Shown: positions 1 to 64,000 of the stretch, one piece after another
Numbering within the stretch: position 1 is the stretch's first letter
Layout of the letters: each line of letters begins with the position of its first letter
DNA from: Albula goreensis
Lineage: Eukaryota > Chordata > Actinopteri > Albuliformes > Albulidae
DNA: 64,000 nucleotides
Direction: 5' to 3'
Assembly (NCBI GenBank): GCA_022829145.1
Contig: CM040743.1
Coordinates: 9,327,646 to 9,391,645 of the forward strand
Position numbers and translations under genes: made by a program
Notes under the pieces: model-generated
The model's database searches: none
What the model was told of the DNA's origin: nothing
The model's input: the letters and a program-made list of their open reading frames with translations, nothing else

Positions 1-514
1 CATACTTTGACTTGTATAAGTACTGTATTTGATTAGCATGTATTCAGGATAAAGCAGAGTGTATGGAGAATCTGTAAAGGCTTTACTTTTAATGTGTGGA
101 ATTCAAAGTTGCAAAAGTGCTTGGATTTTGTGTATTGCTTTAATTGAATTTTGTACAGTGTTTTTGTATAACACTCCTTCTTTCGTTGTTCATATCTTAT
201 TAGTTTACATACAGCAAGGATCACAAAGGCTTTGATTCTCAGTACTGTAGCTTCAGTGTTCAGGATTCAGGAGTTTACATTGTCTACTGAGCAATCTGGG
301 TACAATGTGAACTGGCAGGATACTTTTGAATTCAAGAAAAAAGTTTAACTTTTTTTTTTTCTGTGGTCTCTTGCTAACAAACAAAATCCTTTATATCTTG
401 TTTTACACCTTTTAAAGTTTGCATTCGTCATACTGTAGAAACCCTGATGAAGTGATTTTATTCTTTTCTCTGTAGTTAAGTGAAATGTTTCTTTCTTACT
501 TCTTTTCCTTACAG
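1..514 (+). other. gon4l: intron of gon4l (left part outside window)
   Basis: The AT-rich stretch before the first recognisable exon ends in a pyrimidine tract and an acag acceptor at 511-514. No coding sequence is supported here; the short minus-strand frames are chance. It is taken as an intron because the exon that follows opens in mid-protein. Confidence 0.7.
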
Positions 515-3157
515 ATGAAATCTCAGATAGCATCCCTACTGAAAAATCACACCCATCTGCAGACTGAATTCTGGGAGTTTTTTGATGACATCACAGCCTT
601 TTCACAGTCAGTTTGCCCTGAAGGAGTTGCTCCCTCAGGCGCAACTGCAAGTCAAAGGCCAAGGAGAGGGGCCAGGAGACGACTCAACGAGGTCACACAT
701 CCCGTTTCGGAGGAGGGGAAGGAGTCCCAAAATCTTGGAACACCGAAGAAGGAGGAAGGCCCGGTCTGTGACTGGTCAGTGGGAGGGAAAGACAGGCCTT
801 ACCGTGGCTCAAAACGTGCAGCCAAACCAAGAAGAGTCTCAAGGAAAAATGTAAGAATATAACCGGGTGTGCTCGATTTGGTGCCCTGCGATTAAAAAGT
901 ATTTGGGGTGGGGGAAACCCAGGGGCACAGATGGCGAGGGAGGACGGGGAGGTACATCACCCCCAGTTTCATAGGGAACCACAATCCGCCCCCCACCCAA
1001 CTTTTGAGGGGAAAAAAAAAACACAGCTGGAGAAACCACTGGAAATGAAGATAAGCTGTCAGCCAGTATGAAATCATGTAATTTTCCGTAGTTATGCAGT
1101 CAGACAGTGTAGGTCTTTGCTACCATGTGGGTTGGCCATTGCTTGGTTTGCCTTTCAACTGTCTTTGCCATCATTTGATCTGGGGGGATGAAAGTGCATG
1201 ACCCAGGCTGTTCAGCGTTGAAATGGAGCGCTGACTCCTCCCATCCAGCGCAGTGGTGGCACATTTGGTTTTGGTTTACAAATCGAGGTGTGTTTTGTAT
1301 GCAAATGACTGAACTTTTGGTGCTTAATTGATCATGCCTTGTACTGGCACATAGTCTACCTGCTATTCCAGTGCATGACTAAAAGTATTTGCCATACTTT
1401 TTGGTGTGTGTAATGATGATGGTGCTGATTTATGATTAGCAGAAGTGATCATTATCTGCCAAACAGACATTTGCATAGCTTTTGTTTTTGTAGTATTAGA
1501 TTACACAGCTGGGTATTTAGCAGAACGTTTCTAGGTAAAGCACTCTGCTCAAGGACAGGGTGCCGCAAGTGTATGGAATCTGAATAATTTCTTTTACGCG
1601 CATCCCATACTGCTCTGTTGAGCATGACCTCTGTAAAAACATTAACGCTGTTGTTGCATTCCTGAAGTACAAGACTGAAAAAAAAAAAACTCTCCCATCT
1701 TAGGGCTCGTTGTCCCGGCGCAAGAGGGGTGAACTCTTGTCACCAGGGTCCAGCACTCTTCCTCCAGGACTACACCCAGAGAAAAGAGTGGGGAGAAGGG
1801 GAGAGGAGAGAAGAAAGGGAGGCAATGGGGTGAACATCCCACATCCAGGTGAGAGCTCTGAAGGAGCTGATAAGCAGGCTATAGCGGATACCAACAGGGC
1901 CCTGGATTGCACAGTGAGGGAACTGGAAACTAATCCTCTCCTGCTGCAATTCTCTCTCCCCAGCTAAAGAAAGAGAGAGGAGATGGAGGATGATAGGGAA
2001 AAGAAGGAGCAAGAAGGCAGGCAGCATGAGGGAAGAGGAGGAGCGGGGAACGATACCCCAGCTTCCCAGCCCAACTCGGTCAACTCCAGCCCTGACCCCC
2101 CGGTCTGTGCCCAAAACGTCTCCCTCATGCCCACAGGAGAGAAAGTCATCCTCTGGACCAGGTGAGCCATGTCCCCAATCAAATTTTCTAAACCGATGGG
2201 CCAAAATATAATTGTGTCAAGTGGCTCAAGGCACATTAATGGACACCACCTGTTTTGATATGTCCATGTGTTCTTTGTCTTACTCATGTTTTTTTTGCAT
2301 GTGTGTTCTTTATTTTTTTTTTTTTTTTTTTGGGTGACAGGGAAGCTGACCGTATGATCTTGACTGCCTGTCAACAGAAGGGAGCCAAACATAGCACTTT
2401 CAAGACTGTGTCCACCCAGCTTGGGAACAAGACAGCCAATGAGGTCAATTTAGTGTTACAAAATATTTTTATTTATTAATAAAAGGCTGCACTATGCCGG
2501 CTACAACAGGATGGCTCAATATTTTCTTTACAACTTGCTGTTTCTACATAGACTTGTGTAATCTTAAGCTCCTATATAACATAGTCATCTATTGAGAAAG
2601 CCTAGTACCACAGTCAATACAAATGTCATGTGTCGTGAGAGGGTCAGAGCGAAAGCTCAGTTATTGATTCAGCATTGAAAGGTTTGAATCATTAACATTG
2701 ACTTTGTTGCCAATGTGGATGGGTGGGGGCTAAGTATTACTCTGTATATCAGTAAAAATATCCCACACACCATCTTTCATATGTTGGAAAAAAAAACTTC
2801 AAATAAGTAGTCTGAGAGGCTTAGATAAAAAAATGTTACACTCATTTGTTAATATTTTGAATTCATTTTTTTATAATGAAAATGTGCTTAAAGTTCAAAG
2901 TGAACAGCAAATGTTTACTGATACGATTGAATGACGATTATGAATCAGTTCAGTTAAGGTAACCATCAACAGTCATGGTGTCAAACTTCTCTTCTACAGC
3001 TGAACATTACTGATGTTTGGTGCACTGACCTGCCCCTCTGTTGTCTTTGATCCAGGTCTCCCTACGGTTCCAGGAGCTCATGCGCCTGTTCCACACCACG
3101 TCCCGTCCTGCCCACGACGCGGATCACCAGGCCACCTCTGACGATGACCCTGACTGA
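515..3157 (+). CDS. gon4l: GON-4-like protein, C-terminal exons (partial)
   Basis: GON4L is a nuclear transcriptional co-regulator; its zebrafish orthologue is ugly duckling. Five exons are visible: 515-850, 1704-1848, 1964-2161, 2341-2443 and 3056-3157 (TGA 3155-3157). The first begins with a PAH-like stretch ([12 protein letters not shown]) followed by basic low-complexity sequence. The last three encode the C-terminal SANT/Myb-like domain: [20 protein letters not shown], then [12 protein letters not shown] and [12 protein letters not shown], matching the known GON4L C terminus, and end in a short acidic tail. The 5' part of the gene lies outside the window. The SANT exons are near certain; the two middle low-complexity exons are less so. 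Exon 1964-2161 enters in phase 1 and must leave in phase 2 but is 198 bp, so one base seems to be missing, perhaps in the C run at 2096-2101. Upstream of that run the SANT frame carries a stop just inside the exon. Confidence 0.88.
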
Positions 3158-4020
3158 ACAGAACCAGACTGTGAGACGGTGTTGCTGGGGCTCATCAAAC
3201 TCTATGGCTGGCGTAGTCATTGTCTGTGGAGTACTCGGTGCATAAGCAGCCACGCTGATATGAAATGGGTCAGAACCAGATCCAGAGTGGACCTAATAAG
3301 AGTTGATGAAACCACCAGACCACAGAATTTTGGACCAGAAAACTCCACTATGTCACTGGGCTGTTAGGAATTGAACAAACGTTCAATTACATTGTTGCTT
3401 ACATGTAGGCATTGTGTTATTTCAAGGGTGTAAATTTATGGATGCAGTAAGAAGTTTTCCAGGACTGGTCCTGGAACAGAGGGTACTGAAATTATGCATC
3501 AGTGCTAAAAGCCTACTTGAGGAAAAAAGTGTGTGGGAGAGAGGCTAAGCAAAAGGTCAACAAGAGAGTCAGATGATTAATGTAGGACTGGAATCAATAT
3601 GTAGTGGAGAGACTGTGAAAAAGGACTGACCAATGCAACACCCTGCAAAGAATATTGAAGACTGAAGCTGCACCTAAAACTCAACAGACCAAGTTGGCAA
3701 AAAAAAAAAAAAAAACAATTGTGCCAGAATGATAATGATCAGCAACATTTTCACTTCCTGATCATTACTGAATTGAATTATACTTTTAAATAAAAGTAAA
3801 AGATACATCATCTCTTTAATATGGTACTTGCTGACAAATGTGGAAGAAAGTATTGTTACTCCTGTAAATATGGAACTGGGGTTTTGACCTGACTGAACGG
3901 TGTTTTTTACAGTGCAATATTTTGTGTTGGTTTCTTTTACCAGTGTAAATACAGATATTTATTTATGCAAATACATGGATTTTGAATAAAATTTTCCACT
4001 TGTATTTTTTATGCAATAAA
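3158..4020 (+). other. gon4l: gon4l 3' UTR
   Basis: Non-coding sequence after the gon4l stop. It contains a poly-A run near 3700 and three AATAAA hexamers at 3789-3794, 3985-3990 and 4015-4020, so the transcript probably ends between about 3.81 and 4.04 kb. Confidence 0.65.
3985..4020 (+). terminator. gon4l: poly(A) signals of gon4l
   Basis: AATAAA occurs at 3985-3990 and 4015-4020, with a T-rich stretch just after (4027-4038). An earlier copy lies at 3789-3794. Confidence 0.55.
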
Positions 4021-4544
4021 TGTATGTTGTTTTTTTTCCACAAGTGTAGACATCGTGATCTGTATGGGTGACATGGTACAAAATCAAACTAGCAAACATT
4101 TTCAGAAAACACCCGGGTTGCAAACTCTGAACTGTCAATTTGCTCCTCACAGTGTATTTCCCCAGGTAAAAGATGGTACCTTTTTAGAAGATTAGGTATC
4201 TGATCCAGGGAGGAGGAACATAAATGCACCCAAAGATAGTATTGCTAGCACAGAGTTAGCCAGATCAATCGCAGAACAATTGGATGTACAGTGACTGACA
4301 GAGATGGGAATCCATGTCCTGTTTACATCTCATCCATAGTGGTTGTGTTAACCAATAGCAGGGCGACTTTCCGGCAAAATTTCAACTTGAACCCGCCTCC
4401 CATTCGCAGCCTGTGCAGAGAGAAAACGCCCGTTCAGGAGTGAAAGTGAATGTCAAAAAATTAACCATTTCTCCTAGAGGCTTGTGATATTTCTGTTTTA
4501 TCGGTCTTTCCCAGGAAACAAATTTTGTATTTAACAAGGGAGCC
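4021..4544 (+). promoter_or_regulatory. intergenic region and promoter of pdia3-like gene
   Basis: About 500 bp separate the gon4l poly(A) signals from the pdia3 start codon. A CCAAT box lies at 4352-4356 and a GC-rich stretch begins near 4388, so transcription probably starts around 4.4-4.5 kb. The full ER stress element (CCAAT-N9-CCACG) is not met: the bases after the 9-nt gap are acttt. Confidence 0.5.
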
Positions 4545-7500
4545 ATGACCACGTTGCTGTCCCTCTCCCCTTTTCTCTTGCTAAGTGTCATCGGACTCAG
4601 CGCCGCTCTTGTAGCGGCCAGCGATGTGCTCGAGCTGTCGGACGGAGACTTCGACTATACCTCGGCTGAGCACGAGACCATGCTGGTGGAGTTCTTCGCC
4701 CCCTGGTGAGGATAGCCTTCTTAAAAAAATGAGCAATGAAAGACGTTTTCATGCAAGTATTTCTTAGCTTTGCCGATGGCTGGGCAGCCTGCTTGATACG
4801 GCGTGATTGTGCTGCTGGCAAGCTTTCAGCTAGGTAGCGTTAGCCATCTCTTAGGAATTGGTTGCGGGCTGAGCTGATAAGATAACGTAAGCTAGTTCGA
4901 CGGCCGGTGTGCCTAAATTAATGTATTTGTGTAAGAAGCGAGGCACACCTCGAACAGTCAAGTGTACTTTGATGCAGTACCCACGACAGTAGAAACCCAG
5001 CTAAGTGCATAGTATTTTAAAAAATGGTCACATTGGCTGACCAGCTATCGAGATAGCATTAGCTAGAAGTTAGCCAGTAATGCATAGTCAGATGTGCCAT
5101 AGGTGAGTGGCTTACTGAGTTGTCCAAAAATGTAAAATGCAACATGACATGTAGGTTGCAGCCCATAATAGTTAATGTTCAATATCTGAAAGGCTATAAT
5201 CTGAATGCCAAATCTGTCAGAACTATGTCTTATAGGGTTGCAGTGTTGCGAGCTTAATGTTATCACTTGCGATGTAGACCTTGCTTCAGAATGCCCCAAC
5301 AGTATTTGACAGCGACATATGCCGTGCTTTCTAGCCACAGTAATCACAGTAGCGTCCGTAGTCGCCGTTTTTTCCTCAGCTAAGTAAATTCAGCCGATTA
5401 ATTAGCTCCCAGTTTACAAGATAATGTAATGACCAGTGATGCTCAGTGTCTTCATTACTCTGTCATCTGTCCTGTCTTCTCCCTCATCGCAACCCCCGCT
5501 CACCCTCTAGGTGCGGGCACTGTCAGAAACTGGCTCCCGAGTATGAATCTGCTGCTACAAAACTGAAGGGGATTGTACCGTTAGCTAAGGTAATGCAAAT
5601 TAGTCCCTCTGAGCCGAGGACAAAAGTCGTATCTGAGCGCTTGGATTAAAAATGACTGCAGATTCACTGGCCCTCGTGCTTAGTTGGTTGGGCGATAATG
5701 ATAAAGGAGTCGAAATGTTTGAGCCGTCCGCATGCCGTTAATGTCAATTGAATGTGTTGGAATTTTTGACCAGCACAACACTTTTGAAACTCGCCCAAAG
5801 ATGTGTGCAAGCAGAAAATGGTCTCCGCTGTTTTGTTACAGAGCCCTGTTGACACAGGGACTCTAAAATTTGTATTTCATTCACATTTCTAGTTCTTACC
5901 ATATAGCTGTGTGTAGATGAAAAATTAAATTAATGAAGCAACATCCAGAGTGGAACCCCAGGGTGTTCTATACTGTGATTCAGGGCCTGTTGTGATAGTT
6001 TGAAAGTTTGAAAACAGACGTAGATCCTCTGAAAAGAGTGTGGCATCTGAACATATTCAATTGAGCTGTCATCTGAAGTTTTATTTCCCCTGTTCTTGCA
6101 GGTGGACTGCACAACAAACTCTGAGACATGCAGTCGCTTCGGGGTGAATGGGTACCCCACGCTAAAAATCTTCCGAAATGGGGAGGAGGCTTCATCCTAC
6201 GATGGACCTCGTTCCTGCAGGTGACGTGTGTGAATGTGTTTGTGAGTTTTTCAAGGTGTGTGTTTGTAGTGCTCCCTGTGTACCCTGATTCAGTTTTTTA
6301 AAAGTCTGCTGTTTATTATACATTTTGTATAAATTTTGTAGTATCAGTAGTAGATACTGGTGTGTCTATGAAGTTTTCCTCAATTACCATGTGTTTTCAT
6401 GGATTAATGTCCAGTCAAATAAAAGCCATGTTTAAATATACAGTGCATTGCAATTCTTTTTTTTTGCAAGGTGTTTGTTGCACATATGTTTGTGTATGGT
6501 TGTGTGTGCATTCTTATGTATCTGTTTGCATGTATTTGTGTGTTTGTGTGTGTGTGTATACATGCAGAGGGCATTGTGAGCTACATGAAGAAACAAGCTG
6601 GGCCCAGCTCTGTGCCCCTGCGCAGTGAGGAAGACATGGACTCCTTCATCAACCACTTTGACGCCAGCGTGATCGGTGAGTGCCGTGCTCTAGGGTAGGG
6701 GGGCTGGGTCAATGGTAACACCACAAACCTTTCTTCTTGCATTACATGAGGACGGATTTCCTTACAGGTGCAATTGTTACAGATGTACACCCATTGTGGT
6801 GGGTGTGGGGTTAGCCTGGACCCAAAACCACAGACCCATACCATGTCCCAAATTCCATCAAACCACAATGCACTTCTGTTTCTTTAGAGATATGTGGCCA
6901 GAAGAATGGAATTAACAAAAAGTAAAAAAAAAAAAAAAAAAAAGGCCTCTGTACAATTAAAATGTAATATGAGCTCCTTGTTATTGTTAAGATGGATACA
7001 TTCTCCTGTGGGAGTTGTGTAAATCAGAAGGTACAAACCAGCCTGCCTCAATCCAGCCACAGCAGATGGTATTATTACTGTGAATTTCCCACTTTCTTTT
7101 TTGCATTTGAATTATGTATGGTTGGTTGTGCTGAAGCTAGTTTTACGATGAAAAAAAGAGAAAGACATTACTCATGCGCCACTGGTTTTTACACCATTTT
7201 GTGTATAATGAATGGGATTACTGTTGCTAGCTAGTTATTGCACGCCGGCCTCACTCAATTTGAGGGTCATTTGATTGCAAGCTTGTTTCCTGATTCTGTC
7301 TGTTCGGACTTGCGTGCCGCAGGGTTCTTCTCAGGGAGCGATAGCGAGCAGCTGGCGGAGTTCCAGAAGGCAGCCAGCGCCATGAGGGACAGCTACCGTT
7401 TTGGCCACACCACCGACCTGGGCCTTGGCCTCAAACACGGAGTGGAAACTGAGTGAGTGAGGGAGGGAGGGGAGGAGGGAGAGGTGACGTGAGCAGGGAA

Positions 7501-10500
7501 GTGAGAGAAGGAGAGGGAGGGAGGAAAGGTGTGTGGAGAAAGAGAGAGAGAGAGGATGATGAAGCAAGAAATGAAGTGGAGGGAGAGGGTAGAGTATGTG
7601 CCACAGAGGAGTGGAGAAAGACCAAGAGGTGAGAGTAGAGAGAGGTCAACCTGAGGATGGGGTCTATGGATAGTGGTGGAGAGGATAGGAGAGGGAGGGA
7701 TGAAGTGTGATGGTGTTGGGAAGGAGAAAGAGGGGAGTGAAGGGCAAAGCTGAGAAATTGTTGCAAAAGAGGGGAAGCTGAGACCCAGCAAGTACATGCA
7801 AACAACAGCGCCTCTGAGCTGCTGTAGACCAACGGGGAGAAACAATTCCCCAGGTCTGTCACGGGTGTGTCCCCCTGCTCACCTCCCTCCCACGTTTCCC
7901 CCACACAGGAGTGTGCTTCTGTTCCGCCCCCCGAGGCTCAACAACAAGTTCGAGGAGAGTGAAGTGAAGTTCGACGAGGGCATCTCCACCTCTTCACTGC
8001 GGCGGTTCATCAGAGATAACATGTGAGCGTCCTCCTCAATCAGCCATCCTGTCTCCGTCTGTCACAGTCGTTCCCTCTCTGTCACTGCATCAAACTTCTG
8101 TAAAGCATGTATTGTATGAATAAGATTAGTGTGAATTAGATTCAGCACAAAACCATACGTATGTCAGTACATAACAGTAATGGCATTTCATTATTCCAAG
8201 AAATTCAGAGTACGTTTTCCTGCCATGCACAGTTGGACTTATGTGTCCCTCAGGTTTTGGCAATGGGCTACATATGTGGCGGTTGCTGTCGTGACTAAGC
8301 ATCTTTCTTTCTCTTCTCATCCATGGCGTTTTTTTTCTGTTTTCAGTTCTGGTGCCTCTCCTCGTTCATTCTTCGATAAAGATACCTAACACCCTTTCTC
8401 CAACAAATTTAAATCTTAATGTAAATTTCGTCCTCTCCTTCAACCTCTTTCCATCCACAGCTTTGGGATGTGTCCCCATCTGACAAGTGAGAACAGAGAT
8501 AAACTGAAAGGGCGGGACTTGCTGACGGCCTACTATGAGGTTGACTACCTGCGCAACCCCAAGGGCTCCAACTACTGGAGGAACAGGTGAGCAGCCTCCT
8601 CAGCCATGCGCTCCCAAATGCAACAGCACATGTATCAAAAGAGATACTGTTTGCTGTTCCATGTAGATAGATACGCAATATATAAATGTAAAGTTCCTTG
8701 AAGAAAGGGCAAATTGATTGATTGCTTATTAGTCATCCGAAATTGCACATGTACTAAGAGGGGCCGACCACATGTTTGTGCTTCAGATCCTTCATTCTTT
8801 CTTATACTTTCATTTCATAAGCAACATTTGCTCTCTGTGAAATTAAATTCTGGAGGACTTGAGGCCAGCAGAAATTGAGTCTATTTGCTCATCTGTGTCC
8901 TTTTGTTCACATGATTTATTATCTTGCAGCAGTCAGCACTGCAGCAGAGTTCCATCTCATCTAATATAAATGCATACATATTTATATAGCTTCCTGTGTT
9001 GGGCAGGGTTGTGTTATTTTTGCCTGCACACCTTAATGGTGACGTGTGGAGCCAGCTTTCTGCCCTAGTTCTGAGCTAAGGCTGTCAGATCCAAGTGCTT
9101 GAGGGCTGCAGTGTCTGCCGGTGTTCCTCTGAATCAGCAGCCGATTCAGGCATTGGAAACAAGGTGTGAGAACATTTTCAGCAGTCAGTCAGTTAAATGT
9201 AACGCTTTGCCTCTAGAAGATACCGAAAAACTAAAGACGCTGCGGAGCTCCGGGACTGATGTCTGAAGGTACACCCCTCTGTTTTTAAGTCTTCTTCTTG
9301 CACCCTCTTCCTCTTCCTCGTCATCAGGGTGATGAAGGTGGCATCGCAGTTCCAGTCGCAGGGCCTGAGCTATTCGGTAGCTGACCGTCGGGAGTTCCTG
9401 GAGGAGCTCGAAGATGAGTTCGGCCTAGGCCTGTCTGATGGTGGCGAGCTTCCCATGGTCACCATCCGCACCAGGGAGGGCCACAAGTACACCATGAGGG
9501 AGGAGTTCACGTGAGTGTGTGTGTGCTTGCGTGCGGACGCGCGCATGTGTGGGTGTGTTCTCACAAGCTGAGATGTAGAAGGGTGTAAGAAACAGCTGAT
9601 TACAACTGCCCCCAGTAGCGGCTTGCTTTTCTGTTGATTGACAGCTTAACTTTTGTGTTTGTGGACATAGCTTAATGGTTTTGCCTATGTATGTGAAGGT
9701 CCACATCCAGGAATTTTTAAGGAGCAAACTTGCCACAAAGAGGAAAAAAAAAACATTACTTTTTTGGTTGCTATAGAGAAGATTTGTGGGGGTGGTTCTG
9801 CAGTGGTTGTGGTAGTTTATTTTACTTGTGGTAGTCTTCCACAAAAATAATGCTTTATGCATTTACAAAGGTTGCACAGAATGGCAGAAAGTTTTTTTTT
9901 TTCAATCAGGCTCATGAAAAGGATGATAACACTGATAACATACTGTCAAAATTGGCCTTTTGAACACGCACAAATTCAGCTCAGTTCTGATAGACAGCTT
10001 TGCCCTTACACCATTCACTGCAAAGTGGCTGACCTTTCAACTTCCAGTAGTTTCTGGTGTTTTGGTGCATTCAGAACAGCCATAACCAGATCATCAAGAA
10101 TCACATGTATCAGTAAGCCTTGGGCACCTGAACCCAGAATGGAGGTACAGAATTTTGGGATTTTGTTCCAACCCGGCAGTAAAACACCACAGACCGATAA
10201 TCAACAAATCATGGCCTTCGACTCAGACTTCGATTGTTGAACCAGTTTTCCTACTGCTGAGGTACAGCATCAGCATACACCTATATCTGCACGGGCCCTT
10301 TTTAAAGAAAACTAGACACACCTGCTGTATGTGGAATAATACATAGTATTACTGGGATCCGTCCACTAGGGGGGGCTGCTGAGTCAAAGTGCTGTCTGCT
10401 CTCTAAACCCCAGCAGTTGCTGGGAGGCTGTTCACATAAACCATATTTACCGGGTGTACGTGTGTGTGCTGCAGGCGAGATGGCAAGGCTCTGGAGAGGT

Positions 10501-12317
10501 TCCTGGAAGAATATTTTGCTGGCCGATTGAAGCGTTATCTCAAGTCACAGCCTGTTCCAGAGAGTAACAAGGGCCCAGTCAAGGTGTGTGTGACACTGTC
10601 TTTAATATAACTATGGGTGTGTCTGTTGTCTTTAGTCTCTCTGTCTCTCTCATTCTGTCTGTGATCTCGTATGAATTTGTGTGTATATATGTGAGAAGCT
10701 CTTCCTCCATAATTATATATGTGTCTGTCTCCACCTATGATTCTTTAAAGAATGTATTTTGTTTGCATATGCATGTATGTGTAGTTTCTGCATTGCTATC
10801 TGTGATTCATCTGCTTTTCCCTGTAGGTGGTGGTTGCAGAGACATTTGAGGAGATTGTGAACGACCCAGAAAAGACGTTCTGATTGAGTTCTACGCCCCC
10901 TGGTGCGGACACTGCAAAAACCTGGAGCCCAAGTACAACGAGCTGGGAGAACAGGTGAGGCACATCTCACAAACACACAGCTTCACAACGGAAACGGATG
11001 CAGCAGACACACGGACACCTTTCAAAAGAGTGTCTTTAGTGTTCAGTCAGTGCTGGTTTTTGGAAGTAAGCATTTTTAAAAAAGTAACACCTAAGGATAA
11101 CAGGTGCTAACATTAAGTTTTTACCCACATTATTTCATGTTAAACCACAGTACCACTTAAAGTAAATACTTACTCTTTCAGCTGAAAGATCAAAGACCTC
11201 ATAGTGGTTCACACCTGACCTGCCTGTGCTGTAATTGTCTGCATGATGTTCAGTCTGTGGTGTTCTTAGACATTAGTGAGTTCCTTTCAGGTCTGAAATG
11301 TTTGATATAATGGGCTCTATGTCATCTATCTGAACTCCTGGTACAGTGGTCAGAATAGAGTGAATAACCTTGAGTGTTGCAATATATATTAATTGAAACA
11401 TTTTTCAGTAAAGTAAAAGAGCACTCTCAGTCATTCTGCATCTTTTCCTTTCCCCAGCTGTCCAGTGATCCCAACATTGTCATCGCCAAAATGGACGCCA
11501 CCGCCAATGATGTGCCGTCTGGCTATGATGTGCAGGGGTGAGACACTAACCTGTGCTGCTCTATCATGTCCGCTTTCATTTGTTTTCTCTCAGTTCCTCC
11601 TTTCTTTTCATCCTCATCTTCTGTGAGTCTGTGCCTTCCTGTCTGCCCCTCGTCTGCAGTTTTGAGTTTAAAGAATCCAGTGTATTCGGTATTAGTGTGA
11701 TATAGATAGAAATTAATCGTTAACTGTTAGCTCAAAACATATTGCTTTTATTTGATATTTAACTCAAAATGATGATAGTATGATTTGGTCTTCCCTATGC
11801 TTCTTTGAATTTATGTCTTGTGCCTCTCTTCCTGTCTGCTAGTCAATATCTGAGAGTGTATTGACTAAAATCTTAAATAACTGCCATCTAACTTTTGCCA
11901 TCTCCCATATTGTATCATAATCTATTTATCCATGTACACACAACTGCAGTAATGTACAACTGAAGGTTCACAGATTTGGTCTTTCCTGCCTAATTTTATT
12001 CATCTCTGTCTCAGCTTTCCCACCATCTACTTTGCACCTGCTGGAAAGAAGGAGGCACCTAAGCGATATGAGGTTAGTAGCCCATACTCACACATGACAC
12101 AGTTCACATTAATTGTGCACAAACGTAAACCTCTCCATGTGTATGACAGCGTGTTAACTGATGCTGTGTCTGTGTCTATCTGTCTGTGCGTACGTGCGTG
12201 CGATCCTGTGTTCCTCTGCTTTTCCAGGGCGGCCGCGAAGTGAAGGATTTCCTCAGCTACCTGAAGAAAGAGGCCGCACACAGTCTGGTCCTCAGTGGTG
12301 GCAGGGAAGATCTGTGA
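4545..12317 (+). CDS. pdia3: protein disulfide-isomerase A3-like (ERp57 family)
   Basis: An ER-lumen thiol oxidoreductase of the ERp57 family (a-b-b'-a'), which in known members works with calnexin and calreticulin on glycoprotein folding. Exons: 4545-4705, 5511-5589, 6102-6220, 6568-6675, 7323-7452, 7909-8022, 8461-8586, 9328-9510, 10475-10583, 10827-10954, 11458-11537, 12015-12072, 12228-12317; about 494 aa (human 505). The signal peptide is roughly residues 1-25. Active sites WCGHC are at about C55 and C403. The C terminus is GGREDL, an ER-retrieval-type tetrapeptide (human QEDL), but the lysine-rich stretch preceding it in human PDIA3 is absent. The b' region is divergent. Two exons break phase: 6102-6220 has one base too many near TTCCTGCAG, and 10827-10954 lacks one base near 10870-10875, which puts TGA in frame. 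Splice sites and both active sites are intact, so I read these as sequence errors rather than a pseudogene. Confidence 0.93.
7453..7780 (+). repeat. purine-rich tract in pdia3 intron 5
   Basis: Starting at the donor of the exon ending at 7452, about 330 bp of the plus strand is strongly biased to G and A (gagg/gaga blocks). The minus strand therefore reads as long spurious serine/proline-rich open frames. It is low-complexity DNA, not a gene. Confidence 0.75.
10130..10245. repeat. possible dispersed MITE/SINE fragment in pdia3 intron 8
   Basis: The stretch with TTTTGTTCCAACCCGGCAGT followed by A-rich sequence resembles interior parts of common fish non-autonomous repeats. No terminal repeats or target duplication were seen, so this rests on texture alone. 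Confidence 0.25.
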
Positions 12318-14232
12318 AGAAAATGAGACGGAGTAGGGGAGCAGAGGATAGATGGATGATGGGAAATGTAGAGGGAGGTGATTCTGAGACTCGGGGGGGT
12401 GGGGCTGGGCAATCCCTCTTCCTGCAGAGTCAGAGTCACACCCCTCTAGATCCCTCTGCTTCCCAAAATTACCAATACTGGGCACCATGGACACACAAAT
12501 ACTTGTTCCTGACATAACCGCAGTTTGGAGACTTCAAAATCTGGAGTAACAGCTCTCCCACCCCAACAATGGTCATCCCACAACAGGGAGGGAAAAAGTA
12601 ATCACTGTCTGTTACAGTTATAGAGTGGAAACAAAGGGCAATTTTGATCTTGAAATTCAACTGTTACAAAAAATCCCCTCAAAAAAGATCCTCAAACTTG
12701 TTTGCACATCGGAGGCATCAGTCAGGAGCACGGTACCAGCATGTAGGCCTGTACGACTCTCCTCCCGCCCCTCTGGCACTGTAATGTGACTGACTTTGTA
12801 TGTAGTCAGTTTTACTCATTTATCTTTGGGGGTACAGAAGATAACACCTGAAAATATGCAAACTATTGGTACGGGAACATGCATTAGCTGGAAAAACACA
12901 TCTTTCATTAAAACAAAGCTTGTTCCCTGATGCTTCCCCCAGCTCTGCAGTTGACCTTGGATTAGCCATAGCATTAAGGAGCTCAACAGTTATAGCATTA
13001 TGTTCCTCTTGTTTTCCTTTTAATGTGCTGCTTGCTTTACCTACATAGGGTGTGCCAGCCTAGCACCACGTTTTATGTTTTTCCCCCAGAATTAATTTGG
13101 GGGGAAAAAAATGCTTAATTATTGGTATATGGTTGTTAAACATTTATTATCTGCAATGGAAACATAGAAGAACAATGATGAAATTCAACAGAAGAACAAA
13201 GCAACTGAGATAATTGAATGAAAAGTGCTTTGAGGTCAAAGATGTATGGTCTGGTTTCCTATGCTGTCCCCTTCCCTCTTCTGCTGTCAATTTGACAATC
13301 TGTCTCCCTTTCTTTATTTCAGTCTTCCCATCAGTCTCCACTAATCCTTCCCAGAATTCCCCCAGCCTGGATGAAAAATTAATTTTCACTTTTTTTTTTT
13401 AATCTTCTGCCCGTCCATAACTGCTGCTTTCTGCACGTCAAACAACACCCTGTATAGGCAGCTATTAAGAGAGTAGCCATTTTTCACCTTGTTTTTTTTT
13501 TTTTCCAAAGAAAGATCATAGCACTGATATCTGATCATATTTCTGTGTGAATGTATCAGGAGTAAACCACAAAGTGGATGCTGTTTTTTTTTTTTTTTTA
13601 AAGCTTTAAATGTGTTTTTTTTTTTTTTTTTTTAAATGGTGCCCCTTTTGACTGCACGCCCACAGTGCACTGATTTGTGTTCTTTTTGTTGTCGTTTTGA
13701 AAAAGGCATCATGCTGATCACTACAAAACCTTTCCACCATTCTGCATATCACAGCTTTGTTTGGACAATGCCGCTACCGAATTATGGTGTAATTACCTCG
13801 CTCCCATTGGAACCAGGGCTTTTTACTGGACAATGCATGCAATTCAGTACTCCCTATTTTGGGCTATATCAGATAAGGACATTTTTAATGCCAACTATGT
13901 GTATGTCTAAAACTGACAGCTGCAAATCTAGTATGTTTCTCTTTTTTTATCCATGAAGGATTTGTGGGTAGGTTTATGTTGGCACAAGGGGGATATATTT
14001 ATGTAGTTTAAATATGTTATTGTGTAGAATGTCTGTGCATTTGCTCATTTACTGAATTTGTTTGCCTTACACACTTAAATTGCTGTGTACTGTATGACTT
14101 TATGTTTCAAAGATGAGGATAGTGTACCTGGATTGTTTTGGGGGTTTTTATTCCCTTTTTTTTTGGTAAAATACTTTCTTGTGGGTCTGCCTGTGTTTTC
14201 TTTTCATCAAGAGGGAATACAATACAAATAAA
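12318..14232 (+). other. pdia3: pdia3-like 3' UTR
   Basis: About 1.9 kb of non-coding, T-run-rich sequence follows the stop, including runs of T at 13384-13400, 13494-13505, 13583-13600 and 13614-13633. It ends with AATAAA at 14227-14232. The open frames within it have no recognisable homology. Confidence 0.6.
14227..14232 (+). terminator. pdia3: poly(A) signal of pdia3-like gene
   Basis: AATAAA at 14227-14232, the only well-placed canonical hexamer I noticed between the pdia3 stop and the cct3 promoter. Confidence 0.55.
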
Positions 14233-14970
14233 ATGAACAAGAGTACTTTGACAAACCTGGTATGTTCTTTCATTAAGGCTACATGCACTCAGCAGTGTGA
14301 CTGTATAAAGACATGCAGATACTGGGAACAATATTAATGTTCATCAGTCACAAATCAGAACAGAATTTCAAAAGATAAACACTTCATACCATACTAAAGC
14401 TAACTCAACTTGACATGATAATCACAGCATACTAATGTACATGACTTTTGCCTTATTTGGTTTTCTTATCCAATACTGTTCTTGGTAGATTAAGCCTTAT
14501 CTGGTTTATAGTCATCACATTTATTCTAATTTAAGTCTTTATTGTGAATTTCCAAGTAAAACACGAGTATCTGTAATGCATAAAACTTAGTGAAGGTAAA
14601 TACATTGATTTTGCTGTAATTTAGTCCGGTTTTATAATAAACACTCAAAGGATGGCGAAAAGACAACGCCTCAAATTATTACCTTGGAGTATTGATTTTG
14701 GTTCTTGTCAATCACATATATTTAAAAGAGGGGTGCGTTCCTCCTTAGACTCCACCTTCCATTACACTAGACATCTAAAAACCCGGCATATGGATGTGTG
14801 TAAATTTAGGATGATAATTCTGTCGCGCTAATTGGTGGAAACAGCTACACATCATAAATGCTGTATCATTGATTGGCTGTCCACTTCCAAAAGGTCCTCC
14901 CATCCGTTCCCTCTGTCTTTCTCGTGCTGCCAAGAAGGTTCGAGGCGGTTGTGTCACACGCGCAGTCAAA
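14233..14970 (+). promoter_or_regulatory. cct3: intergenic region and cct3 promoter
   Basis: The distal part is AT-rich. The proximal part carries two inverted CCAAT boxes (ATTGG at 14831-14835 and 14872-14876) and becomes CG-richer toward the start codon (gaggcgg, cacgcgc). This fits a TATA-less housekeeping promoter. Confidence 0.5.
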
Positions 14971-17900
14971 ATGATGGGCCGACCGGTTCTCGTGTTGAGT
15001 AAGTACAAAAAACTGATTATATTTTATAACAACACAAAATTTCACATGTGTGCATCTTTGTACTTTTGTTGAAGATAGCTTTTATGCGAATTAGTTTAGC
15101 CCGGACTGAGGCACACGCTTAGGGCCTAACCACGGCTTCCACAAACTGCTGGCACGAGTGTTAGCTAGGTAGCTGTAGCCACCGTTAGCCGGGTATTGTA
15201 TTCATTGTCACTTCTCTTGTCTTGCGAAGTAAGGAATTGATCATAACCACCTGGCTCCTGGGGTTGTATACCTGCTTGGTCGATTGTCATATTTCATAAT
15301 ATTTTAACATAGAAAACTGGTCATCAGGATAACTATCATTAGTTGGCTTTAATATGACTAATGTAGCTAACCAAGCCCAGAACAGAAGCTCAGACCCTCG
15401 TTGAGACAGTGGAGCGGAACTCGTGTTTGCCTAGTCATGTTCCGGCATTGTACTTAGCAACGACTCTTTCCACATGTTAACTGTCCATACTAGACAACAG
15501 CTCGCTGCTTTTTCATACCAGAATAATTACAGAAAACGATCCAGAGTCACCAGTCCACATGATATTTGGCTGCATAGCTTGCTAGCAACTGATCCGTTAA
15601 TCACAGACTGCACAGACCTAAGGCGATCGAGTAGTCACAGTTATCGGGTGTGTATTATCGGCAGCTCGGGTTGGTTATCTCCAATAACGGACAATTTGTC
15701 TACACCTGTCCTCTTTATTGGTTTTCCCTTTCATTTAGTATTTTTAGACATTTTTTTCTTTGAAATGGTTTTCATACACAGTACTGTACCACTAGTAAAC
15801 CCATCACTGATCTACATAATACTGATTGACTGATTTCCTGTAAGGATTTAAATTCCGTGTGAAAACACAGTCAACTCTTTATACTGGTGCATTGCATTTT
15901 TGTAGTTTGAGTATTGCGAATTTGTGTGTTTTGTTTATGAATGCATTTTTATTGTTCCACAAACTTATTCACGGATTGCTTAGCAGTATGAAATGCTGAA
16001 TAGCAACACCTTTGGGTAGTTGCAGTAGCTTTTGCCTTGACCAGGTACAGTAAGAACAGTTGAATACCCAGTGGGATGGGCTGTTTGCTTCACAAAATAA
16101 GGGTCAATACCGAAATGAAACAAAATCCGTGGAAATCTACAAAATCTGAATGATGAGTCGCATTTCAGTTGAAAAGTAGTAATGCGTCCCTCTCTTTCCC
16201 ATCCTAGGCCAGAATATGAAAAGGGAGTCTGGTCGGAAAGTCCAGACTGGGAACATCAGTGCGGCGAAGGTGAGTGCGTGCGCCTGTGAAACGTTTCTGA
16301 GGGTGTAGGAGTGGGATGGGCCTGCTTAAAAATATTAAGCAGAGGTACACCACCTGGACGGAACTTACGCAACACTGTTTGATGGGTCCATGTTTTGAGA
16401 CTCCTTTATTTCTGTCTAGCCAGTCTTGTCAGTCTTTATGCAGTCCTAAATTGAAATGTCCTTGTGGGCTCATGATGACTATGGATTTTTTTTTTTTTAA
16501 ATCATATTTTTGCGTTTGAATTGCAGACAATAGCAGACGTGATCAGGACATGCCTGGGTCCTAGAGCCATGATGAAGGTATGCATATAAATATATTATTT
16601 GTGTTTCTTTGTCAGAGACAAATGATGTAACAACATGGAACACAGCAGTAAGCAGCTGCTTAATCTTTAAGTTGTGCTAATTAAAACTGCTCTGGTATGA
16701 AACCACTGTCTAGATTCATGATGGTAAAATGCTTCATTGTCTTGTGTGTCACTTGTGTGTTGAACACTCTCTATGTTTGCTGTAAAGCTAGTTTCCTGTC
16801 CTGGTGTTTTCTGCAGAGTCTTTTTTCCTCAAGGGACTTCCTAGCTAAATGTAAACTAAGCATAGAAAATCAACATATGAAGCAGTAATGTTTATGTTAA
16901 AGTCTAAGTTAACTGCTGCACAGCACAGAGCTGAATTTCTCTGACTCAATCATTTCCTTTTATGGTGTCTTTGAACAGTCTCTGCCAGCATGTGTAGTTT
17001 CTAAGCAGTCCTGTCTCACCTACATGAAGTCAGTGGACCAGGATTGACTTGTCATTATAAAATGACATTTAAAGGGCTTGGATCATGAAATAGTTGATCT
17101 TCCCAATTTTTGACATCTCTCTTTGATCATTATCATGTTATTGATAGTGAAGTGGATGAATCTGTTGAACAATTATAAAGATCTGCTGGTTTCAAAAGGA
17201 GGGCCACATGGCTGTCTGCAAATCTTCCGCTTCATTCCTTTCCCTCTGCCGCTCTGTGTGCAGATGCTGCTGGACCCCATGGGAGGGATTGTGATGACCA
17301 ACGATGGCAACGCCATCCTGAGAGAGGTGAGAAACAACATGGCCATGAAGCCAGGTGTGGTCAAAGGTGTGAGCAGGGTGTCCTTTTCCCACCATGGGTA
17401 ACATGTGCTCTTTTTGTGCTGTAGCTAGTCATGATAATGTTTGTGGATTGGGCTGGAAATATAGACTACATGTATGTACATGCATTACTTCCTCTGGAGG
17501 TGCTTGAAGGCATGAGCCAAGGGTGGCATCACCCATCATCCTGTCACTCCCTTTCTGCTACTTCAGTAAAGGCCAATGCATTTTAAAAAGTTGTCACCTG
17601 GCAGTTTTTATAACAGAATACATGTATTTTTCAGAATAAATTTTGCCTTCTGTGAAATACTTGACTTTTTTAACAGCTGCTGACAGCTGCAGTATTGAGA
17701 AATTCAGCATGTTAACCCTTGAGCCCAGAATTAAAGATGAGAGAGTATCCGTTTAACCAAATGTAACCCAATATTGTGGAAACCCATTTAAATAAGCAAT
17801 TATAATGTTACTGACTCAGTCCATGTTAATCTCCTTTTTCCAGTGAAAACTTGCCATTGTAATGTTCGCTTTCACAGTCTTTATATGAACTGAACCATTG

Positions 17901-18666
17901 GGTTATAGCAGCATTACTAAATGTTGGGAACGAGCATGGGGCGATCACACTGTGATCCCTCCCCTGTCCACAGATCCAGGTCCAGCACCCAGCAGCCAAG
18001 TCCATGATCGAGATCAGCCGTACGCAGGACGAGGAGGTGGGAGACGGCACCACCTCTGTCATCATCCTTGGTGAGCGTTCTGATTGGTTATACCAGCTAA
18101 TCCATTCCCACTGCACAGTACACACACTTGGATCTTTCTTGGTTGGATTAGCCTCAACTGCTAGATGATCCACATGCACCACACAGACACTTCCTGGTAC
18201 ACACATAGTGGGATCTTACACTGACCCGGGGTTACTAGCTTTACACTGACCTGGGGTTACTAGCTTTACTATTCACACTTACCATATGCACTTCAGGGAA
18301 CATAAATGTGTCTTTTACATTGAGTAATGTAAGCCTTATATCAGGGGCCTCTTGCAGGGTGTAATCTCTTAAAAAGGACTTTGGCCCATGCCCAAAACTA
18401 TATATATACCATATATCCTTTCACACTTACAAATATACATATAAATTGTATATCCATATCATCATACTTATTCTAGGAATATTGGCCAGAAACTGCATTT
18501 TCGAGGACACGTGTGTAATTTTAACATGTAGATTATGTTCATCGTGATGTGCAGTTTGTGTTTTATGATGTGAGGTGCCATTTATATAATGATGCATGTT
18601 CTGTCTTAAAGGTCATGCGTATATATGGAGGTAAGGTTCACCAAACCCGACTCTTAGAAAACCAGT

Positions 18667-18700
<34 letters not shown>

Positions 18701-20604
18701 CCATCTACTGTTTTAGTGTTCTCAAACAATTTTGAAAACAAATCCAAATGATGAAGATTAAAATGGACATTTCCATTTAACTTAGCCAAATGTAAGGACA
18801 AAAGTTGAGTGAATTCCATTTCTGGACCATTATATGCCAAACACGTCATTATTGTTGATACTGAGAGGAAAAAAAAATACAAGTAAACCAAAATAGGTAT
18901 ACATAAAACATATGGCTTTTCAACACCACACTTGAAATCCTCTTATCCCTCGGCCCTCAACTGTTCCTCCCTCCCTGGTCTCATTCTCTGTTCCTCCTTC
19001 TTTCTCTCTTTCTGTCTCCAGCTGGTGAGATGCTGTCGGTGGCCGAGCAGTTCCTGGAGCAGCAGATGCACCCTACTGTGGTGATCAGTGCCTACAGACA
19101 GGCTCTGGACGACATGCTCAACATGCTCAAGGACATCAGGTAAGCATCACCACCCTGTGTCTGTCATCAGCCTCTCACTCATGAGCTCCCTCTAGTGTCT
19201 GTTTGCCATCTTGCTTTACCTTCTCTCAGCTCACAGGTGTAGCGTGGACACCTTCAGTCAGCACATTTACATGTTTCTGCTGGTTGAGTTTGCGCACACA
19301 CTGTTGCTGATTGTTTGCGTGGAAACAAAACGCGTGTACCTGTCCATTAGTACACACACACGCACACTGATGGTTGTCTCCAGGCTCCAGTTGATAAATT
19401 GTACCTTTCCTGGGCAGCACTCCGGTGGACACCAGCAGCAGGGATATGATGCTGAAGATAATCAACTCGGCCATCAACACCAAGGCCCTGAACCGCTGGT
19501 CCGATCTGGCCTGCAACATCGCACTGGATGCTGTGCGCACTGTGGAGCTGGAGGAGAACGGCCGCAAGGAGATCGACATCAAGAAGTACGCCAAGGTGGA
19601 GAAGGTAAGGCCAGAGGCCCACTCCACAGCACAGGGCTGCCTTTGGGAGCTGTGCTCCTGGGAGCCAGGTATGGGATGGGAGAGTTGTGTTGGACGACAA
19701 TAGCAGTCTTGAGTCAAGCAAGATAAGATGTTCTCTTTACCTGGTCAGGGTCAGTTTTATACTAGGTGTATCTGTTTTTGTTTGTTCAGTTTTTCTCAAA
19801 AGCCTTCTCTGCCGCTTCAAATGTTTGTGATGTTAACGGTCTTTTATATGTATTTAGTGAGGCACATTTGAATGATCACAAACATAAAAACCCTAATTAT
19901 TCACAATTCTTTGTCTTTGTGTGTGTGTGTGCGCGCGTGTGCAGATTCCTGGGGGCATCATTGAGGACTCATGCGTGCTGAAGGGTGTCATGGTGAATAA
20001 GGATGTGACACACCCACGCATGCGCCGTCTGATCAAGAACCCACGCATCGTGCTGCTGGACTGCTCTCTCGAGTACAAGAAGGGCGAGAGCCAGGTACGC
20101 TCCTACCATAACATCAATAGGCCAGAATTTAATGTGGAGGAAGTGCCAGGTATCATTCATTTTTCTACCTCAAATTGGGAATGAAAGTAGATCTCTTTGC
20201 CCTTAGTTAAGATCAGCCATTGGCTTCTGATGCCTGTTTAGTCGTCTGAGAAGGTTTTGACTACGTATTGTGTGCTTGAGGCTGTACTATATTTGAATAT
20301 GAACACAATCAAAGGGCACATTCATAGAGCCAGGGGCTGGGAACACAATACATGTACACATGCTGATTTGCTTTGTTCACATGATAAGAACGGAAGTCAA
20401 TGGAGACCACATGCTCACTCGCTTGTTCACTCCATGGTTTGCCAACTCCATGGTTTGCCACCCTGCTCTCACACTAGTTAACTCGCATGTTTCTGAAGCT
20501 CTTTTTTTGATGAACTGTAGATATCTCCACTGCAGACAGATCAAATTCATGTTTGCTTTAATTAAATGAAAGGACGGTTTCCAGATTCTCTCTCTCTCTC
20601 ACGG

Positions 20605-20647
<43 letters not shown>

Positions 20648-23632
20648 GATTCTGTCTCTCTCACTTGTTCGCTCACTGCCTGCCTCTCTCCCTCCACTCA
20701 TGCTGTGGTTGATGAGCTGCTGATCTCTCTTGCCCCTGCAGACAGACATTGAGATCACGCGTGAGGAGGACTTCGCCCGAATCCTGCAGATGGAGGAAGA
20801 GTACATCCAGCAGATCTGCGAGGACATCATCCGACTCAAGCCCGACCTCGTCTTCACCGAGAAGGGCATCTCTGGTACAGCTCCCCCCTCGCATGCTCTC
20901 TCTGCTTATCCACTTCAAATTGGCTTTGTTGACATGCCAAATGACAGCCAAGGATAACAAAACAGGAGCTCCACTTTTGGTTGTAACAAGCGTGATTGAT
21001 GGATCTGTATTCTACACACATGGTTGATGCCGCCTATTTTACAGTCTCATTCAGAAGCACAGCCCGCAGCCCGCATCCTAAAGTAGTTTGTAATGTGCAT
21101 TCTTGTTCCTCTCTCTGTCTCCGTCTGTCTCTACCTGTCTGCATCTGCCAGACCTGGCTCAGCATTACCTGGTGAAGGCCAACATCACCGCAATCCGCCG
21201 TGTCAGAAAGACCGACAACAACCGCATCGCCAGGTGAGCACGACATGCTGCGTTCGCGAAGCACCTCTCGTGTTGTTCGTATCCCTCTTGAACATACGTC
21301 TAAACGCTCACTTCCTGTTGTTACTAGAAGTCCTCACAAACCCCCTCTCCTTTCCCCTCTCTCAGAGCCTGCGGGGCACGCATCGCCAGCCGGACAGACG
21401 AGCTGCGGGAGGAGGATGTTGGAACGGGAGCGGGGCTGTTCGAGGTGAAGAAGATCGGGGACGAGTACTTCACCTTCATCACTGAATGCAAGGACCCCAA
21501 GGCCTGCACCATCCTGCTGAGGGGAGCCAGCAAAGAGATCTTGGCGGTGAGAGCCCAAAATACATCTACTGTGTTGGGGTCAGCCTCCACAGTCCAGGGA
21601 ATGCAAGGAAATAGCCTTCCCACATTATTTTGTGAAATACTGCATTTTCACGAAGTGTGGTGCTAGCATTAACGCCAGTACTCTTTTAGACTTTTTTATT
21701 ATAATAGTAGTCTCCTAGTTTTGTAAACTGAAATAGTCTCCTAATTGTATTCAGTATAATACAGTCTCCTTGACATAATGTCCTTTTGAACGTAATATTT
21801 AACTAGCCTTGGTTGTCACTCAAAAAAAAGCAAGAGGGTACCATATAGGATCCTTACATTAGACTTTTATTTTATAATAGCTGTTATCACTTTGTGGGAT
21901 ATGCTCCCTTCTGTCTTGTTAATGATAATCTTTGATATGACTTTTTGGCTTAGCCCTTTCTGAAGATAGCCCTAATTTTTTGTTGAAGCACAGTCCTTTT
22001 TCCTTTACACCCTTCCTTTCCTTCTTCTCTCAGGAGGTGGAGCGTAACCTCCAGGATGCCATGCAGGTGTGCCGTAACGTGCTGCTGGACCCCAACCTGC
22101 TCCCAGGGGGAGGGGCTGTGGAGATGGCCGTTTCCCACCGCCTGACGGAGCGCTCCCGCGCCCTCACTGGGGTGGAGCAGTGGCCCTATCGCGCCGTGGC
22201 CCAGGCCCTGGAGGTCATTCCTCGCACCCTCATCCAGAACTGTGGGGCCAGCACCATCCGTGTGCTCACCTCCCTCAGAGTAAGGACTTCTGTCACACTT
22301 TTCTCTCTCTTTTTTTTTTTTTTTTTTTTTTTTTTGCTCCTGCCTCTTTCAGAGTCAGAGTGCTGTCATGCTCTGCCCCCCTCCTCCCCAACAGACTTCA
22401 AAATAAGAGTCTTATAACAATCTTTGTGTTCCCTCTCTCAATTCAAACCCCCCTGCCCCCATCCCTCATGTTTCACTGATTACAGTTCCCATTTTAATCT
22501 GCCCTGATCTTTAATACACCGATTTTTACCTCACTGCGACTGGCTGTTCCATTGTATCTGCTCCTCTGTGAGCACTGAGTGAATATTTGTACATTATTTG
22601 TACATTATTCATTTATACACCTGGATGTAAAATGCTTTGCTCAAGGGCACAGCGGTGTTGCCCTTCTTAGGAATTAATGCCGCAGCCTCTGAGTCACAAG
22701 CCCAGCTCCTAACCATTAATGCACTGCCACTGGGTGATTGTTTCTAACTTCTGCTCTCTCCTTGCTGCCTCTCTCCTCTCTTCAGGCAAAACACACCCAG
22801 GAGGGGAACTTGTCGTGGGGGGTGAATGGTGAGACAGGCACCTTGGCAGACATGACCGAGCTGGGCATTTGGGAGCCACTGGCCGTCAAGGCCCAGACTT
22901 ATAAGACTGCTGTGGAGGTGAGTTCACTGTCCTGCTGCTCAATAGTTTTGTTTGCATGTATGTGTATGCACTCTCTGCTTCAAACCTATGGGATATTTCA
23001 CAAAGTGGAATTAAAGAGTTACTCAATTAACAGATATTTTGAATTGGGTTGAATTAAGTTGGACAATATATTCATCTTTCAATATTTTTTTTTCTTTAGG
23101 TAGCCGGGTTTAGTTCTGCTTTATTGAATTCCCCCTGGACTGCCACAATGACAAATAGTTTTGCCTTGGCTCTGTGTCATAAAATATGAGAGGGCATTTA
23201 GGTTTGATCTATTAAAAAAAAAAATGGAAAGTGTTTAGTTGGCCATGTTGAAAATGTGTAGTGTCAAACAATTGTGTACTTGATATGTCCAACAAAAAAA
23301 CATGCGTCTAATGTACAAAAATTGATTGATAATTGATAGGCCACGCTGAGATTTCAAATCCATTTTACTAGTGAGACCTTGTCCAAAGACAGGGCAGGCA
23401 TAGCAGAACAAAACAGGAGCACAAAAAAGTAACAAAAAAATAAATCCACACAACATTTGGGGACACCTGTCAAATAAAAGCAAAGGTATGCTGTGAATGC
23501 TGGTTCATTTATACCGAATCTCCTTCTTTTCCCTTGTAGACTGCCATTTTGCTGCTGCGCATCGATGACATCGTGTCCGGTCACAAGAAGAAGGGAGAGG
23601 AGCAGATGGGAGGAGGACAGGGTGCTGAGTAG
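14971..23632 (+). CDS. cct3: T-complex protein 1 subunit gamma (CCT3)
   Basis: Gamma subunit of the cytosolic TRiC/CCT chaperonin, an ATP-driven double ring that folds actin, tubulin and other proteins. Fourteen exons with consistent phases: 14971-14998, 16208-16269, 16527-16577, 17264-17326, 17974-18070, 19022-19139, 19418-19604, 19945-20094, 20742-20874, 21152-21233, 21366-21546, 22034-22279, 22786-22917, 23540-23632; 540 aa (human 545). Group II chaperonin signatures are present: [18 protein letters not shown], the ATP-binding [39 protein letters not shown] and [18 protein letters not shown]. The start matches the conserved MMG N terminus; the next in-frame ATG would be the adjacent codon. 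The C-terminal tail is a short glycine-rich GGGQGAE. No frame problem was found. Identity is near certain. Confidence 0.98.
14999..16207 (+). other. cct3: cct3 intron 1
   Basis: A 1.2-kb first intron. Its first ~600 bp are rich in TAGC/GCTA words (gttagctaggtagct near 15160, gtagctaacc near 15364, gcttgctagc near 15577). No coding sequence was seen. Confidence 0.8.
18216..18265. repeat. 25-bp tandem duplication in cct3 intron 5
   Basis: Two adjacent 25-bp units, 18216-18240 and 18241-18265, differ at one base (cccgggg versus cctgggg). This is a recent local duplication with no sign of function. Confidence 0.9.
18670..18698. repeat. poly-T tract in cct3 intron 5
   Basis: An uninterrupted run of nearly 30 T. 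No retroelement body or target duplication could be recognised next to it, so it is listed only as a homopolymer. Confidence 0.85.
20429..20460. repeat. 16-bp perfect tandem duplication in cct3 intron 8
   Basis: actccatggtttgcca is repeated exactly at 20429-20444 and 20445-20460. Confidence 0.9.
20587..20645. repeat. CT microsatellite in cct3 intron 8
   Basis: About 58 bp of CT dinucleotides, interrupted once by acggat, lie about 100 bp before the exon 9 acceptor. Confidence 0.9.
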
Positions 23633-24506
23633 TGAGGGAGAGATGGGGATGGGGGTACAGGGAAAGGGGGATGATGAAAAGGAGGAGTGTTATGGAAGGA
23701 ACATTAAAATCACACCAGGGGTGAAAGGGGAGAATTCTTCTACCTGAAGCCTGATCACCATGCTAACGTTCTCTGTATATGAATGCTACTCTTCTGTTAA
23801 AATGAATACAGGCTGGAAATGTGTGTAAGGCAAACTTGTGTTCATGAGTTTTTAAGATTCAGACCTGTTTCCTCTATGGTAATTTTTTCTCTGTGTGTAT
23901 ACGGTCAGTCTATATAGTTGTTTGACATGGTGGATATGGGGTGAACAGTAATCAGTTTTCCTGGGCCTGTGTGTTTAAGCACTTCTAAGTCAAGCAGAAC
24001 AAATGTGTTGGTCTGTCACTAGGGGGTGCCCTGAGCCCTGCTCTGATGATGTCACAGCCCTGTGAATTACCCATAATCCTTTGAGTCTCCACTGGGTGGT
24101 TAGTGCGGAGTGCTGGAGCTGTAAGTAGTGCATGAACTGTGGCCCTGTCACCTGAAGAGCCAGCAGTTTGTTTAAAAACCTACAGGGGAGTGGGCCTTGG
24201 ATGGAAGATCCATAGACTAACATCCACAATGGGACCAAGCCGTGTGCTGGTGCATAGAAATTTGTCTGGCCATTAACAACCTGTGGAGACCAGTGATCAT
24301 TCTAATACCACTACCTTCTGACATTTCCACTGTTTGTGTTCTGGGACCGGTTGCATCAGAAGTGTACAGAGTGTAGTTTCTTATTAAAGATGAAGTTGGC
24401 ATGGTGCCAATTGTTTTGAACCCTGAATGTGTGTTCTTGTCCAAAGTCTTTACTCCATTTGGTCTGTATTAAGCTTATTTCTTGTGTTTCCAATAGTAAT
24501 AATAAA
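23633..24506 (+). other. cct3: cct3 3' UTR with poly(A) signal
   Basis: Non-coding sequence after the cct3 TAG. AATAAA at 24501-24506 is the likely poly(A) signal, placing the cleavage site only about 200 bp upstream of the next gene's start codon. Confidence 0.65.
24501..24506 (+). terminator. cct3: poly(A) signal of cct3
   Basis: AATAAA at 24501-24506, followed by T/GT-rich sequence (tttttgtgtcc). Confidence 0.6.
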
Positions 24507-24659
24507 CAGCGAATTTAAGTCATGCTCCAATTTTTGTGTCCCCAATTATTTTCGAAGTTCAGAGTGATTTATTTTGTGCAACATAAGTCTGGAAGTGTTT
24601 ATGATTATACATGTGCTCTGTAAAACTTTTAAATTGTGGAAAGGTGTCGCACTTCGCCC

Positions 24660-24730
24660 TGTGACTCGAAGCGAAGTCAGCTGACTGAAACTGAAGTTAA
24701 ACGCACGTGACTTGTTTTCTGAAAACAAAG
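24660..24730 (+). promoter_or_regulatory. glmp: glmp proximal promoter with CLEAR-like E-box
   Basis: CACGTG lies at 24705-24710 within cgCACGTGAC, matching 8 of 10 bases of the CLEAR consensus GTCACGTGAC bound by TFEB/TFE3. An E-box palindrome, agtcagctgact, lies about 30 bp further upstream. The position is about 20 bp before the ATG, so it sits at or just after the transcription start. Confidence 0.5.
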
Positions 24731-27700
24731 ATGGCGTCAACCTTGGGCTCAGCACAGCTACTCTCTATACTTTTGTTTTTAATTTTGCAGTTTGTTTCAG
24801 GGTTTATCATCAACGAAGATAAATACAAACGGCAGGTAGTATGAACTTTTGTGTTGTCATTTTAACTGGTCATCCATTTATCTTACAATGTAAAAGCCTA
24901 ACCGAATAACCAGTTGCGGTTTTGCAATGTTTAGGTCTATGACTTGGCTATATCGACAACTGTTTGCCGTTAATCATGTGTGGCTAAATTAAATTACCTG
25001 CAGTTTTAGGTTGAAATGTAGCAGCATGTTAACTAGCTAGATAATGGTGCCTTATTCTAAGCAATTTTATATTCCGGGTGAATACGGAATAGCTAGCTGC
25101 ATTTGCTATCACTAAAGTTACCATTCCCTAGGGTGTTGAGAATCTTAGTCAAAAACAATTCGTTAGCTGTTTGATAACGCTGGTCACAGCCTTGGATGGC
25201 TAGCGAGATTATCTTGAACATTTTCATTTAAAGTTGTAAAATGGAACGGTATTCTGTCAGTCCAGACTGACTCAACTGAAAGAGCGGGGACAATGGGCCG
25301 CCAGCGTTTGTGCTATCGTGAACAATTGTGGACGGGCGTTTTCGTTTCACTTTATTATGCAGCCATCAGAATTTTTTGCTTGTACGTGTAAACTATTTGA
25401 AGATATCTAAATTAGTTACGGTCCTGGTCCTGCTCTAATCCTTTCCTGAACAAGGTGTGACCACAACCAAAGAACGGATTTTGTTTGATCATTAAGAGGT
25501 TGTATCCAGGGCGTGTAATTTCAGCTGTGTGGACTGATTGAGCGAATTATACTGGTCCAGTCACACAAAATATAGTTTTTGATTTCTTAGTGTTTATGCA
25601 AAAACTTACTAAAGACCAACTGTAACTGAGGAATAATTTTTCAGTGGACACTTGGGGAGGCGTAGTGTTACGCCACCAAAGGAAGTCAACAGTTCATCTA
25701 GTTGTCTGTTTGAGGGTGCTGGAAACGCTCACTGTCAGTTAAACTGGAGATTGCACATGGTGCATCTCCTGCATATGCACTGGAGTTCACACAGCTCATG
25801 CTGTTCCTCAAGGAGACCAAATTCAGACACAGTACAGATATGCGCCCCCCTGACCCAAAAAAGCTGTCTTGTGCTACAGAGTAATTGTAGGTGTGCAACC
25901 GGAAATCGAATAGACTGTGTTAACAGCGTGGCTAACAGAACAATCACTTGGGCTCAGAACTCCTCTTATCAGTCTGTGAAGAGGTCATATGTCGTCTGCT
26001 AATATGTCATCTACTAGTTGTATACTAGTGATAAGATTGTATCTACTTCTACCTGAAGATTGTCTCTGGCTTTGAGGGTGACAGACAAGTGTAATCATAA
26101 CCTTAACACCACTTTATCTTTACAATAATTACCATGGTTCAGTTTGATATTAGGATATTGATATTTTGATAGGTGAAGACATCTATTAATTCCTGTGTTA
26201 GGCAACAGTACAATGTCTGAGCACTAGACCAGTCTTCACCTGTTAAATTTGTTTAGGAATATAGCTAGACTGTCAGATCACATAAAGCATTAAACCAAAT
26301 TAGTCATTAAAAGGCAATGACTTGACATCCAGTAACAGACAGCCATCTTTGACATTTTTTTTTTTATTAAAAAAAATTGTAAACTTATCTAGGGTAAGTT
26401 TTTTGGGGGACCCTGCCCACACAGTTGTTCTTTTTCTATTTCCAGGTGTTCTTAGAGCTGAACCCGGGTTTGAACTCCTCAATTACACCGCCCCCTGGTG
26501 TGAGCTTGCTGCATGTGCGGGCAGTGGGGGCCAATGACACCCTGCATTATTTCTTCTGCAGCCTGGGCGCCCCTGCCCTGCTGCTGGTACACACCAACTC
26601 CTCCTCATCGTCAGTGAAGGTGGACTGGCTCCGCTTCCTCTCAGGCAATGCTAGCAGCCTACAGGTGGAACCCAAGAGCAGTGTGCAATACAGCAATGCA
26701 CTCATCTTCACCAGGGTGAGAAGGGCGTCATGCTTTCTCTGATCTCGTTCATAGTTTATTCATTAAAGCATTTCAGACAGACAAGGCAGTGAATCAATAA
26801 AAGGATAAGAAAATGAACGTCGAAAACATTATCCAGTCAATGGCACCATGTAATTCAGTGCATACCGCGAGGGTATGTATGTTCAGTCTTTGATGGATTT
26901 CCTCTTTTGTAATTGATTTTCTGGGGCGTGTAGCCCTTTGACACATTTTTAAACATGCTGCAGCTTCTTTCTGTTCTGCTTTTTTTTTTCCTGAAACCCA
27001 CTGGCCTTGTCTTTTTCCTTGGCCAAGTAAAATCAAAAATGTAGTTCTGCCCTGTTAAGTATTTGTTTTCATTTTGACACATTGTAAAGTTAATGTGAAT
27101 TTGAGTCCATACTGAACTTTGAATTCGATTGACCCACAACAGGAAGAACACTGTTTGTGTAGGTTATTTTGAAAGAGTCTTATCTTTTGAGAAGGGCTCT
27201 CTTGTGAAGAGAGAAGGTAGCATTTTGCCCTCTGAAATGTACTCACTCATCTCAAAACATACATGATTGAGATTTTACAATGTTTGCATGTTACATTTTC
27301 CTGACTGCCTCTAATTACATAACCTAATGAGACATTAACTAACTTCACATACAAAAGGTTACAGCTGGGAGCTGCAGTGTTAAGTGCAGCTTTTGTTTTT
27401 GTATTTAAGTTTTTAAAATGAATATCAGTTTTTGCAGCAGCTGGAGCCCCCCAGAAGGCTCCAGCTGCTGCATCACTCACAGACGTAACATATGGCATAT
27501 GGCCATGTTCTGTAAAGTTAATCAGAGGTCATTTCCTTGAGAATGCAACAGTTTCTCTGATCAAACATATCGCATAATGTCTCTCCTCCATCCATTAGTA
27601 AGCTTGTTATTAAATATTAAATATGAATCACTTCTGCTCAGCTGTGGGAGTATGAAGATGCCAATGACACTGCAGACCCCCAGCACCTGCCCCCCTCCAG

Positions 27701-29721
27701 CTTCTTCCCACCATACGAGCTCCAGGACTTTACCTGGGGGGATCTGAGCGAGACCATGAACGCCACCAGCAAAACCGCAAAGCTCTGCGGGGGGGACAGC
27801 GGCCCCAGCTTCAGCAATGGCTCCTTCTGTCTGCAGGCAAGAGGCCACAAAGTTCCTCCGTTATTAAAATTACCCAAGTTTTTGCTATCAATTTTGATGG
27901 GTCATTAAAAGTGATTGTAGATGATACGGTTTACATTTGTGTCTATTTTAAATTGGGATTTATTTTTACAAAACGAATGTCACAGAGGCTGATGCACAAA
28001 ATTTGGAAGTTTTATTTTTAATAGTGATAGGGGAAGAATGAGGGGACTGTCAGTCACTGACTTATTTCAACCATTCAGATGGTGATTGGTTTAAATCTAT
28101 AGCTCCACGTATTTTGGTCTCATGACGGGCATTTTCCCCCATCACTAGTTTCTCTGTCCCAAGTACCAATGAACGAATTGGAAGTTTGGATACTTTGGGA
28201 TGGGGAAGAAATACAAGTGAAAATGTTACCATTGGTTTATCACACTGAAGAATATATAATAAGAATACCGAAGAATATGTTTTTATCCACCTCAGCGCCT
28301 GTTTGTTTTTTTTCCTCCATTCACATCCTCAGATATCTGCATTTGGGTCTGGGGGTCGAGACCATGACTGGCCCCGCCTCCTCCACAATGCAAACTCCTC
28401 CCAGATAAAGGTGTGGCTGGACGGCGTGACAGCAAGGTCAAATAAGTCCCGCTTCTCCCTGGAGCTCCAGACCGTTGGCCGAAGCGACCTGCCGAGCCGA
28501 GTGGACGTATTGAGATCTATTGATGACGAGTACACACCCTCGATATTCCAAGTAAAGTATACACAAGAGAGATGTTAGTGTTTGTGTGCATGCATCTGTG
28601 TTCGTGTGTATGTGAACTCTTAACATGAATTATGGTCTGTGTGATGATCATAAATCAGTTACATGGATGTTGTTTTTCACCACTCGCATTGCCTTAAGTA
28701 GTCAGATTTTTAGCTGCAGTATGGTTGTTAATACGAATCTTTTTCATTGAGCAAAGCTATTTTATCTGACTTGGGTTTTGAACCTCATGGCAGTGAATCA
28801 CAATTTCAGATTCTCAAGAATACTCAAGCGTCTGGAAGGGTTTTTTTTTTTTTTTTTTTGCCTTTTCTGGCCTGGCCTGCTGCGTGAATGGTGCCTGTAG
28901 ACTGAGATTTCTTTGGGCGCCAGGGATTTGTAGAAATCTACTGTCCCTGTTTGTCATTTTTATGCTCCTGGTCTTGAGACTTGTGAGTTGACAGAGGTCG
29001 AACTCGAACATTAGTTAATTAGCAAAGCATATCCCTGGTAGTCTGGTAGGGTTACACCACATGAGAGTGAGAAAAACCATAACTAAGTGTCTGACATGAA
29101 TCTCAGTCTAACGATATATTATGAGGCTGCATGACCACTGACTGCTATCCCCTTCCCCGTTTCAACTGCAGGTAGTTCAGTGGGTGGCCTCTCCCGTTAA
29201 CTCCACCTCCCCTGTTTTGGGGTACACCCAGTGGAAGCCGGTTGCCTACCGCACTGCCAGCCCCAGTTTGGAGCAGGCCACACCCTGCCGGTCCTCCAGC
29301 CTCCTGTCCCTGGCTCAGCTGCCCCTTCCGGACTTGTTGTTGCCTATTTTGGAGACGGATACCAGACCAGCGGCCTCAACGTGACGTTTGGCATCTCCGG
29401 AGACCCTTTCTACAGTGCCACCAACTACCTCAGCTGGTAAGCGCTATCACAGGGCCTCTTGTAAAGTGCCCCAGCAATTTGAAAGTAATGAAAAGACTAC
29501 ATGGACCGAGGAGAATGGGTGGAAATCTCTGCTGTCTTTCTCTTCTCAGGACCTTGCTGGTGGGGCTGGGCTCTCCTCCTGCAGACTCCTTCTCCCCAAT
29601 GGTCATGGGCATCATCGCGGTGGGGCTGGGAACCCCCCTGCTTCTCATCCTAGTGGGCGGGATCTGCGTCTGTGTCCGCAAGAGGGAGGCGAAGCCACTA
29701 GCCTATGAGCCAATCAACTGA
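24731..29721 (+). CDS. glmp: glycosylated lysosomal membrane protein (GLMP)
   Basis: A heavily glycosylated type I lysosomal membrane protein, known as the accessory subunit protecting the transporter MFSD1. Exons: 24731-24835, 26446-26715, 27642-27836, 28333-28551, 29172-29436, 29550-29721; about 408 aa (human 406). The N terminus is a signal peptide (MASTLGSAQLLSILLFLILQ). The luminal part has about ten N-x-S/T sequons. One membrane helix is followed by a short tail ending LAYEPIN; YEPI fits the YxxPhi lysosomal sorting motif (human YQSI). SIDDEYTP and the DPFYSATNYLSW region are family hallmarks. Intron 3 begins with GC rather than GT. Exon 29172-29436 is one base short of what its phases need; homology passes from one frame (QWKPVAYR) to another (GLVVAYFGDGY) around CCCC at 29322-29325. 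The other exons are in order. Confidence 0.95.
24836..26445 (+). other. glmp: glmp intron 1
   Basis: A 1.6-kb intron. TAGC/GCTA words cluster in its first ~400 bp (ttaactagctagata near 25030, aatagctagctgc near 25088, ggctagcgag near 25198). A frame at 25652-26002 has no recognisable homology. Nothing else was supported. Confidence 0.8.
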
Positions 29722-32250
29722 CACTCCCAAAAGCTCCCCCACCTCTCCAGCCCACCCTGCTGCACAGATTTTTTAAACCCCCTCGGCCCCTCTCATGGTC
29801 ACATCGGTCACCTTCCTGTTGCCAGGAGTGATGCCCACGCCCACCACATAGTTGATAACACCCAAGGAGAACATTGGAAAAATGTGACACAGCCCTACAG
29901 GAAACCATTTGGGCCAGGGAAGCTACAGAATGAGGACTGTATACTTCAGGAGATCTGTGCTGGGGAAGCATTAACGCTCAGACGAAACTGGCCAATCATG
30001 CGGGACTGCTCAGGATGTCCACCAATGGCCAGTGTTTTTTTTTTTTTTTTTTTTTTTTTATAGGAGTGGGACAGCATCAGAATGAGTGTACAGACTGAAA
30101 TTATGTGATGCAATGAGGCAGCCGAGAGCATGCCTGTAAACTCTTAAACATTCCAAAACCACTTTTTAAATTGATTTTTAACTCTTTTTAAATGCCCCAT
30201 GCCATACAGTTAGATTAACACATGTATTTTTATCCAAGACAAAACAGTAAATGATGACGTTTTTGGCCAGTTAAGACACATTAGGAGGAAATATGAGTTT
30301 CATGTTATTATTGGTTTGCCACAAACATATGAAAAAATGTAAACGATGCCTTTTTCCCCAGTACACTGTTTCACAAGACAGCTTTATAGACACTTCAGGG
30401 ACTATCGTAACATTGCACTGTCCACACACACGCACAATTTAATGGCCTGTTGGCACAACAGTCTCGGATTTGGGAGGACATGTACTCACTTTTAATTACG
30501 GTATGCGTCATTTACAGGGAGACAGTGGTCAGTCGGCTAAGGCCCACTCATTGCAGAGAGCAGAATAAGAGTGAGTCCGGTCTTTTACAGCAGCCATGTA
30601 AGTGTGAAATAGAACCGAAGCATGCCTGTCAGAATCAAACACAAGGCAAAGAGAAATGTGAGACGATGAGTCATGCATAGTCACCCACTTGCGTAATCAT
30701 TACACGTGAGGAGCTTGTGAGATTGGTCTGCCTGAAACAGCTTTGGTGGCAGAATTACTTTGTACATCAGCTTTTTTAAAGTTTCGTGTCAAGCAGGTTT
30801 GGGCAAACGAGGTTTGGTTTGTCAGGGCCCTAATCAGTGTTGGGTTCTGAGTGGGTAATCACTGAATGCACATTCAAAGATTTGCTTCACTTTTTTCCCC
30901 TATGTGTACAAAAATCAGCTCCAGCTAACACCCCCAAAAGCCCCTTCCCATGTTTTTGTTAATTTCAGCTCTCCATTAACATTTTGTAAAAATGTGGGCA
31001 TGGCACTCTGTAACCACTGTTTAATAAGAGGTTAATGCAAGGACTGTTGCTTTGGTCTCTGTGTCAAAAGGATCATTGTTACATCTCTGCACTGATTACC
31101 AAATGCTCAAGCAGGTTTTTTGATGTAAAAAATCAAAGTTTTATGTTGTAAATGGTTTTGTTTTTAAATTAAGATTTTCTTTTCATAAACATTTGTGTGC
31201 TAAACACCTGCCTGGTCATTGTGATTTCACACTGCGGTTGGTACAATACCTGGACTTACCAGTTGAAAAGCAGCGACACGAGTGGAAAGAAATCAACAAC
31301 TTATGTTTGCACCAAATATGCACTGTGCAGAAATTCTCAGTTAAAAAGTAAACCAGGGGCCACCAGGTGATGCACACAGTACAATATTCATGAGGGAGGT
31401 GGGTGCGAGACCTGTGACTTTTTGTTAGGCTTTGAGGCCCAGTTGTGTCATTGCCAGCTATGGCAAGAGCTCCACAGTGGCCTATAATTGGCCAAGGTCT
31501 CACCAGGGAAAGACGGGGGGGTTAAGCCAGTTCTGTTGATTAGCCTCGTCGCTTGCTTGTGGTGATAGAACTATATTAATACTACACAGAAGCAAAATTT
31601 GGTTGCAAGAAAGTGAAAACTAATGGAGGTATTAATTTGACTGTAAAACATGTTTCAAATTATCATTAGCGTTTCAGCACAAATTTCAGCCCAGTCCAGT
31701 GAAAAGTAAGGAATTGGTGAGGCTTAGAAAACACATACAAAAATGATGTCATGTAGCTCCGCGGGCCAAAGTTCAAAAATTCATAACAGAAAATTTGGAG
31801 TAGAGCTGCGGGATTTTGCAGGGTCCCATGAATTTAATAGAAGTTTTTACACTAATTTTTTCAGGACAATCTATGCCATGAACTGGGAAAAGTTCTGAAT
31901 TCTGGCATGGAATGACCCATGTGTAAATGGTGATTGCATCTGCAGTGCAGAGAGGAGGAGAAGCTCACTGTCACACATCCATGGCTGGAAAGAGTTACTA
32001 CATGAGGTGTAACAGTTTGGGAAGTACAAAAAGTTCTCTTAAAAAAACCTAACCAAACAACACTGCAAGCATGGCACATTTTCCAACTGTAAGGTTTTAA
32101 GTTATGTTTAAAAAAAAACCAAAAAACATGGAGAACAGCAACACTGCCATCTTGTGTGCCAATTCCCAAATCTGGGAATCAATTGCAAGGCATTTGAATA
32201 ATTCTGTTGAGTAGACACAAGTTGATCAAAGACTGGCTGAGGCATTAAGA
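29722..32250. other. convergent 3' region between glmp and tmem79
   Basis: About 2.5 kb with no supported gene. The left part must hold the glmp 3' UTR, but no canonical AATAAA in the plus orientation was found after 29721; only weak variants were seen (AGTAAA near 30246, CATAAA near 31185). A poly-T run lies at 30037-30059. The right boundary is set by the minus-strand poly(A) signals of tmem79. Confidence 0.55.
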
Positions 32251-32270
32251 TTTATTTTTGTAATTTTATT
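32251..32270 (-). terminator. tmem79: poly(A) signals of tmem79
   Basis: TTTATT on the plus strand at 32251-32256 and 32265-32270 reads AATAAA on the minus strand, about 750 bp beyond the tmem79 stop codon. Confidence 0.55.
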
Positions 32271-33011
32271 TTCATATTTTTTAAACACCATAGTATTTGT
32301 AGGTATAAAATATGTGGAAATGCTACATCTTATACAAGAATTTGTCACATTAATTTGGTTAGTCTACCAACAGGGAAAGTCCTCTACCAAAGTCTTCGCA
32401 TGAATCAATGACACACACAGAATAAAGGACAGTTTTACCTCCAGTCACTGCTGTCAAACAGAAATAGGACATCCACATTTAAGGTGTGGTGATGCACGCT
32501 TATGGTACATGATTAAAAAACATTGATGAGGATAGACAAAAAAGGCTTTCAAGACATGTTCTATACTCCTTCGCCTGGTTTTCTCTAGTTACTACAGAGC
32601 CCAAACATTTCACCTGACAGCAGTTCATTCTGGCTAGGTCTTGTCAAACAAGGGCCTGGCTAGGCCTGCTTGCTATAAAACTAGATAAACTACTACATTC
32701 TACTACACCTCCTGCCCTACAAATCTATCATAAATGCATGTAGCTTTAAGAGGCGATCTGTTACCCTTGTGTGAAGTACAAATTACAAACCCAGTGCTGT
32801 TTTAGGCATGACGGAAATGTAAAGTCCATGGAGGCATAGAGCACAGAGCATGGTTTGCAGCAGGTGGTACTTCAGTGCTGCACCCTGCCACAGCTGTCCA
32901 GGTGGTCCTGTTCCAGCCCAGTACTCTACACAGAGCTGCCAATCCACTCCATGGAAAAGTCTATCAGTGCAAGCTCCACCCCAAACCCAAGGCAGTCCCA
33001 CCCCCCACGTC

Positions 33012-35938
33012 TTACCCCCACCATCTCATCCGGGGGGGTGCTGGGGTAGTTGGGGGTTGCAGGGCAAAGATCCCACCCCCTCCATCCAGGGTGAAGACGA
33101 AGTAGAGGTTGGCCCCCAGCATGGCCAGGATTGGCAGGAAGGAGAGGCCGAAGCCCACACCCCTAATGCTGCTCCCCATGGCCACAGAGACCCAGTACAC
33201 CAGCCTGTGGGGTACAGCAAGGAGGGGGGTCAAGAACATGCAACAAGAGTATGACTGCAACTGATCACAGAGTATGGTTTGGTGATTGATCTTATTTGGT
33301 GATTGATTTTATAGCATTGATCTGCCTATAAAAGCACTGTCACATTCCTTGTTAAGGCATGTGAAACCATTAACCATATGTGCTATTGTACCTATTCCCA
33401 AGCTATGTCATTGTGATGTTTAAATGGGTTTTTGGTTGCTCAGCATTGACAGGCTCAAGAGTTGCACGCCTTCTTCCCCTCCAGGGCTGGAGTTGTGTAC
33501 CTCTGTTTGAGGAAACAGGCAAATGAACGAGTCTAGATGGGCTGAGTGGCTCATCTTGTGATCAACTGCTCCTACGCTCTTGTTTGCATAACAAAAATTG
33601 CCTGCAATACCACCGTGTGTCTATATGCAGCACACGTACTGGATGTTTTGCATGTTGTGTTACCTGCCGAAGGCAAACACGATGGTCAGCAGAGGCACCA
33701 CTTTCAGCTGTTCCTGGCTCAGGTAGGTTGCCATGACGGCCAGCTGAAGGAAGTAGAGCAGGAAGAGAGAGAGGGAGTCGCTGATGTAGCGCCAGTGGAC
33801 GCTCACTTCCCGGCTCTCCGCACCCCCATCGTACAGCGGCTTCACCGAGCTGAACCGGAGTCTGGACACCCCCAGCACCAGCACACCTGAAGGGGGAGGG
33901 GTGGGGGGGACAGTCACAGCATTAAAAACATTTCTCCAGCCCTTGCCAAATATACATCCACCTTTCTTCCATCCATCATCTCACTGATCTGGCAAGACTA
34001 CTGATTGTTGCTTTCACCAGTTCATGGTGTGCAGATCAGGTGAAGGAAGGAGAGAAGAACTCAGCTACAGTTTTCTTAATGAAATCTCCCTATATCTTTG
34101 TGGGTGGGTGGGTAGGTAGGGGCCTGTTGTAAGATTTAACCTTATATTTCTCAATTTCACGCTAACCTCCCCGTTTAATTATTTAATTAACCCAATCATG
34201 ACAACTAAAGACTGTTCTTGTGTCCTTGCATGAAATGTTTTAGTGTGGTCCAAATTTTGCAGTCAAATGATGTTATTGTAAACAACTATAAGGCAACTGG
34301 GACAGCATGCCTGATGAAATCAAAATTCTGTATAATGCATGCGCACTGGCCTTACAGACGTGAAGTTCCCCACCACTATGCTATGGCTAATCCTTATCCA
34401 GAAGGCTAGTATGTGAGGCTGGATTCCAACCCAAACAGGGTGCATGTGGCCACACCTGACACTCACCGAGCACAATAGGCACTGCAGCGAAGATGGAGCA
34501 ACGCAGTGTGTACACCAGCCTGTGGGGGGCGGTGCTGAGCAGGGGGCATCGAAGGGCAGGAAGGCATAACCGCCCCACACGAGAAAGGGGAAGATGATAG
34601 CGGCAGCAAACACAGATGCCGCAAGTTTCAGGACGTCCTGGTCACCACTACAGCAGGCACCTTAATGGGGGAGTGGGAGGTTTCACAACTAATTTACAAA
34701 GGTCCTTTTTCAGCCCCTAGGATCTGGGTGTGATTGTGACAGTCACAATGTGTAGAGTAACAACAAAAAACACCATATTCTATTGAGCAATTGATGCCTT
34801 ATTAATTTGAAAACCCATGTTTACTGTGATATCTATGTCAAGACATTGTTCATTTCACAGCAATCATAGGAAGTAACATTACAATCACATGACTTCTGAA
34901 TTCTATTTGTGTAAAACTGACATGGCTTAAGGCAATACGCTCCATTTCAATGATTATGTCATAACTTTGCATCATTATAATACACCCCTTTATATTATTC
35001 TTAAGATTCCTCAAGTAGCCATTTTACTATCATGTACCAAAGGGGTCCCAAACCCTGGACTGGCCAGACCTTAAGAGTCTGTGGGTTTTTGTTGTCTCTT
35101 CAAACTTTTCAATTGCAGTCATTGTTTACACAATTAAACATGTCTCATCCGGCTTCTTGGTTCTGAGTTACTTATTGATTTGAATAAAATGTTAAAATAA
35201 GTAGACCCTGTGGCTCCTGAGGAACAGGCTTGGGGACCTCTGTCGCAATATCCTGCTAGGCTGCTGTACTTAGTGATGTCATCCTACCTGACATGCGTGA
35301 CCACTTTAATTTTAATATCAGCATGACACAATGGCACAATGGTAACAGAAGCATAAAAGGACTGATGTTAGAATGGTATCAAACATCACTGTGTTCTATA
35401 TGGACCAATGGCACTCACATTTTGATGGGTTAGCTTCTCCAGACCAGTCGTGGTAATAGGCATCTGGAGGAGTACCCTGGGGCCCGAGCAAGGGGCTCTT
35501 CTCTGTCCCACTCACCCTAAGGGTGGCGCTTTCTGCTGGGGATTCGTACTTGCCGGAGGGGCACAGGATTTTAACCTGGGGGCTGAAGACCTGGGCGGCC
35601 TTTTCTGGCATCCAGTTTGCCATGTCGCCCTCGTTCTCTGCTCCCTCCAGAAGAAAGTGACCCGCTGATGCGCCGTCACTCATCCCTGCCTCCCTGGCCT
35701 TGTCCCCCTCAGGCCACCCTCCATCCGCCCTGCTCCCTCTGCCTCCCAGCTCTCTTTCACTTTCCGTCCGGCTCTCCCGTCCTTTGAGTGAGGGGGACAC
35801 AGACTCGTCCCCTCTGTCTTTGCCTCCAGGCCACTGTAGAGTACTGGGCTCCTGCTTAGCAGAGCTAACTGCCACATCTTCCATGTTCAGGCCCTCCACT
35901 TCCTGCTTGCCCCAGCCTGGCTTCTGGGGCTCGGCCAT
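33012..35938 (-). CDS. tmem79: transmembrane protein 79 (mattrin)
   Basis: A multi-pass membrane protein; mammalian TMEM79 acts in epidermal lamellar granules and with USP8 in Frizzled turnover. Coding exons in order: 35938-35419, 34660-34467, 33886-33664, 33204-33012; about 376 aa (human 394). A charged, low-complexity cytosolic N terminus of about 175 residues contains the conserved PEKAAQVF. Five membrane segments follow: [39 protein letters not shown], the [16 protein letters not shown] helix, [19 protein letters not shown], and [19 protein letters not shown]. The protein ends in WWG, like PWG in human. The start at 35938 has purine at -3 and G at +4. Exon 34467-34660 is 194 bp where its phases need a multiple of three. 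Homology switches frame at the G run 34542-34546 (FLPFDAP to [11 protein letters not shown]), implying one lost base. Confidence 0.92.
35040..35242. mobile_element. hAT-type MITE in tmem79 intron 1
   Basis: A roughly 200-bp non-autonomous element with imperfect terminal inverted repeats: aggggtcccaaaccctgg at the left and cttggggacctctg at the right. Both ends and the interior (gtgggtttttgttgtctctt; aagtagaccctgtggctcct) match a very common fish MITE that begins CAGGGGTCCCCAACCCTGG. No clean 8-bp target duplication was seen, so the copy is probably old. Confidence 0.7.
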
Positions 35939-37615
35939 CTCTCTGCTGAACTCCCGTTTCAGAAGAACCCTTGTTGACTCGTACAAGGTTCAAGGGCTTT
36001 GTACCTCTGTTGCTTCTGATTTAGTGCGCTTGTCTGGATTCCTCAGTCTTTTCATGTACTATTGTTCGTTTCAGACTTTTGTATTCCCATTTGTGTATTT
36101 CAATTTTTTTACACTCTCTTTGATTGTGTGCAATAAGTAGTTAGTCTCAAAACGTCATTTGTCAATTACATTCTCTTCCGTTTTCCCTCAAGTCTGAAAA
36201 GAGAAAAAACAGGTTTGGGCAGTTGTTTACACACCGTTCCCTACTTCAAAAACCAAGCTACAAGCTCGTCAAATTTTGAACACATACATATTCTCAACCT
36301 AACAGGGTTTATGCATTTGCTTCTGGTGGTGTTACCTTCCCGCAAAAATGCAGTCTGGCCTCTCCTTTATCAAACCGCATTGTGATGAACGTTACTCCAC
36401 CCTCCATGTATAATAGCCTTTATGTCAGGTCAGCAGATTAAAGAATGAGACCATTACCATGTTCAGGGAAATACAGTGTTTCAAAGTATAGGGTGTAATA
36501 CTACACTAGATAATAAGAATATAACACGATAATATCTATACTAACACAGATACGAAATGACTGCCTGCGCCGATTCACGGAAGGTTTAAAATGTAACCAT
36601 GAAAAGAGACACAGGAACTGAACTTTGTCCAATTAAGAACGCACATGAACGTGTGGGTAACTGCATTAAAAAGAAACCAGTGACGAGTAGTTTAAGAAGA
36701 AATATGTTATTCAATTCTTACCAGCCATCGACAACAAAGTTCGAACGCCGTAATAGTTGCGCTTTCTATGCCATCGGTTTTGCTTGTTTGTATTCCGTCA
36801 TCGCATTACCTGTTATGATAGCCAGTGAAACTCGCGAGGGAAGGGGTGGGCTGGTGACAGGTGTGGCTGTGTGAACGTTTTAAAGGTGACGTGATGCAAG
36901 GATGTCCCAGCTTCCTCTACATTTCCATCCCCCACCTTTCCGTCTATCTGCCAGCAGAACTTAAGAGCAGACAAAAATCCAATTTAATGATGGGTCCAAA
37001 CTATCCCAGGACTAGGTCTGGACTATGTCAGTGAAGGAACAGTAAATCACTTTTAAAAAGGAACATACTGTTATATACTAGCATATTTTTTTTTTTTGAA
37101 TTTTGCCTGCACAGACTACAACAGAACACCACGGAAATAAGGACCATAAACAACTTGGAGATAGGTAGCAGCATATATAACTTTTGAGATTTTGGAAAGT
37201 GCACTGAGTTCAATTACTGCATCAACCTCTCTTTCAATGTTTACAACTAATCAAACCAATGACGTTAAGGATTGATTTTTGTACTCCAATCAGAATGCTC
37301 TGCGCTACACGTGTTGTTGCCTGGCAAAGTGAAACCGAACTACCTTCAATTTGTGAATAATATTCATAGCCAATCATAGAAACACCTCAGTAATTTTATC
37401 CAATTGAAAACGGAGTTTAACTAGTCATAGGGCGGGACACAATGAACGACTGTTAGGTTGAGCAAGAAAGCTGTTGTCATGTCTGCAGTCACAGCACGGC
37501 GAGGCTTAGCTATGTGTCATTACATTGAAAATTCAAAAAATGATTTCATGTTGTATATGTAGGTAATTGTTTTACTGATTTTACTTTTTCAGAGAGCTAG
37601 TATATTCCGTATAGG
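35939..37615. promoter_or_regulatory. divergent intergenic region, tmem79 / msto1
   Basis: About 1.7 kb between the tmem79 start codon (minus) and the msto1 start codon (plus). It must hold the tmem79 5' UTR, perhaps with an upstream exon, and both promoters. The msto1-proximal part carries four CCAAT boxes. No supported coding sequence lies within it. Confidence 0.6.
37256..37404 (+). promoter_or_regulatory. msto1: CCAAT-box array upstream of msto1
   Basis: CCAAT occurs at 37256-37260, 37286-37290 (CCAATCAG), 37370-37374 (GCCAATCA) and 37400-37404. They form two pairs, each exactly 30 bp apart and 114 bp from the other pair. All face the same way and lie 210-360 bp upstream of the msto1 ATG. 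This arrangement is typical of NF-Y-driven TATA-less promoters. Confidence 0.6.
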
Positions 37616-40600
37616 ATGGGTAGCATATGTAGAGAGGTAGTGACCATACAACTGGGACACTATTCAAACTTTGTCGGGACGCATTGGTGGAATTTACAGG
37701 TTAGTAACGTTAGCCGATGTATCTATGAGGAAACGAACTAGCTAAAAACACAATCCAGCATTAACAGAATTAGTGAAAAGAGGATATCAGATCCACCACT
37801 GATATCCTATTTTCAATTTTAATCGAGAACAGTGTCCTATATCTGTTTCGTATTTTTGTGGGCTAACTAGCTAGCTTATAGTTAGAAATTGACTTTAGTT
37901 AACTACATTTTAGCATTTACAGTTTAGCAAGCTAATCTGGGTTTGGTTGAATAGAGTTTTACAATCTTGTATTTTCTACGAATTTGGGTGGGCGTGATTA
38001 CTCCAACGGGACAGAGCTCCTCTAATCTGAGCCATATCTAAATCTACAACATGATGTGTGCAATAGGTGGCTAACTAGCTAAATGAACAAGAACCATGCA
38101 TGTGCGGAACGCAAGTGTGGCGGTAACTTCAGCATCATATGTGCCATTTAGTCTAACAGTAAGCTTTTTCAAAATAAATACTTTCCGTCAGGGTTATAAC
38201 TCTCTTTTGCCTTTTTCTGCAAAGTGTCTCGTCAGATAAGAATACCCTCTCAGACTGATGTTCCAGTGTCAATTTACGGCAGAGCAGAAGTTGAATTTCT
38301 AGTTTTTACTTTGGAATATAGGATGCAGGACAACTTAACCAGGTCGCGATCACAATTGGATTCGATATAGAATGATCCCGCGGTACGATGAAAACTGCTA
38401 GAGCCCTTTGTGTGCGGTGTTGCTAGATTCTGGCGGCTGTCAGAATTCAAAGGTTCATTTTGTAAAGACATGCATGTGGGCATTGAAAAGGAGTAGTATT
38501 TTAATTTTCCTTTCCTTTATGCAGGATGCATCCCTGTCCTATGAGCCTGACTCGGGAGCGCCCCCTAGCGAACTGCAGAGTGATGTACTTTTCCGGGAGG
38601 GCGTCACGTTGGGGGGGCACATCACATACACCCCCCGCCTTATAGCCATGGACCTCAAGGGTAATCTTCCTCGCAGCTTTGGTGATCAAGTTGGAAATCA
38701 TAATCAAATGGCAGCAACAGGAAAACCATTGCCATAATAATTGTACTGTTCAACATTTTAAAATGAACATAATTGCAAAGATGTGCTTCTCATGTTTGCC
38801 TCATCAGCATATTTTTAAAATCTCTTGATGCTCTCTTTCTTCAGGTAGTCTTCAAACACTGAGACAGGAGGGCAGTCTGTATGAAACAGCAAAGGACCCC
38901 AATGCCTTTACATGGTGAGTCACCTCTTTCACGCATTCTCAGTGCCCATCCATATCTGTGACAGTCAGTGTGTAACATGTTTTACTTTGATACATTACTG
39001 TAGGTGGCAGTGTATGTTTTTGAGCTTCATTTTGTGTCAGTGTTTGTGAGAGTGTCAGTACTGAGAGGAATTTTGTTTCAGGGAAGGAGACGTGATAACC
39101 CACAAAGAGAGCCCCCCTACAAAGAACTCATTTCTCCAGGACTTGGACAAACTGGATGTGAGTACACCGTGTCCGACTGCATTCCCCCGCCTCACTGACT
39201 GACATCCTCTTCTTCCTTTGCAACTTGTCTGGCCAGCATTTGCACTGTCATTGGTCTCAGTAACCGTACTGTCTCTGCATTCAGGAGGGGGAAATACTGG
39301 CAGAAGCTGAGTTCAGCTCACCTCAGCTACAACAGTGCACAGGTAGGGGAGTGGAGGACTGACCAGCGCATTACATCCATGCTACATTCTACACTTGGGC
39401 AATTAGTAGACGCCCTTATATACAGCAATTTACATAGCGTATATGTTTACACACCATCCTTTTATACAGCTGCATATTTACTAAAGTAATTCATATGACA
39501 CCCTCCACAGCCCCCAGAACCATTAAATGTCACATGAGCGGTTGTGTCCCCTGTGTGCCAAGCTCTTGTGTATACTTTTAAAAGCTGTATCTGTGTACAA
39601 ACCGTTCAAATTTAGAAATGGCCACAAAGCAGTTAAGAGAGAAACATTGGGTAATTTTGGGACTACAGATACTTAAAAAGAGATATGAACAAAAAATAGA
39701 TCTAGACTTAGTACTACTCTCATATTACTTACACAACCACCTTCCCTCCCCTTTTCTTGGAACTCTATTTGTGTAGGGGCGGTTGCCATGGACACAGTGA
39801 ACAGGAGCCTTGAGCATGCTCAGAAGCTGTACCATCTCGAGGGCAGCGTGAGGGTGTGGTCTGACTTCCTGAGGATCCACCTGCACCCACGCACGATATC
39901 CGTCATCAACCAGTACAACCACGATGGGTACCGTGCTCACCTCCTCCACCTCTCCTCTCACTTTGGGGTTAATATGGAGCTCACTGCTATGGAGCATTTG
40001 CATAAGTGCAAAAGTGGCTTTGATTTGCTTAAGCAATGAAGCCCATTTTATTTTCCTGTCAATGCAAAAGCAAAACAGGGAAAAATGTTCCTGATGGCGC
40101 CTGGTACAGTTGTTTTTTTTTTTTTCTCCTCTTTTCACTGACATAATGAAAGGGCTTTTTATCAATCTCTTGCTCAGGGTTTCACAACAATGCAAATTTG
40201 CCCACAGTTTTAGAATGAAAGTATTTTGCCTTCAGCTTCAAATGCATGTCTGTTATGTCTACTGATCAGGCCATCTTTAGACCTGCCTATGTTGCACACT
40301 GAGGACAGAGTGCATCATTTTGACCTGAAAAGACTAACAAATTAGATTTGACGTGGGTGTGGAGTGGGTGTTTGGGGTGGAGAAGAAATACTCAAAACTG
40401 TACATTTATTGGTGCACAGGGAGTCCCAGCGTCTAGAGGCCTTTGGCCAGGGGGAGGCGCTGTGCCAGGGAGTGGTTCTTGAGGAGCTGGAGGACCGGCT
40501 ACACTTCTTTGTAGAGGAGTGTGACTACCTGCAGGTGACCACCACTTCTCCCATACTTATCTCTGTGTGTCTGAATATGAACCATCATGGTCTGTTTTAA

Positions 40601-43386
40601 TGACAGTTCAAGTGAGTTTTTCCTGTATTTGGGCATTTCAGTTGGCCATAATATAAGACAACAAGGATGGATTTAATTTTGTAGCATGACAGATTTTCAG
40701 TCTTTCTGTCTCTGTTGTGTTTCTCATTCAGGGTTTTCAAGTGCTGTGCGATCTTGCAGATGGATTTTCAGGCTTGGGGTCAAAGGTCACAGAGCTGCTG
40801 CATGACTCGTATGGTGGTCGGGGCATCCTGACATGGGGGCTGGCCCCTGTCAATCATCCAGACTCGGTGAGTAATGGTGATGATGATGCTGCTCCAAGAT
40901 CAGCAGGTGAAGTCTGTGTAAACACCATTTGAGATGGAAGTGAAGCGGTCCATGAAAGCGAAGCCAAGAGGTTGTTTAATAGGACATTCCAAACACACGC
41001 AGTGTACCCATGTGAGAGGTATTTGAAAAAACTTGGCAAGACTCTGGGTTTTTATGAGAAACATATTCTGATTTTTAATATTATTGTAATGATATGAAAT
41101 AATGTGGCATTTTTAGGCTTATGACACAAAAGTCATTGCCAGTATGGGGGCTTTGGTGTATAGGATCTTGTTGTGTAGCATTATTGTCGTATGGCTGAAG
41201 GCATTTGAGGTTGGTCTATCTGCACAACTGAAATATTGTATATTGAACCCAGAGTCCAGTGAAGGAGTTCTACCACCTGATGAACTATGCCTTGGGAACA
41301 ATAAATCTGGCCAATCACAGCTCTTTCTTCTGCCCCCTGACCCTGAGAGGGGGTTTGGGTATACGACCCACTCCACCTACCTCCTTCCCACACCTCAACT
41401 ACGACGTGAGTTTTCATAATGTATAACTGTGTTGCAGCTCCAATATGCTTCTTATGAAAGTTTTCCTGGCTGAATGGACCACCAACCATAATGTGTCTTC
41501 TCCACCAGCCTACTCTGTGGTACCACTCCAGTGCTGTTCTCGCTTTGGCTATGGACTCCCTCACTGTGTCCTACAGGCTGAGGCACGACAGCGCCCCCAT
41601 GTGGCAGCTGGCAGATGCTCTTGCCGTCTCTGGGAGGAAGGTGAGGAGATCTGACCTTATCTAAATTTGAGTATGAAGTCAAGGCAAACAATGAAGAGAT
41701 GCACTGGCAGGTTCAAGTGGAAGCGGTAGATTTGATGTGTGTGTGTGTGTGTCTTAGGTAGTGGCTGCATATGGAGCCGTCCCCTTCCCCATGACACAAG
41801 GCAGCTGCCTCCCTGACGCCCTGGGTGGATACACAGACACGTTGCCATGGAGACCCCTATCGGCTTGTTCAGAGCTGGGCGATGGGCGCTGCTTCGGCCA
41901 GTCAGTGACTCTGAGGGGCCTAGAGGGGCAGAACCTCACCAGGTGAGAATGGAGTCTCAGCCCAATTGGGTTGTGCCTTCATATGACCATGTGTGGTAAG
42001 AGTATTGAGAGCCTGACTCCTCACCCCATCCCCTCAGCCCGTTGACCCCTGGGACGGAGCCCCCCACCCCCCTGCACAATGCCCGAAGTGGAGAGGAGGT
42101 GTTGGCCTGCTTCATGAGATCTCACTACCCCGCCACTCCAATGTGAGTACTGTCCTGAAATCTGCCTCCGTAATCCTGGGCTGCATCCATGTGGAGTACT
42201 GAAAATAAACTGAATTTAACAAAACATTTTAAAAAAACTAAGCAGGCTATGTGTGTATGTTTAGTTGAGCCTGTTTATTTTTTTTTTTTTAAATCTACAT
42301 GTCCCACCTTTTCTTGTTTTTAATTTATGTTAATCTTTCACTGCTTCACCCCCCCAAAATTTTAAACAGTCATATTTGTTGGATAGACTATATATATGTG
42401 TATCAGTCTCTGCATAATACAAAAATGTTTCTTTCTCTCTCCCTCCCTCCCTCCATTTTTCCTCCATCTCCCTTTGTAGGGCAGTGCAGCTGCTTTCCAG
42501 CCCGAGTAAACTGACCCCTCCCTTTCCCCAGATTTTCAGCCAATCCCTGGACCCACAGGGCTTCCTTCGCTCCCAAACCACACCCCCTAACACCGGTGAA
42601 GCACCCGGACTTTATCTTGTCTGGTTAACCTGTTATGAGTTTGTGTATAATCACAAAAATATGTGTTTTTCTATTGTGATGTGTGTGGGCACATTGTAAC
42701 CAGTCCCATATATATTTTGGCAGTTTGATACTCTTAATATTTGATATTCTCTCAAATTATCATAAGAATATATCCAGTGAAAGTGTATCAAATGTATTGT
42801 AAGAGTATAGTGTATTTGCTAAAAGTGAGTGTATGTGTACCTATAACGGCATGTGCTTGTAGCTAAATGTAAGCATTAGGACACCTAACTTTGGACATGC
42901 ATGTACCTCATTTTGAATGTGCATATTTGTGACCACAAGTGTGCAAATATGTAATTTTGAGAGTGAATTCACTTTTAATATGAGCCTGCATCTTCCTAAA
43001 AGTGTGCATATATGTAATCATGTGTGTGCTTAATTATGAGCATGCATGTACCTAATCTAAGTGTGTATCACCCTATCTGTGAGCGTGAATGTAACAGTGT
43101 ATGGATATTGGCTCTCTGACAGTCTCTCTCCCCTGCAGTGTCCAGTCTGCCCGTGCTCACCACCCTGCAGTCGTCCCCAGCCTTGGGCCCCTGGCTGTCC
43201 GAACTGCAGCGCGGAGCCTGCATTCTGGACCCCCGCCGAGTGGCCCCCAGCTTCCTGTCCCAGGGACCTGAGATCGGGGAGATTCAGGAGGCCCTGGAGC
43301 AGCTTCGCTCCATGGCGCACTGTTACCGCGATGACCGGGGTGGGGTCCTGCACTCCTCCTCTGAGGACGATGATGATGATGACTGA
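37616..43386 (+). CDS. msto1: misato 1, mitochondrial distribution and morphology regulator
   Basis: Misato is a tubulin/FtsZ-like protein; vertebrate MSTO1 acts at the outer mitochondrial membrane in fusion and network distribution. Fourteen exons with fully consistent phases: 37616-37699, 38525-38660, 38845-38914, 39082-39157, 39285-39342, 39777-39927, 40420-40534, 40732-40866, 41253-41405, 41509-41640, 41758-41942, 42038-42142, 42480-42595, 43139-43386; 587 aa (human 570). The N terminus [20 protein letters not shown] is the misato segment II signature. Further conserved blocks are [54 protein letters not shown] and [10 protein letters not shown]. The C terminus ends [10 protein letters not shown], an acidic run not in the human protein. 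No frame break was found. Identity is near certain. Confidence 0.97.
37700..38524 (+). other. msto1: msto1 intron 1
   Basis: An 825-bp first intron rich in TAGC/GCTA words, for example acgttagccg near 37705, ctaactagctagct near 37863 and gctaactagcta near 38068. No coding sequence was seen. Confidence 0.8.
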
Positions 43387-43738
43387 TTGGAGCTTTTCTT
43401 AGGGAAGCTCCTCCCCTTTCTCCCACTGCTCTCCCTCTCTGTGATATTCAGGCACTTTCCTTCAGATTCCTGTGGATTGTGGGAATCGAGGGAGGGTAGA
43501 GCAATGAATTAATGAGTGAATAAGTGGAAAGAAATAGTAGTGCATGGAGAGTAGAGTAAGGGGTGGAAGGAAGATGGGGCGCACAAAGAAACAAGGACTG
43601 AGCAGTGAAGAGGACAGAGGGTCAGAGGTCAAAGGAGCAAAAGGATGAGAGGAGAAAGAGAAAGGAAGATGAGAATATCTCCATCAGAAAGACCACTGTG
43701 ACACTCTCTTAGCTCCAACATGTGAATCTGTAAATAAA
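43387..43738 (+). other. msto1: msto1 3' UTR with poly(A) signal
   Basis: Short purine-rich 3' UTR ending with AATAAA at 43733-43738, followed by GT-rich sequence (tgtgtgtgttttc). Confidence 0.7.
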
Positions 43739-45800
43739 CCTGCTTTGCGTAAACAAATGTGTGTGTTTTCAGCACACATCTGTTAGAAGAGTATCCCAGT
43801 AAACTGGCTGGCTGTGTCAACACTTTTAATTTATATTATGTGCAACTGAGGTAATTGCAGAGAAGTAGGACTGCTCACATTTTGGTTGTCGCATGTGTTG
43901 GTTTTGGTGGTGTGGAGTGCACAGCTTCCTGTGACCAGTACATCCTGGTATGAGTCAAAGGGCATTATGATGTCACATGAAGACAAGGTTACCTTTATTA
44001 ATTGTAGGAATTCCAACCATTGTGCGAATGGGACAGGCACCTTACCACAGGAAGATCCTGTGCTCTGTTGGCTCCCATACTGGTTAATTGCTTTGATGTT
44101 CATTCATCTGCATTCATTTTAAAGGGTGTGGCGATAGAAAGCAGACTGGTCAGCAGCCTCTGCCAAGAGAATGCAGAGGTAAATAAATAGGTTGCCAGTC
44201 TTGTGACTAACACCACAGAAGTTTGGGCCTGCATTCATGAAGAGTCTCATGCAGGAGTACTGATTTAAGATCAAGTTTCTCTTGCCCATATCCTAACCTT
44301 ATTCTCTATGAAGTAGAGGGCAGATATGATGTAAGACCAGCACTCTGGACTCCCAGATATTTCATGAATAATGAGTCCAAGTATCCAGTGTGGGGAGATT
44401 TTATCTGTTTGGTGAGAAGTGTCGGCAAACTTGTTCACCTTTCCATACATTTAAAAAAACAAAATGGATGAGAAACAATATCTTATCACTCAATTGTAAT
44501 CACCTCATGGTATGAATGGTAGCAGTCTACAGCTGACAGATATACAACCTGATAACCAGTCACAGCATTAGCATATACTTACCTAAGCTTTTTTTTGAAT
44601 GGTGGCTTAATCAGAATGGAAACAATACTGTGAGTTGATTGTTTTCCAGCATTACACTACAGATTTCACTGTGAACTTAGAACATGTTGTTTTCTTGTTT
44701 GAAATAAGTATTCTTCCCTTTTTCAGTCATTCTGTGGTGGTCCAAACACATTTCTTGAATTCTTTAGAGAGCTGAAGTCACAATTGAGAGTCATAATTTG
44801 TCACCATTGATTTTCCAAATTGTGGCTTTTTAGCAAAGGGTATGCATAGATTTATTAATTTTATTTTTACACCGAAAACTGGGGGGGGGTATATCTTGAG
44901 TGGTTTTCTTTGACCAGCTGGGGACTTATCACACTTGCATGTGTTGTAAACATGGTAGTATTTTTTTATTATTATTTGTCCTCTTTTGACTTCTGATAGA
45001 CATTCTTTGCAGTGGATGTCTTCATTCGGCAATGCCATTATCTGCATCTTTGTGCTACAAATATTGCACGGTAGGTGGCAGTATTTCACCTTTGCTCTGC
45101 TTGCACTTAGCAATACAACAGGTAGTACAATACAAATATCACCCCTAAATTCCGAATGCCCTATGGAAATGCAATCATTACACTTGCATACATATGACAG
45201 TAAATGGAGGGAACTACACTTCAACGAGCTGATTTAATGGGTACGTAATCAAAGTTTTCACCACATATGACCCAACATAACATTCTTCATTTAAACAATT
45301 GTGCCTGCTCTCAAATCTACAAAATATTTATCTCTGTATGAGGACCAGGTAACAGTTGGCCATGGTTGTAGAAAAACATGCAAACCTGGCCATCAAAACG
45401 TGACATTAAACTTCTTAACTAGAGGGTTGCCTGTTTTAACCCCTAGTAGGATATTTCCATTTTTGACAAAGATGCAGTCTTGATAAAATCTATATTTAGC
45501 TTACAACATGGAAGCTAAACATGGCGTATGTTCACTACTATGACAATGTAAAGGACTGTGATCAGTATGTCGCACTGTCAACATGCTAGTTTTGGATCTG
45601 CATTCACAGTTTTATCATTAATATTTATTACGTCTGCTTTCGACAATATGCGAGATCATGGTGGTGTTGTATGTGTAGTTTATGTGTAAAAATATTGTAA
45701 TAATGTCACATCGGTCTCAATGCTGAGAAAATATAAAACTGAGTACACGTTTGTAACTAACTCCACAATCTTAAATTGAGCATGCCATGGCCAGACTGAG
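43739..45800. other. intergenic region msto1-ubap2l
   Basis: About 2 kb of AT-rich sequence. Open frames such as 44778-45224 (minus) and 44986-45237 (plus) show no known motif, and no splice structure was recognised around them. Nothing here can be supported as a gene. Confidence 0.6.
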
Positions 45801-45890
45801 CGATGGCGGGGTTAGAGAAATGGTCACGTGATCAGGGTATTCGCTTGTTGAAGCCTCTGAGCGTCCTCTTAGCCACGTGACGCAGCTATC
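45801..45890 (+). promoter_or_regulatory. ubap2l: ubap2l promoter with two CACGTG boxes
   Basis: CACGTG occurs at 45825-45830 (gtCACGTGAt, 9 of 10 bases of the CLEAR consensus) and 45874-45879 (cCACGTGAc), 49 bp apart, just upstream of the inferred non-coding first exon. Candidate binders are USF or MITF/TFE factors. Confidence 0.5.
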
Positions 45891-48800
45891 GGGGTGTCAG
45901 TGTGGAAAAGAAACAGGTAAATTCCGAGTGTCTCGCTTATTGTCTAGGCGAGGCGATTCGGCTAATTTTCCTATACTGAGTAAGGGTTTAAGGGTGTTGA
46001 ATTTGTTCCGTATCAACCTGAAGGTCGATATTGAGGCCAGTTAATCTTTTTAAAAGCTCGATTTCAGGGTTCCAACCTGGTTTCTGGTCAGTATTATCGC
46101 CCGTTATTTATTTTCGTTATTCTGGGCCTAAGGCCTTGCAAAGGCCTCGGTGTCAAGTATGTAAGTGTACCCGGTGAAGGCGTTATGATGGTGGGGAACA
46201 TGATTGGTGGAGGTTAACGGTAGAGCGTTTTCTTAGTCCCGAAACGAACACATAAACTTTGGCTTGGTAAATCGTTGTATAATTGAAATACCAATGCTGG
46301 TATGTTACAAAACGGTGAAAATAAATCGATAGCCGGCTAGTTATTGTAGTGGACCTCTCGCTGTTACCCAGCCTGGTTTGTGTGAATGTGCAATGGCTGC
46401 TCTATTGGCCATGAGGTTGGGGTAACGAGGAACGGAAGCCATGAAATAACGTTACCTGGTTTGCAAGGGTTTACCAAAATTACATAATGCTGTTGTAGTC
46501 GTGGCTGTTAATGTTCAAAACCGGCGTCTGTGAATTGTTTTTGTCAGCTAGCTTGCTAGCCACAATTAGCCAAAACGGAACTAAAAAAATGTAATAGTCT
46601 GCAAGCTGGCTGTCTAGCTAGCCATATAGCTAACGTTAATTGCACGCAGCTCTCATCGTTAGCTGATGTTATCTGTTTCTAACCAATGTTTTATGGCAAT
46701 CTTTAAAGTTGGGCTCTCCCCTGTGATATGCATTTTGACAACATGCGCTTATAAACCCACTAGGTAGAGGCTAGTGTTGATACGGCTTCAGTTAGGGTGT
46801 GTAGGATGGCTCGTCAAAGATTAACATGTTTTTGTTAGAATAGCCTGTGTTGTCTATTTCATTTCCGATTTTCCAGCAGAGGGACTGGCTATCTAGCTGG
46901 CAAACTAGGTAAAACAAAAATTAACCAAGTCTTTCTTGCGTGGATATGCAACAGCTAGTTAGCCAACTTGCACTAGCTACTCGTAGCACAATTTTGTAAC
47001 TGAACTTCAGTTGGAAAGATTGCAAACAGGTAGCAGAGGCTGTAACGTTACTGCAGTGTAGCTATCACAGGCCTAACGTTGGCAAAGGATTTTATTTTTA
47101 GATGTGGTTACGACTGTACAAGGCAGACAAATTCGTCGGTGTTGGATATTTTCCAAGCTCCAAATCCCTCTTAGCTTGGATCGTATAAAGGCTAGTGTAG
47201 CTTGCGAACTTATCCATAACCACTCGTCCTACAACGTTATCTAGCCCACCTACACGAATGTATGTAACGCTTACAAACTTGTTTTGCCAGATATCGTAAA
47301 TTAATCTTACATAACCCAGTAAGCTGGTGGTGTGATGCCTTTCCTGTGTGCGAACAAATCGCTCTTGTGGTAAAATCGTGGCATGTTCCCTGAGCTAGTT
47401 GTGCCCCCGGTTTGTTTGTATAAGTTATCTTTGTTGCGCTGTGCTTGATTGTCACTGCTAGCTGCCTATCATCAATACCTGTTGGTACCCGCGCTCACTT
47501 TTCGCCTGGAGAGCGTGTAGAAGTGGCTTCTGCTCTTCCCCACAGGCTGGTTAGCTGTGGGGTGCCACATGTGACCATAACTAGCTATCTGGATTAACAG
47601 ATTAATTTGTCAGATGCTCTGTCGTTTTACGTCACTTAACACCTGAGAATGATTTTTTTGGTAGTTGCTCCTCTTAATCATTTACGATAATGTCCTGTTG
47701 GCAAGGTAGCTAGCCCGCTGCCAGGCTTGGTTTATGAATTGGCCGTTGAATGTACGAAACAGCGGTAAGCCTAAGTAACAATGGGGGAATGTAGTGATAA
47801 TGGTTTGTAATTGAATTGTCAATTGACAATAAAAAAAATCTTGTCGTACGGACTTTTCGACTATCGGTCCGACTAGGTTCTTTGTGGGATATATCGTCCC
47901 TTAGCAATGAGGAGGGTTGACTGTAAATTGGTTCATGTTCACTAATTGGTCAGATTGATCATGTTCTTTTTGTATTGGTCTCTGTCCATAACCGACTTTG
48001 TGGCACAATTTCAAATTCCATATTTGTTTGTTTTAGAGGCAGCTCAGTTTTATTGTTGTATTTACAGTGTCTTACCTAACTGGCAGTGTGTTTTGTTTAT
48101 TTTATTTTTTTCTTAATCTACTCAATCACAAATAAATCCGGTAGTGCACACCTTAGTTTACATGCCTGCCAGTGTTCAGCCTCACATACTGCAGTCTGCT
48201 CTCTTTATCTTACTAATACTTATCAACAGAGTTTCTCCTTGCCACTGTTGCTGGATAGTTTTCTCTTGATATGGTTAATGTTGGGATGTGCTGTAAAGCA
48301 TGTTGTGCCAGATTCTGTACAGATACATTTGATTACGTTTGACTGTGTAATTGTGACAGTTACATCAATTAATCGTACACTCTTGCTGTTTCTCTCCCTC
48401 TCTCTTTCCTCCTCTAGGTGTTATTTCTTTGTAAATACTGTTATTTGTATATACTGTAAATGATGACGTCGGTGGGCAGTGGCCGCGCCCGGGGCAGCTG
48501 GGAGCAGACACAGAGCCAGACACAGAGCCAGACACAGCACAAGCAGAGGCCACAGGTAATGCCAGACATCGTCCTCCCTGGAAAACCTGTTAATATGCAA
48601 AAGGGAATGTACCTCATCCTAGGCTGTTTTAAACTACAGTGGGAATTGTAGGTAGGTTTTTTCTGCTCAGAAATACAAAATTGAACCCAGATGTAACCTT
48701 GCCAAAATTGGCAGTTGACTTGAGGTTTAAAAAAAAAAAAAAAAGGAGAATATCCACTGCCATTGTTGTCATGGCAATGGAATGGTCATCAGCATCACCA

Positions 48801-51800
48801 GCTGAACCCCTTTGTGTCATCATTGTGTGCGCATGCGCACTGCAGTCTTGCTATTAAAAGGCCCATGTGCCCAGGGGTGTTAGGTGTGACACAGAAACCT
48901 GGTTCTCACCCAGCATCTTCCTTCAGAGGTCATGTGAGGGTCATATGCAGGATTATGGCTGTCCCATCTACATGAGTGAGCCCAGCCAAAATTGTGCCCC
49001 TGGGTTTATGGTTGGCCATGCTCATGCCATGGTCCTTAGTTGAACCCTTCTTTGTCAGTTACTACACTGTCCATATCTGTCCACTTCCCAATGATGGCAT
49101 TGGTTGTGTGGGAGACCAGATCAATTTTAAGCACGCGTGTGTGCTGGAGTAGGTAGATGAACAGTATCGTCTTCATGGACCAGTCCTCACATTGAGGGTC
49201 ATCAGTCTCTTCTTGCCTTTGTGCACTGCTGCTGATTTTTCTTTCTTTTTTTTTTTTTTTTTTAAATGTGTGACCTGTTGGGCTGTGAAGCTGGCACAAA
49301 CAGAAGGCTGTGGGTTCACAGCTTGGCGTGTGGCATGGTGCGATGCATGTGAAGCTCTGCCATCATATGAACCGTGTCAGATGAGATGCTTAAGTACTGA
49401 GGATGCCAGTGGCTCATCCACCCCCACCCACCAACCTGTGTGTGTGTTGATTTTTAGGTACAATTTTGTGCACTTGTGGGGAAGTGTAGAGTTGAGAACA
49501 AACAATCTGGAAACGAACATTTTGAACAGGGCCTGCAACATCTTGAGGCGACAATAACAACACTATGCCCAAAAAGCGGGAAAGAAGGTGTAAGTGTCGT
49601 ACAGCACTCAACCCACCAACATCAAGCCCAGCCTTTATGTGTGCTGTCTGTGGTAGGCAGTGTGCATTTTTTGTAAGGAAGCAAAAAAAAAAAAAAAGGA
49701 TGTGATGCGTATTTTGCATTGATTTCAGGGGTATATGTTTGTGTAGAGAAACACAGGGCTGTGATTTTCCCCCCCCTCCGGGTTTTTTCCTAATCCTTAA
49801 ATGTAGATTTTTCTGACCCTGAATGTCTCATTCTGAGGCTGGGTACTTGGGGTTTGTCATTGGCACCCAAACTGAGAGGTTTGGCTCTCTTTGACTGCTG
49901 GTGAATGGAGAGAACGGTCATCAGCAAATCCCGACATCAGAGCCCCCTGCCCAGAGACATCCAGAGTATGAAAAAAAAAAAAAATCAATGTTTCCTGATA
50001 AGTCTATCAGTCTAATTTGCGTCCCAGTCTGTGGTGTTCCAGGGGATGTGTAAGTGCTGGCGTTTGCACAGTGGCGTTTTCAGTGTTATTCAGAGTGTGT
50101 GTATGGGTGGAGGGTGGGGTTTCTGGAGTTGCTAGGGGTGCTTTGTCAGGCTAATATTAATTCCTTTTCCCTCTTCATTCCCCAGGCCACAGCTGAGCAG
50201 ATTAGACTCGCACAGATGATTTCGGACCACAATGACGCCGACTTTGAGGAGAAGGTCAAGCAGGTATGCTGGCCAGTTTCTTTCCTTTTGGCTTTATCAA
50301 TCGCTGCACTGCGGTCAGGGTGACAGAGATGACAGGGTGCATTCTGCTGCCAAAGGCGTGACCGAGCTCCAGACCACCTAAACTTTCCTTTTGTGTCCCA
50401 AGCACAAAAATAACAGTTTTTCTGTGGTATTGTGCAGAAGGTGTGGATGCTTGTTTCTTGTGCCTCTGGGTAAAGAACTACAACTTGTATCATCATGGTG
50501 GACTTATCCGCTGTCTCAAATGCACGTCTGGTACAGTACTGCACTCTGTCATTCATCCTTCACTTAGCTGCTTCAGCCACCCCAAAGTTTTAAATACTTC
50601 TGAAAAGCCACCAAAGAGCAGATTTATGGGAAAGGGAATGGATTAAAGTACCACAATAAGTACCAGCTATTTAGGAAGCAATTAAGGCCTAGCTGAAAAC
50701 ACTATACCTTCATCCATCCCTTCTTCCTCCTCAGCCTTACCTATTCTGTAGAGCTTAGTCAGGTGAGAGCAATGGCACTATGACAGAAACCTCACCTAGT
50801 CAGATCATTTGGATGGGGCCCAAGTTTAGTGCTCCCTAACCTCCCCTTTCTCTATCCTATAACTACACTCAAGTCTAGTGTATCTTCCCTGCACATACCA
50901 TAAAAGCCCTTCATGGTTCCGGCAGTAGTCTTGAAGGGCGATGGTGTGTGCTACAGTTACTGTGGAGCTGGTACCAGATGCTCTCTCTCAGCCTTTCTCT
51001 GGACCAGAGAGCAACATCAGGCTCACACAATGAAAGCCCCTTCACCACTGAGCAGTCCACTGAGACTGAAATGCTTCTCATGGTAGATGGATGGATGGAT
51101 GCTTGTGTTGTCTTTAAGAAGATTCATGTCTGAAGTGCCAATCTGTGTACTCAGTCACTCATAAACACTCAATCTCTCTCGTCGCACATGTATGCAGACA
51201 CACAAAACATACTCTCACACACACAAATTCTTGAGTTCTGAAATCAGTGGAGGTTCATTCACTGTCCTGCCTTCCCCTGTTTCCCATCCTCCTGCCAGCT
51301 GATTGACATCACAGGCAAAGACCAGGATGAATCCATGATTGCGCTGCATGACTGTAACGGGGATGTCAACAGAGCCATCAATGTCCTGCTGGAGGGCAGT
51401 CCTGACACTGTGAGTAGTGGATGTTGGGAAATGTAGTGTATGTAGCGAATGGGGTGTTGGGAAATGTAGTGAATGTCATGTTTAGGTATATACGGAGAGC
51501 TAAATGTGTGCCGTATAATGTAAATTAGAAGCGTGTCCAGTATGGATTTATAAATGGCCTATTTTGGTATTTAGTCTCATGTTAGCTGTCGTTTTGTTAA
51601 TTAATTTATCTGGTTTGTCATTTTACAGCCGAAGCAGTGTCTTACAGTTAATTTCGAGTACAATATTGTCTTTTGGGGAATCTATTCCAATGCAGCTAAG
51701 TGACCAACAGGTCCAGTTGAGCTAGGATAAATGGAATGTACTAACTCTAGCTTGGGCACAAGCCCTGTTGTAAAGACATTAAGTGAAGGCATGGAAAGCT

Positions 51801-54800
51801 TTCTGTGGGTGCAGAGGGTGTTTTTACTGCACGCCCCCAAGGCAGGGTGAACAGGCACGAAGCAGTAGGTAAGAACAATTTTAGGGAGTAATTGGACGAG
51901 TGAGAGAGAGTTGGGAATTGTTGTTTGGGGGCAGTTTGTAACAGCAGATTTTTAACTGACAGCCCTGGCCCATTTTGGGACTGGCATATCATTTGCAGTG
52001 ACTTATGCAATGGTAGGGAATTCTTGTCCTGGAGGGCTGGCATGTGTGCAGATTTTGGTGTTTACCAATTACACTGGCTAAATTGATTAACTATGGTTCA
52101 CTAATGCCAGTTTGATCATAGATCAGACTTCAATAAAATGTTCCACACAGGAAAACAACCCTCTTCAGCTGTCTCTCATGAGCTTATCACCAAGTAGAAA
52201 ACAAATGCCATCACATAAATTATTGGGCTAGTTATGTATTAAAATATCCAGAAAACCATGTAGCCCTCCTTGCCCAGCCTAGCATTAGTGATAGGAATTG
52301 AAAGCGTGTTCACATGTAATGGAGATATGTTGGTATCCAAACAAATAAAGCCAGCTGTTTTCTCATATTCTCAATACTTGTGTCCCCTCTGCATGTAGGA
52401 CTCATGGGAGATGGTGGGGAAGAAGAAGGGAGTGTCGGGGCAGAAGGAGAGTGGTCAGACAGAAGCGAGTGATGAGGGGAAGGAGAACCGGGAGAGAGGC
52501 GGAGAGAGGGACGGGGCACGCCGGAGAGGGGGAGCCCCACGCCGGGGCAGAGGGTCCAGCCGGGGCCGGGAGTGTAAGTACAGGGGTGCTTCGCCTTCCA
52601 AGCGATTACAACCCCCAAAAAATGATAAAAATGCCAAATTAAAAAAGTTGTGTCCCCAATGCAATGTCCCAAACTGCGGACATCGATGGACAGGACTGAA
52701 GTGAAGCTTTCAGAAGCCAGTACGTATGGTCATAGTAACTATAAACAACATTTATCGCATGTTCAGTGAAAAGTTAAGCATGCAATCCACAACCATGCTG
52801 TCTCACAGTAGAATACAATGCAGTCAACAGGATGACTGAAGAAATAATTTACCATAATTTTTTAAAGGAGGTTTTTTTTTTTTATCTTAAGCAATGTACA
52901 GGTCCACCTCTTGTCTTACATTTGTGTTAACCTAATGCTCGCTCTCTCTGTCTGTGTCTCACGCACACTTTGACTCCCTTCTTCTCGCCTCTCTTTCCCT
53001 GGCAGTTCGCGGGCAGGAGAATGGTTTGGATGGAGGGAAAGCTGGGGGCATGGCAGGCCGGGGCACAGAGCGCGGTCGCCGTGGGAGAGGGAGAGGCAGA
53101 GGTAGGTTTCGCTGGGCGGGGCATCTCCTTGTGCCCCTTTTCTCCATCCTGCAGCCCCGCTCCCTTCCTGTATGCACGTTGATTCAGCTGATTCAGTGTT
53201 CAAAGATGGCCTTTGCCAGTCAGTATCATCGATCTTGAGCCTAATGCTTCATTAAAGGGCGCCAGTAGTAAACAGTCTTCCAGGCCTTTGATATTACTGA
53301 TGTCTAATTATGTTTGTGTGTGTGTGGGGTTTTTTTACATTTTTTAAAATTTCCCTATTCCTGCAATGGTGACAGTCACATAGAATGTCAAATTTATTTT
53401 ATGGGATTACCATAGAAAAGCAGATGACATTTGGGCTTGAAGAAAGTGTATATGGGCCTACCCAAATTCCCTGCACTTTTTCCTGGGTTTAGCAAAAGCA
53501 TGTCACTGCACAGCACCACATTCTCCATACTTCATCCAGTGATTAAATTAGCTGGTTGCATTGGAGCTGGGAGCCTGGCTTGTCTGCTCGGAAGCTTGGG
53601 AACCAGATGAACGACCTGCCTAGCCTCAGTAATTACCTTTCACATCTGCAATTCTGCACCATCTTCCTCTCTCGGAGCAAGTCTAAGTGGCCGTCTCATT
53701 GCACAGGATGCTCAGTCACGTCAGTGTGAATGCATGTGTAATACAGGCGTGAGAGCCTGTGTCTCTGCGTATATCTGTTTGAAGCCTTTTTGCTGTACTA
53801 AAACATTTGTATTTTCTAATCCATCAGACGGTCACATAGGAAGATTCAAGTTTAAGAGTTAGGGAACTGGGCTTTGTGACTTTGTTTTCAGGTTCATTTC
53901 CTAATTCTGTAGGGCTCTGCTTTTGTACTCTCTTCACAACTCCTGCTGTTGAACTTTAATCTGAAATGCTTAATTATCCAGCTGTGTGAATGGAAAGAAT
54001 GTAAGAAATGAATATTATGTAAGCAAGTTCCAAAATGTAATGTAACAGGAGAAACTGAAAAGGCAGTGCACCTTCCTGAAATGCTGAGCTGGCTCTGTAT
54101 GCAGAAACAAGTAATGATATTTCTTCCTTTCTCTCCGCAGGGGGTGCCGGGAGGCGAGGAGGCAGGTTTTCGGCGCAGGGCATGGGGTAAGTCTACATCC
54201 CCATGCTTCCTTGAGAGGGGTGTTGGTTTGTCCCCCACCTGACTGCGGCCCCCATTTCAAAGAACAGCACCACCCTCCTGCGCATGTAATAGAGAAATAA
54301 GACCCAACTATTTCTTAACAATAACCTGGGTCTGCTTAGCCACTAGGCAACGCACATTGTACTGCTGGTGTTGGTAGGGTAAATCGATGCGATGTTTGGC
54401 TATATGCCACCAACCTGAGTGTGTGTGGTTTGTGCTGTTCTTTGACTTAGGGGTGTGGGGTATGCTTGTTCTTACCTGCCAGAGTTGGTTGAAGTGTGGG
54501 TGTGTGGCAGCGAGTGAAGGAATTTTTGCCAGACCCAACCCTGGTCTTTTGGAGCCCCCATTTTCAGTCTTTAACTAGCAAGCATAGTTCACTTTGAGTT
54601 ACTTAACCAGTAAGAAGGTGATGAGAACCATTCATTTTATAACCTTCTTACCCACTTGCATATACATGTATGTTCAGGTAGTCTTGTGGTCAGTTAGTTT
54701 TCATTTTGTATCCAAGTTTTTTTTTTTTTTTTTTTTTTAATTGTTTTTGTCTTGCCAATTTTATATTTTAAGGAATTTGATTTGAATGCAGCCAAACTAG

Positions 54801-55334
54801 TTTCATTTTAGGCTGACGAAAACACGGATGACATACTTGCCATGTGTCATGTGTATTCTTGTTGGATTGTTGTCTGGTTTTGGATATCATTTTGCAAAAC
54901 CCTGATTTGTGAACAAGAATAACATTGATAATTTTTTTTTAACACCCCGGTTAAGAGTAGCATGTTAATTGTTCTTTGGACAGGGTCTGTATTTTCACCT
55001 CATATTGGCTGAACAGTTGATCTCTTATTGAATGTAATAGGTGTTGTAAAGTCAGGGCCTGTTTTACCTTCACTCTAAATCTTCAAAGACTAGAATGTCT
55101 TCTGTACCCCTGAAGAGGGGCTTGTCCCATCAGATATTTGAGGGTTTCTCTTGAGGTGCAAGAGGCACTCTCAGGCCGGGGCAATCCAGGACCAGGTTTG
55201 GGTGGTGAGGGGGTTGAGGGTGGGCACTGACACGTGTGTTTGGTGTGTGTGCATATATCTGGATTTCGCACTTAAACCCTAAGTGTTATGCAAGGGGTGT
55301 GACAGTGCAACATTGTGGGAATTGCTTGGTTGGT

Positions 55335-55365
<31 letters not shown>

Positions 55366-58300
55366 GTGAATCTGAGGTGGCGTCATGCTTTCAGTCGCCA
55401 GTTTATAAAAAATGCATGCATGCGTGTGTTAACAGACAATTAGTTTTTGTTACAATCAGCTGCTGGGCAGCCCTACCCAACTGTCACTCCTGGTTAGCAG
55501 CAGTTATGAATTATTTCTTTCTCAAAAGTGGACAGACATTCAGAATGAGGGAGGAATGCTCAAGTGTACTTGTTGAAAATTTTAAATGTTTACCAGAGTC
55601 TCATCTGTTGGCTTTTGCAAGACATTGTATGGTTATTCAGTTCTTTGTAGCCATTAGTTTGCCAGTAACCAGATCAGCTTTGTATTGAGAGATATTGAAG
55701 GCAGTGGTCTTTAAGTGCTGGGGGTTGGTGAGCTGTCTGTTTGCTGTGGTGTGTGCTGTTTGCGAAACGGCTTCAATGACTGCACTGTGTGGTTTTTGGC
55801 TTCTGTTTTTGAATTTGACTAACCTTAAAACTGCAGTGTTTGAGATGCACAAGCGAAAAGGCTTGGTGTACGCGTCTAACAGCTCTGTTGTGGGGCATGT
55901 TGTCTGTCTTCCATTACACATTCCTAGTTTGGATTTCACCCTGCATGCGTGTGTCTCTAATTCTAATTTTCTTCCCTCTCCTTCACAGATAAAAACCCAT
56001 AAGCGCGCACAGGGTTTTTGGCATCAGTTTGCAAATATTTTTATCAAATTTTTTGCAAGCACTTGTCATATTTTCACTGATCTTAAACTTGGCAACATGC
56101 TTGATCTCTCACACCTGTAGAAGACAAGGAATTGTTGCCAGGGCCCATTTCTTACAGTATAGGGCAGTACTCTACACTCAATAAGAACATAATAACCTTG
56201 CAATTATATCCCTGAATCTCTGTGCATATCAGTTAGTATTACTGTTCAGTGAAAGGGCTAATCAAAAAGTAGTCAAACACAACAATCAACATGGCCATAT
56301 TTATCTTATTTGAATTTGCCATTTCTATACATATACAGCACCATTTCTGTTTTTCACATTGTTGCATATACAGAAGTTTTTATTTCAACAGAAATGGTCC
56401 AAACACAGGGCAGTTTGATTTAATGTTGGTCCTCTCTGACTCACACACATGCATAAACACACATGCTCTTCGGGCTGCTGTAATTGTTGCTGTTGTTTTT
56501 CTCTAAAGCCAGATTGATAAGGGGGCAAGATATGATTTTTCAGGAGACGAGAGGTGAGTGGCCCATGGTGTGTGTCAGTATAACTCTATGTGAGGGCCTT
56601 GAGTGGGACAGGATCATCACAGTCACCAGATCCAGGGGTAGGGGTTGGAGGGGGGTGGGGAAAGGGCACATGGCAACCACTGAGAATGCAGTACACTCCA
56701 GAGAGGCGGTCACTCAGCCTACTTTTGTGTAGGCGTATGGCATTTTTCCTCCAGGGATTTTGATATGAAATCAGATTCGCTCTTTCGCAATTTGTATAAC
56801 CCGTTTCCACACCAGCCTATGCCCAGGCCACCGAAAACCAGTCTGTCCAGGTTAGAATACCATTCCACCCACATTCTGTGTCCCATTGTCCTGGTCAGTC
56901 ATAACTGAATGTGCCAGTGTTCCGTTTTGGGCTGGAGACCTCCCCGTCACTAAGCAGTGGAGGTTTAACTAAACACAGTAAGGTTGACATGGAAAAAAGC
57001 AGTGCAGGCTCAAGTCTAGAAGGTGTGTCAGAAAGAGTGTGTGTGTGTGTATGATGATGGTGACAATTGTGAATCATGTTTGGGTGGGTTGGGGGGGGGG
57101 GAAGTTTTTGTTTTGTAATTGTCCTTCTGTCTATGATGAAAATGAGTGCTATACCCGCCAGATGTTTGTTCTGCAAAATGTGCCAAATCTATCTTCCCTG
57201 ATGCAGTAATGACTTAGACACAGCCCAGATTTTCTTAAATCTGGTCTCCCCCCCATCCTTCCCCTTTTTTTTTTTTTTTAAATCTAGTCCTCAATGATCT
57301 GTAACTGAGCCTTAAGTGTTTTTTTTTTTTTTTTTTTTTCTGCTCACTATTGATCCATCAAATTCTCAGTATGTGTAGAAATCTTAAGCCGGCATTTTGT
57401 CTGAAATGTTTTAGTGAAGTTTGCTTCCCATAATCCCATGGTGCTCATAAACTGATTGTGGCTGTGTCTGTCCCTCCAGGACCTTCAACCCAGCAGACTA
57501 TGCCGAGCCAACCCAGGCAGAGGAGAACTATGGAGGGGGTGGGACCTGGAGCAACACGGGAAACCTGGAGCCAGAAGATGCCACCAGTTAGTCTGCATTT
57601 GTCTGTAACCATGTCTGTTTACATGGCTGTGTCTTGTTACAAGAGCTAATGTTCTTTTTGTAGTGTTTTTTTGTTTTTTTTTTTTTTTTTTTATGGATAT
57701 TATTGGATCGTGTCATTCATTTTGGAAGCTTCCACATTCTGATTGTCAAGTGTACACACTGCTTTCTCTGTGTTAAACACTTTTCCGTTTGTCCCAGTTG
57801 ATTATTCATCCTTAGTTGTGTATGTTGGAATTTTGCCCCCACCCTGCTAGTGAGCTTTGCATGCGTTTCCAGCTCATTGACCCCTTTTTCCTTCTCCCAT
57901 TCCAGGACTCGAGTTCTCTGGGGTCGAGGGGACAAATTATCCCAGAAAATTCGACTCTGCTCCAGGTAAGACTACTCATTGCTCCCAGCAGATTGAATTG
58001 AAGTCGGTCTTGCTCTGATTTTTTTTTACTTGCAGACTATTTCAAGAGTGTCTCTTGATGCTTTCATCTCATTTCTACTTTGTGCATTTATTGAAACACA
58101 GTCATTTTCAATAACATTACTGGAGACCTACTGGGGACTGTCTGTCAAGAGATGGAGCAGTTACCGGAAGAGTCAGAGATTATAAATTAGCCTTTAATTC
58201 ATAGAAATAAGTCTGGTTACTGCCTGACCCAATATCAAATGCCCACTTCCAGCCAGCCCAACAGAAGTGTAATCTGATTACTTACTGTGCTAAACTCTCT

Positions 58301-61300
58301 CTGTTACAAAATGTTGAGTATAATTGGGTGGTGAACTGGGCTTGCAGCTCCCAAGTCAGCAGGTTTGATTTTCAAGTGTTGTCCTCAGCAGCAAGCATCT
58401 TGACCTGAGCGGCCTCATTATTTTTACAGGTCAGACATGTTAACCTGTGAAAAATAATCCAGCTGCCTGAATGGATTGTATATTAAAAATATAATTTCTG
58501 TAAGTGGCTCTGGATAGGGGGTGTCATAGAGAAGTGTGTTTTTGAGGGATGCATGATTGGGTTCCTGTTCGTCCCCAGGTGCATGGAGATCAGCCACTGA
58601 GGAGTGGGGCACAGAGGACTGGAATGAAGACGTGAGTATCGGATATTTTTTTTTTTTTGTCATCTGTTTTTGCATTCTTAGAACAGCAAAACTCTTGAAA
58701 GACTCACAGTTACTTGTATATGATGAGGTTAAACCTTGCCTACCTTCAGCAGAGTCTGCGTTACAAACAAATGAATGGTCCGATTATGCTGTTGAATTGT
58801 TGTTACCTCCTGAATTGGGCGCACAGCTGGGATTGGGTGGGTGAAATTATAAACTGCTCAGAGCCAAGCAAATCCCACCATCAGAAGTCTGGTCACACAA
58901 ACCCTATTCCAGAGTTTGTAGTCTAGGCCATCCCAGTGAATTATGTAATCCAGATCATATTTGAGACAAACCACATCTATGATCCCTGAACAGCTAGAAA
59001 CAGCCTTAACATCATCATTAAATAAAATATGGATAAATGTTAGTTTGTGAAACGCTCTCGTCTGGGCCTGTAAGAATTTGGGGCTGGGATTGGCAGCCCT
59101 GGTCCTGAACAGCCACAGGGAATACTGATATTCAGGGTTTTCATCCCATCCATGATTAAAATTGTTGAAGTTCAATTACTTAGTTTTTTAATTTGACAGT
59201 TTTAATGTTTAATGTGGGATGAACATTTTAATGCCGCAAAAGATATTTATACTGTCAGAAAAAGACAGTTATGTTACAAAGAATGATTACTTAATTTTCA
59301 TCTGAGAACTTTTAATCAGGAAGGTCACTTACCAGATGAGTAATGCTTTCATTTGCTTTACTGTGGAAAGTGATTTCTTTTGAAAGAGAGTACATTTTTA
59401 ATAGATTTATTTGTAGACCTCCAGTCAAAATTGATAAAGTCCTAAATACACGGGGTTTGGGAACCCCTGGTCTAGGGCTTGGTCCCAGCTGTAGGTTGGT
59501 AATTCATGGTTTAGTCTGTGGTTTCTTGTTTGGTGTGTGGTCTCTGATGGTTTGGGGAATTTTTACTGTCTCAACAGTTGTCGGAGACTAAAATCTTCAC
59601 AGCCTCCAGTGTGTCATCCATGCCCCTCCCACAGGAGAATGTCACCATCACTGCTGGACAGAGGTGAGCACTTCCATCGCCTTCATGGCACCGCAGCAGC
59701 AAAAATCAAGACTTTATTCAGAACTTATTTTGTTTAGCGAATTTCTGAGCACCTGAGGGCAGCTGTTGTATCAGATTCAACATGTCAAATGTTTGAGTTT
59801 CTGAGTTTGATGCAGAGACTATTTCACTCAACAAGCTCGTTATTTGCTGCCATGCCAACGGTAATTTCAATTAATTGTCCTTTCAATTTGGATCGTGGGA
59901 TACTTGCTGGGTAAGACGTCACCGGTTTTTGGAAGTCTCATATGTGCAGCTCTCAAGGTTTTTAATCTGAATTTGGGCTTTAATGCATTAGTGTTGCTAC
60001 TGAGGTTGAGAATCCTTTGATCGGAAGAGATAGCTATGAAATGTAAGGCATGCAATATAAGTGGTCTTACCATTTCAGGCAAACTGTAAAGCTTACATCC
60101 AGAAAAACAACAAACAGCAGTCTTGCCTCCTTCTCTGTGCTAGCTGACAGTCACCCAGCTGGTGAAGATTGTACTACTGGTTCATTTTCAAGATTTCTCA
60201 AGGGGGTTTATTTTAGTTCGCAGTAGCGCTGTCAACACCATAAGTGAATAATTAGATTTGAAAGGAAAGAGCCGTGCCATCTGACGACTTTCTGAATATG
60301 GCAACAACCCACGTCACTCCAAAGGTGCAGCGTTTTATTCCTGAGCAGTTCTTTTCATATGTAAAAATACAGTGACAATCCTGTTACTCAATTGGGAACG
60401 TATGTGAATGATCATTGCACTACTGTTTACCAAAACAGGAAAAACGAGCTGCTTATTTACTCGGGTTATGTGTTGTCCTGACTATTCCAGGCTGCATATA
60501 ATAAATTAGATCCTTGCTCTGGCATTCTCGGTTTGTTTCCTGCTTGTTTTCCCAGTTTTCCCCCACTTTGTTGCTCAGCCTGGTCTCGGAACAACCTTGT
60601 GGCCCTTGGTGTAAAATCAATCTTTGGTGAACAATGATGTAGTTGAATACACTTTTGGGTCCATGTATTCCTGCAGCTTGATGTGATTATGTGTGTTCTG
60701 CCGCTGGTCTGCATTGTTCCTGAGGCATGTGCTGGAGATTCCATTGTTAGCTCTGCACCCCTTGACTGTGCTCACAGGCCCCAACAAGAGTGTCATTGTT
60801 CACAGTGTGACAGAACATCACGCTTTGCAAGGCGTTTGCAAGACTGGCTAGCTCATAGTGGAGTTGAGACACCTGAAGTTAAGGGTTACATAAGTACTGC
60901 TAGCTGGTATCAGTATGTGGTCGATCCAGCAGTCCTTAAACATTGGTGTTGGAGAATCCGTATGATCTTTTTATTCTGGTGTAATGACGGGAGAACTGCA
61001 CGTGCAGCTAGCTGACACACAGACATTTATGTGAATTATTTGTGGGGGGAGGCAGTTGAGCTGCAGTAGCTGCTTCATGATAATGGCGATGTAGCATTTT
61101 TTTCACCTGGAAACCGTCTGCAAAACTTACTACAAAACAAAATTAATGTTCACAAATGTATCATTGTATCATCAGCTGTTTCAGTTAATGTTACCGGTAT
61201 ACTTACTGTATGCCTTCATTTGTTTCCTAAACCCTCCCCACACTCTTCTCTCAGAATTGACCTGGCAGTCCTGTTGGGGAAGACACCCCCATCGTCGTCC

Positions 61301-63515
61301 TCGGAGACAGAGGCAGCCCCCTTGGAGGCCCCCAGCCCCCCGCCCTCTCCCAGGCACTGGTCTTCAGTAACTCAAAGCAGGGCGCCCCGCTCTCCCAGCC
61401 TGCATCCAGCACCCCCTATGCCCAGCACAGCATGGTCAGTGTGCGTCTGTTTCTGTGTCTAGAGTTTTGATCTCTCTCCAGTTTCTCACACTTCCAGCAA
61501 TCGATAACCTTTGCTGGCTGACTTATGCCCTTTGCTCAGCAGAGATTATTCTTTTTCCCCACAATACCAGGGAACAGATCTTCATTAATAATTATTGATT
61601 TATTCCATTCATTTTTATCATGTGCTCTGCAAGAATACTGTAGTTATGTATGTGCTACACTGAGTTATCTTTGATAGCAGTTATGACATGTACCTAATGA
61701 GAACCTAATGGTCATCCAAAAAGACCATTTTGGGGCTCACAGCCATTTGGAGCTCTCCACTGCTGAATGGGATCTATCCCCTGCTATAATTTTCTGGTAC
61801 AGTCACTTCCACCATTCACCCTGTCATCACCCTTTCCCTTAAATGCCCTCTTTCTCTCTCTCTCTCTCTCTCTCCCTCTCTCTCCAGGCCAGTATGCTGA
61901 GCAAGAGCTTCGCTGAAGTAGGGGACCCCAAGGGGGGCACTGGAGGGACGACGAGCGGGTCTCAGTTCCTGGAGCAGTTCAAGACAGCCCAGGCGCTGGC
62001 CCAGCTGGCCGCCCAGCACTCCCAGACGGGACCCCAAAACCCTGCAGCCTCTTCTTCCTCCTGGGACACCAGCCCCACCTCCATGGGGCAGTACGGTAAG
62101 GGGAACGCGTCAGAGGATTTCGGTTGGAGGCGGGGTGGGGTGGGGGTGGTGTAATCTGAGGGGTTTACCCAGAGAGTGAGGATATGCATTACTCACAAGC
62201 CTGGATTCAATTACCATTCATCCTCAACTTTGATTATCCACGATTAAATGCAGGTTTATATGTTTTCTCCAAAAGCACAGTGTTCAGCGATCGCCAAAAT
62301 TAATGGGTGGGGGGGGGGATAGCTAGCCTGTGTTTTGGAATAAGCATAAAGGACTAATGTTGATGTAATCATGCAGGATGCTTTCAACACGTTCATCACT
62401 TGTACCCTGAGCGACTGGAATAGTCTGAGGAAATATCTTTGTGTAGAAAGGCAAATACTGTAAAGCTTGCAAGCTGTGCAGATCACTGAGGGAAGGCTAG
62501 GAAAATCTGAAGCAATACATGCTCAAAGTAAGACTGATTTGGGGTTTAGGATGTCTAGAGCAAATGGAGTTCCAAAACTGGTGACTACTTTTCTAAATAA
62601 ACTAGATTTACATTGGTACCATGCTTGCATTAAGGCTTTGGTGGGGTGGTGAATTCAGGCTTAGCAGAGAGCTCACAATGGCTGGCACTGCCTTGTTCTA
62701 GTTAGCCCGTTGGCTGTGTAATATTAGAGCTGACTAAGATGAATGCCGATAACAGTGTTTAAAAAAAAAAAAAAAAAAAAGGTAAATAATTAACTACCAC
62801 AGACAGTCTGTGATGATCCAAGGTACCAATTAGGAACCTGCTTCAGGGGCTGACGTGTTTCAGTTTTCAGGACTAATAGGGTGGTTTTGCCTGTTTCATG
62901 CATCTTTGCTTCAGATTCCTCTCTTGTTCTGTGTCAGTTAACACTAGTTACTTACTGCTTCATCTGTTTATCTGAATAAAACTATATAGAGAACATAACT
63001 GATACCCCCTACAAGTCATTTCTCAAGTGGGGTATCATGTATGTACTAGTATGTGGAAGAGGCATGTTTAACATATCAGTGGCTTGTAGTGTTTGGTATG
63101 CTTATAAAATTATAAAAGCATGTTTAAAAAATATAAGTCAGTTTGTCATGGACTTCCTTTCCTCCACCTCCTGCCTCCAGACCTGAAGCCCCAGCCTGAG
63201 CCTGCAGTGGTCCACTCCTCCTTCACTAAAAGGCAGCCATACCAGCCCACGTCCTCGGCCGGCTCCTCCATGATGGAGGCCTTCCTGCAGGACAAAGGCC
63301 CCTCTTCGTCCCCAACGCCAGCCTCCCTCCCCCAACAGGCTGCCCCCTCCCCCATGCCGCCCCCCTCCTCGCCCCTCTCCAAGCCTCCCGCCCCAGCCCC
63401 CGCCCCGGGCCAGCAGGTTTCCCCTGCCTCCACGGACCCGCAGTCCTCCAGCCCCCAGCCCCTGCAGCAGCACAAGCTCAAACAGCAGAGGAAGAGGACC
63501 TCCCTCACCACCAAG
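45891..63515 (+). CDS. ubap2l: ubiquitin-associated protein 2-like, 5' half (partial)
   Basis: UBAP2L is an RNA-binding protein that nucleates stress granules. A non-coding exon ends at 45916 (aaacag|gtaaat). Coding begins at 48460: 48460-48555, 50186-50263, 51299-51409, 52399-52573, 53006-53101, 54141-54186, 57480-57586, 57906-57965, 58579-58631, 59578-59663, 61255-61434, 61888-62095, 63181-63515; it continues beyond the window. MMTSVGSGRARGSWEQ is the family N terminus. The UBA domain spans about residues 48-92 (LIDITGKDQDESMIALHDCN), followed by an RGG/RG-rich region at about 125-205 and ATEEWGTEDWNEDLSETKIF. QRIDLAVLLGKTP and SQFLEQFKTAQALAQLAAQ fall in the UBAP2/Lingerer region, then a proline/serine-rich stretch. 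The 20-codon exon 57906-57965 may be a cassette. Exon 61255-61434 is one base short for its phases; homology moves to another frame (QALVFSNSKQG) after CCCCCC at 61336-61341. Confidence 0.95.
45917..48417 (+). other. ubap2l: ubap2l intron 1 (5' UTR intron)
   Basis: A 2.5-kb intron splitting the 5' UTR, with a cctctag acceptor at 48411-48417 and 42 bp of 5' UTR before the ATG at 48460. TAGC/GCTA and AACGTTA words are dense between 46540 and 47080 and recur near 47460-47720. No gene was seen inside. Confidence 0.75.
48556..50185 (+). other. ubap2l: ubap2l intron 2
   Basis: Non-coding, with A/T homopolymers at 48729-48744, 49246-49263, 49682-49697 and 49972-49983. No coding, tRNA or clear snoRNA signal was recognised. 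Confidence 0.7.
51424..51470. promoter_or_regulatory. two ZNF143-like sites in ubap2l intron 4
   Basis: The 14-mer ttgggaaatgtagt occurs at 51424-51437 and 51457-51470, 33 bp apart. Its reverse complement resembles the ACTACAWTTCCCA motif of ZNF143/THAP11. It may equally be a small tandem duplication. Confidence 0.3.
51990..52130. repeat. possible dispersed repeat fragment in ubap2l intron 4
   Basis: ttgtcctggagggctggcat followed by a Pu/Py-alternating interior resembles the ends of common fish non-autonomous transposons. Only one end is recognisable. Confidence 0.35.
54187..57479 (+). other. ubap2l: ubap2l intron 7
   Basis: A 3.3-kb intron with several long T tracts (54718-54738, 55339-55365, 57265-57280, 57320-57339) and a G run near 57091. 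The frame 55236-55688 crosses a T tract and lacks homology. No supported gene lies inside. Confidence 0.7.
58632..59577 (+). other. ubap2l: ubap2l intron 10, containing repeat-like sequence
   Basis: The intron includes ggcagccctggtcctgaaca near 59092 and ttgggaacccctggtctagg near 59457. Both resemble ends of the common fish MITE class with a CCCTGGTCCTG terminus. No supported gene lies inside. Confidence 0.5.
59664..61254 (+). other. ubap2l: ubap2l intron 11
   Basis: A 1.6-kb intron with no recognised coding, RNA or mobile sequence. Confidence 0.65.
61850..61880. repeat. CT microsatellite before ubap2l exon at 61888
   Basis: A run of CT dinucleotides forms the pyrimidine tract of the acceptor at 61881-61887. 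Confidence 0.9.
62096..63180 (+). other. ubap2l: ubap2l intron 13
   Basis: Non-coding; contains a G run (62309-62318) and an A run (62761-62780). Nothing else was recognised. Confidence 0.65.
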
Positions 63516-64000
63516 GTAGTGCGCCAGTTTGGTAGCCCTCTCTTGCAGGACTGCTCAACTCTGCAGAGCAGTTAGGTGTCATACATAGCTACATAGCTCT
63601 TGTCCAGAAGGGATATTATTTACCTGGTGTTTCTAAGTCAGAAAAAACTGATTTTTTTAAAAAGAAAAAAAATCTCGCCAACCCTAAAACCTCAAATACT
63701 AGAGGCCCAAGACAAAGGCTGTTGGGCTTTCCCCTCCGCTAACTGTCCCATATTTATTTGCATTTTCACTTGCTTCACTTCTCCTCTTCACAAAAAGAAC
63801 AAGGATGTCATTTTATCCCCCTCAAATTTAATCAGGAAATGGATTTTTTTTTTTCTCTTCTGACCCAAATGTCTCTGGGGCTGTTATTATAGACGATTCT
63901 TCCCTGTTGTAATATGTCAAGGACTACAAAACCTCTTGATTATGTTTGCTCATAACCAAAGTCATCTGTTGATGTATTAGATATCAATCTTCACACATCT
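63516..64000 (+). other. ubap2l: ubap2l intron, continuing beyond the window
   Basis: Follows the donor after CTCACCACCAAG (63504-63515). The next family exon should encode a sequence like IPALAVEMPG, which is not seen before the right edge, so the intron extends beyond it. Confidence 0.65.

What the first reader, a model, noticed from the sequence alone, without database searches (positions are those of the whole stretch)
2096..61341. One-base frame breaks in five of seven conserved genes, mostly at C/G runs
Exon lengths disagree with flanking splice phases by exactly one base in gon4l, pdia3 (twice), glmp, tmem79 and ubap2l, and homology switches frame inside the same exon. Nearly all breaks are explained by losing one base from a short C or G run. 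All other exons, including 28 in cct3 and msto1, are in phase. This pattern points to homopolymer errors in the assembly rather than decay of adjacent conserved genes. An automatic annotation would truncate or split these genes.
Basis: partly seen in the sequence, partly recalled or inferred. Interest (0 to 1): 0.75.

Follow-up and report, generated by a model that had tools for sequence, protein, structure and literature searches.

The report
Assembly errors split conserved fish genes
Six one-base reading-frame breaks in five neighbouring fish genes are almost certainly small mistakes in the assembled sequence, not damaged genes, so the finding is ordinary but would mislead automatic gene annotation.

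Summary
The breaks are in the sequence. I mapped 69 exons (9,743 coding bases) of gon4l, pdia3, cct3, glmp, tmem79, msto1 and ubap2l: 63 are in phase without premature stops, 6 exons in 5 genes are off by one base. As read, five are losses; pdia3 exon 3 is a gain (or a two-base loss). gon4l is the weakest case: its C run at 2096-2101, where the finding starts, is as long as in the gene's second copy on C20, and other passable splice pairs exist. The C/G-run claim is weak: only tmem79 and ubap2l hold C/G runs rare in random exon stretches. Evidence from the same assembly: tmem79 and gon4l copies on C20 are open where compared; glmp hits lie only at the window; 55,980 bases of conserved tubulin, potassium-channel and HSP70 exons elsewhere hold 5 frame steps, 3 of them plain one-base losses in short runs (about Q40), against 6 in 9,743 here (about Q32). 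A decayed cct3 copy on C20 looks different. Best explanation: residual consensus indels in a locally under-polished patch. Reads would decide; none were available.

The parts
1964..2161 (+). gon4l exon 3 (of those in the window); one base short if the strong intron before it is used; break then between 1964 and about 2087, not in the C run at 2096-2101; weakest of the six
   Evidence: phase 1 in, 1 out, next exon needs 2; codon model support 1966-2052 but gain only 4.6; C20 copy, read by eye, has an intron at the same place and an open exon; C run equal in both copies; three other splice pairs with acceptor at 2069 would keep the frame
1849..1963 (+). gon4l intron before the broken exon (115 bp); without it 1704-2161 stays in frame but carries a TAA at 1965-1967
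   Evidence: donor at or above 89%, acceptor at or above 44% of the other real sites in the window; the stretch itself scores as coding in that frame; intron at the same place in the C20 copy
6102..6220 (+). pdia3 exon 3; one base too many (or two too few) at its 3' end, about 6213-6220
   Evidence: 7 bases instead of 6 between conserved residues against PDIA3; three frame-restoring splice pairs found, each with a donor or acceptor below the 2% mark of real sites
10827..10954 (+). pdia3 exon 10; one base short, about 10870-10880, beside an A run
   Evidence: tblastn frame switch; PDB alignment; codon model gain 17.8, interval 10863-10883
29172..29436 (+). glmp exon 5; one base short, about 29313-29345
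   Evidence: stop in carried frame; solved GLMP 6nyq aligns on both sides; Pfam NCU-G1 on both halves; codon model gain 18.4, interval 29313-29369
34467..34660 (-). tmem79 exon 2; one base short at about 34539-34550, at a run of 5 C on the minus strand
   Evidence: frame switch; codon model gain 12.6; C20 copy open and one base longer there
61255..61434 (+). ubap2l exon 11; one base short, codon-model interval 61274-61342, among several C runs
   Evidence: frame switch; codon model gain 14.2; phase 2 in, 2 out, next exon needs 0
14971..23632 (+). cct3, 14 exons, in phase (control)
37616..43386 (+). msto1, 14 exons, in phase (control)
   Evidence: Pfam on the first nine exons

Best explanation
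The breaks are residual one-base consensus errors, mostly deletions in or beside short single-base runs, left in a long-read-type assembly that was incompletely polished here. The genes are intact in the fish. Shown: the breaks, their size class, the absence of premature stops in the other exons, second copies of tmem79 and gon4l that are open where compared, and the same error type elsewhere in this assembly at a lower density in the exons sampled. Inferred: that reads would disagree with the assembly, the platform type, and that this stretch of C3 was under-polished.
For: 6 of 69 exons break by a net one base; 0 of 63 others have a premature stop; donors 62 GT and 1 GC, acceptors 63 AG, partly by choice of borders. 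Protein match continues on both sides of four breaks. tmem79 on C20 is open and one base longer at the break; gon4l on C20 is open with an intron at the same place. One more gon4l break lies 4.5 kb upstream of the window, one base short against C20. The 3 glmp hits in the genome (query exons 2-4) all lie at the window, so a real break would leave no intact copy found. Elsewhere 5 frame steps in 55,980 bases of conserved exons; 3 are plain one-base losses in short runs, the 2 in HSP70 hold more than one change. Window rate Q32.1; the VGP paper gives Q30-35 before polishing, short indels causing frameshifts, and a locus left unpolished with frameshifts in TLK1 (PMC8081667, passages). Decay with six one-base indels and no other mark had chances of 1.9e-3 to 4.4e-9 over six assumed parameter sets.
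Against: No reads or transcripts could be examined. pdia3 exon 3 is a gain or two-base loss, rests on phase and homology, and its exon 4 acceptor is weak (8% of real ones score no higher); the codon model named the other direction there with a gain inside the control range. gon4l exon 3 is not seen above controls; unspliced it would be a stop, not a shift; three other splice pairs above the 2% marks keep its frame. 48 C/G runs of 5 or more in in-phase exons are intact. INTS3 upstream (23 of 23 junctions joinable in frame, a lenient test) and ubap2l exons 14-24 (1,546 bases) show no break, so the error is not uniform. 12 of 12 long Kv exons elsewhere have no frame step.
Confidence: 0.92

Rival explanations
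1. Real decay: some of these genes carry true frameshift mutations in this lineage, for instance tolerated after a whole-genome duplication.
For: The region has a duplicate on C20 with its own gon4l and tmem79, and true decay occurs there: C20 cct3 lacks several exons and has changed residues.
Against: Breaks are of the one-base class, no premature stops in 63 exons; no second glmp found; the decayed C20 cct3 looks different; similar one-base losses hit tubulin and Kv genes elsewhere.
Confidence: 0.03
2. Misread gene models: some breaks come from wrong exon borders, not from the sequence.
For: gon4l and pdia3 exon 3 rest mainly on splice phase. For gon4l three splice pairs with acceptor at 2069 keep the frame and pass the 2% marks of real sites; for pdia3 three pairs exist but each has a site below the mark.
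Against: Four of six breaks lie inside one exon with homology on both sides. The C20 gon4l copy has its intron where the window's strong donor lies and codes for the stretch that those pairs would skip.
Confidence: 0.04
3. Programmed frameshifting or RNA editing restores the frames.
For: None found; slippery sites were not searched for.
Against: Solved PDIA3 and GLMP chains read straight through the sites; C20 tmem79 and gon4l need no shift; five unrelated genes at once is implausible.
Confidence: 0.005

Closest known systems
Short consensus indels of CLR-based vertebrate assemblies before short-read polishing (Rhie et al. 2021, PMC8081667; passages read)
   Same: Q30-35, short indels, frameshifted genes, patchy polishing with an example locus left unpolished
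   Different: Platform and pipeline of this assembly unknown; here about Q32 in the window's coding bases and about Q40 in the sampled exons elsewhere
Homopolymer-length errors of nanopore-only assemblies (Drechmeria, PMC7500977; passages read)
   Same: Indels, mostly in homopolymers, split conserved genes; errors without an obvious pattern
   Different: That paper saw more insertions than deletions after polishing; here 5 of 6 window breaks read as losses, and many longer runs are intact
True decaying duplicate gene, cct3 on C20 of this genome
   Same: Conserved gene with disrupted reading
   Different: Several exons not found and residues changed, not isolated one-base steps

Membership tests
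Residual assembly consensus indel errors | Isolated one-base indels with conserved coding sequence in register on both sides | tested here: met
   four breaks by homology inside the exon; gon4l and pdia3 exon 3 by phase only
Residual assembly consensus indel errors | No other marks of decay in the same genes | tested here: met
   0 of 63 in-phase exons with premature stop; 63 donors GT or GC, 63 acceptors AG, partly by choice of borders
Residual assembly consensus indel errors | Sites enriched in single-base runs | tested here: inconclusive
   2 of 6 window intervals hold a C/G run found in under 6% of random intervals; elsewhere runs of 2-5 of C, G or T, read by eye, no control
Residual assembly consensus indel errors | Same error type elsewhere in the same assembly | tested here: met
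   5 frame steps in 55,980 bases, plus Kv on C8
Residual assembly consensus indel errors | Reads contradict the assembled base | not testable with these tools
   no reads held
Unitary or duplicate pseudogenes | Premature stops, splice loss, mixed indel sizes | tested here: not met
   the unspliced gon4l reading would hold one stop; a true case on C20 differs
Programmed ribosomal frameshifting | Shift needed in relatives too | tested here: not met
   solved PDIA3 and GLMP, C20 tmem79 and gon4l read without a shift
Programmed ribosomal frameshifting | Slippery sequence and stimulator | not tested
   no search made

The most novel reading that the evidence does not exclude
The one-base changes are real in this fish, so that five neighbouring conserved genes, including a glmp with no other copy found, are broken together in a duplicated block that is losing genes one base at a time.
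Probability: 0.02. Interest if true: 0.6.

Novelty: not a real feature. Interest (0 to 1): 0.12.

Why it matters
It is a warning, not a discovery: in this stretch about one coding base in 1,600 is off, so automatic annotation would truncate or split gon4l, pdia3, glmp, tmem79 and ubap2l, and a study of gene loss that counts frameshifts in this assembly would report false losses. Second copies in the same genome can serve as internal controls where reads are not at hand.

Tried and rejected
Led nowhere or corrected: one search had wrong borders at seven places (pdia3 exon 11, cct3 exons 5 and 12, msto1 exon 6, ubap2l exons 5, 6 and 7) and so showed false breaks; I moved them and repeated. One search stopped with an error at the last tmem79 exon after printing the other 68; one search completed it. 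Rfam gave nothing at gathering score in the window. The paper searches (listings only) gave me no paper on this locus and no neutral indel ratio, so the decay estimate uses assumed ratios. The species was not identified.

Rejected: decay, wrong gene models for at least four breaks, programmed shifts (see rivals). The C run in gon4l as the break site was rejected. An in-frame reading of gon4l 1704-2161 without the intron was considered because the 115 bp score as coding; the C20 copy has an intron at the same place, so I prefer the spliced reading, not certain.

Limits of the density comparison: the elsewhere sample is hand-chosen after seeing the hits, 50 pieces from three searches (12 Kv, 15 beta-tubulin, 20 pieces of 18 tubulin exons that I call alpha from recall, 3 HSP70). 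Left out before the count: all shorter and multi-exon hits of the same searches. Some of these look broken too: Kv on C8 (L028, one step) and the HSP70 copy at C11:15.934-15.938 Mb (split pieces). In-frame stops that the tool listed in the sample were not counted: Kv L020 (2), tubulins at C23:21171145 (1), C2:35903798 (2) and C9:24787802 (1), HSP70 C12:37290350 (1). HSP70 on C12 holds more than one change per step, so 5 is a lower count. The p of 0.0025 is only a guide. The run contexts were read by eye. The odds of the best explanation went from 0.93 to 0.92 and of misread models from 0.03 to 0.04 on re-reading (gon4l splice pairs).

Full report
What is there. The window is part of a ray-finned fish chromosome (inferred from the genes), at C3:9327646-9391645 of a 932-Mb assembly in 208 contigs. 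It holds the 3' part of gon4l, pdia3, cct3, glmp, tmem79 (minus strand) and msto1, and the 5' part of ubap2l. I set 69 exons by splice borders and reading frame and followed the phase from exon to exon; seven borders had been moved after a first pass. They hold 9,743 coding bases. Identity was checked against solved chains for PDIA3, GLMP, CCT3 and a Myb-like domain that I know as GON4L by recall and by Pfam for several genes; human TMEM79, UBAP2L and MSTO1 were recalled, not fetched.

The six breaks. In 63 of 69 exons the carried frame is open; none of them has a premature stop, and the inner borders are 62 GT and 1 GC donors and 63 AG acceptors, which is partly by choice. Six exons break: gon4l exon 3, pdia3 exons 3 and 10, glmp exon 5, tmem79 exon 2, ubap2l exon 11. 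After each I reset the phase to the one that the next exons demand. Four show protein homology in two frames within the exon. The codon-usage model, trained without the exon scored, gives these four gains of 12.6 to 18.4, above all 63 controls (maximum 10.2); gon4l exon 3 (4.6) and pdia3 exon 3 (4.0) stay inside the control range, the latter being broken at its very end.

Corrections to the finding. In pdia3, 7 bases lie between two residues that in PDIA3 are separated by two residues, that is 6 bases: one base too many, or two too few. The codon model named the other direction, with a gain too small to count. For gon4l the finding starts at 2096, a C run that I take as its gon4l site. The genome has a second gon4l on C20: read by eye, it has an intron at the place of the window's 115-bp intron, its exon is open into the Myb-like domain, and its C run is also 6 long. 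A window break must lie upstream, and the codon model agrees (1966-2052, weakly). Against a gon4l break stands that three splice pairs with an acceptor at 2069 keep the frame and pass the 2% marks of real sites; they would skip a stretch that the C20 copy codes for. For C/G runs, random exon intervals of the same length hold a C/G run as long in 5.6% (tmem79), 5.2% (ubap2l), 40.5% (glmp), 73.8% (gon4l), 73.2% (pdia3 exon 3) and 100% (pdia3 exon 10) of draws; the in-phase exons keep 48 C/G runs of 5 or more. So 'short runs' is fair, 'C or G' is too narrow.

Error or decay. C20:15.695-15.755 Mb overlaps a duplicate of this block, in reverse. Its tmem79 reads exon 2 in one frame and is one base longer than the window at the break. 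Its gon4l is open where compared. Its cct3 is decayed: of 13 exons queried (exon 1 was too short), 7 were found at E 1e-3 or better over together (2, 3, 7, 8, 9, 12, 14), with changed residues and a stop near the end of exon 14. That is how decay looks in this genome, and the window genes do not look so. glmp (exons 2-4) matched nowhere else by protein (3 hits, all at the window). The DNA piece 28300-35000 showed no near-identical second copy, such as a leftover haplotype, among the 40 candidates scored of 362. Expected decay marks besides six one-base indels were estimated under assumed, recalled ratios; the chance of seeing none ran from 1.9e-3 to 4.4e-9 over six settings.

Local or general. 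In 50 long conserved coding pieces elsewhere (55,980 bases; Kv, tubulins, HSP70) I count 5 frame steps in 4 exons, on C25, C23, C21 and C12. Read by eye, three (C25, C23, C21) are one base short in runs of T, C and G; the two HSP70 steps on C12 hold more than one change each. A further Kv gene on C8, outside the 50, is one base short beside a T run. That is about Q40.5 against Q32.1 in the window, a ratio of 6.9 (binomial p 0.0025), a guide only, since the sample is hand-picked and tandem copies may include pseudogenes. Around the window: INTS3 upstream can be joined in frame at 23 of 23 junctions (a lenient test on a recalled protein), gon4l has one more one-base loss 4.5 kb upstream, ubap2l exons 14-24 downstream (1,546 bases) are in phase. 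cct3 and msto1 without a break are expected by chance in 12% at the window rate.

Known background. The VGP paper states that CLR-based assemblies had Q30-35 before polishing, that short indels giving frameshifts were the commonest error, and shows a locus left unpolished with frameshifts in TLK1 (PMC8081667, passages). A nanopore study found most errors in homopolymers and that BUSCO overlooked short indels; it holds that PacBio assemblies are spared homopolymer-length errors (PMC7500977, passages). The platform here cannot be told.

Verdict. The breaks are in the sequence, but very probably not in the fish. The finding is right in its main point, off in some details, and ordinary.

Noticed in passing
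C20:15733.7-15736.0 kb (loci L041, L048): A decayed second copy of cct3, 7 of 13 queried exons found, beside second copies of tmem79 and gon4l that are open where compared: a duplicated block after gene loss.
   Followed up: partly
C3 about 4.5 kb upstream of the window (locus L043): A further one-base loss in an upstream gon4l exon against the C20 copy.
   Followed up: yes
C12:37290350-37292266, C11:15934442-15937647: HSP70 copies with split frames, either heavy local error or pseudogenes; only the C12 copy was looked at in letters.
   Followed up: partly
window about 31556-31928: A dispersed repeat: apart from the window itself and two tmem79 pieces, the rows of the 72-match list fall here, at 69-97% identity, with a separate 77-base block at up to 91%; looks like a SINE-type element, not identified.
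   Followed up: no
window 27837-27842: glmp intron 3 has a GC donor, the only non-GT donor of 63.
   Followed up: no
window 515-850: gon4l exon 1 gives the highest break score among the 63 control exons (10.2) though open in one frame; may be composition or a hidden double shift.
   Followed up: partly
locus L020 (C12:33898540-33899943): A Kv1-type gene without a frame step but with two in-frame stops.
   Followed up: no
window 4545-12317: pdia3 sits between gon4l and cct3; in human, PDIA3 lies on another chromosome than GON4L and CCT3 (recalled), so this may be a fish-retained duplicate.
   Followed up: no
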